Shown here: piece by piece, positions 1 through 64,000 of the stretch
Layout: every line of letters starts with the position of its first letter
Numbering within the stretch: position 1 is the stretch's first letter
Assembly: GCA_028753945.1 (NCBI GenBank)
Contig: JAPNXP010000004.1
Coordinates: 2,480,001 to 2,544,000, forward strand
From: Hexactinellida sp. DTS-2022
Taxonomy: Eukaryota; Porifera; Hexactinellida
Direction of reading: 5' to 3'
Length of the DNA stretch: 64,000 nucleotides
Notes under the pieces: model-generated
Told to the model about the DNA's origin: nothing
Databases searched by the model: none
What the model saw: the letters and a program-made list of their open reading frames with translations, nothing else
Program-made: the position numbers and the translations under genes

Positions 1-919
1 CTGATACAACCCTGATAATGACCATAAAGTTATTTGAAATTATGTTTTAAAAGATGCATTATGTAGTCCTATGTAGTTAATGTGTCCAGAGATAAACAAT
101 GCAGAACAACCAAGTAACTTTATTTGCATATTTTGAATATTATGCTGAAATAGCTAGCAGTCGCTCGCAATATCGTTGACAATATAAAGAAACGTACAAG
201 ATGTCTAGAAGTAAAATGTGCTCTGAGAAATATTTGAGGCGCTGTGGTATTTTGAGGAGCCTATATGATACTCTAGAAGCCATATACACTTCAAAATCCC
301 TATCCGTGCTCTGTGGCCCGGAGGCTTCCTGTACCTCGAATTTGTACGGATCTGGGAAATACGATGGTTGGTGCACATGGAATTCCATAGTGCATTAACT
401 ATATTTTTCAAATTCCTTAAAAAATTAACACAGATATTTTTGGCGCGATGTAGATAATTTAAGATATGTATCTGGTATGTAATTTTGTCATTAAACTCCA
501 TTATTGATTAAATTTATTCATAGTTAGTTTTTCTTTACCCTAAAAGGGTGCCCAGATCTGGAAGATCCGGATGACGGAGGTAATAGTGTACTATGTGCTA
601 TCTCAAATTACAATGTGTTATTTTTGGAACTGTATTGAGCCTCTGGGTGCAACAATTTTCCGCTTTCAAGTTTACCCCGATTTTTTGCACATATTCCCTA
701 CCCAATGTTTGTTAAAGGGAGGTGCACATGCCTTCTCTGCCCCCCCCTAAATCAGTCCTGAGAGATGTAGAGATTTGCAATGAAAATATTGCATAGAAAG
801 GGTGAGATAACTCCGAATTTAGCCAAAACTATCTACACATTATAAAACTTAATTTTTCTTTGTATATATATATATATTTGTTTGTATGTAAATAGTGTAG
901 GCATTTCTATTACTCGTAT
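1..919. other. No recognised gene or element
   Basis: Both strands hold only short reading frames that overlap one another and resemble no family I know. No terminal repeat pair or tandem array was seen. Probably old degraded repeat or intergenic sequence. Confidence 0.4.
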
Positions 920-921
920 TA

Positions 922-1064
922 CAGTGCAACCTCGATTATCCGGACCCATTGGGATCGAACGAAAATGTCCGTATAAACTAAAGTCCGGATAATCGAGGTC
1001 ATTTGTATATAATAGTATAGGATTGGGATTTGGACCCATATCCGGATAATCGAGGTTTGCACTG
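922..1064. mobile_element. Pogo/Tigger-like MITE (143 bp)
   Basis: The ends are inverted copies: left CAGTGCAACCTCGATTATCC, right GGATAATCGAGGTTTGCACTG. TA lies directly outside both ends (920-921 and 1065-1066), as expected for the Tc1/mariner superfamily. The CAGTG..ACCTCGATTATCCGGA terminus is typical of pogo/Tigger elements. A second internal block of the terminal sequence lies near 984-1000. No coding capacity, so it is non-autonomous. Confidence 0.8.
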
Positions 1065-1084
1065 TAATTATATTTTCAAAGATT

Positions 1085-1353
1085 TGTGGTCTTACATACT
1101 TCCCCAGTTGAATAGTTAATGACAAAATATTCAAAATGTCTAATATCTTTACCTTGATAATGCTGCCATATTTTCGGACTCTAAATGTGAGATATAGTAG
1201 CTCAGCAATAACTTCGGAGCTATTTTTCGTCCTAAGTGGTAGGGCGAATATATATTTGCTCAGGTAGCAAATAACTACGAGTACATGTTTGTACCAGTGT
1301 ATTATACAGCCATTTGTAAATACGCTCCTAATCCTGGTCTGATGCAATTTCAT
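1085..1353 (-). mobile_element. Fossil integrase fragment, copy a (KRBA2/SCAND3-type)
   Basis: The minus strand encodes a stretch of an integrase core with the pattern CYLSKYIFALPLRTKNSSEV followed by a variant of the ELL..F..YG block. This matches the region just after the first catalytic aspartate in the integrase fossils at 12.7 and 15.5 kb. Only this part of the core is visible. It is broken and looks old. A Tigger-like MITE lies immediately beside it. Confidence 0.55.
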
Positions 1354-1359
1354 ACGCCT

Positions 1360-2720
1360 GAATCACAAATTATTGTTACCGTATAGGAGAGGATTCCAAA
1401 TTTTCGCGCTCCTAAATTCCAATTTTCCAAAAATCATACTCCAAAAGGAGCGTTTCGCGCTCCTGGATAATTCCTTGGTTTGTACCCTAACACATTTGGA
1501 GGCATATCTACGAATAGATCAATAAATATGTGCCAAGGTCTCTCAGGTGGAGAAATGGGCTGAAGTTCTCTATGCGGTTGTGGGATTTTGGAAGAAGAAA
1601 TTTGACAATGATGGCAAGACTTTACCTATACAGAGAAATAGTCAACTTCTAGAAAGTTCTGTAAATAATGATTATTAAATTTGGATAGTATATTAGTTAA
1701 TGTTTTTAAGAAATTAATAAGTGATATTATGTACATACGTCCATTGATTAGAAATGCAGTTGTACCCTATATACGGCGACAGATTAATCAATCTGTTTAT
1801 ACATTTTATCCCAGAAGCATCTTTTCAAGGATGGAAACAGACATTGCATTGATCCCGGGATGATCAATATGACAAGCTTCCAAGATTTGAGGAATTTCAG
1901 AAGTAAGAGGAAATTCGAAACGCTCCAAAGCCCCTCATTTGTTCGGAATAGTCTAGAAATAAAGTGAAGGACATATATACTGTCATCAAATACGTACATT
2001 CAAAATATCTCAAGGGCTCGATTAGCAACGAATATTTGTTAGCTCACATTGAGATGGTATAAATCCAAATGATAAATAATAATTTGAATTAGAATTTATG
2101 TTCTATTTATATAAATTGAATTAATTAAAAGAAAGATTAGTAAATGTTCCGAGTGCTATTTTGGATCATATACAGTTAATTAATCAATTTGCAACTTGTT
2201 AAAATTAGAATTTAATGAAACCAAATTTATTACATGGTAAAGAATCTCTCCTTCAGCATGAAAATGTGAAGCCTTCCGCCGGAAGTTTGCCCGGACATAT
2301 TTAGGTCCGTGTTGAATTTTGACCGGATTAGTTCCATCCAATAAGAACTGTAGCAAAATATAGTGTTCAGCAGAATTCATCTTCAGTTAAACAAAATTTA
2401 TAGAAAAGATATGAAAATGATTGTATAATATTCAAAACCGAAATATTTAGTGTAGAGGATCAATATACTACTATATACACTCTAGATGTAATTAACTATC
2501 CGAAAAAGGTATAACTAGTACGGTAGATGTTGTCATCTTCATGATGGCATACTATTGATGAAATATTATTTGTGCTAATTGTCATGATGTTGAAATAGGC
2601 TGATGTGAATTTTAGTAAAGCGTTGATCAATAAACTAAACATAAGGAATTCATACCAGTCTAAATTGAATCCTACTGAAATACAATTGAATACCAAGTTA
2701 ATAACAAATTGCATTACTAT
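1360..2720. other. Mostly unreadable; possible hAT-MITE scrap at 1395-1480
   Basis: A short segment around 1400-1475 has opposed GCGCTCCT and AGGAGCG motifs like those inside the hAT-type MITE at 18686-18867, so it may be a piece of that family. The remainder shows no protein family, tandem repeat or paired termini. Confidence 0.3.
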
Positions 2721-2725
2721 AAGAG

Positions 2726-2868
2726 GGGTATCAAGTTACGATAGATGTTGTACGTCCATGGTGGGTATCAAGTTACGATGGGTATCAAGTTACGATGAAA
2801 CAGGCTTACTATAGTACTATTTTCAAAGGGAAAATGTTATGTGATCGAATACTTTTGTCCGGATACAG
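2726..2868. repeat. Short tandem repeat and an orphan mariner-like terminus
   Basis: The 17-bp unit GGGTATCAAGTTACGAT occurs three times between 2726 and 2796, the last two copies adjacent. About 50 bp downstream, 2844-2868 reads CGAATACTTTTGTCCGGA then TACAGTA, the reverse of a common Tc1/mariner terminus (TACTGTATCCGGACAAAAGT). I could not find the partner terminus, so this is a single end only. Confidence 0.4.
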
Positions 2869-2879
2869 TATACTTGTTA

Positions 2880-3245
2880 CATTGATCTAAATCGTAAATA
2901 GGCCTAAATAGTCAAATTTAACAATGTGACATGTAGTGATTACATCATCATGCGATGAGAAAGCATATTGGGAATCTGCTGTGGCCAACGTGTCCGCATC
3001 ATTAATGTACATGTTCCATTAAGTTTTCAGATATTTATATCTTAGTGGGCGCGAATTAAGTGTGATTAAGTGACTTTTCATGCTTTTCAAAATATGACAA
3101 TGACGTCACAACTAGGCGAGGTGTGAGAAATTTTGAGTGGAAACCTCAACTTGTTGGCGGGTGCCAAAAGTTACCCCTATATGCCAAAAATCACATTTGG
3201 AAACCGTACACTTTCTTCAATCAACTCGGAACATACAAACAAATA
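2880..3245 (+). repeat. Dispersed repeat, Helitron-associated family
   Basis: This segment shares long stretches with the reverse complement of 13620-13990 and with the plus strand of 27595-27760. Shared landmarks are TGATGCGGACACGTTGG (in inverse), the TTGTTGGCGGGTGCCAAAAG block and TCAATCAACTCGGAACATAC. In two of the other copies the repeat leads into a palindromic GCGAAGCG end with a CTAG|T terminus, so it is probably the body of a non-autonomous Helitron-like element. This copy lacks a clear 3' end. Confidence 0.5.
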
Positions 3246-3249
3246 TATT

Positions 3250-4478
3250 CATGGCTGACTACATTTATTGTCAACAAACCAAAATAGAATACATAATGAA
3301 ATTGTAAGCGATTGTCCGGAATTCCATTTATTTGCCTAGATACAATATTTTTAATGGTGACATTCAATTTATCCATAACCTATAGGACGATAAGACATCA
3401 CGAGTAAGTTACTGCTTCCAAAATCCTATTTCCACTAAAATTTCATTTAAAGTCACTGTGATATTCTTTCAACATTTTCTTACAAGGTTGGGAAGAATGC
3501 CATCTGAGATAAACCAAAAATCCATGAAGTCCCTTGTATACAAATTTCAAACCCATTTCGTTGACTAGTATTCTTTCAAGTTGTCAAGAAGACCTCATTG
3601 ATTTTCGCGATATGTCAGAGGAAAAAACACGTCAGAATTAGGCTTCCCATTTAAGTGGTTACTTGTTTACCAAGATGACTTCGCTATGTACGTTTTGCTC
3701 CGGCCCTCAGACGTGATCAGCTAATGCATGAGAATAAATCTTGGAAACCATTTACATTAAATTCAAGGCACCTCACATAGTACTTAAATCAAAAATGGTG
3801 GCGAAATTTTGAAATACGACACTCTTCTATCTCACAAATGAGAAATGCCATCCATGTACAAACATTTCCACGGAAAGACACAATATCCCGAGAGCCAAGG
3901 GTATTTTGAGCGCGCCAAACGTGAAATAATAAACAAACTTGAATCTAAATGAAGGGAAAAGGCATCAATCTTAGTGGAGAAAGTACCTGTCGCGAGTCCA
4001 GTTTGAAAAGAATCATTCCATCATTCCACAATTTCAATTACACCATTTGAAGCACTTTTTTATCCCAACTCTTCTTTCGGCTTTCGGTCATAGGGTTACG
4101 TTTGGAGATTGCTTCTGATGTTTACATGGACCAGGATCTAGAGTGTAAATAAATGAAATAAATGATGCAGCTACAGTTCCAGAAGCGGTCTAGAATCTTT
4201 ATAACTGGGCAGTCTCAACTCTCAAAGTTATTTTAGAATCAACTACTCATACATAGAGGACAGGATCAGCTTCTGCTGATTCATCTCCCATCTGAAATCA
4301 CTATATCGAAGATATATCATAACCGAGACACCATGAGACCCAGGATTCGAACTTAATTCTTTCTGCTCGCAACAGTTAATTGAATGTGCTGTATGTGGCG
4401 AGTTAACGAGCGGGATCCATTCTTATAAAGGGTGCAGAAGAAATGTCCACATGATCTGTGATAGAAGAGAGGTGAGGG
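3250..4478. other. No recognised feature
   Basis: About 1.2 kb without a convincing reading frame, paired terminal repeat or tandem array. Nothing could be assigned. Confidence 0.4.
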
Positions 4479-4486
4479 ATTAGGGC

Positions 4487-5046
4487 CATGCGCGGCACCA
4501 GGATTTCGAACGGGGGGGAAGAAAGGGGCAACCATATTTTCAGGGGGGCAGCTTTTCCATCTGTCAGAATTTATCTGAAAACAATGGAGCTACGATGAAC
4601 TTGTCATACTTACAAACTATCCAGGGATATAGGGACTCAATCGAAAATGCAGGGATTTATTTAAAATTGTATTTGATTATATATCCGTTACTAAACAAGA
4701 ATTGTTGTACAAATATTGTTATTCTTGAAGAAATAGTTATCATAATTTTTATTGAATTATTTGCTACTTTGGAGTGGGGCCATGCTAGTATTGGAGATAC
4801 ACGGTGACAATATGTATGTTTAGATTAAAATAGAGGGAGCTAAATTTTAGAGCTTCTAGAAATGTCCAGGGGAATGACTAAATTTCCAGGATTCTTGGCA
4901 TGAGTCCAGGGATTCGCCTGGGCAAAGTTATCACATATGATTTTAACTTGAGAATACCCTAAATTTCCCTCCTCCCCCCTTCGGGAGAGGCAGAATTTAA
5001 ACTAAGGGGGGCGGCTGCTCCCCTGTTCCCCCTCTGGCGCCGCGTG
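4487..5046. mobile_element. hAT-type MITE (560 bp)
   Basis: The 8-bp duplication ATTAGGGC lies at 4479-4486 and 5047-5054. The ends are inverted: CATGCGCGGCACCAG on the left and CTGGCGCCGCGTG on the right. The interior is non-coding with G-rich and C-rich runs near the two ends. Terminus and duplication length fit the hAT superfamily. A distantly similar GGCGC-type end occurs on the MITE at 50611-50907. Confidence 0.8.
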
Positions 5047-5054
5047 ATTAGGGC

Positions 5055-5980
5055 ACGCCCGAAGTCCGATTGTAAAACTCTTCAGAAGCTGAAATCAATA
5101 GAGCAGGACTAAACGAAACGAACAGAAAAAGCTTAATAAACGGTGCTACAATCTTCAGCCAAGATATTCAAGTCAACATATGTTCGAGATAAAGTCATTA
5201 TTGCGATAGAACGACCTGATATAATGAACTCCATAGCCAACGAAACTTAATGGGTGTAATGATGGACGTCAATGATGGGAATATACGATTGGAACGAAAA
5301 GATGGACAGTTAAACAATGAATACTCACGCAACCAATTTCAATATTGTTTTCATCAGTTAATAAACCTTCCACTGTTCCAGCCAATTTTAAATCTCAGAA
5401 AACTGGAATGAGGAACGCTTCTGTAAGCATAGTAGTAGGAGCTTTTTGTAGATGCTTCCATTGTAAAACTAACCGGTCCATTGTAAGAAATCATTTTGTA
5501 GTTTAGCACCAAAAGTCAAAAGGGTATGAAGTGCTGGAACTGCTCGGCTGTGATGTCTTAGCACTGCATGAATATGAAATAATTATTCCCTATTCTCAAG
5601 TATTTATAAAAAGCCTTTAGGTTTATAATAACTTGATATTAAAGGAAGCAGAAATAAAGCACAGGACTGGCGAAATCGATCAGGCCGGTCAGGCCAATAT
5701 CATTACCACTCATACTTCAGTATTAGGCGAGTCAAGCCCTCGCCTGATCACTTTATAATTGCTTCTGCCGGCCGTAAACGAGGTCACTGTCTAATATGTA
5801 CATCCGTTAATGACATTTACATATAAATAATGATTGTATACGTATGCAAATAATATTCACCTTAGACTATGCAACTTAATGGCATTATACATTGTGTACA
5901 ACAAAGTTGAATGCAAAATGTTGCATTTTGAATAATGTGCTTATTATTCATCAAACAATTAGTTGAGAAACGAAATGTAA
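5055..5980. other. No recognised gene; small inverted repeat near 5690-5760
   Basis: No protein family is visible. Around 5675-5760 there are short opposed motifs (GATCAGGCCGG, AGGCGAG..CTCGCCT) that may be an old hairpin element. No flanking duplication was found. Confidence 0.3.
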
Positions 5981-5982
5981 TA

Positions 5983-6169
5983 CAGTAGAGCCTCTGAATA
6001 ACGGACACCTTGGGACCGGAGTCGTTGTCCGTTATTTAGAGGTTGTTCGCTATTTAGAGGTTGCTTTTCTATTAGACATATGCTAAATAAATAAATCCGT
6101 GCCACGAGAGTTGTCCGTGATTTAGAGGTTGTCCGCTATTTGGAGTGTCCGTTATGGGAGGCTCCACTG
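5983..6169. mobile_element. Tigger-like MITE (187 bp)
   Basis: Left end CAGTAGAGCCTCTGAATAAC and right end (reversed) CAGTGGAGCCTCCCATAACG are inverted repeats, with TA on both outer sides (5981-5982 and 6170-6171). Internally the GTCCG(T/C)TATTTAGAGGTTG module is repeated several times. No coding sequence. Confidence 0.8.
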
Positions 6170-6533
6170 TAGTTCTAAACCTCAAAATTATTATTCCCCT
6201 TGTGAATTCAGAATATTCCCCCTTCAAATACTGATTGATCATTATTATTAAAACTAAATTATTTGTTTGCATTCGGTATGTCTGTCTGTCTGTCCAAAAT
6301 TAATTCCCAAATTCAAAACATATAAATCACGATGATAATATAGAAGGGTAAGTTGTTCAATCACATGCTGATAATAATAACAATAAATATAGGAAAATTA
6401 ATTCCCATGTCGAAATTAATATTGCTAACAACCTCATACTAAATGTATACTTTACTTACACGTTGCAAAAGTAAACACATTTAATAATTGTCGCAGCGGC
6501 CTGCTTCCAAAGATTATTAGATACAGTAGTGGC

Positions 6534-7186
6534 CAATTTAATTGCCCGAGAAATTTAATAAACTAATGGGATTTATTTGTTTTATTAATATTTAATATGA
6601 GCACCTTTGCTCATGACAACATTTGAAATTCGTATAGGCGTAGACTCAACTATTTTTGCAATTTTTTTGGATTTCTGGATATCTTTTCAACACTTGGACG
6701 ACAGATCTTATAACTTGGTAGTTGGTCGTGTAATCAATATTTAGTAAACGTCTTTTTACAATTGCCCAGAAGTTTCAATCGGTTCAATATCGGGAGAGTT
6801 ACCCGGTCACTCCGTTACCCTGATATTATTAGCTTCGAAATGCATCTGTTGGAAGTGTGGGACGGATTATCCAGTTGGAGAAATCCATTCCCATTAGGAA
6901 AGTGTTCTTTGAGCTGGATTTTATTTTGCTGTCGATAACGGTGATGTACTAGGCAGAATTCATCATACCTTAACATATATGTAATCCCCAGTACCTGCGC
7001 ATATTGAAGGAACCCCAAAACTTTATTTTGTCAGTATGTTTGACTAGCTGGTTGATATGTACTTGACCAATAGGGATTTTGCATCGATTATTATCACCGT
7101 CACGTGGTGCCCCTGAACAGCAAAATGCGATTCATTGGTGAGCTACAAAAATCTACAGAAAATAGACACTCAAAATATTTAGAACT
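6534..7186 (-). pseudogene. Tc1/mariner-like transposase remnant
   Basis: The minus strand carries scattered Tc1-type motifs over several frames. These are a block around 6815-7018 comparable to the segment between the first two catalytic acidic residues, a degenerate N-P-I-E-N region near 6785-6810 (SPDIEPIE), and a C-terminal end near 6600-6760 with VVQVLKRYPEIQKNCK and RISNVVMSKG that matches the usual ending of Tc1 transposases. The left terminus at 6534 begins CAGTAGTGGCCAATTTAATT next to TA. The 5' part is missing where a Helitron-like end begins at 7187. Multiple stops and frameshifts; inactive. Confidence 0.65.
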
Positions 7187-7300
7187 AGCGTGCTACGCTT
7201 GCTCGGTCGCTTAGCGACGAGTGGTTCTCCTTACAAAAAGAGTTTTCGAGGTTGTTGTGTGTTACACCGACTCTTCGTGCCTCGCGAAGGATAAAACTAT
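7187..7300 (-). mobile_element. Helitron-like 3' end
   Basis: Read on the minus strand, the sequence ends with the hairpin GTCGCTAAGCGAC, then about 17 nt, then CTAG followed by T. This is the usual Helitron 3' organisation (hairpin, short spacer, CTRR, host T). It abuts the truncated Tc1 remnant, which suggests insertion into that element. The 5' end was not located. Confidence 0.5.
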
Positions 7301-8193
7301 TTTTTTCAGAATGAAAGTATTTTGAATATTATCACTCTTGCCTGCCAACCTATGTGAGTGATACTTCTGCACGGGGGTCCAATTCACCAGTACATTGGAC
7401 AAAATCCACGGACACAAACAAAATATTTTCTCGCTCGATGCGCTCCCCCGTTTGTAGTTATTATTAGAAATTTTAGATTAAGATTTAGAAACCATTACAT
7501 AATATCTCACTTAATGGCTTTAGTGAATCCAATTCCTTAAATAAATTCAGTAGTATTGCATAACAATGTTATTGATTGAGACAACAATACTAAATAAAAA
7601 TTAGCATATAATCCAGAATATTTAAAATAATAATAAACAAATAATAGTAAATATAAATGAGCTTTGAATCCGAGATTATTTAAAATATAATAGTAAAGTA
7701 TAATAGTAAACACCCATAACATTAAAGTTGCTCTAACACACAAATAAAATTTAGGGTGTACGCAGTGGTGTTTTGCCAAAAAAAGAAGTAGGGAGGGCGC
7801 TTCCTTTTCAAATTTAGCATTTTCTTAGAAAACATAGGTGAAAACGGCCCCCAAAAAACATCACTGGGTTACGCGTACTCGCCACACAGTACAATGAGTA
7901 CGCGTACCACCAAATGCACTCCAACATACGCATACAACATAGTACGTACAGTAAATCATAAGTTAACTTTGTTAATCGTTAATCCTTTAACCAAAAAGTT
8001 AACTCCGTTAATCGCAAATCCTATAATTAGGTAAATGTAACGGAGGTTAACCATAAACCATTAAAGTTAATCTTAATTATACAAACACAACAAAATCAAC
8101 TTTTTGCTCGAAAACACCTAAAGTGCTAAACTATAAAATGAGCCTTTGTTGAGTCTTTTTAAGCTAAAGAATATACTAGAACAAACTTTGATA
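7301..8193. other. Unassigned, apart from one MITE
   Basis: The interior includes GTTAA-rich degenerate repeats around 7955-8085 (GTTAACTTTGTTAATCG and relatives). No protein family is visible. Confidence 0.3.
7763..7866. mobile_element. Short hAT-like MITE (104 bp)
   Basis: Inverted ends CAGTGGTGTTTTG and CAAAAAACATCACTG enclose a non-coding core. The flanks GGTGTACG and GGTTACGC are similar once a one-base indel is allowed, compatible with a decayed 8-bp duplication. Confidence 0.5.
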
Positions 8194-8571
8194 TACAGTC
8201 GACTCCACTTAATAGAGTCACCCAAGGGACCAGGTTATTTTGACCCGATTAAGAGGAGAGATCATTTAACCGTATTATTTTAAGTAAACTGTAATACGTC
8301 CTATAAATAATGTCAAATTTTAATCCCATTAAGCAGTTAAATCTATAAACCGGTGGTTCCACAGCCTACGTAACTATAGCCTATTCACGGTAAGAGTTTT
8401 ACATCACCATGGATTACTCCAAGTCTATTTTATAAACAAACCATAATTTTTAAATTTCATCTTATTACGATAATATAATATAGGATAACTATTGTAATTA
8501 CTTGACAATATTATTTACATTTTCTTACTAATTCCAATTAATACATATTTTTATGTGTCTTTCTTAGCAAT

Positions 8572-11500
8572 ATGCCAAATAGATGTAGTGTGGCCAACTG
8601 TTCCTCCAATTACGACGGCACTAATTACACTCCGGTGTTTGAAATGTTGAACCATTGGTCGAAAGAAGTGTAGGAGGAATGGCGAAGATTTCTCCATAGA
8701 AATGATGCATGGGAGTTGGTGAAAGTCTTCATCTGTGCGAAACATTTCAGTGATAATGATGTGTTACTTGACTTCTATATTCCCATGGGTGACGGTACAG
8801 TGAAGAAAGTTTCAAGAAAACCTGGTCTTCGAAAAAATGCCAAGCCCGTCAATCTACCTAACTGTCCTTCTTACTTACAAGGATCTTCTGAACATCCCAG
8901 GTTGTTTAGACCGAGATGAAATTGATATCCGGCATTTTCATCAAGCTCTTGAGTTGAGTCGTGAAAAACTTAAAAAGGAGAGCGAAACCTTTTCTGTTAA
9001 TGATATTGATGATATCGAGCTGAAGTTTTCGACATTTAATTTATCTGAAAAATGGATGTATATTCGCTCAAGTCAGACTACCTTGCATATTTTTAAGAAG
9101 TTACAATCTGGACCGCTACTGACCATGTCTCACCAGATTTGTATTGATGAGACTTTGCATGTGAGGTGTTTTGTAATTGAAGATGAAATTCCAACCCAAA
9201 TCACTCTCATTTCTGATATTCGTCAAATTTCTCAGTTAACTCAAGAGCTTGAGACACATCAACAAGATGCTATTGAGATTGGTATCAACAATGCTATCTG
9301 TTCAGTTAGATCTACCATAGAGAGATTGACAACTTGTCAAGAAGGAAGCATCTTCAATCGGCTACAATTTATTTTGTATCAACTTGAAAATTTGAAGGTT
9401 TCAAAGAACAACCGTCGTTATAATGTCTTAACTTTGGTTCTATCTCTCAAGGCTCAATTAATCTCTTCGGGTTGCTACCGATATCTGCAATCACTAGAAT
9501 GTATCTCTCTTCCTCATCGATCCACTCGTCGAAGGCTATATTCAAATATTGGCTTAGACACAAGTTTTATAGATTATCTGAAGGTTGCATGCAAAGACTT
9601 CAACAAATTCAAGAAACATGTTCTTCTCCAGTTAGACGAGATTCACGTAAGGTCTGATTATACCTATAAGGGGGTAAAATCTTTGGCTCCTCTTTTATAC
9701 AAACCGATTCAGCACATCCAGAAAACAGTTCATTTGAATCTCATTAAACTAAGACTGTCTTAGCTTTTCAAGTTACAAGCCTATTCACAAAGTTGTCATA
9801 AATTGTGAGACTTCTTCCATGTTGTAATGCAAAATCTTCTGACTTACTTCCAGTGGTAAAGCAAGTTATTATTGACATCGAGAAGTGTGGTCTTAAGGTA
9901 GTAGTAATTTGTACAGATTATTACCAACTAAATGTGAGTTTATTCAAGTCTCTAGCTGGTAGTGCAAGTTTACAGCTAACTTGCCCAAACCCATCAGACC
10001 CTACTAGATCAATTTTCTTGATGTTTGACCCAGTTCACATAGTGAAGTGTATCCGAAATAATTGGATAAATCAAAAGGATACCAATACAACCTTTACCTT
10101 TCGAACAATTGATCATTACTTTAGTGAAACTTTTCCTCATCACCTTTCAAACGCTTCATTCACAGATCTCAGAAATATTTACAAGTCCGAGCAATATTCA
10201 ACTGCTAAGATCGCTCATAAATTAACATCCAAAGTTGATTGGCCATCAGTTCTTGAAAGACAAAGTGTCCCATAGGCTCTTGCAGTTTGGGATCAGTCAA
10301 CATCCCAATGCGGTATTGTTGTTTAATCAAAGGAATAATATTTCAAACCAAACTTATCATTTCATTTCTCTCATTAACAGATTTTGGGAAATGTGCAAAA
10401 TACATAGTCCAGGCAAAGATATTCGCCTACGTGATCCTGATTTAAAGGTTTTCAAGCTTGAAGATTATCGTTTTGTGTTTTTTTCTAAGTTTGTTTCTTG
10501 GCTTCAGGATTGGAAGTGCTTTAGTTGTAGCGGGAGAGCAGGAAAGCTTAGCTCACAGACCTTTATTAGTTTAATTCACACTTGTCAAGTTATACCAAAA
10601 ATCGTTAACTATTTAACCAGCGATGAGTGTGGATTTTCTTACGTTTTGACAGGATTTCTACAAAACGATTCTCTTGAAAAACATTTGGTGTGTACAGATT
10701 AATGTCCGGTTGTAATTACAACATTTCTATCTGCCAAATTCTTGAGAGTGAACGTAGAATTAAACTCTCAAACATCTTAAAATTATACCGAGTTCAAAAC
10801 AGCAAATTTGAGACTTCGCTAAAGGAATTTGTTAAAACTTTCTCGTGTGATATGGAACCTGATACACACTGTTCTCTCTAATAGTCCACCAGTGGGCAAT
10901 TGGCCCAAAGTGGACTATTAGAGAATATGGACTATTACAGATATATAAATAGTTGATTTTGAAGAGTAAATAAGTGGACTATTAGAAAAGTGGACTATTA
11001 GAGAAGTGGACAATTAGAGAGAACAGACTGTAACGCTGAAACTCTCCAAACAGACCTGAGCGCTTACTCTTCGCTTCTCCACCAAAACTTCGATTTTTCA
11101 CCGATGACAGAAATTCGCCAGTCCTTGGCTTTCATTGCTGGATATGCTACACACAGTATTTGCAAGTCAAAATTATATTCGAAGAAAGTAATTTCCAATT
11201 CTACCACTTCAATATGTTATAACTGTGTGTCTTTACTCACACATGAAGAAAGTTTTGCCTTGGAGTGTGAAGATTCTGACTTGAATCTAATTCACTTAGC
11301 AGACCGAGGAGGACTTAAATATCCCTCTGATGAAGTTATCAATGCAGTCATAACTCTATGGAAAATCCTTTATAGAATTGAACAGGACAATTGCCTGATG
11401 AAACAATTTGTTACTGGTACCAGTAAAACTATACTAATCCAACTCTCAATTTCGAGGATAGAATTTGAGAGTTTTGATTTCTGGAGATTTGAATGCCCTA

Positions 11501-11658
11501 GTTGTCAAACACCATTCCTTTCTCATCTCAGCAAAATACTCTGTGCCGCTAGCAATTGTTTATTGAAGAATAAAGTTCGCAATTTAAAATCTAAAAGGAA
11601 CTTGGAAAAATTCCACGGTGGATCGAAGAGGAAACTACAAGAGTTACAATCTGAATAA
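8572..11658 (+). pseudogene. THAP-domain P-like transposase, copy C (decayed)
   Basis: Starts MPNRCSVANCSSNY, the first half of a C2CH THAP zinc finger, completed by VFICAKHF near 8720-8755. The catalytic core follows: QLDEIHVRSD (first Asp) near 9630, a CTDYYQLNV block near 9910 (second Asp), FDPVHIVKCIRNNW near 10025-10065, and a degenerate LEKHL in place of the LEHHFG of copy A near 10675. The C-terminal SLAFIAGYA and DRGGLKYPSD blocks follow. Breaks: a TAG at 8671, frameshifts near 8905, 9690, 10320 and 10690, a stop at 10273, and a 166-bp MITE between core and C-terminal part. The family role is to bind element ends through THAP and catalyse cut-and-paste; this copy cannot. Confidence 0.85.
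10865..11030. mobile_element. Tigger-like MITE inside transposase C (166 bp)
   Basis: Ends CACACTGTTCTCTC and (reversed) CAGTCTGTTCTCTC, with TA at 10863-10864 and 11031-11032. The module GTGGACTATTAGA recurs several times inside. It lies within the C transposase coding region, so it is younger than C. Confidence 0.8.
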
Positions 11659-11906
11659 TAGTTATTTTATGGTATGTATTGTAATCGTATACAGATAGTT
11701 TGTAATAAGAGAGACAATTATCACCGTTACCCACCTCTATTGCAGTAATATTCACTAAAATCCATTTAATATCAGGTAAATTAGATATGCTATATATTGT
11801 ATGTATTTTGCATGTAAGACTTGAAGTTATCCATGGTAAATACCGTGAATAGGCTATAGTTACGTAGGCTGTGCGGTGGTTCTATTAAGCGGAGTGGATT
11901 GTATAC

Positions 11907-12087
11907 CAGTGGACGACAAACTTACTTTTTCTGGTGGCTAAAGAATAAACATCACCCGGTTAAACAAACTTCTGAAGCCGTAAAACAACACTAATATAAA
12001 TAACAATAATCCAAAGAAAAGAAGGCTTTAGAAATACTTTTGGTGGCTGACCCAACAAACCACCTAATTTGTCGAACACTACTGTAT
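11907..12087 (-). mobile_element. hAT-like MITE, GTCGAGCACTG family, copy 1
   Basis: Ends CAGTGGACGACAAAC and GTTTGTCGAACACTACTG-like sequence are inverted. The internal landmarks TTTTTCTGGTGGCTAAAGAAT and CCACCTAATTTGTCG are shared, in reverse, with the intact copy at 59671-59933. No clean duplication at this site; it abuts the right end of the Tigger-like MITE. Confidence 0.6.
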
Positions 12088-12174
12088 AATAGTGTAAGAA
12101 ATAGCATTAAACTCGATGCTTTTTTCTTCTTCTTCACTTCAGCTTGATGAGCCTTGCCCAATAAAGAGGGGCTT

Positions 12175-12437
12175 TAACGGACTTGAAACGAAAGATAGAC
12201 AATGTAACGGAAGTTAATTAGTTCGTTGTTTAAAGTACCATATATTGTGGATTATTTGACTATATGTAGATTATATGTTTCGTTGCATAATTTGTTATTA
12301 ACATTAGTGTTGTTTCACGGTATCAGAACTTTGTTAAGTGATCAGTAGTTTGTTAAACCGGCCGTTGTACTATATTCTTTAGCCACCAGAAAAAGTGAGG
12401 CGGTGGCTTAATCAAAATTTCATTTTGTCGATCACTG
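12175..12437 (+). mobile_element. hAT-like MITE, GTCGAGCACTG family, copy 2 (partial)
   Basis: From about 12235 the sequence follows 59730-59933 closely (GTGGATTATTTGAC, TTCTTTAGCCACCAGAAAAA) and ends with TTTTGTCGATCACTG. The left terminus is absent or unrecognisable, so this is a truncated relative. Confidence 0.55.
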
Positions 12438-12439
12438 GT

Positions 12440-12718
12440 TGGAAGTGTAGTCGTGCTGTTTGTGCAAGTTGTTGCGCAAATATTATGTAGAGGAGTGATG
12501 AATGTTTCTTCACGATTGTTCTGCTTTATAATCTCCTACAAATCACAAAATTGAAAACAATATTACTGCGGATGTTACAAAATATCATGTTTGACGTCCA
12601 TTGAAGCTGTAAAGCTAAATATCAAAGTGTCAATAAACTGAATAAAGTAAACAATCAATGAATTAGACAGTAGAGATGAGAAGGTAGCCTTAATTCAATG
12701 TGATTAAGGTGTTCGAGT
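12440..12718. other. No recognised feature
   Basis: No coding similarity or repeat structure seen between the MITE remnants and the integrase fossil. Confidence 0.35.
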
Positions 12719-12719
12719 A

Positions 12720-13512
12720 TATAACTTTTTGTATTATTAGTCTTGAGAGGGCCTACAACAACAAATTCGCTCAGGTAGCAGACAGTAACAATTAAGTGTT
12801 TCTAGCCGTCCTCACTAAAGGTAGGTCGTATATAAGATCAATTCCTACATGACTCCACGCATTAGATGGAGGTGGTATTGGTCGGAGTTTCTTTTGCGGA
12901 TGAAGTGGCAAGGCCGCTATCAACTGACGGAAAGTCTTTAGCTTCATTTAATGAAGCAAAATATTTGACGTGTATAATGAGTTCAATATATAAGAAACCA
13001 CTACCAATTTGAAATTTAAACACGGATGTTAAAAGTTAATATATTGGGTAAAAAAAAAACACTTCAGATTATACAACTTGACACAAGTATATTTAGTTAA
13101 AATTAGCATAACTTTAAATAAGAATATCTGCACTTTATTAAAATGAATCAAATTAAAATAGCTGTACATAATAATAAAGAAAGCTTAATTGTAAACAGAT
13201 ATGTAGGTAATTTCACAACCAACGAACGAGTACAAATTAGGTAGAAAGTATAAAGTCAGGGCGTCGCACGGCTCTGAAAGGTGTTACGGAAAATACAGAA
13301 GTGGTCCAGGAAAATATAATTTCTAAATAAACGAAAAGTGGTCCGCCATGACCAAAACAAGCTGTCGTGTACCACATTATTAAACTGATTCACATATTAT
13401 CTGACGAATTAAAAAGGCTTTCCCTTGTGAAACTTTGCTGAAGTGAATGTAGTGCGTAATTATTCCGGGATGACCGACTTCGTCATGGAAGATTTCATAG
13501 ATGCTGTCCATT
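12720..13512 (-). mobile_element. Fossil integrase, copy b (KRBA2/SCAND3-type)
   Basis: Minus-strand pieces match copy c. A zinc-binding HHCC-type block near 13440-13510 includes FHDEVGHPGIIT. The start of the integrase core near 12780-12920 includes PPPSNAWSHVGIDLIYDLP, where the first catalytic Asp lies in IDLI. Intron-like sequence between them (GTGGTCC/GGACCAC motifs near 13300-13340) resembles the intron of copy c. The copy is broken by several disruptions and incomplete at both ends; old. Confidence 0.65.
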
Positions 13513-13579
13513 CAGACTGCAATGGAACTTACATATTTTAATTTAGGCCTTTCTACTTTACTCTCCAATGGGAGAATTA

Positions 13580-14340
13580 AATTAAGAATGGATATATATT
13601 AATAGTCTAGGGAAAATAAGGATCTCAATAGTACCTTGAATATTCTGTTGGAATCTCGAATGAACAAAAACTATTTTATTTTGTTGATATAAGAAACTGG
13701 ACGGTTGCAAATCTAATTTTTGGCAAATATGGGTAACCTTCGGCCCCGCCAACATGTTGAGGATTCCACTCGAAATTCTCACACCTCGCCAAGTTATTAG
13801 GTCATTGTCACACTTCGAAAAGTATAAATATTCACTTAATTGCACATAATTCGAGGCCACTAAGAGAAAAATTTGAAATATTAATAGAAAATGTACATTA
13901 ATGATGCGGACACGTTGGTCAGTTCAGATCGTCATTACCGTTACCCATTATCGCTTAATGACGTGTGCACTAAATTTCACATTGTTAATTTTGACGATTT
14001 TAGGCCCATTAAAGTTTTATAATCAACTAGCGCACTTCGCTTGTAGGTCGCTTCCCGGAAGATCACAACCACACACCAACCGCTTTGCGGTTGGTGTGTG
14101 GTTGGCAAACTTTTAACAATGATTATAATTTATATAGCGTAAATAGGTCTGTTGAATGATATTTTGAGAAGCGTGAGATTGTGAGACATTCTATTAGCAA
14201 ACCATGGATGTGCTATTAGAAATTATACAGTGATATTTTGAGACACCATAAAAGGAATTTTTGCTTAATTTTAATTTACATCGTGAATTTAAGAATACTA
14301 TGATTTTGAGATCATAATATAGATAAACCATATGCTATTA
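13580..14340 (-). mobile_element. Helitron-like non-autonomous repeat(s)
   Basis: On the minus strand, sequence shared with 27370-27600 runs from about 14340 to a terminus at 14033-14036 reading GCG, CTAG, then T. Just inside lies the strong palindrome ACCAACCGCTTTGCGGTTGGT (about 14070-14097). The neighbouring 13620-13990 matches 2880-3240 in reverse, so two family members may lie back to back. No coding capacity. Confidence 0.5.
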
Positions 14341-16163
14341 TCAAATTAACATCATAAGAAACTTAATATATGCATTAATAGTCTTATTCATTTACAACAA
14401 ATAAACGATCAAATCCTTTCTTATTGAAATGAATCCAAATGAATATGACGAAATCATTCACTTTCTTAGCCAAGAAAAATATCCTGAGGCATCTCAAGCT
14501 TCACGTCAGACAAAATGGAACTACAAAGAAGATTGTCTTCCTATTTTATTGGTGATACCAACAGACTTTTCAAGGTAATATTGACTTCCTTATTCCCCTA
14601 TAACATTTTTAAATATCCCATAGTTTAATTGAATTCTCCCTTTAGAGAGTAAAAGTGGAAGGCACAGAGACAGATTTGGCAGTGCCATTGCAGTCTGAGT
14701 TGGATAGCATCTAGGAGAAGTTCCATGACGAAGTAGGTTATCCCGGAATAATTACGACCCTACATTCAGTTCAGCAAAGATACACATGGGCAGGCGTATC
14801 CCAGACGTTAAAGAATATGTGAGTTTAATTATCCGGTATACTTTCCTAGGTAGCACGTGGTCCGGTCATGGCCGGATCACTTGCCATTTACAGTGACATT
14901 ATTATAAAGGATAGTCCATCTTTGGCCGGACCACTTCTGTATTTTGTTCATCTTGATAAAAATTTCTTAACTATTCGTTTCATTTGAACATTTATTTTCA
15001 TTATTCAATTGGGCTATGTTAATTTTGAATCATTTTAAATGTTATGATGCATTCTAACTAAATGAATACTAATCCACCAAAACTATTTGAACAATTGAAT
15101 TTGTATTCCTGATATTACAATATACTCGCTCGTTTGCGTAATAAAGCCTGCTGATTTAAACTACTCTCAAATGACTTTATCTTGTAATATAATTATAAAT
15201 ATCATAACAATAGGATTATAAGTCATGTTTATCCAATAATTATCCATAAAGTGGCATCCGTGTCTATGTTACGTGCTACTTGTGGGACAAGTGGCACATA
15301 AGGAATGTGGCTGTATCTCAGTGGAAAATAATCGCAAATTCATAATGATTTTAGAAACTAGTCACTTAGTATTGTAACTTAGTATTATATATTAAATCAT
15401 ACAATAGTAATGGCTTCTTATATTATAAAGGTAAAGACTTGCCATATATGTCAGATGACTGCGGCCTTGCACCTCAACCGCGAAAGAAACTCTTACCAAT
15501 ACCACCTACGTATAAAACGTGGAGACATATAAGAATGGACCTTATATGCGACCTCCCTGAGAGTGAAGACGGCTATAAACACATTCTAGTCACTGCATGA
15601 TACCTGAGCAAATATGTTGCAGTACAGCCTCTCAAGACTAAGACTCCATAAGAAGTTATTCAGAATCTGAAGGACATCTATTAGTGGGGCAGCATAACTG
15701 CCATATTGGAGTGAATTGTTCAATTTTTGATACTCTCATGAAAATTGGCACAGACATAGATAAAAATATTATAAAGGATATGGATATGGAGGCATCACGA
15801 AATTTTGATATTTTAAAGATGGCGGCCAAAAATTGTCGGAAAGTGTCGGACAAAATCCCGCTCTCGCGAATACTTGTTAAATGACCTCGTAGAGTGTTTA
15901 TATGCGCATAGTTATTCTCAAATGGCTGTGCGATGAAGAAAGAGGGGTCACTCGATAGAAACAATATTTGAGAATGGAATGTGTTACATTTCAGCGTTGT
16001 CAAGGAATGCCCTCCCACCCAAACATGGTCATGTGACCCCTATGATGACTGGAAATCTTATGCTGATTACGAATATCAGCATTAAACAATGATTAAACTT
16101 CAATTGACAAAGTTAATTTGCTTTTGTATAAATATATGCGCTAAAGTATAACTCGGTTAGTAC

Positions 16164-16507
16164 CAGAGTGGACCATGGATCGATGGGTCATCGGTCAGAT
16201 GGGTCAGATGGGTCATGTGTCACGGCTCCATGACCCATGACCCATTTGGAATTTCAATGTATTCTTCAGTTAAAATACGAATCACTCATCATCATCATCA
16301 TTATTATTATAACATCGATGTGCATTGAAATACTAAACATATTCAACATTGCAATAAGTAGGTTTGTTGAGGTAATTTATACTGTTATTCTGTTATTCTG
16401 TTAATGGTATAGTACAGTATAGAAAATAGATATTTCAAATTGTGTGATGGGTCAATGGGTAACTCGATGGGTCATGGGTCACCTATGTTGACCCATGGTC
16501 CACTCTG
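16164..16507. mobile_element. hAT-type MITE with GGGTCAT repeats (344 bp)
   Basis: The duplication GTTAGTAC lies at 16156-16163 and 16508-16515. Inverted ends are CAGAGTGGACCATGG and CCATGGTCCACTCTG. The subterminal parts are degenerate repeats of GATGGGTCAT and its complement. It is present only in the left arm of the 560-bp inverted repeat, so it arrived after the arms were formed. Confidence 0.88.
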
Positions 16508-16824
16508 GTTAGTACGTACTCCGGCTTAGTAAGTACTAATTTTTTTAACCAATTAGTAATTTATATGTATCTCAATATAATGTAAAGTCAGTTAGTACGT
16601 ACACTTGGATAATATGGACAAATTTTGTCTCCCGAGGGGTTACATACTAACCGAGTTCTATTTTGAGTCAAAATGTCATTCCGTCTTAAAAATCTTGTGA
16701 AAACCTTTACTCGATTAAGCGGAGAAATCTATTAACTGGTGGCTCTATAAAGCGAGTCGAATACGTTTAATCGACATATTCTACACCAATACCTATCTTA
16801 TAGTCAACGGATATTTCCATATTA

Positions 16825-17003
16825 CAGTAGAATCTCGTCAGTACGAACACGGTTAATACCATTTCGCGGATAAGACAACAAACAGTTCCACAGAATCAGG
16901 TCCCTACAAGCTACAATTGGGTTTACTCCGGTAAATATGAACTCTGGATAAAGCTAACAAAATAATATCGTCCGTTGGTGCTCGTATTAACGAGGTTCTA
17001 CTG
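16825..17003. mobile_element. Tigger-like MITE (179 bp)
   Basis: Ends CAGTAGAATCTCGTCAGTAC and (reversed) CAGTAGAACCTCGTTAATAC, with TA at 16823-16824 and 17004-17005. Non-coding. Confidence 0.82.
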
Positions 17004-17064
17004 TATATAGACATGCATGTAAAGATCTCATTCATGTTTTAATATAATTCAATACTGTGTATTC

Positions 17065-17217
17065 CAGGGTTCTTTTAAGGTTGATACCTTGGTGTAACTC
17101 AGCAGTGGCCTTGGTGTAACTCAACACTGCAGCGGACGCGGACGACCCGAATCGTGGTGTAACTCCAAAACATTTTGGTGCGAAATTTACACCAAGATCG
17201 GCCTTAAAAAAAACCTA
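17065..17217. mobile_element. hAT-like hairpin MITE (153 bp)
   Basis: The arms CAGGGTTCTTTTAAGG..CTTGGTGTAA and their near complement ending CCTTAAAAAAAACCTA form a long imperfect hairpin. Flanks GTGTATTC (17057-17064) and GTGCATTC (17218-17225) agree at 7 of 8 positions. The GGTGTAACTC module recurs inside. Confidence 0.72.
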
Positions 17218-17399
17218 GTGCATTCTATTTCATGAAAATAGTGGATCTCAGAATATAGGAAAAATATTGTAAAAGTCTGCGCCGATTGAGGACTACATCC
17301 TCCAGTTGAATGGCTCGATACGCCCCGGTCATTCGAGTTACCCAGTGATCATCGAGTATTAATAGTTGCAGTTATAAACTCTTCCAAGTCGTTGTTTAT

Positions 17400-17833
17400 T
17401 AAATAGGATCCTTCGGTCTCGGTCGCATTTGCGACGGATCGGTGCCTACGGACCTCAAGTTAACTGCCGCTATGCGGCCTTACTCCTCACTAAACAATTG
17501 ATGATAGAGTTAATAAAACATCCCTTCAAACCATTTCCATACTTTTAACTTGTTTAGCTATAATACCCGTGAAAGCAAACTTCTAGGGTGATTTTGAATT
17601 TTCATTAATCTGTTACCTTTTTTGTAAACAACAATAATATTTATATTGAAAATTAAAAAAAAGCGAAATTTGAAATCAGCATACGTACTTGTTTACCTAT
17701 TATAAAATTTCGAAGTTAGTTTCTATCTCGTATATAAATGCAGTTTCTATTCCCCCATCACTTTAATGCAACCTGGACAAACAAACACACACACACAAAC
17801 AAACAAACAACAGTCGAGTTTTAATAATATAGA
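17400..17833 (-). mobile_element. Helitron/Helentron-like non-autonomous element
   Basis: On the minus strand it starts TCTATATTATTAAAACTCG, runs through a GTTTGTTTGTGTG tract and a unit shared with 52340-53170 (GTTTACCTATTATA, AACTTCTAGG), and ends near the palindromic blocks TAAGGCCGCATAGCGGC and CCGTCGCAAATGCGAC. The second copy at 52188-53181 shares both ends. The 5' TCTATATTATT start suits Helitrons; I did not find a CTRR 3' end, so the subclass is uncertain. Confidence 0.5.
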
Positions 17834-17940
17834 TTCATCAATAGTTTCTTAAAATCCTTAGCCCCTGAATGTTCTCGCCTAAAATATTTTGAGCGCTTAA
17901 ACTAAATAAATCCTAATTAAATTCAAAAATTGAAATGTAC

Positions 17941-18200
17941 AATATAACCTCATTAGTACGAACACGGATAATGCGAATTTCCGGTTAGTATTGAACACAA
18001 TTTTTGGACGCTTTAAAGAATCTTGAACTAAATAACACCGGTTGATACCAATTTGTAAATAGCCGAAAATAGAAGACACGAAAAGTGATTATTTGATTTA
18101 TACAGTACTAACTGACTTTACATTATATTGAGATACATATAAATTATTAATTGGTTAAATAAATTAGTACTTACTAAGCCGAAGTACGTACTAACCGAGT
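17941..18200. mobile_element. Tigger-like MITE overlapping the inner end of the 560-bp repeat
   Basis: One end reads ACCTCATTAGTACGAACAC and the other (reversed) AACTCGGTTAGTACGTAC. The matching copy of its inner end in the left arm runs from about 16148 to 16665. The junction where the two long arms stop matching therefore falls inside this small element. Confidence 0.5.
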
Positions 18201-18685
18201 TATACTTTAGTACATATATGTATACAAAAGCAAATTAACTTTGTCAATTGAAGTTTAATCAATGTTTAATGCTGATATTCGTAATCAGCATAAGATTTCC
18301 AGTCATCATAGGGGTCACATGACCATGTTTGGGTGGGAGGGCATTCCTTGACAACGCTGAAATGTAACACATTCCATTCTCAAATATTGTCTCTATCCTA
18401 TCGAGTGACCCCTCTTTCTTCATCGCACAGCTATTTGAGAATAACTATCCGCATATAAACACTCTACGAGGTCATTTAACAAGTATTCGCGAGAGCGAGA
18501 TTTTGTCCGACACTTTCCGACAATCTTTGGCCGCCAACTTTAAAATATCAAAATTTCGTGATGCCTCCATATCAATAGCTTTTTATAACATTTTAATCTA
18601 TGTCTGTGCCAATTTTCATGCTTGTATCAAAAATTGAACAATTTTATTGCTATGCTGCCCCACTATATCTCGATATGGGAATACC

Positions 18686-18867
18686 CAGGGTGTTATCCAG
18701 GGGTATTGGGCGCTCCTAAAGGAGCGTAATTTGGATGGATTTTAATCTAGGCGTACAAAAATCGTGTCTAGAAGTACAAAATGTGCTAACTAGGGGTACA
18801 AAATGAAAAATGAACGAGCTCAAACTAAATCTAGGCGCACAGAAATCTTTGTCTGGATGAAAGCCTG
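18686..18867. mobile_element. hAT-type MITE in integrase fossil c (182 bp)
   Basis: The duplication GGAATACC occurs at 18678-18685 and 18868-18875. The right terminus reversed, CAGGCTTTCATCCAG, belongs to the same family as the MITE at 35118-35267 (CAGGCTTTCATTTGG). The left end is CAGGGTGTTATCCAG. It carries opposed GGCGCTCC and GGAGCG motifs. Confidence 0.82.
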
Positions 18868-20235
18868 GGAATACCTGACATTATCCAGCACGACCAGGGC
18901 AAAGAGTTCATAAGCAATGTGAGTAGTATAATGTAACACTGTTTGTTAGATTAGTGATAATTTATCTAATTTTACACACTAACATTATAGTATGTACACT
19001 GTATTGTTATTTGTATATATTTATTGAATTATATTTATTGTATTTAACAGATATTTAAGGAATTAACCAGAATTGGGTATAAACAATCGTAGCACTTGTG
19101 CTTAACACCCATTGGCAAACAGCTTAGTCGAAGCGCACAACAAGATTTTGAAACAGTTAGTGTTTTGTAATATAAAATTTAAGACCCATTTACGAATTAT
19201 CCATATAGAAAACAGATTAAAATGGAGAGTCGATAGGGAATCATTGGTCCAAATTGCTCAAACAGGCTGGCTTGCAATAAACTCCTGTAAGAAAAGATCC
19301 CGCGGGCAAACTCCATTCAAGGTTATGTGGGGAGGAGAGTCCCGGCATCAAGATCTCTTGTCCACCATTAACGACCTGCATACCAACGATGAGGAAGACT
19401 TTGATTTGGAAGAATCGATTTTCTCTGAAGTCACACGTCCACTAGATGACATCGAAGGGATTAACAACATATTTTCTACCACCTGATAATCCCCTCGAAG
19501 CAGTTAGCAACATCGATGAATCTCGAACTTCTACTGTAGTTCTACATAACAATCAGCAATGGACTGTATCAATTTTGAACAACTCAAGCTGAACATTTAA
19601 AAAGAATCGTTTTATTTCACAACAACAAATTTGGTTTTAATTATTTTGTTTCTATTATTTTGTTAATCGTAATCAGATAAGGTTAGTGCTGGCAATTGAC
19701 GTAATTGACACTGCATTATAATTTCGTAGGTTGGCAATGAAAAGTTAATAACTATAAGTAATAGCATAACCTACTAAACATAAGGCCATTTCACCGAGCC
19801 AAATGCACCTGGATCAGAGATAAGATGAAGGGGATTTTCTTATATACCCATAATATAAATATAAATATTTTGATTAAAACTAAAATGCTAATCTGGTTTA
19901 GAAAATAGTTAACGAGATTCGTCTGTAAATATTAGCTATTCTTATTACAATTTCTCTTTAATTCAATCATACTTTTCCATTATAATGCTACCTCCTTGCT
20001 TATTTATATCCTGCACTCATGCCCAACTATTGTTCTGCTTCCACATGTACTACTGGATGCTATAGTAATCATAGTGGTGTTGCAGTATTTCACATTTCTT
20101 CTGGGCCGCAAGACATCGTACATAAGTGGAAACGTTTTTGAATAGAGTTTGTGAGTATGTCTTTACTAGTTGGACAAGCTTAATTAAATACTTTACGAGT
20201 TTTCCTTTTAAGTTAACATCACTTACATACCTTAA

Positions 20236-20345
20236 CCCTCGTCTGGCTAGGAATGTAAAATTGAAACTGAAAGTTAATTGAATTTCAATTGAAAGTGAAA
20301 GTGGGGTTTTTCTATTTATACCTTTTACCCCAAGCCAGCCGAGGG
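20236..20345. mobile_element. piggyBac-like MITE (110 bp)
   Basis: Flanked by TTAA on both sides (20232-20235 and 20346-20349). Inverted ends are CCCTCGTCTGGCT and AGCCAGCCGAGGG. A CCC-type start at a TTAA target is the piggyBac signature. It lies in B between the THAP exon and the A insertion. Confidence 0.78.
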
Positions 20346-20543
20346 TTAAGAAATAACTTATATGTAGACCGTGTGTTTCTAGACCAGATTTGTATTACCC
20401 ATAAACGGCAGGGCTTTTGGTCTTTAGAATTTATAGATGCTCTATATATTTTCGGATTATTTGTGTGGGCTTTTTTATACCGTCTACATATAAGGATGCT
20501 CTTTAATTAATCATACGTAATTATGTAATTATATGCTAGATCG

Positions 20544-23500
20544 TGACCTACGTAATATCAGGCCTTGGCGCAGAAAAACCATTGATAGGTCACAAGGGTT
20601 AATTATAATTCAACCATAATTTTTTTTTAAATTTAGAACGTATTAATCCAGACTTCATCTCAATTTCACTTTGTTTTATAGTATTAGACGGCCATTTTTT
20701 TCACGACTACTTGTGTTCTTTTTACTCTTACTCCATTAAATTATTCTCTATTATACCATTGCACGTATTTTCGTAACCTAGTCAAATGCGGATTCTAATT
20801 ATTTACTTGCTTTTTATACACAAATTTAGCTTTATTTGTTCAAATTGAGTCTTCATCTACCCTGAAGATGCCTAACACATGTTCCGTACCCAATTGTCGA
20901 AGCAATTACAAAGGCGAACCTTATACTCCTTTGTTTTCCTTACCTAAGTGCCCAGACTTGGCTAACAAATGGATAAGAGCTATTTGCAGAGAAGGCGCGT
21001 CAGACTTAAAATCAGTGTATGTATGCATCAAGCATTTTCGTGAAGAAGATATCCATTGAACATACCAAATTCATCAAGGTGATGGGTCTATCCAGCATAT
21101 AGAACGTTGCAAACCTAAACTTTCAGAAAATTCTGTCCCATGCATCTTACCTAGCTGCCCTAAATACCTCTCTTCCTCTACGCCTAAACCTCCCCGTCTT
21201 ACTTATGAAACGAAAGAGCAAGAATTGTTCGATGAAGCTCTAAAGCTCAGTATTGCCGAACAAATAACAGAAATTGATAAATACAATTTAATAGACTTCG
21301 AAAATCTCAAAGAAAAGCTCATTTCTGTTACTCTACCTGATAATTGGGTTCACTGGTATTCCGATGAATGCACAGTTCACTTTATCAAGCCATCATTATC
21401 CGGACAGATATTATCTATCGATTCCACCTTGTCTATTTATCGTTCACTTACTGCTAAGGCTTTTATAGAGGGCAAAGAAATCCGAATTTCAGTGGACGTT
21501 GTCAAGGATATCAGACAAATTGAAATAATCATCCAAAAATAGCGATACGAAACAAGCAGTTTTGAAAGAATGTCCTAATACCACCTATCAACATATTTCT
21601 AAGGCTACCGAACATCTAAAGGAATGTATACTACAACTAGAGCAAACACCAGAAACCTCATCAAGCTTAGATTCCGATACTCAATCAACTGTTTCATGTG
21701 ATACACGTTCACATATTAACCGTTTACAATTCATACTGTGCCAATTAGAAAATGCTATTGTTCCAAAAAATATACGCAAGTATAACATCCTTACACAAGT
21801 AGTCGCATTGAAATCTCACTTAATCTCACCAATCTGTTATAATTATTTGCAATCACTAGAGTGCCTTTCACTACCCCATCATAGAAATCTTCAGAAGCTG
21901 TACACTAATATCGGGTTAGAAGATGACTACATCGTATATCTTAAACAAGCAACTGCGCATTTCACTCATCAACAACGTAATGTTATAATTCAAATGGACG
22001 AAATTCACGTCAAATCGGATCTTACGTATAAGGCTGGTAAAATTTTTGGATCTTCTGGGGATCTTAATGAACCCACCCGCACTATTTTTGCTTTAATGGT
22101 ATCTAGCTTATACAAACGGTGGTCTACCATTATACATCTTATTCCTTGTTCTACAACATCAGCTGGAATCTTATTTCCGACAATTACAAAAGCTATTTGT
22201 GATATCGAGCTTTGTGATCTTAAAGTTCAAGTGCTTTGCACCGATAACTACCCTCTGAATGTCAGCATTTTCAAACTATTCTCACCTGACAAAACTTTGA
22301 ATCCTTCTGTTCCCCACCCTTGTGATTCTAACCGTACTTTGTTCCTACTATTCGATTTTGTTCACATCTTAAAATCAATACGTAACAACTGGCTAAATCT
22401 CAAAGACTTTAATAAAACGTTTCAATATCCTCAGTTTGATGATTTAACCACCACAAACATCGCATCATTCGAAGATGTACGTCTGCTCTACAGGTCAGAT
22501 CAACACAGTGTACTTAAATTAGCTCCGCGTCTTACGGCGAAATCTTGTTGGCCTTCTAAGTTGGAACGCCAGAATGTCAGCCTTGCACTAAGGGTTTTCG
22601 ATGACTCTACTGCTGCTGCTCTAGCTATTCAGGATTCATCGAGACAGACTTTCAACTATCAGACATCAGACTTCATAAAAATAATAACTAAAGTTTGGAA
22701 AATCTTCAATGTTAATACACCCGTAAAAGGAATACACTTGAAAGACGAATATTCAATGCCACTTCGCTACAATGATGCTAGATTTAGTTTTCTTAGTCAC
22801 CTGATCTCATGGCTTGATAATTGGCATAATATGCCAGACAGTGGAAAGTTAAGCAAGCAAACGTTTACAAGTTTTAAGCATTCAACGATATCTCTCACGA
22901 AAATTGTCAATCACCTTACTGAAAATTGTGGTTTCGATTATGTCCTCACTTCTTTTCTTCAGAACGATCCTTTAGAGCATCATTTTGGTTTATATCGGAT
23001 GATGGCCGGAGCACACTATCACATTACATATTGCCAAATACTTGAAACAGAACGTCGTTTGAAACTCTCTAGTATTTTGAAGTTATTTGTAAGTACTACA
23101 TCCTCTGGTGAAAAAACTTCATTAAATGATTTTCTCAAATCTTTTGCTACCTCTATTGAAGAACAGACTATCTCTGACTCCAACTTGTATCTAACCGACT
23201 ACTCAAACGAATTAAAGGATTTATCAAATCTAAATCTTGACATCAGAACATTACAAAGTTTGGCTTTTGTCGCTGGCTACGCAGTACATTCTTATTTCAA
23301 GAAGTCAAAATGTGAAGCATGTCTTCAGGCATTATCGGAACCTAAACTTCTAGAAATCGAAGAGCCTAAAGAAAGCAAGTACGTTTTGATATCACTACTT
23401 GACAGAGGTTCTCTTAAATGGCCATCTGACTGCGTACTCGAGGCTATTATTTGTCTATGGAAAATATTTGTAAAAATCGAGCAAAAGGATCACTTAATGC

Positions 23501-24014
23501 AAACACTAATAGCTGGGCCCTCTCGCAAGATTCTCATTCAACTGGCTATTGATTTCATCGACGAAAATCAAAGTGAATCATGGAGGGAGAGGTGTACAGG
23601 ATGTAACGCTTTAGGTTGGGACGTGTTGCGAAAGCTACTTACATCTACCACGAATTGCATTTTATCTAATAAGGTAAAGAATGTAAATTCTCAAATATCA
23701 TCAAGAGGTGAAGAGAAACGTAAATTAAAGAAGCTCAAAGTACAATGAATCTTTATGCGCTGTTTCGTTAATTAGTTATTATTAATAAATTAGTCATTAA
23801 CTACTATACATTATTCGTGCATTCACTTATTTTCTTTCTATTTATGAGAGATTAAATGATCTTTGGGCAATAATTATATTATATTAACTGAAAGGGCTAA
23901 CCTTCTTGACGAGACAATTGTTTATTCAATAACCCAAATTTCGTGTTAACCCTTGTGACCTATCCATAGTCCATTTTTGAAGATAGCACCAAGGCCTGAT
24001 ATTACGTAGGTCAC
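20544..24014 (+). mobile_element. P-like (THAP) transposon A, youngest and nearly intact
   Basis: The TIRs start GTGACCTACGTAATATCAGG at 20544 and its complement ends at 24014; similarity covers about 26 terminal bases. It resumes at a subterminal block GATAGGTCACAAGGGTTAA (20586-20603, and inverted at 23946-23963). GCTAGATC is repeated at 20536-20543 and 24016-24023, an 8-bp duplication with one extra base (g) at the right. The target is the THAP-encoding sequence of P-like B, just before its LHSLKTLFV codons. One long transposase frame occupies most of the element. The match of ends, duplication and reading frame indicates a recent insertion. Confidence 0.92.
20868..23748 (+). pseudogene. 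THAP P-like transposase, copy A (one stop, one frameshift)
   Basis: About 960 codons. The THAP finger opens MPNTCSVPNCRSNYKG and closes with VYVCIKHF, giving the C2CH ligands and the conserved KW. A TGA at 21057 falls just after it. A frameshift lies at the AAAAA run near 21533-21538. From 21562 a 728-codon open frame is uninterrupted. In it, QMDEIHVKSD gives a candidate catalytic Asp at residue 146 and CTDNYPLNVSIFKLF a second at 228. FDFVHILKSIRNNW matches the conserved block after it, and NDPLEHHFG gives a candidate catalytic Glu at 472. The C-terminal SLAFVAGYAVHSY and DRGSLKWPSD blocks are shared by all copies. The family cuts and pastes DNA using a DDE RNase-H fold. Apart from the two lesions it looks complete. 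Confidence 0.9.
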
Positions 24015-24898
24015 GGCTAGATCTTCACTCACTGAAAACATTGTTCGTTTCTGCTAAACACTTTGATCCTGATGATATCATTGACACACAAACTTATCTT
24101 GACATTGATGGCCGAACGAATATACGACCAATAAAAGCTACATTGAAGAAAGGCGCAGTACCTAAATACCTTCCTGGTGGCCCTGATCGTCTTAATGATC
24201 ACACTATCAAGTATCAGCGGCTTGATAGAGACAAAAAGGAGCATGATTTACAGATCCAAGTATTTCAAATTGTGCTAAATGTAAAAGTTTTGTATTTTAA
24301 CATGTATGTTATTGTATATAGGCAATGAAACAGAGTGTTGACTTGTACGAAGAAGAACAGAGAAAATTCACTGTCTCTAAATTAGATGACATAATCACTA
24401 TATCATCTGACATTAAGATCCCCAAGGATGGATTTGGCACCTTGATACCACAATTATATTGTCAATATGACATCAAATACAGTAGTCATTTTAGTCCAAA
24501 ACATTATTACTATTGACAAGTTTCTCCAAGTAAAAGTGGTATAATCGTGGAACCCTTGCGAATCACTAAATCAGCGGTATGTTTGAAAACCGATAGATAT
24601 GGACATTGATTGATTAATCAACACTCTTGGAAGGGAGTTAGTCTCAAGGACCGAGATTATTTGCCACTTATACATAATGATGCCAGATTAAATTGAATGT
24701 CTACTCTAGTTCGTTGGTTTGAGTCTGGGGAAGCTTACCAGTTCAAACCTTCACGAGTTTTCACCATTCAAGTATTGCACTGCTAAACTTTAGAATATTG
24801 ACCGGCGAATGTGGAATTACATAAGTATTGTCATCATTTATACAAATTGATCAGATTGAACACCATTTTGGATTATACAAACAGATGTTAAACCACGC

Positions 24899-25054
24899 AC
24901 GGATCCACTGGGGAGGTGCGGGGGGTGCGCGCACCCCCCCAACTCTTCATGAGATTGGACTCAGAGACTGTCACATTTCACAGATAGCTAAATTAGAGTA
25001 TAATCACGCTATGGTTTAAATTTGCACCCCCCAATAATTCTAGCCTGGATCCGT
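24899..25054. mobile_element. MITE with GGATCC ends inside B (about 156 bp)
   Basis: The ACGGATCCACTGGGG start is mirrored by CTGGATCCGT at the end, and subterminal GCGGGGGGTGC by GCACCCCCCAA. It splits the B transposase between EHHFGLYKQML and the CQVLEN block. No clear flanking duplication, so the exact borders are uncertain. Confidence 0.6.
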
Positions 25055-25868
25055 CCTTTTGTAAAACTACAATTTATTGGTTTGTCAAGTACTGGAAAAT
25101 GAGAGGGCACTTAAACAGTATAATATTCTCAAGTTGTATAATAGGAACGATTATGTCCATAAAGTTAGAGATTCGTTTATGGAATTTATCAGCAGCTTAG
25201 AACCCATGAAGATTATCTTGATCGCAGCCATCCTGAAAATTTTGATATCACACATTATGTGTGTGTGTGTGTGTGGCCACTCTTTTAAAGTTTTTCCAGA
25301 ATTCATACACAGACAACCTCTAGGTTTTATCGGAGGATATGCTGCTTTTCTTATTAAGGAAATTGTCTAAAATCTCAGATTTGTACCCCAATCTTTGTTC
25401 AGTCTCACTGAAAATAAAATTGAAGACACGGATATTAATTTTTGCCTTGATTGGCCTTTTGAATGTGGCTGCTTAAAATGGCCCTTCCAATTAAGTGCTA
25501 AATGTGGTGTTTACACCTTGGAAAGTGTTTACAATTATTTTTTCAATCGGATTCAGCAACTCCCTCTCCTAAAACTCGATAGTGAAAAGTGCGAAGATCG
25601 TTGATGAGTGTATAGATTGCTTAGTACAGAAGGAAAATCAATTTATACTTTTAATTTAACAACAGTAGCCAATTGTTACTTAACAGCAACAAGGCAAAGA
25701 ACCACATTGTTCCTACTACCTGTCCCAAAGAAAATCATAAGAAATTCCTCTAAATATTTGCTTAGTTTTCATAATTCTACTATCTACTTTGCATGTAAAT
25801 AATATACATGAGTTTGAATTTATGTTGGGAGACAACTATGAACCATATATACTACTTTGATATGTGTA

Positions 25869-26688
25869 CAGTAAAACCTCTAATTAAGGAACACTTTGGG
25901 GACTGCTGAAAAGTGTTCCTAATATGGAGGTGTTCCTTGATAAGAGGTCTGCCTTTTAGGAGCCTATCATAAACTTTGTAAGGTTTAAGAATGTTTGTTA
26001 TAAATATGCTCAATATGTACACTAACCGGCCAAAAGTATTTGAAGAGCAATAATTTGTATTCATAAATTAATGCTTATAGTAGCATATTAACATTATTAG
26101 ATGTTTCAACATGGCTATTTTGATAAATTTATATGTCAATTAAAATATAATAGGGAAATTTTTGAATTCAGATTTTTAGGGAGGTGATAAACTCATTAAC
26201 TATATAATTAGCTAATTAAATACACAATTCTGATCATTAATTAAGATGCAATTACAATATACAAGTTCTGATTGCAGATTTGATTTCCACATGGTCAATA
26301 CTCTAAGTGCATAATTTCAAACCAATACGATTATTTTCTACGGAGATACAGCACATTTTATTAGTGCCACTTGTGCCAGAATTGGCACCTGGCAGAGACA
26401 CATATGCCAATTAATGTATATTGGCTAAAATGACTTGAGATCAAAACTATCCCCACAAATTATGATAAATATTATTAAATACGAATGTTCCTTAATGAGA
26501 GGTCCATCTGAATGGTTAAGTGACATTTGGGACACAAAAGGGTGTTCCCTGTTCACTGTAGGGAGGTGTTCCTTAATGGGAGGTAGGTATCAATGTTAAA
26601 GCATAGTAGAAAATCGGGACTATAGAAAAGTGTCCCCTAAACAGAGTTGTTCCTTAATCAGAGGTGTTCCCTAATGGAGGTTTTACTG
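25869..26688. mobile_element. Tigger-like element (820 bp) in the 3' part of B
   Basis: Ends CAGTAAAACCTCTAATTAAG and (reversed) CAGTAAAACCTCCATTAGGG, with TA at 25867-25868 and 26689-26690. The GTGTTCCT and AGGAACAC modules recur near both ends. A mariner-like terminus (TACACTAACCGGCCAAAAGT) lies at 26018, hinting at another element nested inside, but its partner was not found. Non-coding. Confidence 0.78.
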
Positions 26689-26814
26689 TAGTTGATAAAA
26701 TGAGTCTAATATTAATCAGGATAATTGGTTACAGTTATAAAAATAAACCCGCCTTCATCTTATCCCTGGTCCAAAGCAGTGAAATGGCCTCTATATAGTA
26801 GGCTATGGTAATAG

Positions 26815-27369
26815 CTAACAAAGCTACATAATTTAAATGTTAATATTATATTTAGTTATTTTATTTGCGGAAGTGGGATGGAGGAGGAAGGCTTGGGAAG
26901 GGGAGAGAAGGGTATGGGAGGAGAATAGATTTTGGCGGATGGGAGATTTTAACATTAAGGGGGTTTTGCGAGAGAGGAGGAGCAGGAAGTGGAGGAGAAG
27001 GGAGGACAAGAGGAGGAGATTGTGGAGGAGAAGGGGGTTTTGTTGGGGTTATTATAATAATTTTTTTAATGTTGAGTTTTTCTATTTAGTTTCTGTATAT
27101 ATAATTAGGTTTCGTTTTATTAATTTAGTACGTTTATTCTGTTTGTTTGTTTGTAATAGTTGTTTTTGTTTCTACTTAATTAAAGTTTGTCTCTGCAATA
27201 GTTAGTATAATAACCATATGCGGAATTGGGAAATTAGTAGATTAGGAAAACTAGTCAAATCAGATATACATTGGAAATTGGGCTACTGGTTTAATACTGA
27301 TTTAACTTGCTGTAATTATCAATAATTTAAGTTAATTTAAAAGGGATACATATTGCAGATATAATATAA
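26815..27369. other. G-rich tract and AT-rich flank, no gene assigned
   Basis: About 26880-27050 is a purine-rich run of GGAGG/GGGAG motifs. It gives long but low-complexity Arg/Gly-rich reading frames in several frames, which I do not regard as a gene. Confidence 0.4.
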
Positions 27370-27909
27370 AATATAGTGAGACGTTCAAAACAGGTAATCG
27401 CTCAGAATTTGTTATATACCAGCGTGTCAAAACAATATATAATAGCACATCTATGTCTCTGGTTTATCTTTAATACCGTCTCAAAATTGTTAGAATCATA
27501 AATTCATAATGAAAAAGCGATATTAAGTAGAAAATTTCTTTAATAGTAGAGTCTCAAAATCTCACGAGTCTCAAAATAACATGCAACAGGTCTAAATAGT
27601 CGTTTTAGTGATTACTGAATCATGCGCCAATGAGTAAGCATTTTGCAATCTGGTGGAAACCTCAACATGTTGTCGGGAGCCAAAATTTACTCCTATATGC
27701 CAAAAATCACATTTCCAAACCGTCCACTGTATTCAATCAACTCGGAACATACAAAAAAATATATACACACATACACACATACATACAGGTTTGTGTTTTA
27801 ATAACATACTAGATGTTAAAAGTATATAAACCACACATCAACTGCGAAGCGGTTAGTGTGTGTAGTTGTGTTCTGCCGCGAAGCGACCTAGCAAGCGAAG
27901 CTCGCTAGT
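27370..27909 (+). mobile_element. Helitron-like non-autonomous repeat with CTAG|T end
   Basis: 27540-27600 resembles the reverse of 14110-14250, and 27595-27760 resembles 3100-3245. The 3' part contains an imperfect palindrome AACTGCGAAGCGGTT, then TGCCGCGAAGCGACC and AGCTCG, CTAG followed by T near 27906-27909. The 5' border is uncertain. Confidence 0.5.
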
Positions 27910-28047
27910 AGATAATTATATAAACAATAAAATAAAAATGTCAGAAATACGTTCTCTAAGTTTATCAGGAAAACTGGAATACATATTCATTAAATTAATA
28001 GTCAGCTTGGAATAAGATTTGCATGCTTCAATACTTTTGTGACTTCC

Positions 28048-31000
28048 ATGGCTACAATACTATACAAACAATATTATTTACCTTTCCATTGTGAATAATT
28101 CATATTTAACTTTGGCTCTTTCAGTGGGAGAAGTAATGAGGTCGAGAGTTTGTCCCAGCTCTGTCTGGAAGGACACCTAAAGTAGACAAATTTACTATAT
28201 AATAAATTTAGCAAAAAAGGTAAATATAAGGTTCACTGCAAGTGACTGATTAACAAAGATTTCTACTCCGTTTCAATAAGCTATACAAATTTGTCATCAT
28301 TCTTTTGAGAATGGTCCCCATGCAATGCAAGATGTGAAATATAATCTTTAACCTTGGTGTAAATGATACAATTGGCTACTACAATAAATGATTGATTCAA
28401 ATATTCAAATTAAATGTGTTGCAGCAAATTCATGCATCTGTAATGTTCCGCTAATGTATTGTCGATATATATTCAAAGAAATGAGACTAAATCTGTTTAG
28501 AAGATCCAAAAACTAGTAATGTCAAAAAATGATGTCATTATCAATCGCAGCAGGATTACAACTGTTCTAAAATAATATCTGAAGGCCATGTTGTTACACT
28601 CTGTCTACTAATCGCAATAATTGATATTTTGAATAGAAAACAAATTATATTTGTCTGTAATGTTAGGAGATAAATGCTAGAAAATTGAAAGTTTGAGGAT
28701 TGAACAAAATAGATTGAATTTCGGGGACAATGTTCAGGAATATTTCTATGGAGGAGCTGTTACAGTCGAATCTCTTGTTAAAATCTAAAAGATTTCTTAA
28801 TGAAATTTCTCACTGATATTATAATAATAAATAATATGTTGGATACCTTCGAAAATACGCTCATACTCTACAACCTAGTAGTAGGAGATGTGATATTTGT
28901 ATCATTCGCATAGAGAAATTCGTTCACGGATAAACTTGCTAAAAGATGAGCTTTTAAGTTTCTGAACTCTGATGCAATTTGATCCTCCTACTTTTGTGGA
29001 GGTTTAATTGTCATTGCAAAGGATACCTTATTTGCAATATTTTCCGTGGATAATATCGGACTCGTTGCGTCCTTTTCAAACAAATTAGCTTTTTTGTAAA
29101 CCCCACTCTTTGATTAGGGCAAGGATTTGCACTTTAGCCAGAGTTACCTAAAAGAAGATAATCACACAATTCTCTTAACTTCTATTTAATTGTGTTCTCT
29201 TCACAATTAGTGACGAATTTAGTATTTCTCCGATAATTACAGGTCTGTCGTTGCACATCTACATAAATGCTTGTGATGCGTAGGATAGTAAATGACATAT
29301 GATTGAGAGGAACTTGATAAATGGGATAGCTTTTAAGAAATTAGTAAGGATTTTTTAGTTTTTTGACGTTCTAAGACAGAAGGATAACATAATTTCAATG
29401 TAAGACGCGGGCAATATTTTGTCAGATATTGTTTCGCAGAGTTGTAAAGGGTGCGTATATATTTAAAAGGATCACAGTACAACCTTAATGGATAAGAACA
29501 AGATCGATTCGAGTATCATAAAATCAGGTTAAATACAACATTTGTTAATTGACTACAGAATCAATAAATAATTTCCAATCATTTAAAAAATGTCGACAAA
29601 TCGAAAGTCAGACAAAGAGGACGGTTAATATATTAAGGATGGATGATAAAAGCTTACCAAAAAGAGATCAGCTTGAATAACTTCACATTAAGAGGATAGT
29701 TGTCAGTTGAAATGATGTCGATGAATAAACCACAACACTACGTATATATGATATATTCGGAAATATGTTTCAGCTGAAAGAGATTCACAAGGCAAAGACG
29801 AACTATAGATGATAATTTTTCTGAAGACTTCACACCATAATAGCAAATACACTTTAGTTGGAACTTCTGGACTCTGACATGAACCATATATGTAGCTTGC
29901 GTCCTTTGTATGATATATCCAATTTCACATGGTCTACAACTATGTATTTGAATAATAAGATGTTTCTCAACTTCAGAGATAGAATAGATCGCTTGTTTAA
30001 GGAAAGGAAATATTTCGTTCTCAAGTCCAAAGAAGCATATAACTTTTCAAAAGTATTGAAATGAGGAAGAGTTAGACAATATATTTCCTCTTGATACTAT
30101 AACAAGCTGGAGAACACAAGTGTGTTTTAAGAGTAAAAGTTGTGTGAGGATGTTATATCTATACAAGTATTTGGGTACAAGACTGTTTTTCCACTAACAT
30201 TGGATGAACTGAAGCCTGGAAATTTCGGGGAATCGGATAACTCAAAATAAGCATCAGATGTAATTAATTGTAGATAATTCGTTGAATATTATCTTTTGAA
30301 AAAGATAAATTGCATGCATTCTCTTTGATGGATTGTCTTCTGCAAAATTAGACAGCATATAAATATTCACAGGGATTCCACAATGATCATGATTTAGATT
30401 TAGAAAGAAATGATAACTTATCTTGAACATCCTATAAACTGTTGATTTTGAAATTATATTTCTCCTCCCTCTCTGATGTCAGGCTAATTTTCAAAGTTTC
30501 AGTGTGTAGTTCTTCATCACTAAAGTCTAGGGACAGGCGCCTGCGCTTTTTGGTCCTAGTATAAATGCTGGAAGGCACCCTATTTTAGCCTGGGGTTGAA
30601 ATTTTCATGATGAGTACCATCTCCATTTGGAATTGTGTGGATTTATTCAATATTCACACACACGTAAACTCCCTTGAAGTAATGTAAATCATCTCTCTAA
30701 AGAGCAATAATCCATGCGTCTGGTTTCATTTGTAGTTTGAAGATTTGGACATGTTCATCTGATTTGTAGTTACTCTTAGACCCGAACAAAGGAGGAAGGC
30801 ATCTGTAATTTGAAAAGCAAAATAGTATAAATCAAATTAAATTGTACATTACTGTTGAGACCTGGACCAAAACAAGCGAACAACATAGTTGGAAGATATT
30901 AAAAAGATTATCAACAAAGAACTATTTGTAAAGGTTATATAACTTAAAAGACTTAATATATATTATGGCTGATTAAAAACAACAAAAACTGATAATAATT

Positions 31001-31188
31001 TTGCAGTCAGTATGCAATTTTTTTTAATTTATGACAGTGACTAATCATTGATTTTGTTATTTTTAAGAAACAGGTCACCAAACTTGACAAAAATACCAGT
31101 AAGACAATTTTAGTTTCCACCTGCGACCGGATCCCTGATTCAAAATTATTACTTTACTGTGAGGACTTATGTATAGTAGGCTATGGAT
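28048..31188 (-). mobile_element. P-like (THAP) transposon G, heavily decayed
   Basis: The right terminus, read inward on the minus strand, is CATAGCCTACTATACATAAG at about 31186, close to the B and F termini. On the minus strand are THAP remnants near 30690-30790 (SNYKSDEHVQIFKL, GVYVCV) and IPNGDGT near 30625. The first-Asp region follows near 29920 (VDHVKLDISYKGRKL), and STDNYPLNVKLFKL near 29680 matches CTDNYPLNVSIFKL of copy A. Many stops and frameshifts. The left end is uncertain: CATGGCTACAATACTATAC at 28048 is only a weak partner and no duplication was found. Confidence 0.6.
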
Positions 31189-32028
31189 ATGGATAAGTGC
31201 TCATATTAATTCTTAGTTGAACTCGGCTATGCTTTTCTATATTCAGTTTCCACCCTGATGAATTTAATTCGAATTATTGAGTTGGAAAAATTTGATTGAC
31301 TATGGCTCAATACGGAACCTGTCATTGAGGGGAGTAATGGATTCAGAATGAAGCTGAACTACGGATTTCTATAACAAGCATTGGTTTCCTATTCGATATA
31401 GCTGATAGAGGGTTTGTGAGAGAAACTGCTCAAAAAGAGAATAAAACGAGTGAAATAATAGCATAAACGCATGTTACTAACCATAAAGAGTTGAGCTATC
31501 CCTATGGTACAGCTGGAATTTATTCCGTTTTAAAATGAGAATTTCAATTTCAAAATCAAATTACAATGAGTAACAATCGTGTTAAGGAGAATTATGAGGA
31601 ATAGATTTAATACCTCACATATATTGTAATTCTAAGGCCACATAAGAGGCAGTCATAGTAGACGCTAAGTGCCGAACGGTTCCAAAGCGACCGTAACAAA
31701 ATGGATAGTATATACACAATGGCAATAAACTCTCCACCAACTAACTGTGCAACAAAAGTAAAAATAATTAAAAACTAAAAATTTTTTAAACTAAATCCAA
31801 ACTTACTTCATGAAATAGTTCTATCATATTAATATAATGAGAATGTAGTCGGAAATATTTCTTCAATAAAATAAAGACACTTGATTCGAGCAAAAATGCA
31901 TCGTTTATTGCAATATTGCCAACCTCTTCCTGTAAATAAAAACAAAAAATAACCGAGCCTGAAATACAAGTGAAATTAAATTGCTAAAATTATCTGAGCA
32001 ATTAGAATAATCTGTATTTCTAGAACTA
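31189..32028. other. No recognised feature
   Basis: About 840 bp between P-like G and P-like D without a recognisable reading frame, terminal repeat or tandem array. Confidence 0.4.
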
Positions 32029-32870
32029 GCTCAGTTATAGCATTCTATACACCAAGGCAATGGTGGTCACGAAATTATGGACCAGGGATTGGTTAAATAC
32101 TTCAACTCGACAAAATTCATTTTCGATATTTTGTACATAATAAAATCCTTTTTGAATAGTATAGTTACAATCAAGCTCGAGGAGTATGAATTGTGTTCAC
32201 TATACACAAATTTAATAATATACGAACTCGAATACATTTCCTATTTGAATTGCTCATTGTCCCAATAACTAAGAAGGCTTTTAATATTAAATTAAATAGA
32301 AATTTAAAATTAATTTATTTTGTTCAAAATAAGCAGGCCTGACTCTATTAGTATTCCTTTATGCTGAGTATACTTGCATTTGAACTGATGTTCAAAGGAA
32401 CTGATATAGCGTGTCACTTATACAGCATGGACGTAAATCCTGTGGGAGGGCGGTGGCGACGCATCCCCCCCACTTTTTGAAGTGGAGGGGACACCTATAT
32501 AAATTGTCCCCCCCCCCCCCCCTAATTTTGTCAGGGTTCGATCCAAGTACAGTTGTACTTTCATCAAATTTTGACTCACATATAGTGATGAAGTAGGAGT
32601 TGAGAAATTAACGATCCAGAATATTTATGCATTTTGAGTAAATAATGATAATAATAAATTTGGGTTCCCCTTACGTAGGGTGTGTAGTTGGTGGGGATCA
32701 GTTTCATATAGTAACAAGTGTTTCTCAAACTGGAAGTCATGAAAAAATTATAGGGACTAGTGAGATACAATAAATTTCTGAAAGAACACCTTGATCTAAC
32801 TAAAGTTTATTCATCATATTATATAGCCAAAAAGTGAGAAAAAGTGAGATAGTCCCATGACATATATATA

Positions 32871-32954
32871 CAGGTAAACATCCCAAAGCGGAAACCTCCG
32901 AGAAGCGGCACAAAATCATTCTCCCGATGGGTGCCGCTTTGGGAAGTTTACCTG
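32871..32954. mobile_element. Short hairpin MITE (84 bp)
   Basis: The arms CAGGTAAACATCCCAAAGCG and CGCTTTGGGAAGTTTACCTG are inverted, and TA lies outside each end. It sits in the 5' part of D, upstream of the THAP remnant. Confidence 0.72.
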
Positions 32955-34353
32955 TACTTATAAGATAATAAAGTTTCTGGCTCCATCGATGCTAAGAGTC
33001 GACCTTGATCAATTTTGAGCGTCTAAGAATCAAACTTTTTGGTAGGGCAAGTTCCTCTCACCAACTGTGAAAAACGTCCGCCCCACACTTTGTAGCAAGG
33101 ATTTACGCCCTTACTTATACGAACATCTTGTTTTTATCCACCCAAATGTGGATATTAATGGGATTCTAAATTTATTAAATTGCCCCTTTTATCCAATCGA
33201 ATCCTTCACTTTATGTGCCTGGCTGTACCTCCAATTACAGAGGAGAAGATTTCACAAGAAAATTAATTTCCCAAAAGATGAGGATCTTCTGGAAAAATGG
33301 TTTAACAAGGTTCCACTTACACTGTATTTTTGTATACATCTAGTTATGCATTATCCACTTTAAAGATGAAGATATCCAAAGAATAATAAGATATTTTATG
33401 GAAGAAAATATCTTGATGTACATAGGAAAAATATGCTATATCTAAGTATGCGATACCCTGCATCTTCCCAAACCGTCCTAGCTGCCTCTCTGATACAAAT
33501 GAAAGACCGAGGAGATTCTCAAGAGAAGAGAAAGAAGTAACCCTGACTGAAACAGCAATGAAACTAGGCAAAGAAGAGAGTGCAACCAGAACAGCTAAGT
33601 TTTAAAATTCATTAAATACTGATATTATTGATAAGTTGTCGACACTGACAACTCCAATGGTTGGACTAGTCATATACCGGAGTTAAACTCTATTATTTTC
33701 CTAAAGGTCCTAGTTAAGGAGAGTCAACCTCATATTGATGCATCGCTTACGATAAAATCTGATCTATATATCAGGCCTTTCATCAAAAAGAATATCAAAT
33801 AGATAACTCCATGATTCAAGTTAGTGACATCCGTCAAATTGAGACTTTGTTTTTAGAAATAGATTGTTTACCTATGCCTAAGATTAGTCAAAGTTCAAAG
33901 ACACCACAACCCACTGTTACAACCTGTCTAGAAAATGCCATTCGTAATTTGGAACACATTATTAAATTACTAGACCATGATGATTTAGACTTCGCTGCCG
34001 ATGAAGCTATAAATGGTAACCTCCTTAATTCATCAAAATAGGGTTTCATTTTACTTGAACAATTGAAATCTTTGAAAATTTCGAAATTTGGACGCCGATA
34101 TAGTGTTTAAACTCAGGTATTTTCCCTTAAGGTTCATTGTATTTACCAGCTTGTTACCGTCTCATTCAATCTTCGAATTGTTTAACTCTACCACATGAGC
34201 GTATATCCTCAATATAAAAAATAATATTGGTCTAGATAGCGATTATCTCAATTCTTAAAGAGTTTCATCCTCATTTAAAGACAGCGAGCGACACGTAATA
34301 CTTCAAATGGACGAAGTACACATAGGCAGTGATGCCAGGTATAAAGGTGTTAA

Positions 34354-35071
34354 GGTTAAATTACCCCACGTGAATGAAAGTTCTTGTATTAATCTGTAAT
34401 TGTGAGAAATATATACCTATACGATACAAATCAATAAACCAAAAAGAAAATGTCCCTATCTATTATACTTTTTATTTTTTGTCGGTTTCAAAATTTGGCT
34501 AATACAAATCTCCCATAGGGCGATTTCCAAAAGTGGTGGTCGATATTATGCGGTAATTTGGCAATGCAATTATCAATGTTTGTCATCAGAATCAATATTT
34601 AAAGATTATAAGCGTACGGAGTAGGTAGACGGTTTACATTTTTGAATTATGACTTGGAATTTTTTTTATCAAGCATTTTATCAAATTTCGCATGAAAAGA
34701 TGACCTTTTTATTCATTTTTTGGTTTCAAAAGGTCGCAATATTTTTTATTTAGATCTTATCAAAATTCTAAACCACTCACCAACCGCCCATAACGATGAT
34801 CTTTCTGATAGATCACACAGTACAGGTCTTTAGCAAATAATGATCTTGCAAACTACACACTTATCAGGTGGAGTCGAAAAAATCCCCCTATGGGACTTTT
34901 GTATTAGCATAATACTGCAAGCCCAATAATTTCGAATTTATAGAAGATAATTAGATTTCGTTTTCAGTTTCGATATAGCTATAATCTCTTCCATCATATA
35001 TGTGAAATTCAAACTCCCACCTTCAAAACTAAATTCATGTGTTTTTTGGGTGAATCTGCCGTAATTTAACC
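34354..35071. mobile_element. TTAA-target non-autonomous element (718 bp)
   Basis: Flanked by TTAA (34350-34353 and 35072-35075). Termini are GGTTAAATTACCCCACGTG and (reversed) GGTTAAATTACGGCAGATTC. A second opposed pair, CTAATACAAATCTCCCATAG and CTATGGGACTTTTGTATTAG, lies at about 34500 and 34890. A TTAA target fits piggyBac or Kolobok; the GG start is unlike a typical piggyBac CCC. It splits the D transposase just after its first-Asp block. Confidence 0.75.
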
Positions 35072-35117
35072 TTAAAATAATAGGCTCTATTGACCATCCG
35101 GAATAATCAGCTAAAAC

Positions 35118-35267
35118 CAGGCCATCATCTAGCCCTAAGAGATCCGCGCACTCTTGGAAATGTTTATTTTACAATCGCGCACCCAAATAGAGCAAAAATA
35201 GCATATTTACCAAAAAAAGACAAAAATAGTATTAAAAATATTCTACTCGCACCCAAATGAAAGCCTG
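35118..35267. mobile_element. hAT-type MITE, CAGGCTTTCAT family (150 bp)
   Basis: The duplication GCTAAAAC lies at 35110-35117 and 35268-35275. Ends are CAGGCCATCATCTAG and (reversed) CAGGCTTTCATTTGGGTGCG. It splits the D transposase 40 bp after the TTAA element. Related to the MITE at 18686-18867. Confidence 0.85.
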
Positions 35268-35336
35268 GCTAAAACTGGGTTTTCTATGATGGTATCTAGT
35301 TTTATTACAAAATTTTCTATAATTGTACGTCTAGTC

Positions 35337-36095
35337 CAGGGGTCGGCAACATTTTGAACCTAAGGGCCAGATTGATTAATTTACCGCATTAGTCGGGCCA
35401 AGCGATTTACCATCCTTTAGTCTTACACCGAATAGTTCCATTGTAAAATTGTTGATCATGAGTAAATTTTAATTGACTTATCTCAATAATGTTACCACAC
35501 TATAATTTACAAAAAATATTGTTCACCCTCCCTATTCCGAACGCAGATCTAAAATTATAATTCGTAAATTTGGAAAAATTTTGTTCATTACATTGGAATT
35601 GTGAAAAAATGTCTTACAGAGGTATTTGGGTAGTACATTAGATGTCGAATATAAGCACACCGGTTATAATATCATTTAGGATCTAAGAACACTATTTGGA
35701 AAACGGTTGAAATTTACCCTATATAATTTATGTCAGTTATAAGCTCATTAAGTGCAGTTCCCGACGATATTCTTAAACGCGGCATCCAACGTACCATGTT
35801 AAATGTTTAGTTTGGATTTAAAAATTGGATTTGTATGGTTTGGATTATCAGGATCTCATTTATAGAGGATTATATAATCGTATTAGTTGACTAGTCCATA
35901 CGAATTCACAAATCGGAACAGAATTTATTTTGAATAGGAACACCTCTCTTGCGGATAGCGAGGGTGTGCTGTATTTGAATTTATTTGAATGAACGAATCG
36001 GAGGTCATGATGAGCATGTTTATAGAGAGCAGCGGGCCGGATAATTTCGCCTCGCGGGCCAGATCTGGGAGGCGGGCCGGGAGTTAACGACCCTG
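35337..36095. mobile_element. hAT-type non-autonomous element, CAGGGGTCGGCAAC family (759 bp)
   Basis: The duplication GTCTAGTC lies at 35329-35336 and 36096-36103. Ends are CAGGGGTCGGCAAC and GTTAACGACCCTG. The GGGCCAGAT/GGGCCGG motifs near both ends are typical of widespread animal hAT derivatives. Non-coding. It splits the D transposase after MVSSFITKFS. Confidence 0.88.
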
Positions 36096-36731
36096 GTCTA
36101 GTCCCTCTCGATTCTAGCTCTGCTACGACCCTTTTCCCATTGTTAGAAAAACTATCACTGATATCGAAAGATGTAATATATATGTTGACGCAATATGCAC
36201 TAATAACTACCCACTAAATGTCAGTTTATATAAACTTTTTTGAGTAGACAAACAATCTCTGATGCCCATAGTAAACATCCATGTGATCCAATTAGAGATC
36301 TAATTTTATTTTTTGACATCGTGCATATTATTAAGTATGTTAGGAACAATTGGCTCAATTTAAATGACTGCGAAAAGGTCTTTATCTACCTAATATTTAC
36401 TAAATGCAAATCTCATCATGGGCGTAAACTTGTTCAAAACACCCAGGGTGCCATGACACTTTGTTCATTCCCTAGTTATATATTTTTCAAAATAAATATT
36501 TCATTTGTGAGATCATGATGCTGCATTGTTAGTTTGAAATATCTGTTAAGTTTTTTTCACTTTAGTTCTGATATAGGATCATTAGTTTCTCTGATTTTGA
36601 TGGCGTCCAAAACACCGTCACCAAAGAGAGTATGTCAACTGTATCTTTTGACATCCTTTATCAAGATGGGTGAAATTCAGCCGATTGTTGCACCCACACT
36701 TCAGGTTGAAGTAGAATCCGAGCCTTTACTG

Positions 36732-37958
36732 CAGGGCTCTTCAATTAGTTTTATCCCGGGCCACTTTTGAAACATCAGGCCCAGGCACTTCCCCGGGCCA
36801 CTCCGGGCCACTTCGTAACTGGAGTAGCCATAGGTGATTACTTATACGCTAATAACAATTAGGTAAGAATAAAACACATTATGTGATATACATAGTACGG
36901 ATACAAGACTACAAGTACAAGCAGAAAGGTCATATTAATGCATGTGACAATTTAATGAAGAATATCGGGAAAAGTAACTTAATGTAAAAATACTATGCCA
37001 ATGGTTGTATAATAGCTAATCATAAATTTGAATATTGGAATGATCAAGTAACTATCATATCCCAGGGCCTAGAAGGATAAATTACAGTTTCAGTTGCAGA
37101 GCATGTAGCTATGAGCGAAATAATATCGAATAAATGAGGTGACTGAATTAGACCGAAAATCTAGGCAGATCTGATTATCGAGGACTGGAATAAGACCGAA
37201 AGAAGATCAGTACAGGAATAAGATCGAATGGAATAAAACCGAAAGAATTCGTACTGGAATAAGACCGAATGGAATAATACCGAAAAAAAACCGTACTGGA
37301 ATAAGACCGAATGGAATAAGACCGAAAGAAAAACAGAACTGGAATAAGACCGAATACAATAAGACCGAAAGAAAATCAGTACTGGAATAAGACCGAATGG
37401 AAAAAGACAGAAATAAAATCAGTACTGGAATAAAACAGAATGGAATAAGACCGAAAGAAAATCAGTACTGGAATAAGACCGAATAATATAAGGGCTACGC
37501 TATGCATAGAAATACGTATGTATTGGCAAGAATAGAAGTGAAACCTAGACTTTATAAGCGTGAATTATGGTTCATTGAGAAAATATGCGACTATCTAAAG
37601 GTGTGTAGTGATTAATGGAGAAAACACAAGCCTTTCTAAGTGTGATGTATTGATCATGGAGAAAACACTCGCCACTCTCATTGTCTTTTATGGAGAATGG
37701 TTAAAACGCTCGCCTTTCTAAGTGTCTAATATTGATCAGGGTGAAAAGCAGCCCTAATATTTTTCGGTCTTATTCCATTCGGTCTTATTCAGTACGGATA
37801 TTTTTCGGTCTTATTCCATTCGGTCTTATTCCAGTACTGATTTTCTTTCGGTCTTATTCCATTCGGTCTTATTCAGGTTTCCCGAATAAATATATATACT
37901 GAAAAGATTGGGCGGGCCACCAAAATATAGGCAGCGGGCCACTAATTGAAGAGCCCTG
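36732..37958. mobile_element. hAT-type MITE with internal tandem repeats (1227 bp)
   Basis: The duplication CTTTACTG lies at 36724-36731 and 37959-37966. Ends are CAGGGCTCTTCAATTAG and CTAATTGAAGAGCCCTG, 17-bp perfect inverted repeats. The CCCGGGCCACT and AGCGGGCCACT motifs lie just inside. It interrupts the TTF-hAT gene near its 5' end. Confidence 0.92.
37130..37870. repeat. Tandem repeats of a GGAATAAGACCGA module, in both orientations
   Basis: From about 37130 to 37490 a unit of about 43 bp, alternating GGAATAAGACCGAATGGAAT and GACCGAAAGAAAATCAGTAC, repeats some eight times. From 37758 to 37872 the same unit appears as its reverse complement. The array lies wholly inside the hAT-type MITE and gives that element long palindromic arms. 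Confidence 0.85.
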
Positions 37959-40900
37959 CTTTACTGCATGTTCAAACAACTGAACATCTAAATCCGAACC
38001 TAATTGCTACAGACAGCTATTCTGAGCAGCCTCTTGACAATCTTCGCCCACTTGTAATCAATACAAGCATTCCGGACAGTATCACAGTGAGTGGTTGTCG
38101 TACAGTTGACAACCGTTCGTTTCAGGCCTCATGGACAAACGACCACACATGGCTGTGCTACGAATCAACACGACATGTCTGCTGGTGTGAGCCCCGTTGT
38201 TGGGTGTCATGGAGAAAACCGCTTTCCAAAATTTGTAAAGGCGTTGATGTAAAGAGGTCGCCTTTCATTGTTGGGGGATTCGTAAATTGTAAGAGAGGGA
38301 GAGAAATGGTAGAGAGACACGAAAGTTCTCAAGCCCACAGAGAAGCTGAGAAACTTTTTCTTGCACACAACAATCAAGAAAGCCTAGATGTTGCAATATT
38401 ACGGAAGAGTGATGCAGAGAAGAAATCAAATCGGGAGGCACTGGAGTGCATTTTTGATGCAATGACCCATTTAGCTCGGCAAGGTCAAGCTTTTCGTGGT
38501 CACATTGAAGCTGAGAGCAACTTCAAACAGCTTATGGCCCTATTGGGTAAACACAACATTACTATCAAGGAATGGATGGCCCGAGCAGCATACTGCTCGA
38601 AAACTTACACGTGGACCTCGCCAAAAATTCAAAACGAGATCTTGTATATGCTTCACCATGCTGTCCAACGCCAAGTACTAGGAAAAGTGAGAGAAAACCG
38701 TTTCTTTGCTATCATTGTAGATGCAACTACTGATCTATTTGTTCACGAGCAAGTATCACTTTCTGTAAGGCATGTGTCCAAGAGTTTCGAAATTAGAGAG
38801 GAATTCTTGGGTTTCGACCAGACAGATAGGACAGATGCAGAAACGCTTCTATCTTTGGTAAAACGGTGCCTGCTCCAGCTGGGACTAGACTTTGAAAATA
38901 TTCGGGGACAAACATATGATGGAGCAAATAATATGCGTGGATAGCCAATGGCCTTCATGCCAAAGTCTTGGCGCTCAATCGCAAGACTTTGTTCACATAT
39001 TGTGTGGGACATCAATTGAATCTTGTTTGTCAGGATGCAACCAGAGTGCACCAGAAGTGGTACAATGGAAGAAATTGGCGCTAACATCACTTTTATACGC
39101 CATTCCGCCAAAAGACTTGCTAGGCATGCTAGCTTCGAGAAACTGGTTGCTTCAGATTCTGTAATGCCTGACACGCATTTACGTCCATTGTGCTAAACCA
39201 GGTGGGTACTAAGGACCCCCTCTCTTAAGTCCTTCGTGTATTTGTACAGTGTTCTTATGGGCTGGTTTGAATACATGCTCCATGATTCTAATCAAAACGC
39301 TAATATGAGGAGTAAGGCGTTGAGCATCTGCAGAACATGGAGAGATTTCAGTTTTTCTTCCAGGCTCAAATTTTACTCAGGATTTTTGAGACCGTGCATC
39401 CTGTACATGTGAAGGTTCAATGCCGCCAGGTGACAATTGGAGAGACCAAAAAGAAATCGAGACTCTAGTGGACATACTTTCGGCTGACGGTGCTAACGAA
39501 ATACCGCAGAAGCATTCTATCGAGAAGTGAAGGACAATTGACAAGAATCTAACATGAAGATTGACCTTCCAACTCTACCCAGAGGCCATGCTAAATTCGT
39601 TTCAGTGGCAAACGAATGGAACTGGAGATCAGCGAAGAGAAATTACTCTCTCTCAGGCTGCCGTTGAAGGTCTGCTCAGCAGATATGACTCTGGTAATAT
39701 GGAGCAAATAGGTCAGATAGAGCAGGTTCTCAGTGTGCAGAATGCTTCCATGATGTTGTGAAGGCAGTGTGTGACCTGTATACTGGTGATATCAGTATAA
39801 GCGCTATCAGTCGGAATAGACAGCAGTGGTTCGCATATGCTTCAGAATTCGGACTGGAGACAAGCTGTGAAGGACTTCTAGCAGCAATGACAAGAAACAA
39901 CACCCTGGCCAACCTCCTTCCAGACTTAGCAACTCTGCATAGGATTTATTTGACTCTTCCACTACATCCTGTTAAGCCGAAATAAGTTTTTCTGTGCTCC
40001 TGCGCCTGAAGAACTATATGAGGACGACGATGAGTTAAAACAGACTGAACCATTTGTGCATATTGTCTGTGTACAATAACATCGTCGACACACTTGACCA
40101 ATCACAGCTTGTTGATGAATTCGTAATGAGGAATGAGCAACGCCAGGCAAGATTTGCTCTTGGGGTAACAACAGACACTAAAACTAGGAAACCTTACTTG
40201 TCTTAATTTTTGTTAAAAGAAAATTATTAGCTCGCAATCTACTAAATTGAGTCTGTGGGGTTAGTTCGGTTTGAAAATGTCAGGGTGCCAGACACCATTG
40301 GCACCATGCATCACAGCCGCCATGGTGCCAGCACCCGCCGCAGACCCCAAGTTTACGCATATGAATCTCATGACTACACATATACCGAAATATACACTTC
40401 AATAATAACTTCAGAGTTTTCATCAATACATCAGAACTTGGAATTGATACCTATTAATTTTCTAATTCCAAGTACCCTACCATATGGTATTCAGCCTTTG
40501 AGGATATAGGAACTTTATTCAATTCGGATAAGTGCAATTTATCCAATCGTGCTCCAAGATTAACATCAAAAGCCTGTTGGCCATCTAGCCTGGAAAGACA
40601 AATGTAAATTTTGCTTTTAACGAATCAACATCAGCGCGTGATAGTTAGCATATAACTTGTAAAAGAAACTTTGTTTCTTGGTTAGAGTGCTGGAGAGCTC
40701 TTCCTACAGAGATAGGAAAATTATTTCCGCAAACTATGAAAAGTTAACCTGCAAGGCATAACCCGTACTACTCGAATTGATTTGCACAAAATATGGTTTC
40801 AAATACCTTCTGACATCAATGATACAAAACGATGCTTTAGAACACCATTTTGGTGTGTACCGGCAAAATGTCTGGTTCACAGTATCACATTTAATATTTT

Positions 40901-41775
40901 CAAATCCTGGAGTCTGAGCACCGGCTTCAGCTTTCTAATAGTCTAAAATTGTTTCAGAAGAGAATCTGATACTATTGAGAGACCTACTAGCTCAAGTTGA
41001 GTGTCTCACGTTTGTCGCCGGCTAAGCTGTATTTTATTTGTATTTTCAAAAAACTATTAATTGTATATTGTGCAGGAAATTTCTATGTACTGAAAAATCC
41101 TTACAAGTGATTGATGACATGGGAAGTCAGTCTAATCTGATAGAATTGCTAGATAGGGGATCTCTCAAATATCCATCAAGCCATGTTCTTGAATGCATTA
41201 AGGTAATTTTTGACATATTTAGCAAATTGACAGTCATAGGGAACAATTTGACAACTTTTACCCTGGCTCTTTTCGTACGAAACATGGCAACTGTCATGGG
41301 CTACTATGAAACTAGAGCTAGCACACTTTGGAGGACCGTTTGTAAATGCAATGGATCGCGGTGGGACATTCAACGGAAACTCTTTATCACTGTTTCCAAC
41401 TGCTTGTTATCGAATAAAGTTAAGAATTATATTGTACTAGTATTGAAGAGCGATAATAGTAAGCTTACTAAATTCAAGGATTAATTTTTTAATTGGTTTC
41501 TTTGTTTTATTCAGTCAATCTTGTGCTGTTCCTGTAGACGTATTAACTGAGACTTAGAAGTATATTTATAATTACGTATTGAAGTATTAAGCTTCTTAGT
41601 ATTATAATAACTAGTATTATAATAACTTTATCAATATCTGTGTTTGTATGAGTAGACTGTATTATAGTATATTATATATTAAACTCATATTTTCGAAGTA
41701 GCACTCAACCAATCCCTGGTACAAATCTTTTAGTGACCACCATTGCCTTAGGGTATAGAATGATATGGCTCAGTA

Positions 41776-43078
41776 AATATAAATGAGAGAATGTATTACA
41801 CTGCGTTTTAATATCTAAGTCCATAGTACAAATCCTACAATTTTTTCTTAACCATAAGAAAAGCCATTGATAAAGGCCATTTACAAATGAAAAACTACAT
41901 ATACGTATATCAAGAAATAGTACACTCATATTAGTGATAAATGTATCATAATAAACAGGAACAACTAGTATAACTGATCAAAAGCATGAAAATTTAATTA
42001 CGCATTACATAGTTTTGTAGATCTTAATATATAATTAACCAATGGAAAGTAAAAAAGGACTGGGTTTGATATTCTTCAAATTTATATTAGATATACGTAC
42101 TAAGGCTGCGATCGTCCGATCAGTTGGTAAATGAATCCAGTCTTACAATTGCCAATGGATGAACTAATTACTCACGACAGATTGATTATCAAATATCAAT
42201 AAGGTCAATAGAGAGTTGACAATAAAGCAACTCCACTGTACTTTAAAGTTTATGCCACTTGTGCACAAGTGGCACATAGAAGGAATATGCAGATCACATG
42301 GAAATCTCGATTAAAGATGGCCAAACATTTGGTACTAGATGCTGCTAACCAAACTTGAAAAATAGTATATTGTGACTGGTTTGATAACACAACATGAATT
42401 CTCAACATATTTTCGTCATGTGCAATTTGATGCACAAAACATTGAATTGTACGAACACTTCTGGTCGATTAGTGTAATACAATCACACTATTCACGTATA
42501 AAAATATAAATTGTCTGATATTTAGATGGAAGAATAATGGGATAGATGCTATAACTCCAACTAACAAAGTTTAACAATAATGCCAAGAGATGTGAGGATT
42601 TTCCCTAAAATAATTCTTCTACCGAGATACTCTATTCCACAGTTAAATCTGTGGATATCGAAATAGTGGCTATTCGTGGAATTAATTTTACTGATGAATG
42701 TTCACTGACTTTCCGTATATTTTAAGTATATTTTTCGGCCAAATGACATAAACTTACACATGCGCCTCAGAACGAAATTGTGTACTTTATTTGATCATGA
42801 GCATATATATAAATGTACCAATTTACTAAATACGAGGATAAAGATCATACGCTCATATATCGAGACTGGAATTTGTTTCCTCCAATTTACGATCCTAATA
42901 AACTAAATAAAGCTGGCATGAGGAAACCCATAGTATGGTTCGATTGCATATAACGTTAATGCTATTTGTGTATACTTTTCTCTATATCTAATTATTATTA
43001 TGAATATCAATTCGATTAAAAAATAAAAAAGGTTGTTAGCGAAATATACTTGATGAGTTGTCTGAGCTAAAACAACCC
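41776..43078. other. No gene; one orphan mariner-like terminus
   Basis: At 42440-42476 the sequence, read in reverse, begins TACACTAATCGACCAGAAGT, like a Tc1/mariner end. I found no partner. The rest of the stretch is unassigned. Confidence 0.35.
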
Positions 43079-43086
43079 GTCTAATC

Positions 43087-43588
43087 CAGTGATGTGCTCC
43101 GTTACTAAATCTTCCGTTACTCCGTTACTCCGTTACCGTTACTTTATATCTCCCGTTACCGATACTCCGTCACCGGTACTTTATTTGTTCCGTTACAGTT
43201 ACTCCGTTGCCGTTACTTTTACTCCGGTACCGTTACTTTATTTCTTCAGTTACCGTTACTCCGTTACTTTTTTTAATTTTATCCGTTTACCACTATTCAG
43301 TACATTTTACCTTAATGAACGGTAAACTGATTTAAATAAAATTGTAATTGCAATGGAATAAGTTTACCGTAGTAACGGTTAGTGTTACGGTAGTGTAATG
43401 GTAAGAGTGACTGATTAAAGATAACGGTAACTAGTTAAAAGTAACGGATGTCCGTTACCGTTACTCGGCGATGCCCGTTACCGTTACTTTTTTCCTTTAC
43501 TGTTACTTGTCGACACACGTTACAGTTAATTTATCCGTTACCCTTACCGTTATCGTTACTCCGGTACTAGTAACGGAGCACATCACTG
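43087..43588. mobile_element. hAT-type MITE built of CCGTTACCGTTACT repeats (502 bp)
   Basis: The duplication GTCTAATC lies at 43079-43086 and 43589-43596. Ends are CAGTGATGTGCTCCGTTACT and AGTAACGGAGCACATCACTG. Most of the interior is degenerate repetition of TCCGTTACCGTTACT and, in the middle, its complement. It also yields Val/Thr-rich reading frames that are not genes. Confidence 0.92.
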
Positions 43589-43791
43589 GTCTAATCAATG
43601 CTCTATATAAGTGTAAAAGAAAAGCACTCCTACTCAAATTCAATTTTCCTCGTTTGTTATAAATATTTTGAAAAATGTTAAGAGATTAAACAATAGTGTT
43701 ACAGAATATTGAAAATTGGAAATAACAAAAACAAAAGAATCTGTATGTTGAAAGTGTATTTTATAGTTTGCAAGATATAGTATTATGTATG

Positions 43792-46700
43792 GTGACCCAC
43801 GTTATAATAAGGCCTGTTCATTAGTGTAAAATTTTGCACCATGGATGTCGATTAAGTCCATTGATTCTTTTTACAATAAATGTTATAGTTAGAGATAATT
43901 AACCAAGTAGTAATCCAGAAGAAGTAAATATTATTGGGTATAATACCAAGCACATTTGAAATAAATGTATGTTTCAATAGTACAAAATATTAAAGAAAAC
44001 ATGAAAGTGAATATAAGTTTTTAGCAATAAACATTCAAAGAACAATAACAACTAAATGGGTTTAATTCACTTCCTTAATTTTTCGAGTATTTTCGACACG
44101 AACCGACTGCAAGGGTAGCCAGGCATTCATATTTATCGTTTTATTGGATATGATGCAGTATGAGTAGCTGTCAATAATTCGGCTAATATATCCCACATGA
44201 GTATACGACAACTGTCACACACCACTCTCAATGTTTCAGCTTGTTCATGTAATATAAGAGTGGTTGCTAACTGTACGAGGAATACTTCTAGAAGTACCGG
44301 TAATAAAGGTATCAAATAAGGTCGGTTGACTTTCGATTGAAGAGAATAATTCCACATTGTTATAATTGTCACTATGACATCGTTACTTGGCCATTTTAAT
44401 GAGCCTCGGTCGATAATCTGAATTAATCTATATTTAGACTCTGAAGGTTCGTCAATCTCCATTTCTTTATTTTCTGTGAGAAATGAGAGACAATTTTGAC
44501 ACTTATTAGAATGTTTGTCATATGCATGCATTAAGTAACCTACTATAAAGGAGAGTTATTAGAGTAATTGATTGTTTAAGTGAATTTCAGAGTATCCTTG
44601 AATTGCAGAAAGATACGTATCCAAGCTAAAAGAGGTTCCAGGTTCTTGGTCGCAGGAGGATGAGCATGATTCTAATTGTTTTTCAGTGATATCATATATT
44701 ATCTATCACAGACTTGTTCGAAAATAATTTTAGTATGCTGGACAACTTTAATCTCCATTCTGTTTCAAGTATCTGCCAATAGCTAATGTAGTATTGTGCA
44801 GCTGACATCATTCGGTCGAAGCCAAAGTGATGCTCAAGGGATCTTTTTTTACGAACTAAGAAAAACGTACAAATAGCCACAAGTTCCAGTGAGATGGTTA
44901 ACAATAGACGGGAGTGCAATACAAGAGTGACGAAAACAGGTTAAATTATGAGGACTTAATTCACCTCTATTGTCTGGCATGGATCTCCAACACTCAGCCC
45001 AAACTACTACACGTTGAAGGAAATTAAACTGGTATCATTGTGGTTAATGGAATGGAAATTTTATCTTTGAGAAGGATACCCTTATTGGAAGTATTAATAT
45101 TTAATATCCTCCAAACATTAAACATAGTGGTAATAAAGTCTGCAGTCTGTGAATTTGTAGAAAGTTGGTATCGAGATTGGTGGTTAACATTCAATGCAGC
45201 GGCTGTTGATTTATCAAATACCCTTAAGGCTAAAGTAACATTTTGTCTTTCAAATGTAGAAGGCCAACAAGCTATAGAAGTTAACCTTGGAGCTAGTTTA
45301 GCAACAGAGCGTTGATGACTTTTAAACAATTGTCGAATCTCTTCACAAACTTCTTTGTTCGTAACATGGGTATTCTCAAAATCTGGATAACAGAATGTCT
45401 TATTATAATCTATTTGGTTTAGCTAGTTATTACGGATCGATTTGATTATATGATCGAAGTCAATAAGCAAAAACAATGGCTGATTTTAATCCATAGGGTG
45501 AGGAACAACAATAGGCTCTAGGATTCGGTTAGGAGAAAATAACTTGAAATATTTACGTTCATCGGGTAATTATCAGTAGACAAAACGTGAACAAAGAGTC
45601 CACATGCTTCTATTACTTGAATAGCCTCTTTGATAATTGGAAAGAGTTCAACTGCAAATGAGCTGGCACAGGGAAGTAAACGAACAATATTGGCCCATCC
45701 TTTTGACAAACTTGACAACATGAAGGCAAAATGGTTTTTGCAGGATCAATAGGTTCAAAGAAGATCCTATTATCTTACCCCCTTGTATATGTTTAAGTTT
45801 ATTTTTCATGAATTTCATCCATCTGGATTACAACATTTCGCTTCCATCTGTTGAACTGTGTGGCTGATTGTTGAAGATAGTTTGTAAACTCAGCATCCAG
45901 ACCAAAATTTGAATACAAGCGTTTGGTTTAAGTGTGGAAAGATGCGGCAGGGATGGGACTGAAGATATCTGTAGCAAACTGGGGATATAAGCTGACATTT
46001 GAGCGACAGGACAATATTTTGAATGTTGTAGTCTTCGTGACCAGAAAGTTTTCCAATTGGCATAGTATGAACTGAAGACGTAAATTTCAGGAATGGTAAT
46101 AATGATTTTTTAATAAAATCAAAATCAAAATCAATTGATTTAAAGTTGATTTTTACTATTTGAAAATGGTGAAACCTATTGCAATCGTAGTTATTTCGAC
46201 GTAATATTACAAAGTATACTTACTGCGAAATTTGCAATTGAATACCTATTATATAATTTGAGTTATGTTCATTCAAATCAATGATTTAAATTTCCCAAAA
46301 AAATCAAATAAATCATAAATTTTCCTAGCCTGCAGACACGTAATAATACACCCTGCTGGTCACCAGAATATTCTCTAATTGAATGTGAGAGTAAGTCAAT
46401 GGATTTATTAATGCTTAAGGTAGATTCGCTGATATGGTGTTGGAATGTCTCAGGAGAATTAATTGGGATAGAACGGTTGGTGTTCAACTTCTTTGAGTAT
46501 AATGTTAAGTTGACGAATATCATTAATCTGAAGTAAGGAAAGAGAAAGTCGAACACCTTCATAGAAACCAATAATATGCAGTGTTTCGGTAATGGTTAAC
46601 GAGCAACGAATCGAAATCAAACAGTTACTTGTTATAGAAAGTTTGATTAAATTGAAGGAACTATCATCAGAAGACCAAATTATCCAACGATTCGGCATAT

Positions 46701-47441
46701 CTAAGTGATTTGTTTTGGATACTAAATCTGGTAGCGTGGTGAATTCAAAAAGCTCTTTGTCTTGATAGCAGCACATCTAAATATGATCCATCAGGTTGAA
46801 GGATTGAAAAATTGGTTTGTATTTCTTCGTCGAGGAAATGTTTAGAACATACAAACACATTCTTCAAGTCTCTGACATCTTCTCTACAGAGCGCTCGGAG
46901 CCAACGGTTGACGAGCTCAGGTCTTGGCAACTTAAATACTGGAGTTTACGGTTCTCCTGGCAAATTACTCCGACATCCTAAGGAGAACACTTGTTGGGCA
47001 TTGCAGCTAATGGAATGTTAAAATTAAATATATATAAGGAAGAATTAGAGAGGGAGGTTGTCCAAATGTAAATAGATTTAAACTAGAAAGAACGATATAT
47101 GGAAAGGAAACAGTCAATTATAAAATAATAACGAGGGTTAGTTGGCAAAAAAGACATAATAAAGACACTCTGTAATTATTTTGAATGTCAAAAGCTTGTT
47201 CCAAAAATATATATAATTATTATGGATTTACATGAAAATGGACTTTCTTTAAGCACGAAGTAACGTTCATAGTCCAAATTTTCAATAAATGGCATGCCTT
47301 AATATAATATAGGTCATCTTATTTGGTTAATTATCTGTAACTATGTATAACATTTATTGTGAAAAGAATCTATGGACTTAACCAACATCCATGCTCCAAA
47401 ATTTAACACTAATGAACAGGCCTTATTATAAAGTAGGTCAC
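43792..47441 (-). mobile_element. P-like (THAP) transposon E (3.65 kb)
   Basis: TIRs of about 95 bp: left GTGACCCACGTTATAATAAG from 43792 and reversed right GTGACCTACTTTATAATAAG from 47441. Both continue with GCCTGTTCATTAGTGT, then TCCATxGATTCTTTT and ACAATAAATGTTATA. Flanks TATGTATG (43784-43791) and TAAGTATG (47443-47450) agree at 7 of 8, again with one extra base at the right. The outer bases GTGACCTACGT are shared with A. Coding runs on the minus strand. Confidence 0.87.
44133..47000 (-). pseudogene. THAP P-like transposase, copy E (decayed)
   Basis: The THAP start at about 47000 (MPNKCSP) is followed by degraded GCRSNLPGEP, then open sequence with PELVNRWLRALCRED and VFVCSKHF (46930-46820). 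The pre-core NDIRQLNIILKE is near 46520. An AT-rich tract of AATCAAAATC repeats at about 46090-46310 looks inserted. VIQMDEIHEK, with the first Asp, lies near 45820, and STDNYPMNVN, with the second, near 45565. RLTSIACWPSTFERQNVTLA follows near 45260, and LEHHFGFDRMMSAAQYYISY, with the candidate Glu, is at about 44845-44790. DRGSLKWPSNDV is near 44400, and the protein ends at 44133. All three candidate catalytic blocks survive, but stops and frameshifts separate them. Confidence 0.82.
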
Positions 47442-47471
47442 GTAAGTATGTATTCTAGAAATAAACAATGG

Positions 47472-48733
47472 GAAAATTCCAAAAATACTCAAGTTTTTTA
47501 AAAATTTCCAAATATACTCAACAATACTCAACTAATTAGTAAATATACTCAAGTTTTTCCAAATATACTCAAGTTTTACCGGATTATTCCAAATATACTC
47601 AAGTTTTATTGGATTATTCCAAATATACTCAAGTTTTATTGGATTATTCCGAATATACTCAAGTTTTATTGGATTATTCCAAATATACTCAAGTTTTATT
47701 GGATTATTGAAACTAGTATGGAGATCCAAACCACAAAAAATATTTATTAGTACAATTTGCTCGTCTACTCTACGCGCGTCCTTACAACTTGTGCTCGGGC
47801 CTACGGCCCTCGCTTGTATTTAAAGCATGTTCCTTTTCAAATTAAATGTCGTTCTTGATTAGAGGCCGCTAGCTGTCTATTTATATCCGTTCATCCTAGC
47901 TACAGGTTTCAATAAGGACAGATTAAATAATTTGGATATTTGTTCTAGATATATAAGCTTGTCCGTGTATAATAATATACCAATTCCAAATATAAAATTA
48001 AATATCACTAAGAAACTGTACCAGTGGACCCCTAACTTTGGGATGTGGAAAAGTTATTGTATTGATTGATAATAATTTGATATCAAATAACACAATGGAA
48101 TGTTATAAATGTATGGCTAGACAGACAGAACACAAATAACTGATTAAATGCCTGAACTTCCTCTCGATCAATTAGATTACAGTCTCAGTATTCCATAATG
48201 CACACTTAACATTTGACAGACACTAAAGCATTCAATTATATTAAAATAATTGAATGCTAGCTGCTAATCCATACTGGAACAACCCTCGAATTTAATTGGC
48301 TAAAGGTTTTGACACCTTTTGTGATGGAAGATATGAATATTCTTTAGATATTGAACTTGTTTGTACATACAGTATTCCCTACCCCCCTGCCAAATTTTAG
48401 GTCTGTAGCATTTACCAGTTCCTCAATCAATTCTGAACAAACACACAAACAAACAAACACAAAAACATTGTGATTTAATATATAAAATAGACTAAATATA
48501 GCCTTTCTAAACTTGAGTAGATCTGTGAATTTACTGAAAAGTTGAGTAGATTTGGAATTTTTTGAAAAAACTTGAGCAGAATTGGAATTATTCTGAAAAA
48601 CTTGAGTAGAATTGGAATTATTTTTAAAAACTTGAGTAGATTCGGAAAGATCTAGTTTTATATTTGAGTATCAGTAAAAAGTTGAGTATATTTGGAAATT
48701 TTAAAAAAACTTGAGTATTTTTGGAATTTTCCC
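47472..48733. mobile_element. Long-TIR element with ACTCAAGTTTT repeats (1262 bp)
   Basis: Arms begin GAAAATTCCAAAAATACTCA on the left and, reversed, GGGAAAATTCCAAAAATACT on the right, continuing into TTTCCAAATATACTCAAC. The 12-bp sequence AATAAACAATGG occurs at 47460-47471 and 48734-48745. From 47520 to 47712 a unit of about 30 bp (AAATATACTCAAG, TTTTATTGGATTATTCC) repeats at least five times; 48500-48700 holds related units in reverse. No transposase. A duplication longer than 8 bp would suit a MULE-type element, but that is a guess. Confidence 0.72.
47750..48491 (-). mobile_element. Helitron-like segment nested in the long-TIR element
   Basis: Read on the minus strand, 48491-48430 begins CTATTTTATATATTAAATC, followed by a GTTTGTTTGTTTGTGTG tract, as at the 5' ends near 17833 and 53181. 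Near 47795-47815 is the palindrome GGGCCTACGGCCC. The 3' terminus is not clear. Confidence 0.4.
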
Positions 48734-49197
48734 AATAAACAATGGTTAAGATGATAATGAATAGCTTTAAATAAGATCATAGATTGAATTATAAGGCATG
48801 ATGGCCAACAAGATTTGAACGCCAAAAGATAAATATACGATTCCGCGCTGTCAACGATTTGACTTATGCAGCTTTAAAATACAGACGTTTTATGTTCAAC
48901 CATAGCCTACTCTACATTACGCCTAATAGTAGATGGACTTCCGAATATAATAATCTTATGGGGAGTTAACATAAAAGCACTTAAGTGCATCTCAAGTCAA
49001 ATATTTCCTAACCCAGTATATCCTATGAAAAATAAACCCATACATTTATTTGGAATTCATATATTTTAATGTCAACCTACATACAAAATACAAACATATA
49101 ACTACTGTAATACACAGCAATCACACGAAACACAACACTGTCTCTAGTTTCCAGCTTTCCACTAAGAGAAAACAATTTAAACAAGTATATATTCAAA

Positions 49198-49488
49198 CAC
49201 GGTACGTGGTATACCGATGGTATAATATGAAGTATAACCAATTATGCCAAATTAGTGTTTAATTCGGTGTACTACATTTTGCTTAATATTTATTAAATCT
49301 TACCTAGAATACAACTAGATTATACCAATATTATACCACAATATACCACGTATATTTCGAGTACTTAATGTAGTATAGATGTAAGTATATTAAATGAGTA
49401 ATGGAAGTTTAGAATGTTATACCGAACAATTCCCAATTTGGTATAATTAATTATACCTAATTATACCATCGGTATACCACGTACCGTG
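49198..49488. mobile_element. hAT-type hairpin MITE, GGTATACC family (291 bp)
   Basis: The duplication TATTCAAA lies at 49190-49197 and 49489-49496. The terminal 28 bases are a perfect inverted repeat beginning CACGGTACGTGGTATACCGA. The interior is rich in GGTATAAT and its complement. Inserted in the 3' part of P-like F. Confidence 0.9.
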
Positions 49489-49973
49489 TATTCAAAGGGG
49501 ATGTTAACGGTATAAATTATTTGTACATTAAAACCACAATGTTCAATATCGATTATACAAGATTTGATAGAGGGAAATATTTTTAACAGATATAGATGCA
49601 AATGGTTACGAACGGGTAAATTCTTATTTCTTATTCAAACTATACATCATAATCGCGAATAAAGTTCTCGTCGGATCCTCAAGGTTTAAATTTGGGTTCA
49701 AATATTTCCCCCCATTATAAGCAACAAAGTTTTTCATTCATTTGAATGATTACATTTTTTCCTTGGAACTAAAGCAACATGTAGCCTGAGTGAGATAAGT
49801 GTCAAAATCATTTTCAGGACCGAAGGATGAATACAACTCTATCTAGTGTATGGACATGTGGTAGAGTAATACATTCTAAACCCTGAAGATAAATATAACA
49901 AGCTGGAGAAATGAGGTATTAATCGATATAAGTTGTGTAATTATATTGTATCTTCGTCTATTTAGGAATATTA

Positions 49974-51056
49974 TTATAAATGTATATCTAATTGACAGAG
50001 CATAAATTGAAGCTTAGCTAAATCTGAAGAATTGTATGTAGGTCCGTCGTTACGTGCTAAATCATCAACAACATTCTTTATATGTTTTTTGGCAAGAGGA
50101 ATACGGTATGAATCAGAGTTACAACTAGAATCAGAGACATATTTTAGGGAGATTTCATGCAGTATCAATTTGTTGAATATCATTAATTGGATTTACCTAA
50201 AGGGGAATACTTTGTCCATGGAACCAGGCGGATACAGATGAATATGGTTATCAGGATGCCATACTAAATTACTAACCAATTATCAGGTAATGCAAACAAG
50301 ATTAACTTAGATTTAGATCCTGTAAATATCTGATGATGTACTTATGTTTCTCCTCACTATCAGATAGCCAAGTTGTAGTGTCTGATTCATCAATTCTTCT
50401 TCTTTTGCGTCATACGACATCCGTTTGGTTGTTGAGAATGAAGAATAGTACGATGGACAACCAGGAAGCAAGCAGGGAACTGGCCGTCTCTCAACTTGGA
50501 TTTGGAACGAGGTATTTTAGCGAAAGTTCAGTCTCCATTTGAAACCTTGTGAGAAACTTCGAAATATTCTTCCCGAATATGCTTCACGCATACGTTAACT
50601 ATATTTAGGTCAGTGGCGGCGCGGCCGCCCCCCCCCCCCCACAGATTTTTGGTCCGCCCCCCCTACAGATTTTTGGTCCGCCCCCCCCCCACAGATTTTT
50701 GGTCCGCCCCCCCCACAGATTTTTGGTCCGCCCCCCTCACAGATTTTTGGTCCGCCCCCCCGTTGGAGGGGCGGAAATCCAGTGTTTACGTAGGAAAATC
50801 GGCCGTACCCAAGCAAGGAGGTCGGGAAATTATAATTTCAACTGTATGTCCGCCCCCCCAGCACATCCGTTCGCCCCCCCGAGGCTACGGCGCTGGCGCC
50901 GCCCCTGCTTGAGGTTCTCAATATTCTCACGGTGAAAAGCACGTGTCCAAGCTTGTCTGACTTCTTGGGATGTTTAGGCATCCTGAATATAGAAACTCTA
51001 TCATCTGGGCTGTAGTTACTTCTGCATCCGGGGGTTGAGCAACAACTGGGCATAAT
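49974..51056 (-). pseudogene. THAP P-like transposase, copy F (fragment)
   Basis: A THAP start at 51056 (MPSCCSTPGCRSNYSPDDRV, then IFRMPKHPKKSDK) is cut off by the MITE at 50611-50907. Between 50550 and 50200 only decayed sequence is seen. Near 50183-49980 the pre-core region recurs (EISLKYVSDSSCNSD, LAKLQFMLCQLD), matching INRLQFILCQLEN in copy A. The catalytic blocks and C-terminal part are missing, so F is an internal-deletion derivative as well as broken. Confidence 0.72.
50611..50907. mobile_element. hAT-type MITE with C-rich minisatellite (297 bp)
   Basis: Ends CAGTGGCGGCGCGGCC and (reversed) CAGGGGCGGCGCCAGC. Flanks ATTTAGGT and CTTGAGGT agree at 6 of 8. At 50635-50760 a unit of about 24 bp, CAGATTTTTGGTCCGCCCCC, repeats five times. 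The Pro-rich and Gly-rich frames across it are artefacts. It splits the THAP region of copy F. Confidence 0.78.
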
Positions 51057-51426
51057 GTAAACGAATCTAATAGTTATAAATGAATAGGAACAGTAAGTGG
51101 ACAAGTAAATGACAAAAATTTATTGAGAGGCTAATAATAAGTAAACTATAAACTTAGTATTTATTTAGTGGGGTAATTGTAAAAAAAATGTGGTTCAATA
51201 TAAATATAATTATAGGATAAAATACTACCATCTATTAGTGCACCCTACTCCATAATTTCAAGGTTACTGTTAGGCCAGATATTGAGTAGGCTATGGCTCA
51301 ACGTCTATTAATTCCTTCACATTGTAGTTGAATGATGAATATTCTGAGAAAGTTAGGAAGACCTTAGGCTTTCAGTTTTCATAACTAATCTCTAAATGGA
51401 TTGAGAAATGGAGTGTGACAAAAGAC

Positions 51427-51490
51427 AAGTATGGTTACCCATGACCTACGTTATAATAAGGCCTATTCAGTGTTATCAAAATGTGACCAT
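51427..51490 (+). repeat. Orphan P-like terminus of the E type
   Basis: ATGACCTACGTTATAATAAG then GCCTATTCAGTGTTATCAAA closely matches the left TIR of element E. It is oriented inward to the right, but no coding sequence or partner TIR follows. Likely a solo end left by deletion. Confidence 0.6.
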
Positions 51491-51605
51491 GGCTATTGTC
51501 AGATGCCTTTGGATTCAAGAAACAATATACATACATATACTATTGAGAAGCAAAGCAAAGTATATAGTAGTAATATTTTCAAATATTTAATCTAGATATT
51601 TGCAG

Positions 51606-51903
51606 TAGTGTTGTAAGGTTGGAAAATTTCCTAGGAAATTTCCAAAAAATATCTAAATTTCCGGAAATTTACAATGAAAAATTATTAGATATATCTAGTT
51701 TTTTTAATTTTGATAAACCATATCGATAATATAGAGTTGTTACCGCTTGTTATTTTCCCTCATGACAGTCTAACTTAAGTAGCACAAAAACTTTGGCAAT
51801 TTAAAATGAAGTTCCTAAGCATAATTTGAAATATATGTAGTATATCCAGAAATTTCCGGAAATTTCCATAGAAAACAAATTTTTTGGAAATTTTACAACA
51901 CTA
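51606..51903. mobile_element. hAT-type MITE, TAGTGTTGTAA family (298 bp)
   Basis: Ends TAGTGTTGTAAGGTTGGAAA and (reversed) TAGTGTTGTAAAATTTCC. Flanks ATTTGCAG (51598-51605) and ACTTGCAG (51904-51911) agree at 7 of 8. Subterminal GGAAATTTCC palindromes occur at both ends. The terminus resembles that of the BED-hAT at 54469-57862 (TAGTGTTGCTG), so that type of transposase is a plausible source. Confidence 0.85.
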
Positions 51904-51911
51904 ACTTGCAG

Positions 51912-52187
51912 TATCATTGTGCATAATAAATGATTAAATTTAATATAAATTAAGAGATCACTATGTTGCAGTCCAAACGCGTTTCGAGTCGAAACGCGTT
52001 TGACTAGTACAAATGCATTTCCAATCTTATATATTTATCATGGGTATTTATTAAGTCAACTGTAAATAAATAAAATATGTAATTAGCTTAAAAGCAGAAA
52101 TATAACTTGTAATATTTAATCTAATTAAGAGAGATCAGTCATTCTAGTCGAATTGTTGCGCGTTCCTCAAGAGCTTTTTATGAAAAC
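51912..52187. other. No recognised feature
   Basis: A short palindrome CAAACGCGTTTCGAGTCGAAACGCGTTTG lies at 51974-52002 (two opposed AAACGCGTTT halves). Nothing else was recognised. Confidence 0.35.
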
Positions 52188-53181
52188 GAGCCCTTCGGTC
52201 TCCGTCGCTTTGCGACGGATCGGTGCTACACACCTCAAGTTAACGGCCGCTGTGCGGCCTTACTCCTCACCCTTTCTACCATGGAAAATGGCAGAAAGGG
52301 ACTTATATACATCCCCTTAGAAAATTTCCATAGTTTAACTTGTTTTTCAAAATCGTGTTCAGCATACTTGTTTACCTATAATACCTGGTGAAAGCTAATT
52401 TCTAGGTTGATTTTGAATTTTCATTAATTTGTTTACTTTTTTGCGTAAACAACAACAAATATTAATATTAGAAATTTATAAATGCGAAATTCGTGTTCAG
52501 CATACTTGTTTACCTATTATATCATTTGTTTACCAATTATAACATTTAGATTGTATCTCATATGTTAATGCGGTTTCTATTCCCCATCACTATAATACAA
52601 TCCGGACAAACAAACAAACAAACAAACACACACACACACACAACAATCGAGATTTAATCGAATTTCGCATTTATAAATTTCATATTAGAAATTTATAAAT
52701 GCGAAATTCGAAATCAGCATACTTGTTTACCTATAATACCCGTGAAAGCTAACTTCTAGGTTAATTTTGAATCTTCATTAATTTGTTTAACTATTTGTGT
52801 AAACAACAACAACAACAACAAATATTCATATTACAAATTAATAAATGCAAAATTTGTGTTCAGCATACTTGTTTACCTATAATACTCGTTGAAAGCTAAC
52901 TTCTAGGTTGATTTTGAAATTTCATTAATCTGTTTACCTATTTTGGGTAAACAACAACAACAACAAATATTCATATTACAAATTTATAAATGCAAAATTT
53001 GTGTTCAGCATACTTGTCTACCTATTATAACATTTTTTTACCAATTATAACATTTGAAAGTTAGTTTATATCTCATATATAAATGCGGTTTCTATTTCCC
53101 CATCACTTTAATACAATCCGGACAAACAAACAAACAAACAAACACACACACAAACAAAGATCGAGAATAAATAATATAGAT
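52188..53181 (-). mobile_element. Helitron/Helentron-like element with three tandem units
   Basis: On the minus strand it starts TCTATATTATTTATTCTCG, followed by a GTTTGTTTG/GTGTG tract. It ends near the palindromes TAAGGCCGCACAGCGGCC and CCGTCGCAAAGCGACGG, the same end as 17400-17833. In between, a unit of about 150-180 bp (AGCATACTTGTTTACCTATA, AACTTCTAGGTTGATTTTGA, GTAAACAACAACAA, ATTTATAAATGCGAAATT) repeats three times, where the copy near 17.5 kb has it once. An internal GT/TG tract at 52607-52640 resembles a second 5' end. Non-coding. Confidence 0.58.
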
Positions 53182-53184
53182 ATT

Positions 53185-54040
53185 TGTGGTATGTATTGAG
53201 CCACTGTTGAGGCATTACAAGTTCGATTGTAATGCTTCAATTTTCTTAATATAATGATCCTCTATTACTTTGGAGTTGACGCAGGTAAGTACTAAGTAGA
53301 ATGGACGGGCATTGGATGGAAATATATTCCTACTTTTTGTTATACCAAAATAACTCTCACTAGTAACCGCATCCATCCATTGATACAGTTAGTAAAATAA
53401 TAACTATAACTAGTGAAGGGGAAATATTGTCAGGTTCGTATTATGAAATTCCAATCGACTAAAAATAGTGACCATCATAGAGATATTTCGTAATAAGCGA
53501 ACTCAACTTGACACAAATTCTATGTAAGTTGTTAAATTGGGACAATGTCGTGGTTTATAATATATATTTCATTTTAATTAATAAAGCTGACAAAACTTGT
53601 TCACAATAAACAGACCTACTGTAAAATGACTTTCCATGCAAATCAATCTAGAATACACCCTCACTAATCGTAACCTCGTTAACCCGAACCATCGCTAATT
53701 CCAACGGGAGATATAACTTTTTTGTTAAAAAAAGTATAATTTTAAATGGAATTAGATTTTAAAATACGGAATATTTAGTTGGGACTAACGAGGTTCGGAT
53801 TAGCAAGGGCCGAGGGTGCCGGGTGCACTGAACTGTTAAACTAACCGTTAAGCATAAAATCCAAGTTGTTAAGAACTATTGCATTACAATAATTGAATCA
53901 AAATCTACCAGTAGCAACTTTTATTACCAAGTGGCTGCTACTGATCCTAAATCGAGTTATTAGAATAATTTTACTTTTCGGTATTTTCTAATTCGGTTAC
54001 TTTCCTACTTATTTGTTATGGCAAGACCGTTTTCAGTGGT
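53185..54040. other. Unassigned, with a weak MITE at 53650-53826
   Basis: At 53650-53826 the opposed sequences CACCCTCACTAATCGTAACC and GGATTAGCAAGGGCCGAGGG carry inverted TAACCTCGTTA cores, like the Tigger-type MITEs, but the borders are unclear. The remainder holds no recognised feature. Confidence 0.4.
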
Positions 54041-54308
54041 ACTTGGAGCTGCAGAGTTTTTGATAACGTCTACACCTACAGCGATTATACCCACAGCCAC
54101 TGGTGCAATTACAAACTAGTCTGCTCTTGCCGAGAGATGATACTAGGATTGCTTTCCGGAGTGTCACTGTACTGTCAGGAACTTCTTCAGGTGACATAGA
54201 ATTTGATTGGGAAAATTCACATTCTGTGGAAAGATAACACCTGTCTAGTGTATCAGCAAGTGTAGCAATTTTATATTACCCTTCTTCAGATCGGTGTGTT
54301 ATCACTAG

Positions 54309-54463
54309 CAGGGGCGTGCTGGCCATACAATCGATGCGGGATTCCCGCCCGGGCCCCCCTTTTGAAGCCGTCTTAGGACCCCTCTTGTGGGACCGCAGGC
54401 CCCCACTGCGATTACTTTCTGAATGGAATCCCGCATGGGCCCCCCAACCCCAGCACGCCCCTG
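54309..54463. mobile_element. hAT-type MITE at the very edge of the BED-hAT (155 bp)
   Basis: The duplication ATCACTAG lies at 54301-54308 and 54464-54471. Ends are CAGGGGCGTGCTGGCC and CCAGCACGCCCCTG, with GGGCCCCCC runs and GGGATTCCCGC inside. The duplicated 8 bases consist of the last five of the BED-hAT's own duplication (ATCAC) and its first three bases (TAG). Confidence 0.92.
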
Positions 54464-54723
54464 ATCACTAGTGTTGCTGAATTTCCCGATAATTTGTTTC
54501 CCGGGAAATCGGGAAGCAGATTTCTAATTTCCCGGGAAATCGGGAAATCGGGAAATAGATGGTTATTGTTTGTACCAGTTATATTCCTATTTCGTATATA
54601 TTCAGGTAATCAGGTTATTAGTTTACTCAAATGGGTTGTCCCTAGAGAAATTTACGAGTATAATAATTTAAATCTATTTCTAATAACAAACAACAATACT
54701 ACTCACTAAATGAATCCTATCAT

Positions 54724-57385
54724 TCAAGAACTATATAAGTAATTACTTTTCTGTGCTTTGAAAAAACCACGCAGAAAACAAATGCAATTGATCGAATCAT
54801 TGCTTAGTTTACTACGTAATTTTGTAATGAATAAGCCTGCGGCTGAGAATGCACGTTCTGATTCGATGCTTGTTGGTGGAATTGAGCAGAGTGCTTGATA
54901 CAATAATTCAAGATTTTCTGTCCTCTTTTTCGTAGCTTCAAACACCTTAATTTCTTTTTGAATAGCCGTGAAATTATTTTGATCGATTTTGGTGGCTACA
55001 GTGGACATTCGAATTGCAGCCTCTAGCTTTTCTGAGACTGTATCGTTTTCATTGGCAGAGCTAGAATCTAGTTCGATTTCTTGTGAATTTAGATCTTCAA
55101 CATTATTATATTCCAAACTAGGGTATAATCGATTGAGGAGTGTTTTAATAGATCTGTATATTGCAGACTTTGATGATACAAATTGTATTTCTTTCTCTGA
55201 TAAATCAGGATCATGTAAATAACTTAAAACTCCGAATAAATTATTCTTACTCCTCTCTTCTAATCTCTTTGCAACACTCCTTTTCAGTTTAAGACTAAAA
55301 TTTGAATCAATACCATCTAATTGAGAATAAATGAATTTGAAAATACCATTCGCTGTGAGTAAATTTGCATCTCTACGACCCAAGGCCTCAATAGCCAACT
55401 TCATTGGCTGAAGTGCTTGTGTAATATGCTCTAATAACCAATACTCATCTCGTGTCATACAATACTTTTCACCTATATCGATCATTGCCTTTTCAATACA
55501 TTTCTTTAACTTCAGAAACCTTTCGATCATATTCACCAAACTATTCCATCTAGTTTTAGTATCAAGAAATAATATCAACTCCTTGTTAAATTCGCATTTT
55601 ACATGGATTTGAAGGATCTCATTTTTCTGAGGAGATTTTCTAAAGAATTTGACGATTTTTCGTACTCTCTGAACAGTCTCATTGATTTGATAATCATCTC
55701 GTAAATCCGGTAATGCGGTCGTATCATCCATATCGATATTAATGTTACCATCAGCTGATTCTTCAATACCCAAACTTTGAGTTTCATCATTAGCATTAAA
55801 ACAGCCATCACTCACTTCACAATGTGTATCCATACTTGGCTTTGTTTTGTATAGAACATCGCATACAGCAAGGTGAATTCCATGAGCAAAACACTTTTGA
55901 TGTTCACACGGTGATATTCGACCCATTTTTACCATTACAGATGCTCCATCAGTTATTGAACAGACAATATCATCCTTGTAACTTAAATTAAATTCTTCGA
56001 GTTTGATTTGAATACAGGTATCCCTCTTTTTACGCGGTAGATGCGTTCCTTGAAAAGCCCGCGTAAAACGAAATCGCGTAAAAAAACGGTATATTCTCAT
56101 AGTAACACATATTAAACCAATAGATGCGTTTCCAAAAATTATCAACATCGAATAAAATTTTAAATACCTAGTGTTTAAACACTCAAACCTCCAACATCCG
56201 GACCTCTCAGATAACCAAGGTTTACATGTGTATGTTAATCCCATGGGAATTCCCATGGGATTTTCAATATGGGATTTGAATGGACATCATTTTAACCTAT
56301 GGGAATCCTGATAGAAACCAACTTGTGAGAATACTTGGGAATTCCCGACAGAAAGGGAATAATGTTGTGAAGGGAATTAAATTCCCTTCACACCGCAACC
56401 CTACACCTTCGGGTACCTCCCACAACCGGGTATCATTAGTGTGTATAGTGAAGCAAATATGTATTCATTTGACTAATAATATATTTGGATGAACTTACTA
56501 TATGACAAATACATATCGCTAACTATCTACTATACCTAAATCATCATTTTTTGTTTTTTTGGAAATGTAGAATCGCATTAACAAACTAAATATTAAAAAT
56601 TATCTAAAATCTCCATAAAAAAGAGAATTAATTGTATGAAAATCGTAGATAAACCGCGTAAAACGAGTTGAGGATCGCGTAAAAAAAGTTTTGGTTATAA
56701 ATAATTGTTCCGCGTAGAACGAAAACGCGTAAAAAAAAAACCGCGTAAAACGAGGTATTACTGTACACTGATTAAGATTTTCTGCATTCATTTTTCCTTT
56801 AAGTGCTACCATTCCTAAGTTAATATGACCACCAGAGTAATGAATATTGATATTCATGAAACGGCGATTTTGTAACGATGTATATTCATCCACAGATAAA
56901 CTGAATCTAGCATCTGCTAACTTTCTCTGTTGAAGATCCGATACAACTATATCTCTAGTAATTTCATATTGTTTATAAACGAGTTTCATAACATCACTAT
57001 GATTCTTGGGCAACTTATACCCCCTCAAAGCAAGAGATGTGCGGATAAAAGAGCTATTAGTGATCCCATTAACAGAGAATCCATCACATGCAACTAATTT
57101 TGCTAGAATTTCTTCAATAGATTCTCTTTGACATAGGGCGGAAGATATTTTGGGCTGACTAATATGACTATCTGATTTGAATCTTTTCGTTCTAGACTCT
57201 ACTTCTAGAGTATTTCTTTCTGGGGCAATATAATGTTTGGCTTTTAAATGCCTTAATTAAAAGCCCGCTTGTGGACATACCTTGCACATCAGAATTACCA
57301 TACAGATATTGCACCTTGCTGATTCACTAGTAGGAATATGTTCAAAATATTTCCATGCAAGAGATTCTGTAAATCTTTGCATCAC
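54724..57385 (-). pseudogene. BED-type zinc-finger hAT transposase (ZBED-like), split by a MITE
   Basis: Starts MQRFTESLAWKYFEHIPTSE near 57385 with a BED finger: CNIC, then H-L-K-A-K-H in another frame, so a frameshift lies near 57265. The N-terminal core (MRGYKLPKNHSDVMKLVYKQ, SLSVDEYTSLQNRRF with a candidate first Asp) is at 57028-56765. After the MITE comes DIVCSITDGASVMVKMG with a second Asp, then CFAHGIHLAVCDVL near 55880, a long helical region, and the C-terminal dimerisation motif SIESERAFSAAGLF with KLRSKLSNDSINCI, ending at 54724. About 430 codons after the MITE are open. Family role: cut-and-paste with 8-bp duplications, which this copy shows. Confidence 0.87.
56015..56763. mobile_element. 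Tigger-like element in the BED-hAT gene (749 bp)
   Basis: Ends CAGGTATCCCTCTTTTTACG and (reversed) CAGTAATACCTCGTTTTACG, with TA at 56013-56014 and 56764-56765. Several ACGCGGT/CGCGTAAAA modules lie near both ends. Around 56225-56400 is a GGGAATTCCCATGGGAATT palindromic stretch that may be a further nested piece. It separates two parts of the hAT reading. Confidence 0.82.
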
Positions 57386-58644
57386 AAATTACTCAATATG
57401 AAAAGTCGGCGAAAAGAATGAAAGTTTCTATAACTATTAGGAACAAATGTATGAATGTATATAATATATATATTGACATTCTTTTCATTTATGCCTAGTG
57501 TAATGATTACGATTTGTATTAGTAATTAATGTTGTTAACCTCAATTGTCTTTTGTTAACTATAAAGGTCTTCACAATAAAAATTAGACAACTTTAATTAA
57601 AAGTCTTCACAATCTAACTAAATGTAACTTAGATCATCCATGTTACTTTTTAATCATTGAAGAATTCAAATTAAACCAAAGTTTACCAAACTCAATTACT
57701 AACCTAGAGACGGCAAATTAAATTGAGGAACAGCAAATATTCAATAAGTGACAGTCATTATTCCCAAGCGGGAAATGAGACATTTCCCGGGAAACGGGAA
57801 ATACAATATATGTGCGAAATCCCGGGATCCCGGGAAATCGGGATCCCGGGACAGCAACACTAGTTATCACCCCTGGAAGATTAGGGGGATCGAATGGAGA
57901 ACTCTTATCGACCTCTGGAATAGGTAAGAGAATATTGTCATCAATTTCAAGTAACCTAGACTTCTTTATTGAATGTTTTTCCATTCTTTTTATCTGTTTT
58001 CTTGGCCACGTTTAGCTGTTTTTCGGCCTTGCTCAAGTGTGGTTTATCTCTCTCCAGACGACAACTCACACACCAAACAGGAGACCCATAACCCTCTGAT
58101 CCTGCGACTGGAAATCCACATATGGTATGAACAGGAAGCTGACATCCAGGACATTGATGAGCGAGAGAAGAAATTTGACCTCAAACGGCACAAAGAGGTT
58201 CTGTTGACTCCCTTAATTCTAGGGCTGAGGCTTGGGAAATCCTACACTAGTTCTGAAGTGTAAATGAATTGAGTCTGTCGAGGAAGGTGGAGCTAAGTCA
58301 CAGGCGAGGTGAGTTTTTGAAAATAGAGGACTATTATTAGGGGAATAAGACGATGTAGCAATAGGTATAATTGATTAAGAGATGATGGATTAGGGAATGG
58401 TAGTGACATATATTATCCTGTGTTGGCCAATTAGACTGATAGCAGGCTGGATTATCAATGGGAGTAGTAAAATTTATATCGAACTTGCTATAAATATTTG
58501 ATTTATTTATCTCTCTCATGTATGAATCCTGAGACTCGTGGAAGCTAGCGATTTCCGGGAAGTTATCGAGTTCTACATCAGGAGGTTCCTAAATGTTCTG
58601 ATTGTCCTCCATCTCTTCAACATGAGCTAGGAACCTGGAGGAGA

Positions 58645-59662
58645 GTATACATATCACAATATTCAGCTAGAGTTTATAGTATTTATTTATTGGTGCCTCA
58701 GAATTAGTGCCTAACAGTAGTGGGTATAAAATTAAATGCAAATAATCTAGATTCCGAACGTGGATTTCTAAAGGCCTTAAATCTAGAAGATGAGCATTAA
58801 TCATTATTCTCATATTATTTTAAAAGCCACAAAGCATATTTAGTTGTTTACCAAGGCTTCGAGTGCTGACAATAATGAAGATCTTAAGAGTAAAATTACA
58901 TTCGGATCGTATCGTACAATTTCGGTGTCGTTACCTAATTTTACTCAAATCAAAGAAACAATGGATTGTAATTGTATAATATAGTATACAAATAGACATT
59001 CAAATATTTCAAAAATACACATTAAATCTGATTGACTGCATTTAAATATGAGATAATATTATATCTCTACAAAGTAAATAGAACCGGCGTAATATGACCC
59101 GAAATAATCCGGAATTCATCCTAATCCGACACATTTTTATCCTTTTTATATCGAATTAAGCAGGTCTACTGTATTTTCGTTATTTAGTCAGGTTTATAAT
59201 AAAAATGAGCATGCACTTTTCAGAATTTGCATAGTTAAAGTACTCTCCATACTGCTCCATGAAGTACCAGGTACTTCATGAAATAAATTATTTAAATGGG
59301 CTATGGGACAAGTATCTGTCGATTGACACCCCCTGAGCACATAGCTATTATTTAAAATATCAATTATCTGTCAATTATTATATAGTTAACAAGGCTGGAT
59401 TCGCGGGAACAGCTGATAATATTGAGAAGGGTAACAGATTTTATTGACCAGTTAACCGGTATGTTAAAATAATTAATCTTTTTAGTTTTGTAGAAAAGAA
59501 TTAACCTATAACCATTTCCCATCAATACATTTCAGTGACAATATTGTTCCTATAATAAAGAAACAACGAAATGTGTCTAGAAATAAAACTAAGGGCTAAC
59601 AGTGTAAAAAGTTGAGTCTAAATCAATGGAAAAGCAAAATGTTCTAAAAATATGTGCTATTA
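58645..59662. other. No recognised gene
   Basis: Nothing assignable apart from the palindrome ATGAAGTACCAGGTACTTCAT at 59260-59280 and a possible single Tigger-like end near 59150-59172 (TTAAGCAGGTCTACTGTA). Confidence 0.35.
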
Positions 59663-59670
59663 CAGCAGAT

Positions 59671-59933
59671 CAGTGCTCGACAAATTAGGTGGTTTGGTTT
59701 AACTAATCTAATCTTTAACTAATCTAACATGAATTGTGGATTATTTGACGTGGTGTAGATTATATTTATCGTTAAATTATTTGTTATTAATATGAGTGTT
59801 GTTTTACGGCAATAGAACTTTGTTAAGTAATCAGTGGTATGTTAAATCGGCTGTTGTTTATTCTTTAGCCACCAGAAAAAGTGAGGTGGTGGCTAAATTA
59901 GCCACCATCAAAATTGTATTTTGTCGAGCACTG
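59671..59933. mobile_element. hAT-type MITE, GTCGAGCACTG family, intact copy (263 bp)
   Basis: The duplication CAGCAGAT lies at 59663-59670 and 59934-59941. Ends are CAGTGCTCGACAAATTAGGT and TTTTGTCGAGCACTG. Opposed GCCACC/GGTGGC motifs lie inside. Two decayed relatives lie at 11907-12087 and 12175-12437. Confidence 0.9.
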
Positions 59934-60194
59934 CAGCAGATATTATGAATAATTATACAAGCGCCACTAGAGCCCAATAGTGTCCGACAGTCATCAATCT
60001 AAGATTACAATTCAATAAATGAATAATAATAATATTTACCCTTCTATACCAACAGACGCGTCCTCTCCTCAGAGTGGAACTATCCATAACATCATCTGCT
60101 ACCAGAAAGAACGCTTGTAACTAAAGTGAACAAATGTAAATACTGATAGTATTTTGAAATTATGGATAATAAATATTAATAATACATGTATATC

Positions 60195-60343
60195 AATTTT
60201 TCCCCAAAATTTCACATTGTTAAATTTTACTATTTAGGCCTATTTACGCTTTATAATCAATGTTAGAAGTATATAAACCATATACCAACCGCGAAGCGGT
60301 TGGTGTGTGGTTGGGTTCTGCCGCGAAGCGCGCTAGTATCTAT
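60195..60343 (+). mobile_element. Helitron-like 3' end
   Basis: Shares CACATTGTTAAATTTTACTA and TTTATAATCAA with 13980-14025. It then has the perfect palindrome ACCAACCGCGAAGCGGTTGG (60288-60307) and TGCCGCGAAGCGCG directly before CTAG followed by T. Near 60375-60430 an opposed fragment (TTGCGGCAGAACCCAACCAC) looks like part of a second copy in reverse. Confidence 0.55.
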
Positions 60344-60544
60344 ACAGATTGATTCTACAGTATATCTATATAGACTAAGGCGCCTCGTTAGCTAGGTCAC
60401 TTTGCGGCAGAACCCAACCACTCACCAACAAGCACTCGATAAGGAATGTAGATTCCAATAAGAAAGTGTTCTATGGAATTAATGCATTTCATTGACTAGA
60501 CATGATTCCTGGCGAAATTTGGTGATTTTGTTATACGACGATAT

Positions 60545-61048
60545 CAGGGAATGAAAGATTCACGAACGAACTTATTGAACTTGAACTGAACGAACTGAAC
60601 GCAGGGCTTTTACGAACGCCAACGATTTCCGAACTGAATTGAATGAAATGAACAGATTGAACGAACTGAACTGAACGAACTAAACTGAATAAAGATAAAT
60701 TATAAATATTGATCCATTAAATATAATAGGTGACTGAAAAAGTGGTAATTCCGGACATCCCTAGTGGACTCATGTCTCTTAGCTTAGATCCTAGCTTCTT
60801 AACCTCAACTTCAATAATAGCTTGGAGGATCGAACAGTCTATCATAAACGGAATAGTTCGACCCACTCACTGTACACTGAACGAACTTGATTGAACGGAT
60901 TGAACGAACGCGGGTTAGCCCATGAACGAACTCAACGAACGCTGAGGAGCTGAAGTTAGTGGGTGAACTTGAACGAACTGAACGTGAGTCAATTTGAGAT
61001 TAACTGAATTGCGGCAATTCTGTCCGTTCGTGAAACTTTCATTCCCTG
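60545..61048. mobile_element. hAT-type MITE made of GAACGAACT repeats (504 bp)
   Basis: The duplication GACGATAT lies at 60537-60544 and 61049-61056. Ends are CAGGGAATGAAAGATTCACG and (reversed) CAGGGAATGAAAGTTTCACG. The subterminal parts consist of degenerate GAACGAACTGAAC repeats on both sides. Confidence 0.92.
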
Positions 61049-61269
61049 GACGATATGTAAACGTTGTCTTCTTTTAAAAATAGGCTCAACTCTCTGTACT
61101 TTACTATCACGATAGAAAGAAAATCTATGAGAAATGATGAAATCCTTTCACATAACATGGAATTATTTTACAGATATAAGTCCCCATTTTCAACAATTTT
61201 CTTGCACACAATAATGGTAGCATTATACTTTTCTTCGTTGGAAATTAACTGATATTCAATTGAAGCCTA

Positions 61270-61723
61270 AGGGAATTATATCTACATCAGATGCGTGTTA
61301 TTTAGGAATACTTGTAAAGGAACGAGCAAATTAAATCGCGATCCAAATTTGATAACACCTCTGAAGGGACACAATCATGATGTTGATGAATATAAGGGAG
61401 AAGTATATAGTCTAAAGACAAAGTGTAAAACGCTTGCTAAAAATTCACAAACCACTCTCAGAAAAGTATTCGATGATGCTACAAGAGACAGCTCATTCGC
61501 ATGTGAAATATCGTTACCTCAATGTGAATTAACAATGTACCGTGCAAGAAAGACGGTGGAACCCAAAATACCATTGAACGCATCTGAGTTTGTTGATATG
61601 ATACATACCACCACCATTTTAGGAAAATATTTCAAATTTAGCGACTGGCGTCACGGGAGTAAATTTTGTACGAAATTATTGAAAAAATTGCCAATGAAAA
61701 TGACATATATTTTCACTATTTAG
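61270..61723 (+). pseudogene. FLYWCH/MULE-type transposase fragment
   Basis: A 142-codon open stretch (61295-61723) contains CKGTSKLNRDPN and LKGHNHDVDEYK, the second half of a FLYWCH-type zinc finger (C, then H-x-H). It continues with SLKTKCKTLAKNSQTTLRKV and MYRARKTVEPKIPLNASEFV, as in the linker before a MULE-type transposase core. The start of the finger upstream is in another frame and no core follows. Probably one decayed exon of a Mutator-like or FLYWCH gene; a host FLYWCH gene fragment is possible. Confidence 0.55.
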
Positions 61724-61729
61724 GCTATA

Positions 61730-62619
61730 TGTACTCCTAGAATCCTTTCAATTTAATTTCCCAAGACATCAGAATTTAATTATAATCGTATTTCCGTTTT
61801 GCACTTTGTTAATTTTGGCCCTATTATTTTGAGACTTATATTATCCTGGATCATGAACTACTATAGATAAGGACTGGAAATGAATATAAAAAATTGGACC
61901 ATGGACGAACTAGAAGTGCATTCGATATTTTTGCCTATTACAATAGGTTATGAACTTTACACATGAATTATGTTGTTTTTACCTGGATTCGACACTAAAA
62001 ATGAACTGGAAATGCATTTTAAGTGTCTAGATTTAAGGTTTTATTAATGACCCATAAACATTGAAACAATATTTGAGTATATATATATTTGTTTTTGTAT
62101 TATGTGTATAAATGTAAATTTGGTACGGGATTTTGTAAGCGATAATTGTTAGCCAATTCTTTTATGCATTTACTCCTTATTTCTTTACTTTTTCTATATT
62201 TAACTAGTTTATATGAGTCAAACGCGTTGTTGGCTTAGCACACGTTCTGTATTTGGAAGACAAATTACAGAGATTACCTTAGTACCACTGTTTTCAGATT
62301 GCCGAAGTTTCACGTCATATCAAAGCCAAATGGAGTAGAGCCTCCATGGACTGATATCTCCAAGAATACAAGATAGTATTTGTATCCACAACCTTAGAGC
62401 GGAAGAATACATTACTTCCTCAAGGTCCACACCCAACTTGTCCAGAGAGGCTCTATATATTGTTTCATTTGGACACAATAAAGTTTGATAAGAAACAATT
62501 GGCTAAACTTGGACATTGAATCATTGGTGTTACGTTACTCTATCCTTCACTCATTTGACTGGTAAACTGAATGAAGCTAAGTTTAATGATATTCGATTAT
62601 TGTACAAAGAAGAACGACT
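61730..62619. other. No recognised feature
   Basis: About 900 bp without an assignable frame or repeat. 61750-61850 vaguely resembles the Helitron-associated repeat (TTTGCACTTTGTTAATTTTG). Confidence 0.35.
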
Positions 62620-63677
<1,058 letters not shown>

Positions 63678-64000
63678 TTCTACTATTAAGTAAGCTCACT
63701 ACCTCAGTAATGTATGTTGGTCCACAAGTTTAGTTCTGAAATTTATCTAGCACTTGGCGTATTCAACGATAAATACCCCTCTTAAACATGTGCGTTTGAA
63801 TGAAGAGTATTCTAGACATCATAGCGTTTGGGTTTCTTGAATTAGTTTGTAAATTGCTTGAGGGATGGAGTCAGTGCTGCCAAGTCTCCGTAAATTTACG
63901 TAGACTACGTAAATATACCCCTATCTACGTGTCTACGTACGAAGACTTATTTCTACGTATTTCTAGCGAAATATATTTAAGACTTATTGTTTAACATATA
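63678..64000. other. No recognised feature to window end
   Basis: The final 320 bp contain a short opposed run of TACGTA motifs near 63890-63960 (CGTAAATTTACGTAGACTACG). This may be the start of a MITE that continues outside the window. Confidence 0.3.

Follow-up and report, generated by a model that had tools for sequence, protein, structure and literature searches.

Seven decayed P-superfamily transposons in one window and a probable multi-lineage expansion of such elements in the genome

Results

Elements in the window

The window, that is, the whole 64,000-base stretch of DNA that was analysed, holds seven P-superfamily transposons between positions 8360 and 51295, which were recognised by THAP/TNP-like transposases (Pfam; Drosophila P transposase in the PDB) and terminal inverted repeats (TIRs). 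Judged from sequence, they are very probably decayed cut-and-paste insertions, accompanied by two further traces, and would stem from diverged lineages that expanded genome-wide and of which at least one was recently mobile. The features are as follows (TSD, target-site duplication).

8360-11873, plus strand: P-like element C1 (C in the preliminary description); TIR CACAGCCTACG; three in-frame stops in the aligned coding part, plus frame changes
8351-8359 (left) and 11874-11882 (right), no strand: 9-bp target duplication of C1, CGGTGGTTC; 9 bp is usual for its clade
19765-26807, plus strand: P-like element G; ends CATAACCTACT / CATAGCCTACT; interrupted by A; TSD GTAATAG at 19758-19764 and 26808-26814
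20542-24015, plus strand: P-like element A, nested in G; TIR CGTGACCTACG; TSD GCTAGAT at 20535-20541 and 24016-24022
20868-21056, plus strand: THAP domain of A (PF05485, E 3.6e-11)
21529-23748, plus strand: catalytic part of A with RNase-H N-terminal domain and GTP-binding-like insertion; carries QMDEIHVKSD, CTDNYPLNV, LEHHFG and LDRGSLKWPSD
About 28299-31185, minus strand: P-like element B4; 5' end CATAGCCTACT at 31185
32036-41767, plus strand: P-like element D; TIR (T/C)ATAGCATTCTATAC; several insertions inside; TSD GCTCAGT at 32029-32035 and 41768-41774
43791-47442, minus strand: P-like element E; TIR GTGACC(C/T)AC; 12 in-frame stops in the aligned coding part; TSD TATGTAT/TAAGTAT (6 of 7)
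48727-48879, plus strand: H, an eighth P-like transposase remnant directly left of F; 14.3 bits, E 1.7e-4 (tiles); tblastn E 0.002
48901-51295, minus strand: P-like element F; TIR CATAGCCTACT; TSD GTTCAAC/GCTCAAC (6 of 7); third catalytic block missing
51441-51500, plus strand: lone P terminus of the E type, matching each end of E in 20 of 22 bases

Seven separate loci were matched by tblastn with element A, and the same ones were recovered with a profile derived from the copies; the outer coordinates are the ends of C1 and F, as the preliminary description had placed them, and the nesting of one P element within another, which it had also reported, is that of A within G. The reversed window gave no profile match at thresholds of 8 and 6 bits and two weak matches in tblastn (E 0.82 and 0.069). 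A weak tblastn match at 40179-39997 (E 0.04) was discounted as chance. Seven is not the full count, since the coding remnant H and the lone end at 51441 had been overlooked. H scored below 8 bits in the whole-frame search; in the tiled search that detected it, the reversed window was without a 6-bit match. A partner of the lone terminus was sought and not found. Likewise, a search for the 3' end of B4 found none, and this element is probably truncated.

The four sequence blocks had been described as common to all copies. Variants of them do occur in other copies, but literal QMDEIHVKSD, CTDNYPLNV and LDRGSLKWPSD are confined to A and LEHHFG to A, D and E, while some blocks are missing from G, B4 and F. 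Stops, frameshifts, gaps or insertions disrupt every one of the seven copies; the best preserved is A, with one premature stop and one frameshift.

The TIRs are short and open with CAYAGCCTAC, CGTGACCTAC or CATAGCATTC; the DNA match between both ends spans 57-67 bases in C1, 61-70 in A, 58-60 in D and 118-122 in E. The four terminal types that had been distinguished proved to be variants of one motif: in their first 22 bases, 14 ends, two of which (19765 and 51441) had been detected by this very similarity, showed a mean identity of 0.59 between elements, while shuffled ends gave 0.265 and at most 0.30. An inner box resembling CCAKGGAT lies 37-48 bp inward of 12 of the 14 ends, and its summed score was 99 versus a maximum of 79 over 2000 random draws, with a consensus derived from the same ends on which it was scored. 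Terminal stem-loop pairing is perfect only in A. No Rfam or tRNA match was found within the window, which also encodes hAT-type proteins. One scan each of a viral-contig and a genome-contig collection, which may omit the window's own genome, returned no relatives.

Assignment to the P superfamily

The catalytic part of A matched PF21787 (E 1.2e-10). The GTP-binding insertion (PF21788) was detected in A with 3.5e-5, 0.2 bits below the curated cut-off, and in E with 2.5e-5, above it. The THAP model PF05485, matched by A with 3.6e-11, reached 0.0012 in a frame of C1 and there stayed below its cut-off. At E 1, no further P-family Pfam model was found in a 739-residue part of A, whose AlphaFold model had a mean pLDDT of 44.4. 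A single-sequence search of the PDB with A returned the P transposase 6p5a (2.7e-8) as its sole match; a profile of alignment A1 found no chain there. The catalytic D/D/E triad is complete in A and C1, whereas in the other copies at least one of its residues, the first in the case of E, is changed, uncovered as aligned or frame-dependent. Counted by eye, the glutamate of LEHHFG in A falls opposite chain position 531 of 6p5a in the alignment, and E531 is given as catalytic in the Drosophila P transposase (PMC7776569). Thus, an N-terminal THAP domain, an RNase-H catalytic domain, a GTP-binding insertion and short terminal inverted repeats, the hallmarks of the superfamily, were found on the sequence level.

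THAP domains are also present in transposons of other groups, and the Kolobok target duplication is TTAA. Membership in another DDE family had been named as a possible refutation in the preliminary description. An origin from a different group with THAP or DDE proteins (Kolobok, PIF/Harbinger-like, hAT) could draw on this wider spread of THAP and on the hAT-type proteins of the window. It is very unlikely, however, because the catalytic and insertion-domain models matched are TNP-like, the only PDB match is a P transposase and the duplications have 7-9 bp here. That the proteins are domesticated host genes of the THAP9 type, which show homology to P transposase over their whole length (PMC7776569), can hardly be credited, given the number and dispersal of the copies, their nesting and decay and the presence of TIRs and target duplications. 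The proteins are therefore regarded as P-superfamily transposases.

Separate insertions and local density

Target duplications are present at six of the seven elements, four being exact (C1, G, A and D) and two matching in 6 of 7 positions (E and F). Pairwise amino-acid identity among the copies is 22-47%, and identity to A is about 42-61% after a rough correction for decay. The occurrence of seven copies in 43 kb and the high density in P coding could suggest a local origin by tandem or segmental duplication instead of separate insertions. This is extremely improbable, since the target sites differ and identity is so low; moreover, the copies lie on both strands, have different terminal variants and, in the case of C1, A, D and E, have their closest tree relatives elsewhere in the genome. 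Tandem duplicates with shared flanks, against which the preliminary description had set its own reading, are thus not what was found.

P coding occupies 15,064 of the 64,000 bases of the window (23.5%) and 3,960 of 200,000 bases (2.0%) in 20 samples, which is about twelve times denser in a comparison that rests on a small sample (19 of the 20 pieces from one contig) and favours the window because the profile was built from its own copies. The GC content was 35.0% in the window and 38.4% in the 200-kb sample. The density noted before is therefore real, and the window itself is atypical of the genome. It has about an even chance of being mainly a graveyard, i.e. heterochromatin or a silencing cluster trapping old transposons, whose density would reveal little of the genome. 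The difference in P coding agrees with this, as does the fact that all copies are broken and several are nested; in Anopheles, 60% of P-masters were placed in presumed heterochromatin (PMC1562414). Such a graveyard would account for the local density, but neither for the counts obtained across the genome nor for the many contigs with long open frames, both described below, and it is compatible with a genome-wide expansion.

Expansion in the genome

The assembly searched comprises 112.4 Mb in 18 contigs. With up to 3 mismatches allowed, 2340 TIR-type ends were found (GTGAC 669, CACAG 83, CATAG 1309 and ATAGCATT 279), whereas reversed-pattern controls yielded 1, 1, 0 and 0, i.e. 2 overall. The RNase-H domain PF21787 was scored in the best 150 of 928 candidates and all 150 were above the Pfam cut-off. 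Of these 150 domains, 46, counted by eye, are part of open frames no shorter than 850 residues, and such long frames are spread over many contigs. In the tree that had been proposed as a check, C1, A, D and E fall with different genomic lineages and have their nearest relatives elsewhere in the genome: C1 clusters with the CACAG copies L022/L012, D with L139/L140 and E with L004, each with a support of 100. The 739-residue part of A is 99% identical to L002 and L003, both with open frames. These two have 959-residue frames that are 100% identical at the listed precision, with unequal scores, and different exact 7-bp TSDs. Near-identical copies at different sites point to recent movement, and on this sequence evidence at least one lineage is taken to have moved recently. 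For L004 no TIR pair and for L007 no TSD was found. The large multi-lineage expansion first suggested from the window is borne out by these searches: P elements from several diverged lineages have multiplied to roughly a thousand in the 112-Mb genome, a number that is only an estimate because only the best candidates were scored.

Length of the target duplication

Both ends were read in 50 elements. Exact duplications of 7 bp were found in 27 of 31 non-CACAG elements and those of 9 bp in none, while 14 of 19 CACAG elements had exactly 9 bp and none had 7 bp (Fisher 2.8e-11). An exact 8-bp duplication was present in one of the 50, a CACAG element. Four independent sites of a 939-residue family had duplications of 8, 7, 7 and 8 bp, with L145 and L147 counted once as their flanks are shared; one copy of a 965-residue family with an unreadable end was left out. 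The canonical 8-bp duplication of P elements was thus absent from most elements, and a Galileo-like one (7 bp, occasionally 8) was seen in the GTGAC, CATAG and ATAGCATT elements read, but not in the CACAG ones. No 9-bp clade of the P superfamily was found in the literature searched.

An 8-bp duplication with a one-base end offset, derived from six window elements, was rejected by the 50 elements genome-wide; the matching eighth base in several window copies is presumably due to chance. This wrong first reading of 8 bp for all copies, made from the window alone, illustrates how a boundary may be misplaced. That the 9-bp duplication is in fact a 7-bp one with such a boundary is nevertheless highly doubtful, as the two outer bases vary among insertions and the TIRs match in 19-20 of 20 positions at the assumed boundary. 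It is likely instead that the P-superfamily transposases within this one genome are split by target-cut stagger, namely 7 bp in most sampled lineages, 9 bp in the CACAG clade and 7-8 bp in one family.

The pooled 7-bp target has A at -2 and GT at 1-2, plus the mirror image. This preference is visible only in pooled columns, as at single sites the two mirrored halves were no more alike than halves re-paired at random. In both the 7-bp and the 9-bp group, positions -4 to -2 relative to the joint favour A/T, while a G/C preference lies inside the duplication in the former (27 sites) and just outside it in the latter (only 14 sites). Concerning the mechanism, the THAP domain of the transposase would bind the element ends, the enzyme would excise the element by cutting there and both 3' ends would be joined to the target DNA at staggered positions, with the stagger determined by the transposase. 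This stagger would be 7 bp in most sampled lineages, and a changed cut stagger may have produced the 9 bp of the CACAG clade. The equal distance of the A/T preference from the joint suggests that the half-targets are read alike and that the distance between the joints differs.

In the 9-bp clade there is a stretch of 13 residues, located 20-23 residues past the first catalytic Asp, that six other long-frame lineages lack. The spacing of the first two catalytic Asp residues fails as a ruler of duplication length, with 82 residues in A (7 bp) and 73 in Drosophila P (8 bp; PMC7776569).

Discussion

The length of the target duplication is a common criterion for classifying DNA transposons and tends to be taken as a property of a superfamily's transposase. 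If the split proposed here is true, it would be a natural experiment on what determines this length: P lineages two bases apart, with many long open frames in one compact genome, should allow comparative tests of what sets the stagger. In addition, the expansion supplies many new P transposases for comparison with those of fly and fish.

The elements resemble the P element of Drosophila melanogaster in the THAP domain, the RNase-H domain with its GTP-binding insertion, the catalytic D/D/E and the short TIRs; the latter's duplication, however, has 8 bp (PMC7776569), while most elements here have 7 or 9 bp. Galileo, a member of the superfamily in Drosophila, is similar in its 7-bp, occasionally 8-bp, duplication and its AT-rich palindromic target with the halves AANGT / ACNTT (PMC4168063), to which the mirror-symmetric pooled 7-bp target corresponds. 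Its TIRs of 0.5-1.2 kb (PMC3688188) differ from those of C1, A, D and E, whose two ends match over roughly 60-120 bases, and no very long TIRs as in Galileo were found here. P elements of Anopheles gambiae likewise form several diverged subfamilies with non-autonomous relatives in one genome, but each of these has 3 to 41 copies, of which 1 to 6 are complete, and the duplication is 8 bp long (PMC1562414). Zebrafish Pdre2/THAP9 is also a THAP-type P transposon with short TIRs opening with CATA and differs in its 8-bp duplication and at least 50 P-homologous sequences (PMC10983969). The modest copy number that the preliminary description had considered usual for P is only partly right, as the genome of the aphid Schlechtendalia chinensis is comparable in its high count with 1513 annotated copies; 9 of those are full-length (PMC9783078), whereas 46 of the 150 scored domains here, counted by eye, lie in open frames with 850 or more residues.

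Family identity and structure of the window copies

The preliminary description had counted seven P-like transposons with THAP domains within 43 kb, and this number was borne out. With element A as tblastn query, seven separate places in the window were matched, and a profile built from the window copies recovered the same seven. The reversed window gave zero profile matches at 8 or 6 bits and two weak tblastn matches (E 0.82 and 0.069).

P-like elements of the window and their target-site duplications (TSDs), read with the element boundary learned from genome-wide copies
8360-11873 (+), C1; TSD CGGTGGTTC, 9 bp
19765-26807 (+), G; TSD GTAATAG, 7 bp, exact
20542-24015 (+), A; TSD GCTAGAT, 7 bp, exact
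~28299-31185 (-), B4
32036-41767 (+), D; TSD GCTCAGT, 7 bp, exact
43791-47442 (-), E; TSD TATGTAT/TAAGTAT, 6/7 matching
48727-48879 (+), H, transposase remnant
48901-51295 (-), F; TSD GTTCAAC/GCTCAAC, 6/7 matching

Element A carries a THAP domain (PF05485, 3.6e-11), a TNP-like RNase H N-terminal domain (PF21787, 1.2e-10) and a GTP-binding insertion (PF21788, 3.5e-5, slightly below its cut-off). Its sole PDB match at E 0.1 was the P transposase 6p5a (2.7e-8), whose position 531, counted by eye, aligns with the glutamate of LEHHFG in A. According to PMC7776569, E531 is catalytic in P transposase together with D230 and D303. All three acidic residues are present in A and C1. Element E has D, D and E in these columns, although the residues surrounding the first one form a disrupted block, and the remaining copies have, as aligned, at least one acidic residue altered or outside the alignment. 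The elements are placed in the P superfamily by their transposase; a check for the canonical 8-bp duplication came out negative.

Both ends could be read in six of the seven elements. The termini, initially assigned to four or more types, are variants of one motif, with a between-element identity of 0.59 versus 0.265 for shuffled ends (14 ends, two of which had been located by resemblance). An inner box close to CCAKGGAT occurs in 12 of the 14 ends, a purely descriptive figure because the box was derived from those very ends. Element A is nested within G and interrupts its THAP region. In G without A (20147-24016), an intron-like stretch (GTGAGT ... CTAG) seems by eye to break the THAP region, with the insertion point of A directly at its 3' end. 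The remnant H of another P copy adjoins F; it was seen in a tiled profile search and was absent at 8 bits in the whole-frame search.

Further features of the window
15682-18665, large inverted repeat (arms ~480 bp, 93% identity, ~2 kb between), flanked by integrase-like peptides (by eye; 15370-15600 and 19106-19486) with no Pfam match
36404-40449, GC-richer insertion within D; ORF 37946-38944 is a DUF4371 protein (PF14291 9.4e-23), presumably hAT-like, adjoined by an inverted array of the GGAATAAGACCGAAT repeat
47469-48734, inverted-repeat element between E and H with a 30-bp tandem unit (TTCCAAATATACTCAAG...)
52192-53181, 145-bp tandem array; related copy 35 kb off at 17410-17834
54724-57256 (-), hAT-type transposase with C-terminal dimerisation domain (PF05699 2.2e-6), apparently across two frames
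62636-62990, long (TG)n microsatellite

Genome-wide expansion and lineages

The window is C13:2480001-2544000 of an assembly of 112,398,167 bases in 18 contigs. A whole-genome search supported the suggested large multi-lineage expansion. PF21787 had at least 150 matches over cut-off (150/150 scored, of 928 candidates), 46 of the 150, counted from the listing, falling within open frames 850 residues or longer. The 739-residue part of A had at least 68 (best 61 of 4400 first-look candidates scored). PF05485 also had at least 150 (150/150 scored, of 1052 candidates), a limited measure of P elements as other genes carry THAP domains too. Terminal inverted repeat (TIR) ends, grouped by opening bases and searched with up to 3 mismatches, summed to 2340.

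TIR ends in the genome (reversed-pattern control in brackets)
GTGAC, 669 (1)
CACAG, 83 (1)
CATAG, 1309 (0)
ATAGCATT, 279 (0)

Half of these ends corresponds to about a thousand elements, which is an estimate owing to unpaired ends and missed variants.

A tree combined the seven window copies, as chained fragments, with nine genomic proteins, three of which are partial frames (640-765 residues). C1 grouped with CACAG copies, D with loci L139/L140 and E with L004 (support 100 each). A was placed beside L002; B4, F and the CATAG copy L009 formed a further group (support 86). G was weakly placed (51), as were the deep branches (36-62). The window copies share 22-47% pairwise amino-acid identity in the columns common to them, with A as anchor; a rough simulation that corrects for neutral decay, gauged by the number of stops, gave ~42-61% identity to A. 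Judged by their sequences, they are not duplicates of each other.

P coding occupied 15,064/64,000 bases of the window and 3,960/200,000 bases of a genome sample (2/20 pieces, 95% interval 1-32%; reversed control 0). The window is thus roughly twelve-fold richer, by a profile made from its own copies and hence biased towards it, and against a small sample of ten-kb pieces (19 from contig 1, one from contig 2) rather than all contigs.

Duplication length by lineage

TSDs were read for 50 elements with both ends, hand-picked from paired matches and not random. Exact 7-bp duplications were found in 9/10 GTGAC, 7/10 CATAG and 11/11 ATAGCATT elements. The CACAG elements had exactly 9 bp in 14/19 cases, 8 in one and 7 in none, and no other element read had an exact 9-bp duplication (Fisher 2.8e-11 for 7 versus 9 bp, exact cases, insertions treated as independent). 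Reading the 9 bp as a shifted boundary was ruled out, since the outer bases vary between insertions. At seven more independent sites, in two additional families, the 965-residue family had 7 bp at 3/3 and the 939-residue family 7 bp at two and 8 bp at two. On contig 1, two copies of the latter (L145-L146 and L147-L148), separated by ~120 kb, have identical flanks and target duplication; one is probably a segmental duplicate. From element anatomy, transposition would be cut-and-paste, with a stagger mechanism behind the duplication length.

Many GTGAC insertions in this set are a short form moved by an unspecified transposase. Seven of the ten GTGAC elements span 916-1076 bp and four of the eleven ATAGCATT elements 1065-1080 bp; both are probably non-autonomous, the length being insufficient for a transposase. 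The 959-residue frames of L002 and L003 are 100% identical at the listed precision, with slightly different scores, and 99% identical to the 739-residue part of A. Their exact 7-bp duplications differ, placing them at different sites; such near-identical copies indicate recent activity. At L003:336-4760, an outer second inverted repeat (29/30) surrounds the P copy, which may lie within another inverted-repeat element.

Target context and the 9-bp clade

Around the insertions, both strands pooled, the 7-bp group (27 sites) favours A at -4, T at -3, A at -2 and then GTT within the duplication, and the 9-bp group (14 sites) A at -4, A/T at -3 and -2 and C at -1, with little within the duplication. 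Mirrored halves of single sites matched no better than random re-pairing (4.41 vs 4.48 of 12 and 3.71 vs 4.21 of 13), which counts against a strong palindrome. The pooled pattern resembles the halves AANGT/ACNTT reported for Galileo in PMC4168063. L002 (GTGAC, contig 9) and L149/L150 (ATAGCAAT, contig 10), of different lineages, share one target string, AATAACATCATC, in which CTAT follows the duplicated bases; either the target is repeated or the site is a hot spot.

A stretch of 13 residues (6 + 7), located at A residues 397-400 and 20-23 residues past the first catalytic Asp, occurs in the 9-bp clade and is absent from six other long-frame lineages. Smaller indels and 22 fixed differences also set this clade apart.

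Comparison with known P elements

The lineage-specific duplication length is the new point of this analysis. No 9-bp duplication in a P-superfamily element was found in the literature searched, mostly open-access papers judged by their listings and, for Galileo, by passages of the text. The duplication is 8 bp for the P element (PMC7776569) and 7 or 8 bp for Galileo (PMC4168063). Multi-subfamily P expansions are already known from Anopheles, with 3-41 copies per subfamily (PMC1562414); at least 50 P-homologous sequences are given for zebrafish (PMC10983969) and 1513 annotated copies, 9 of them full-length, for an aphid (PMC9783078).
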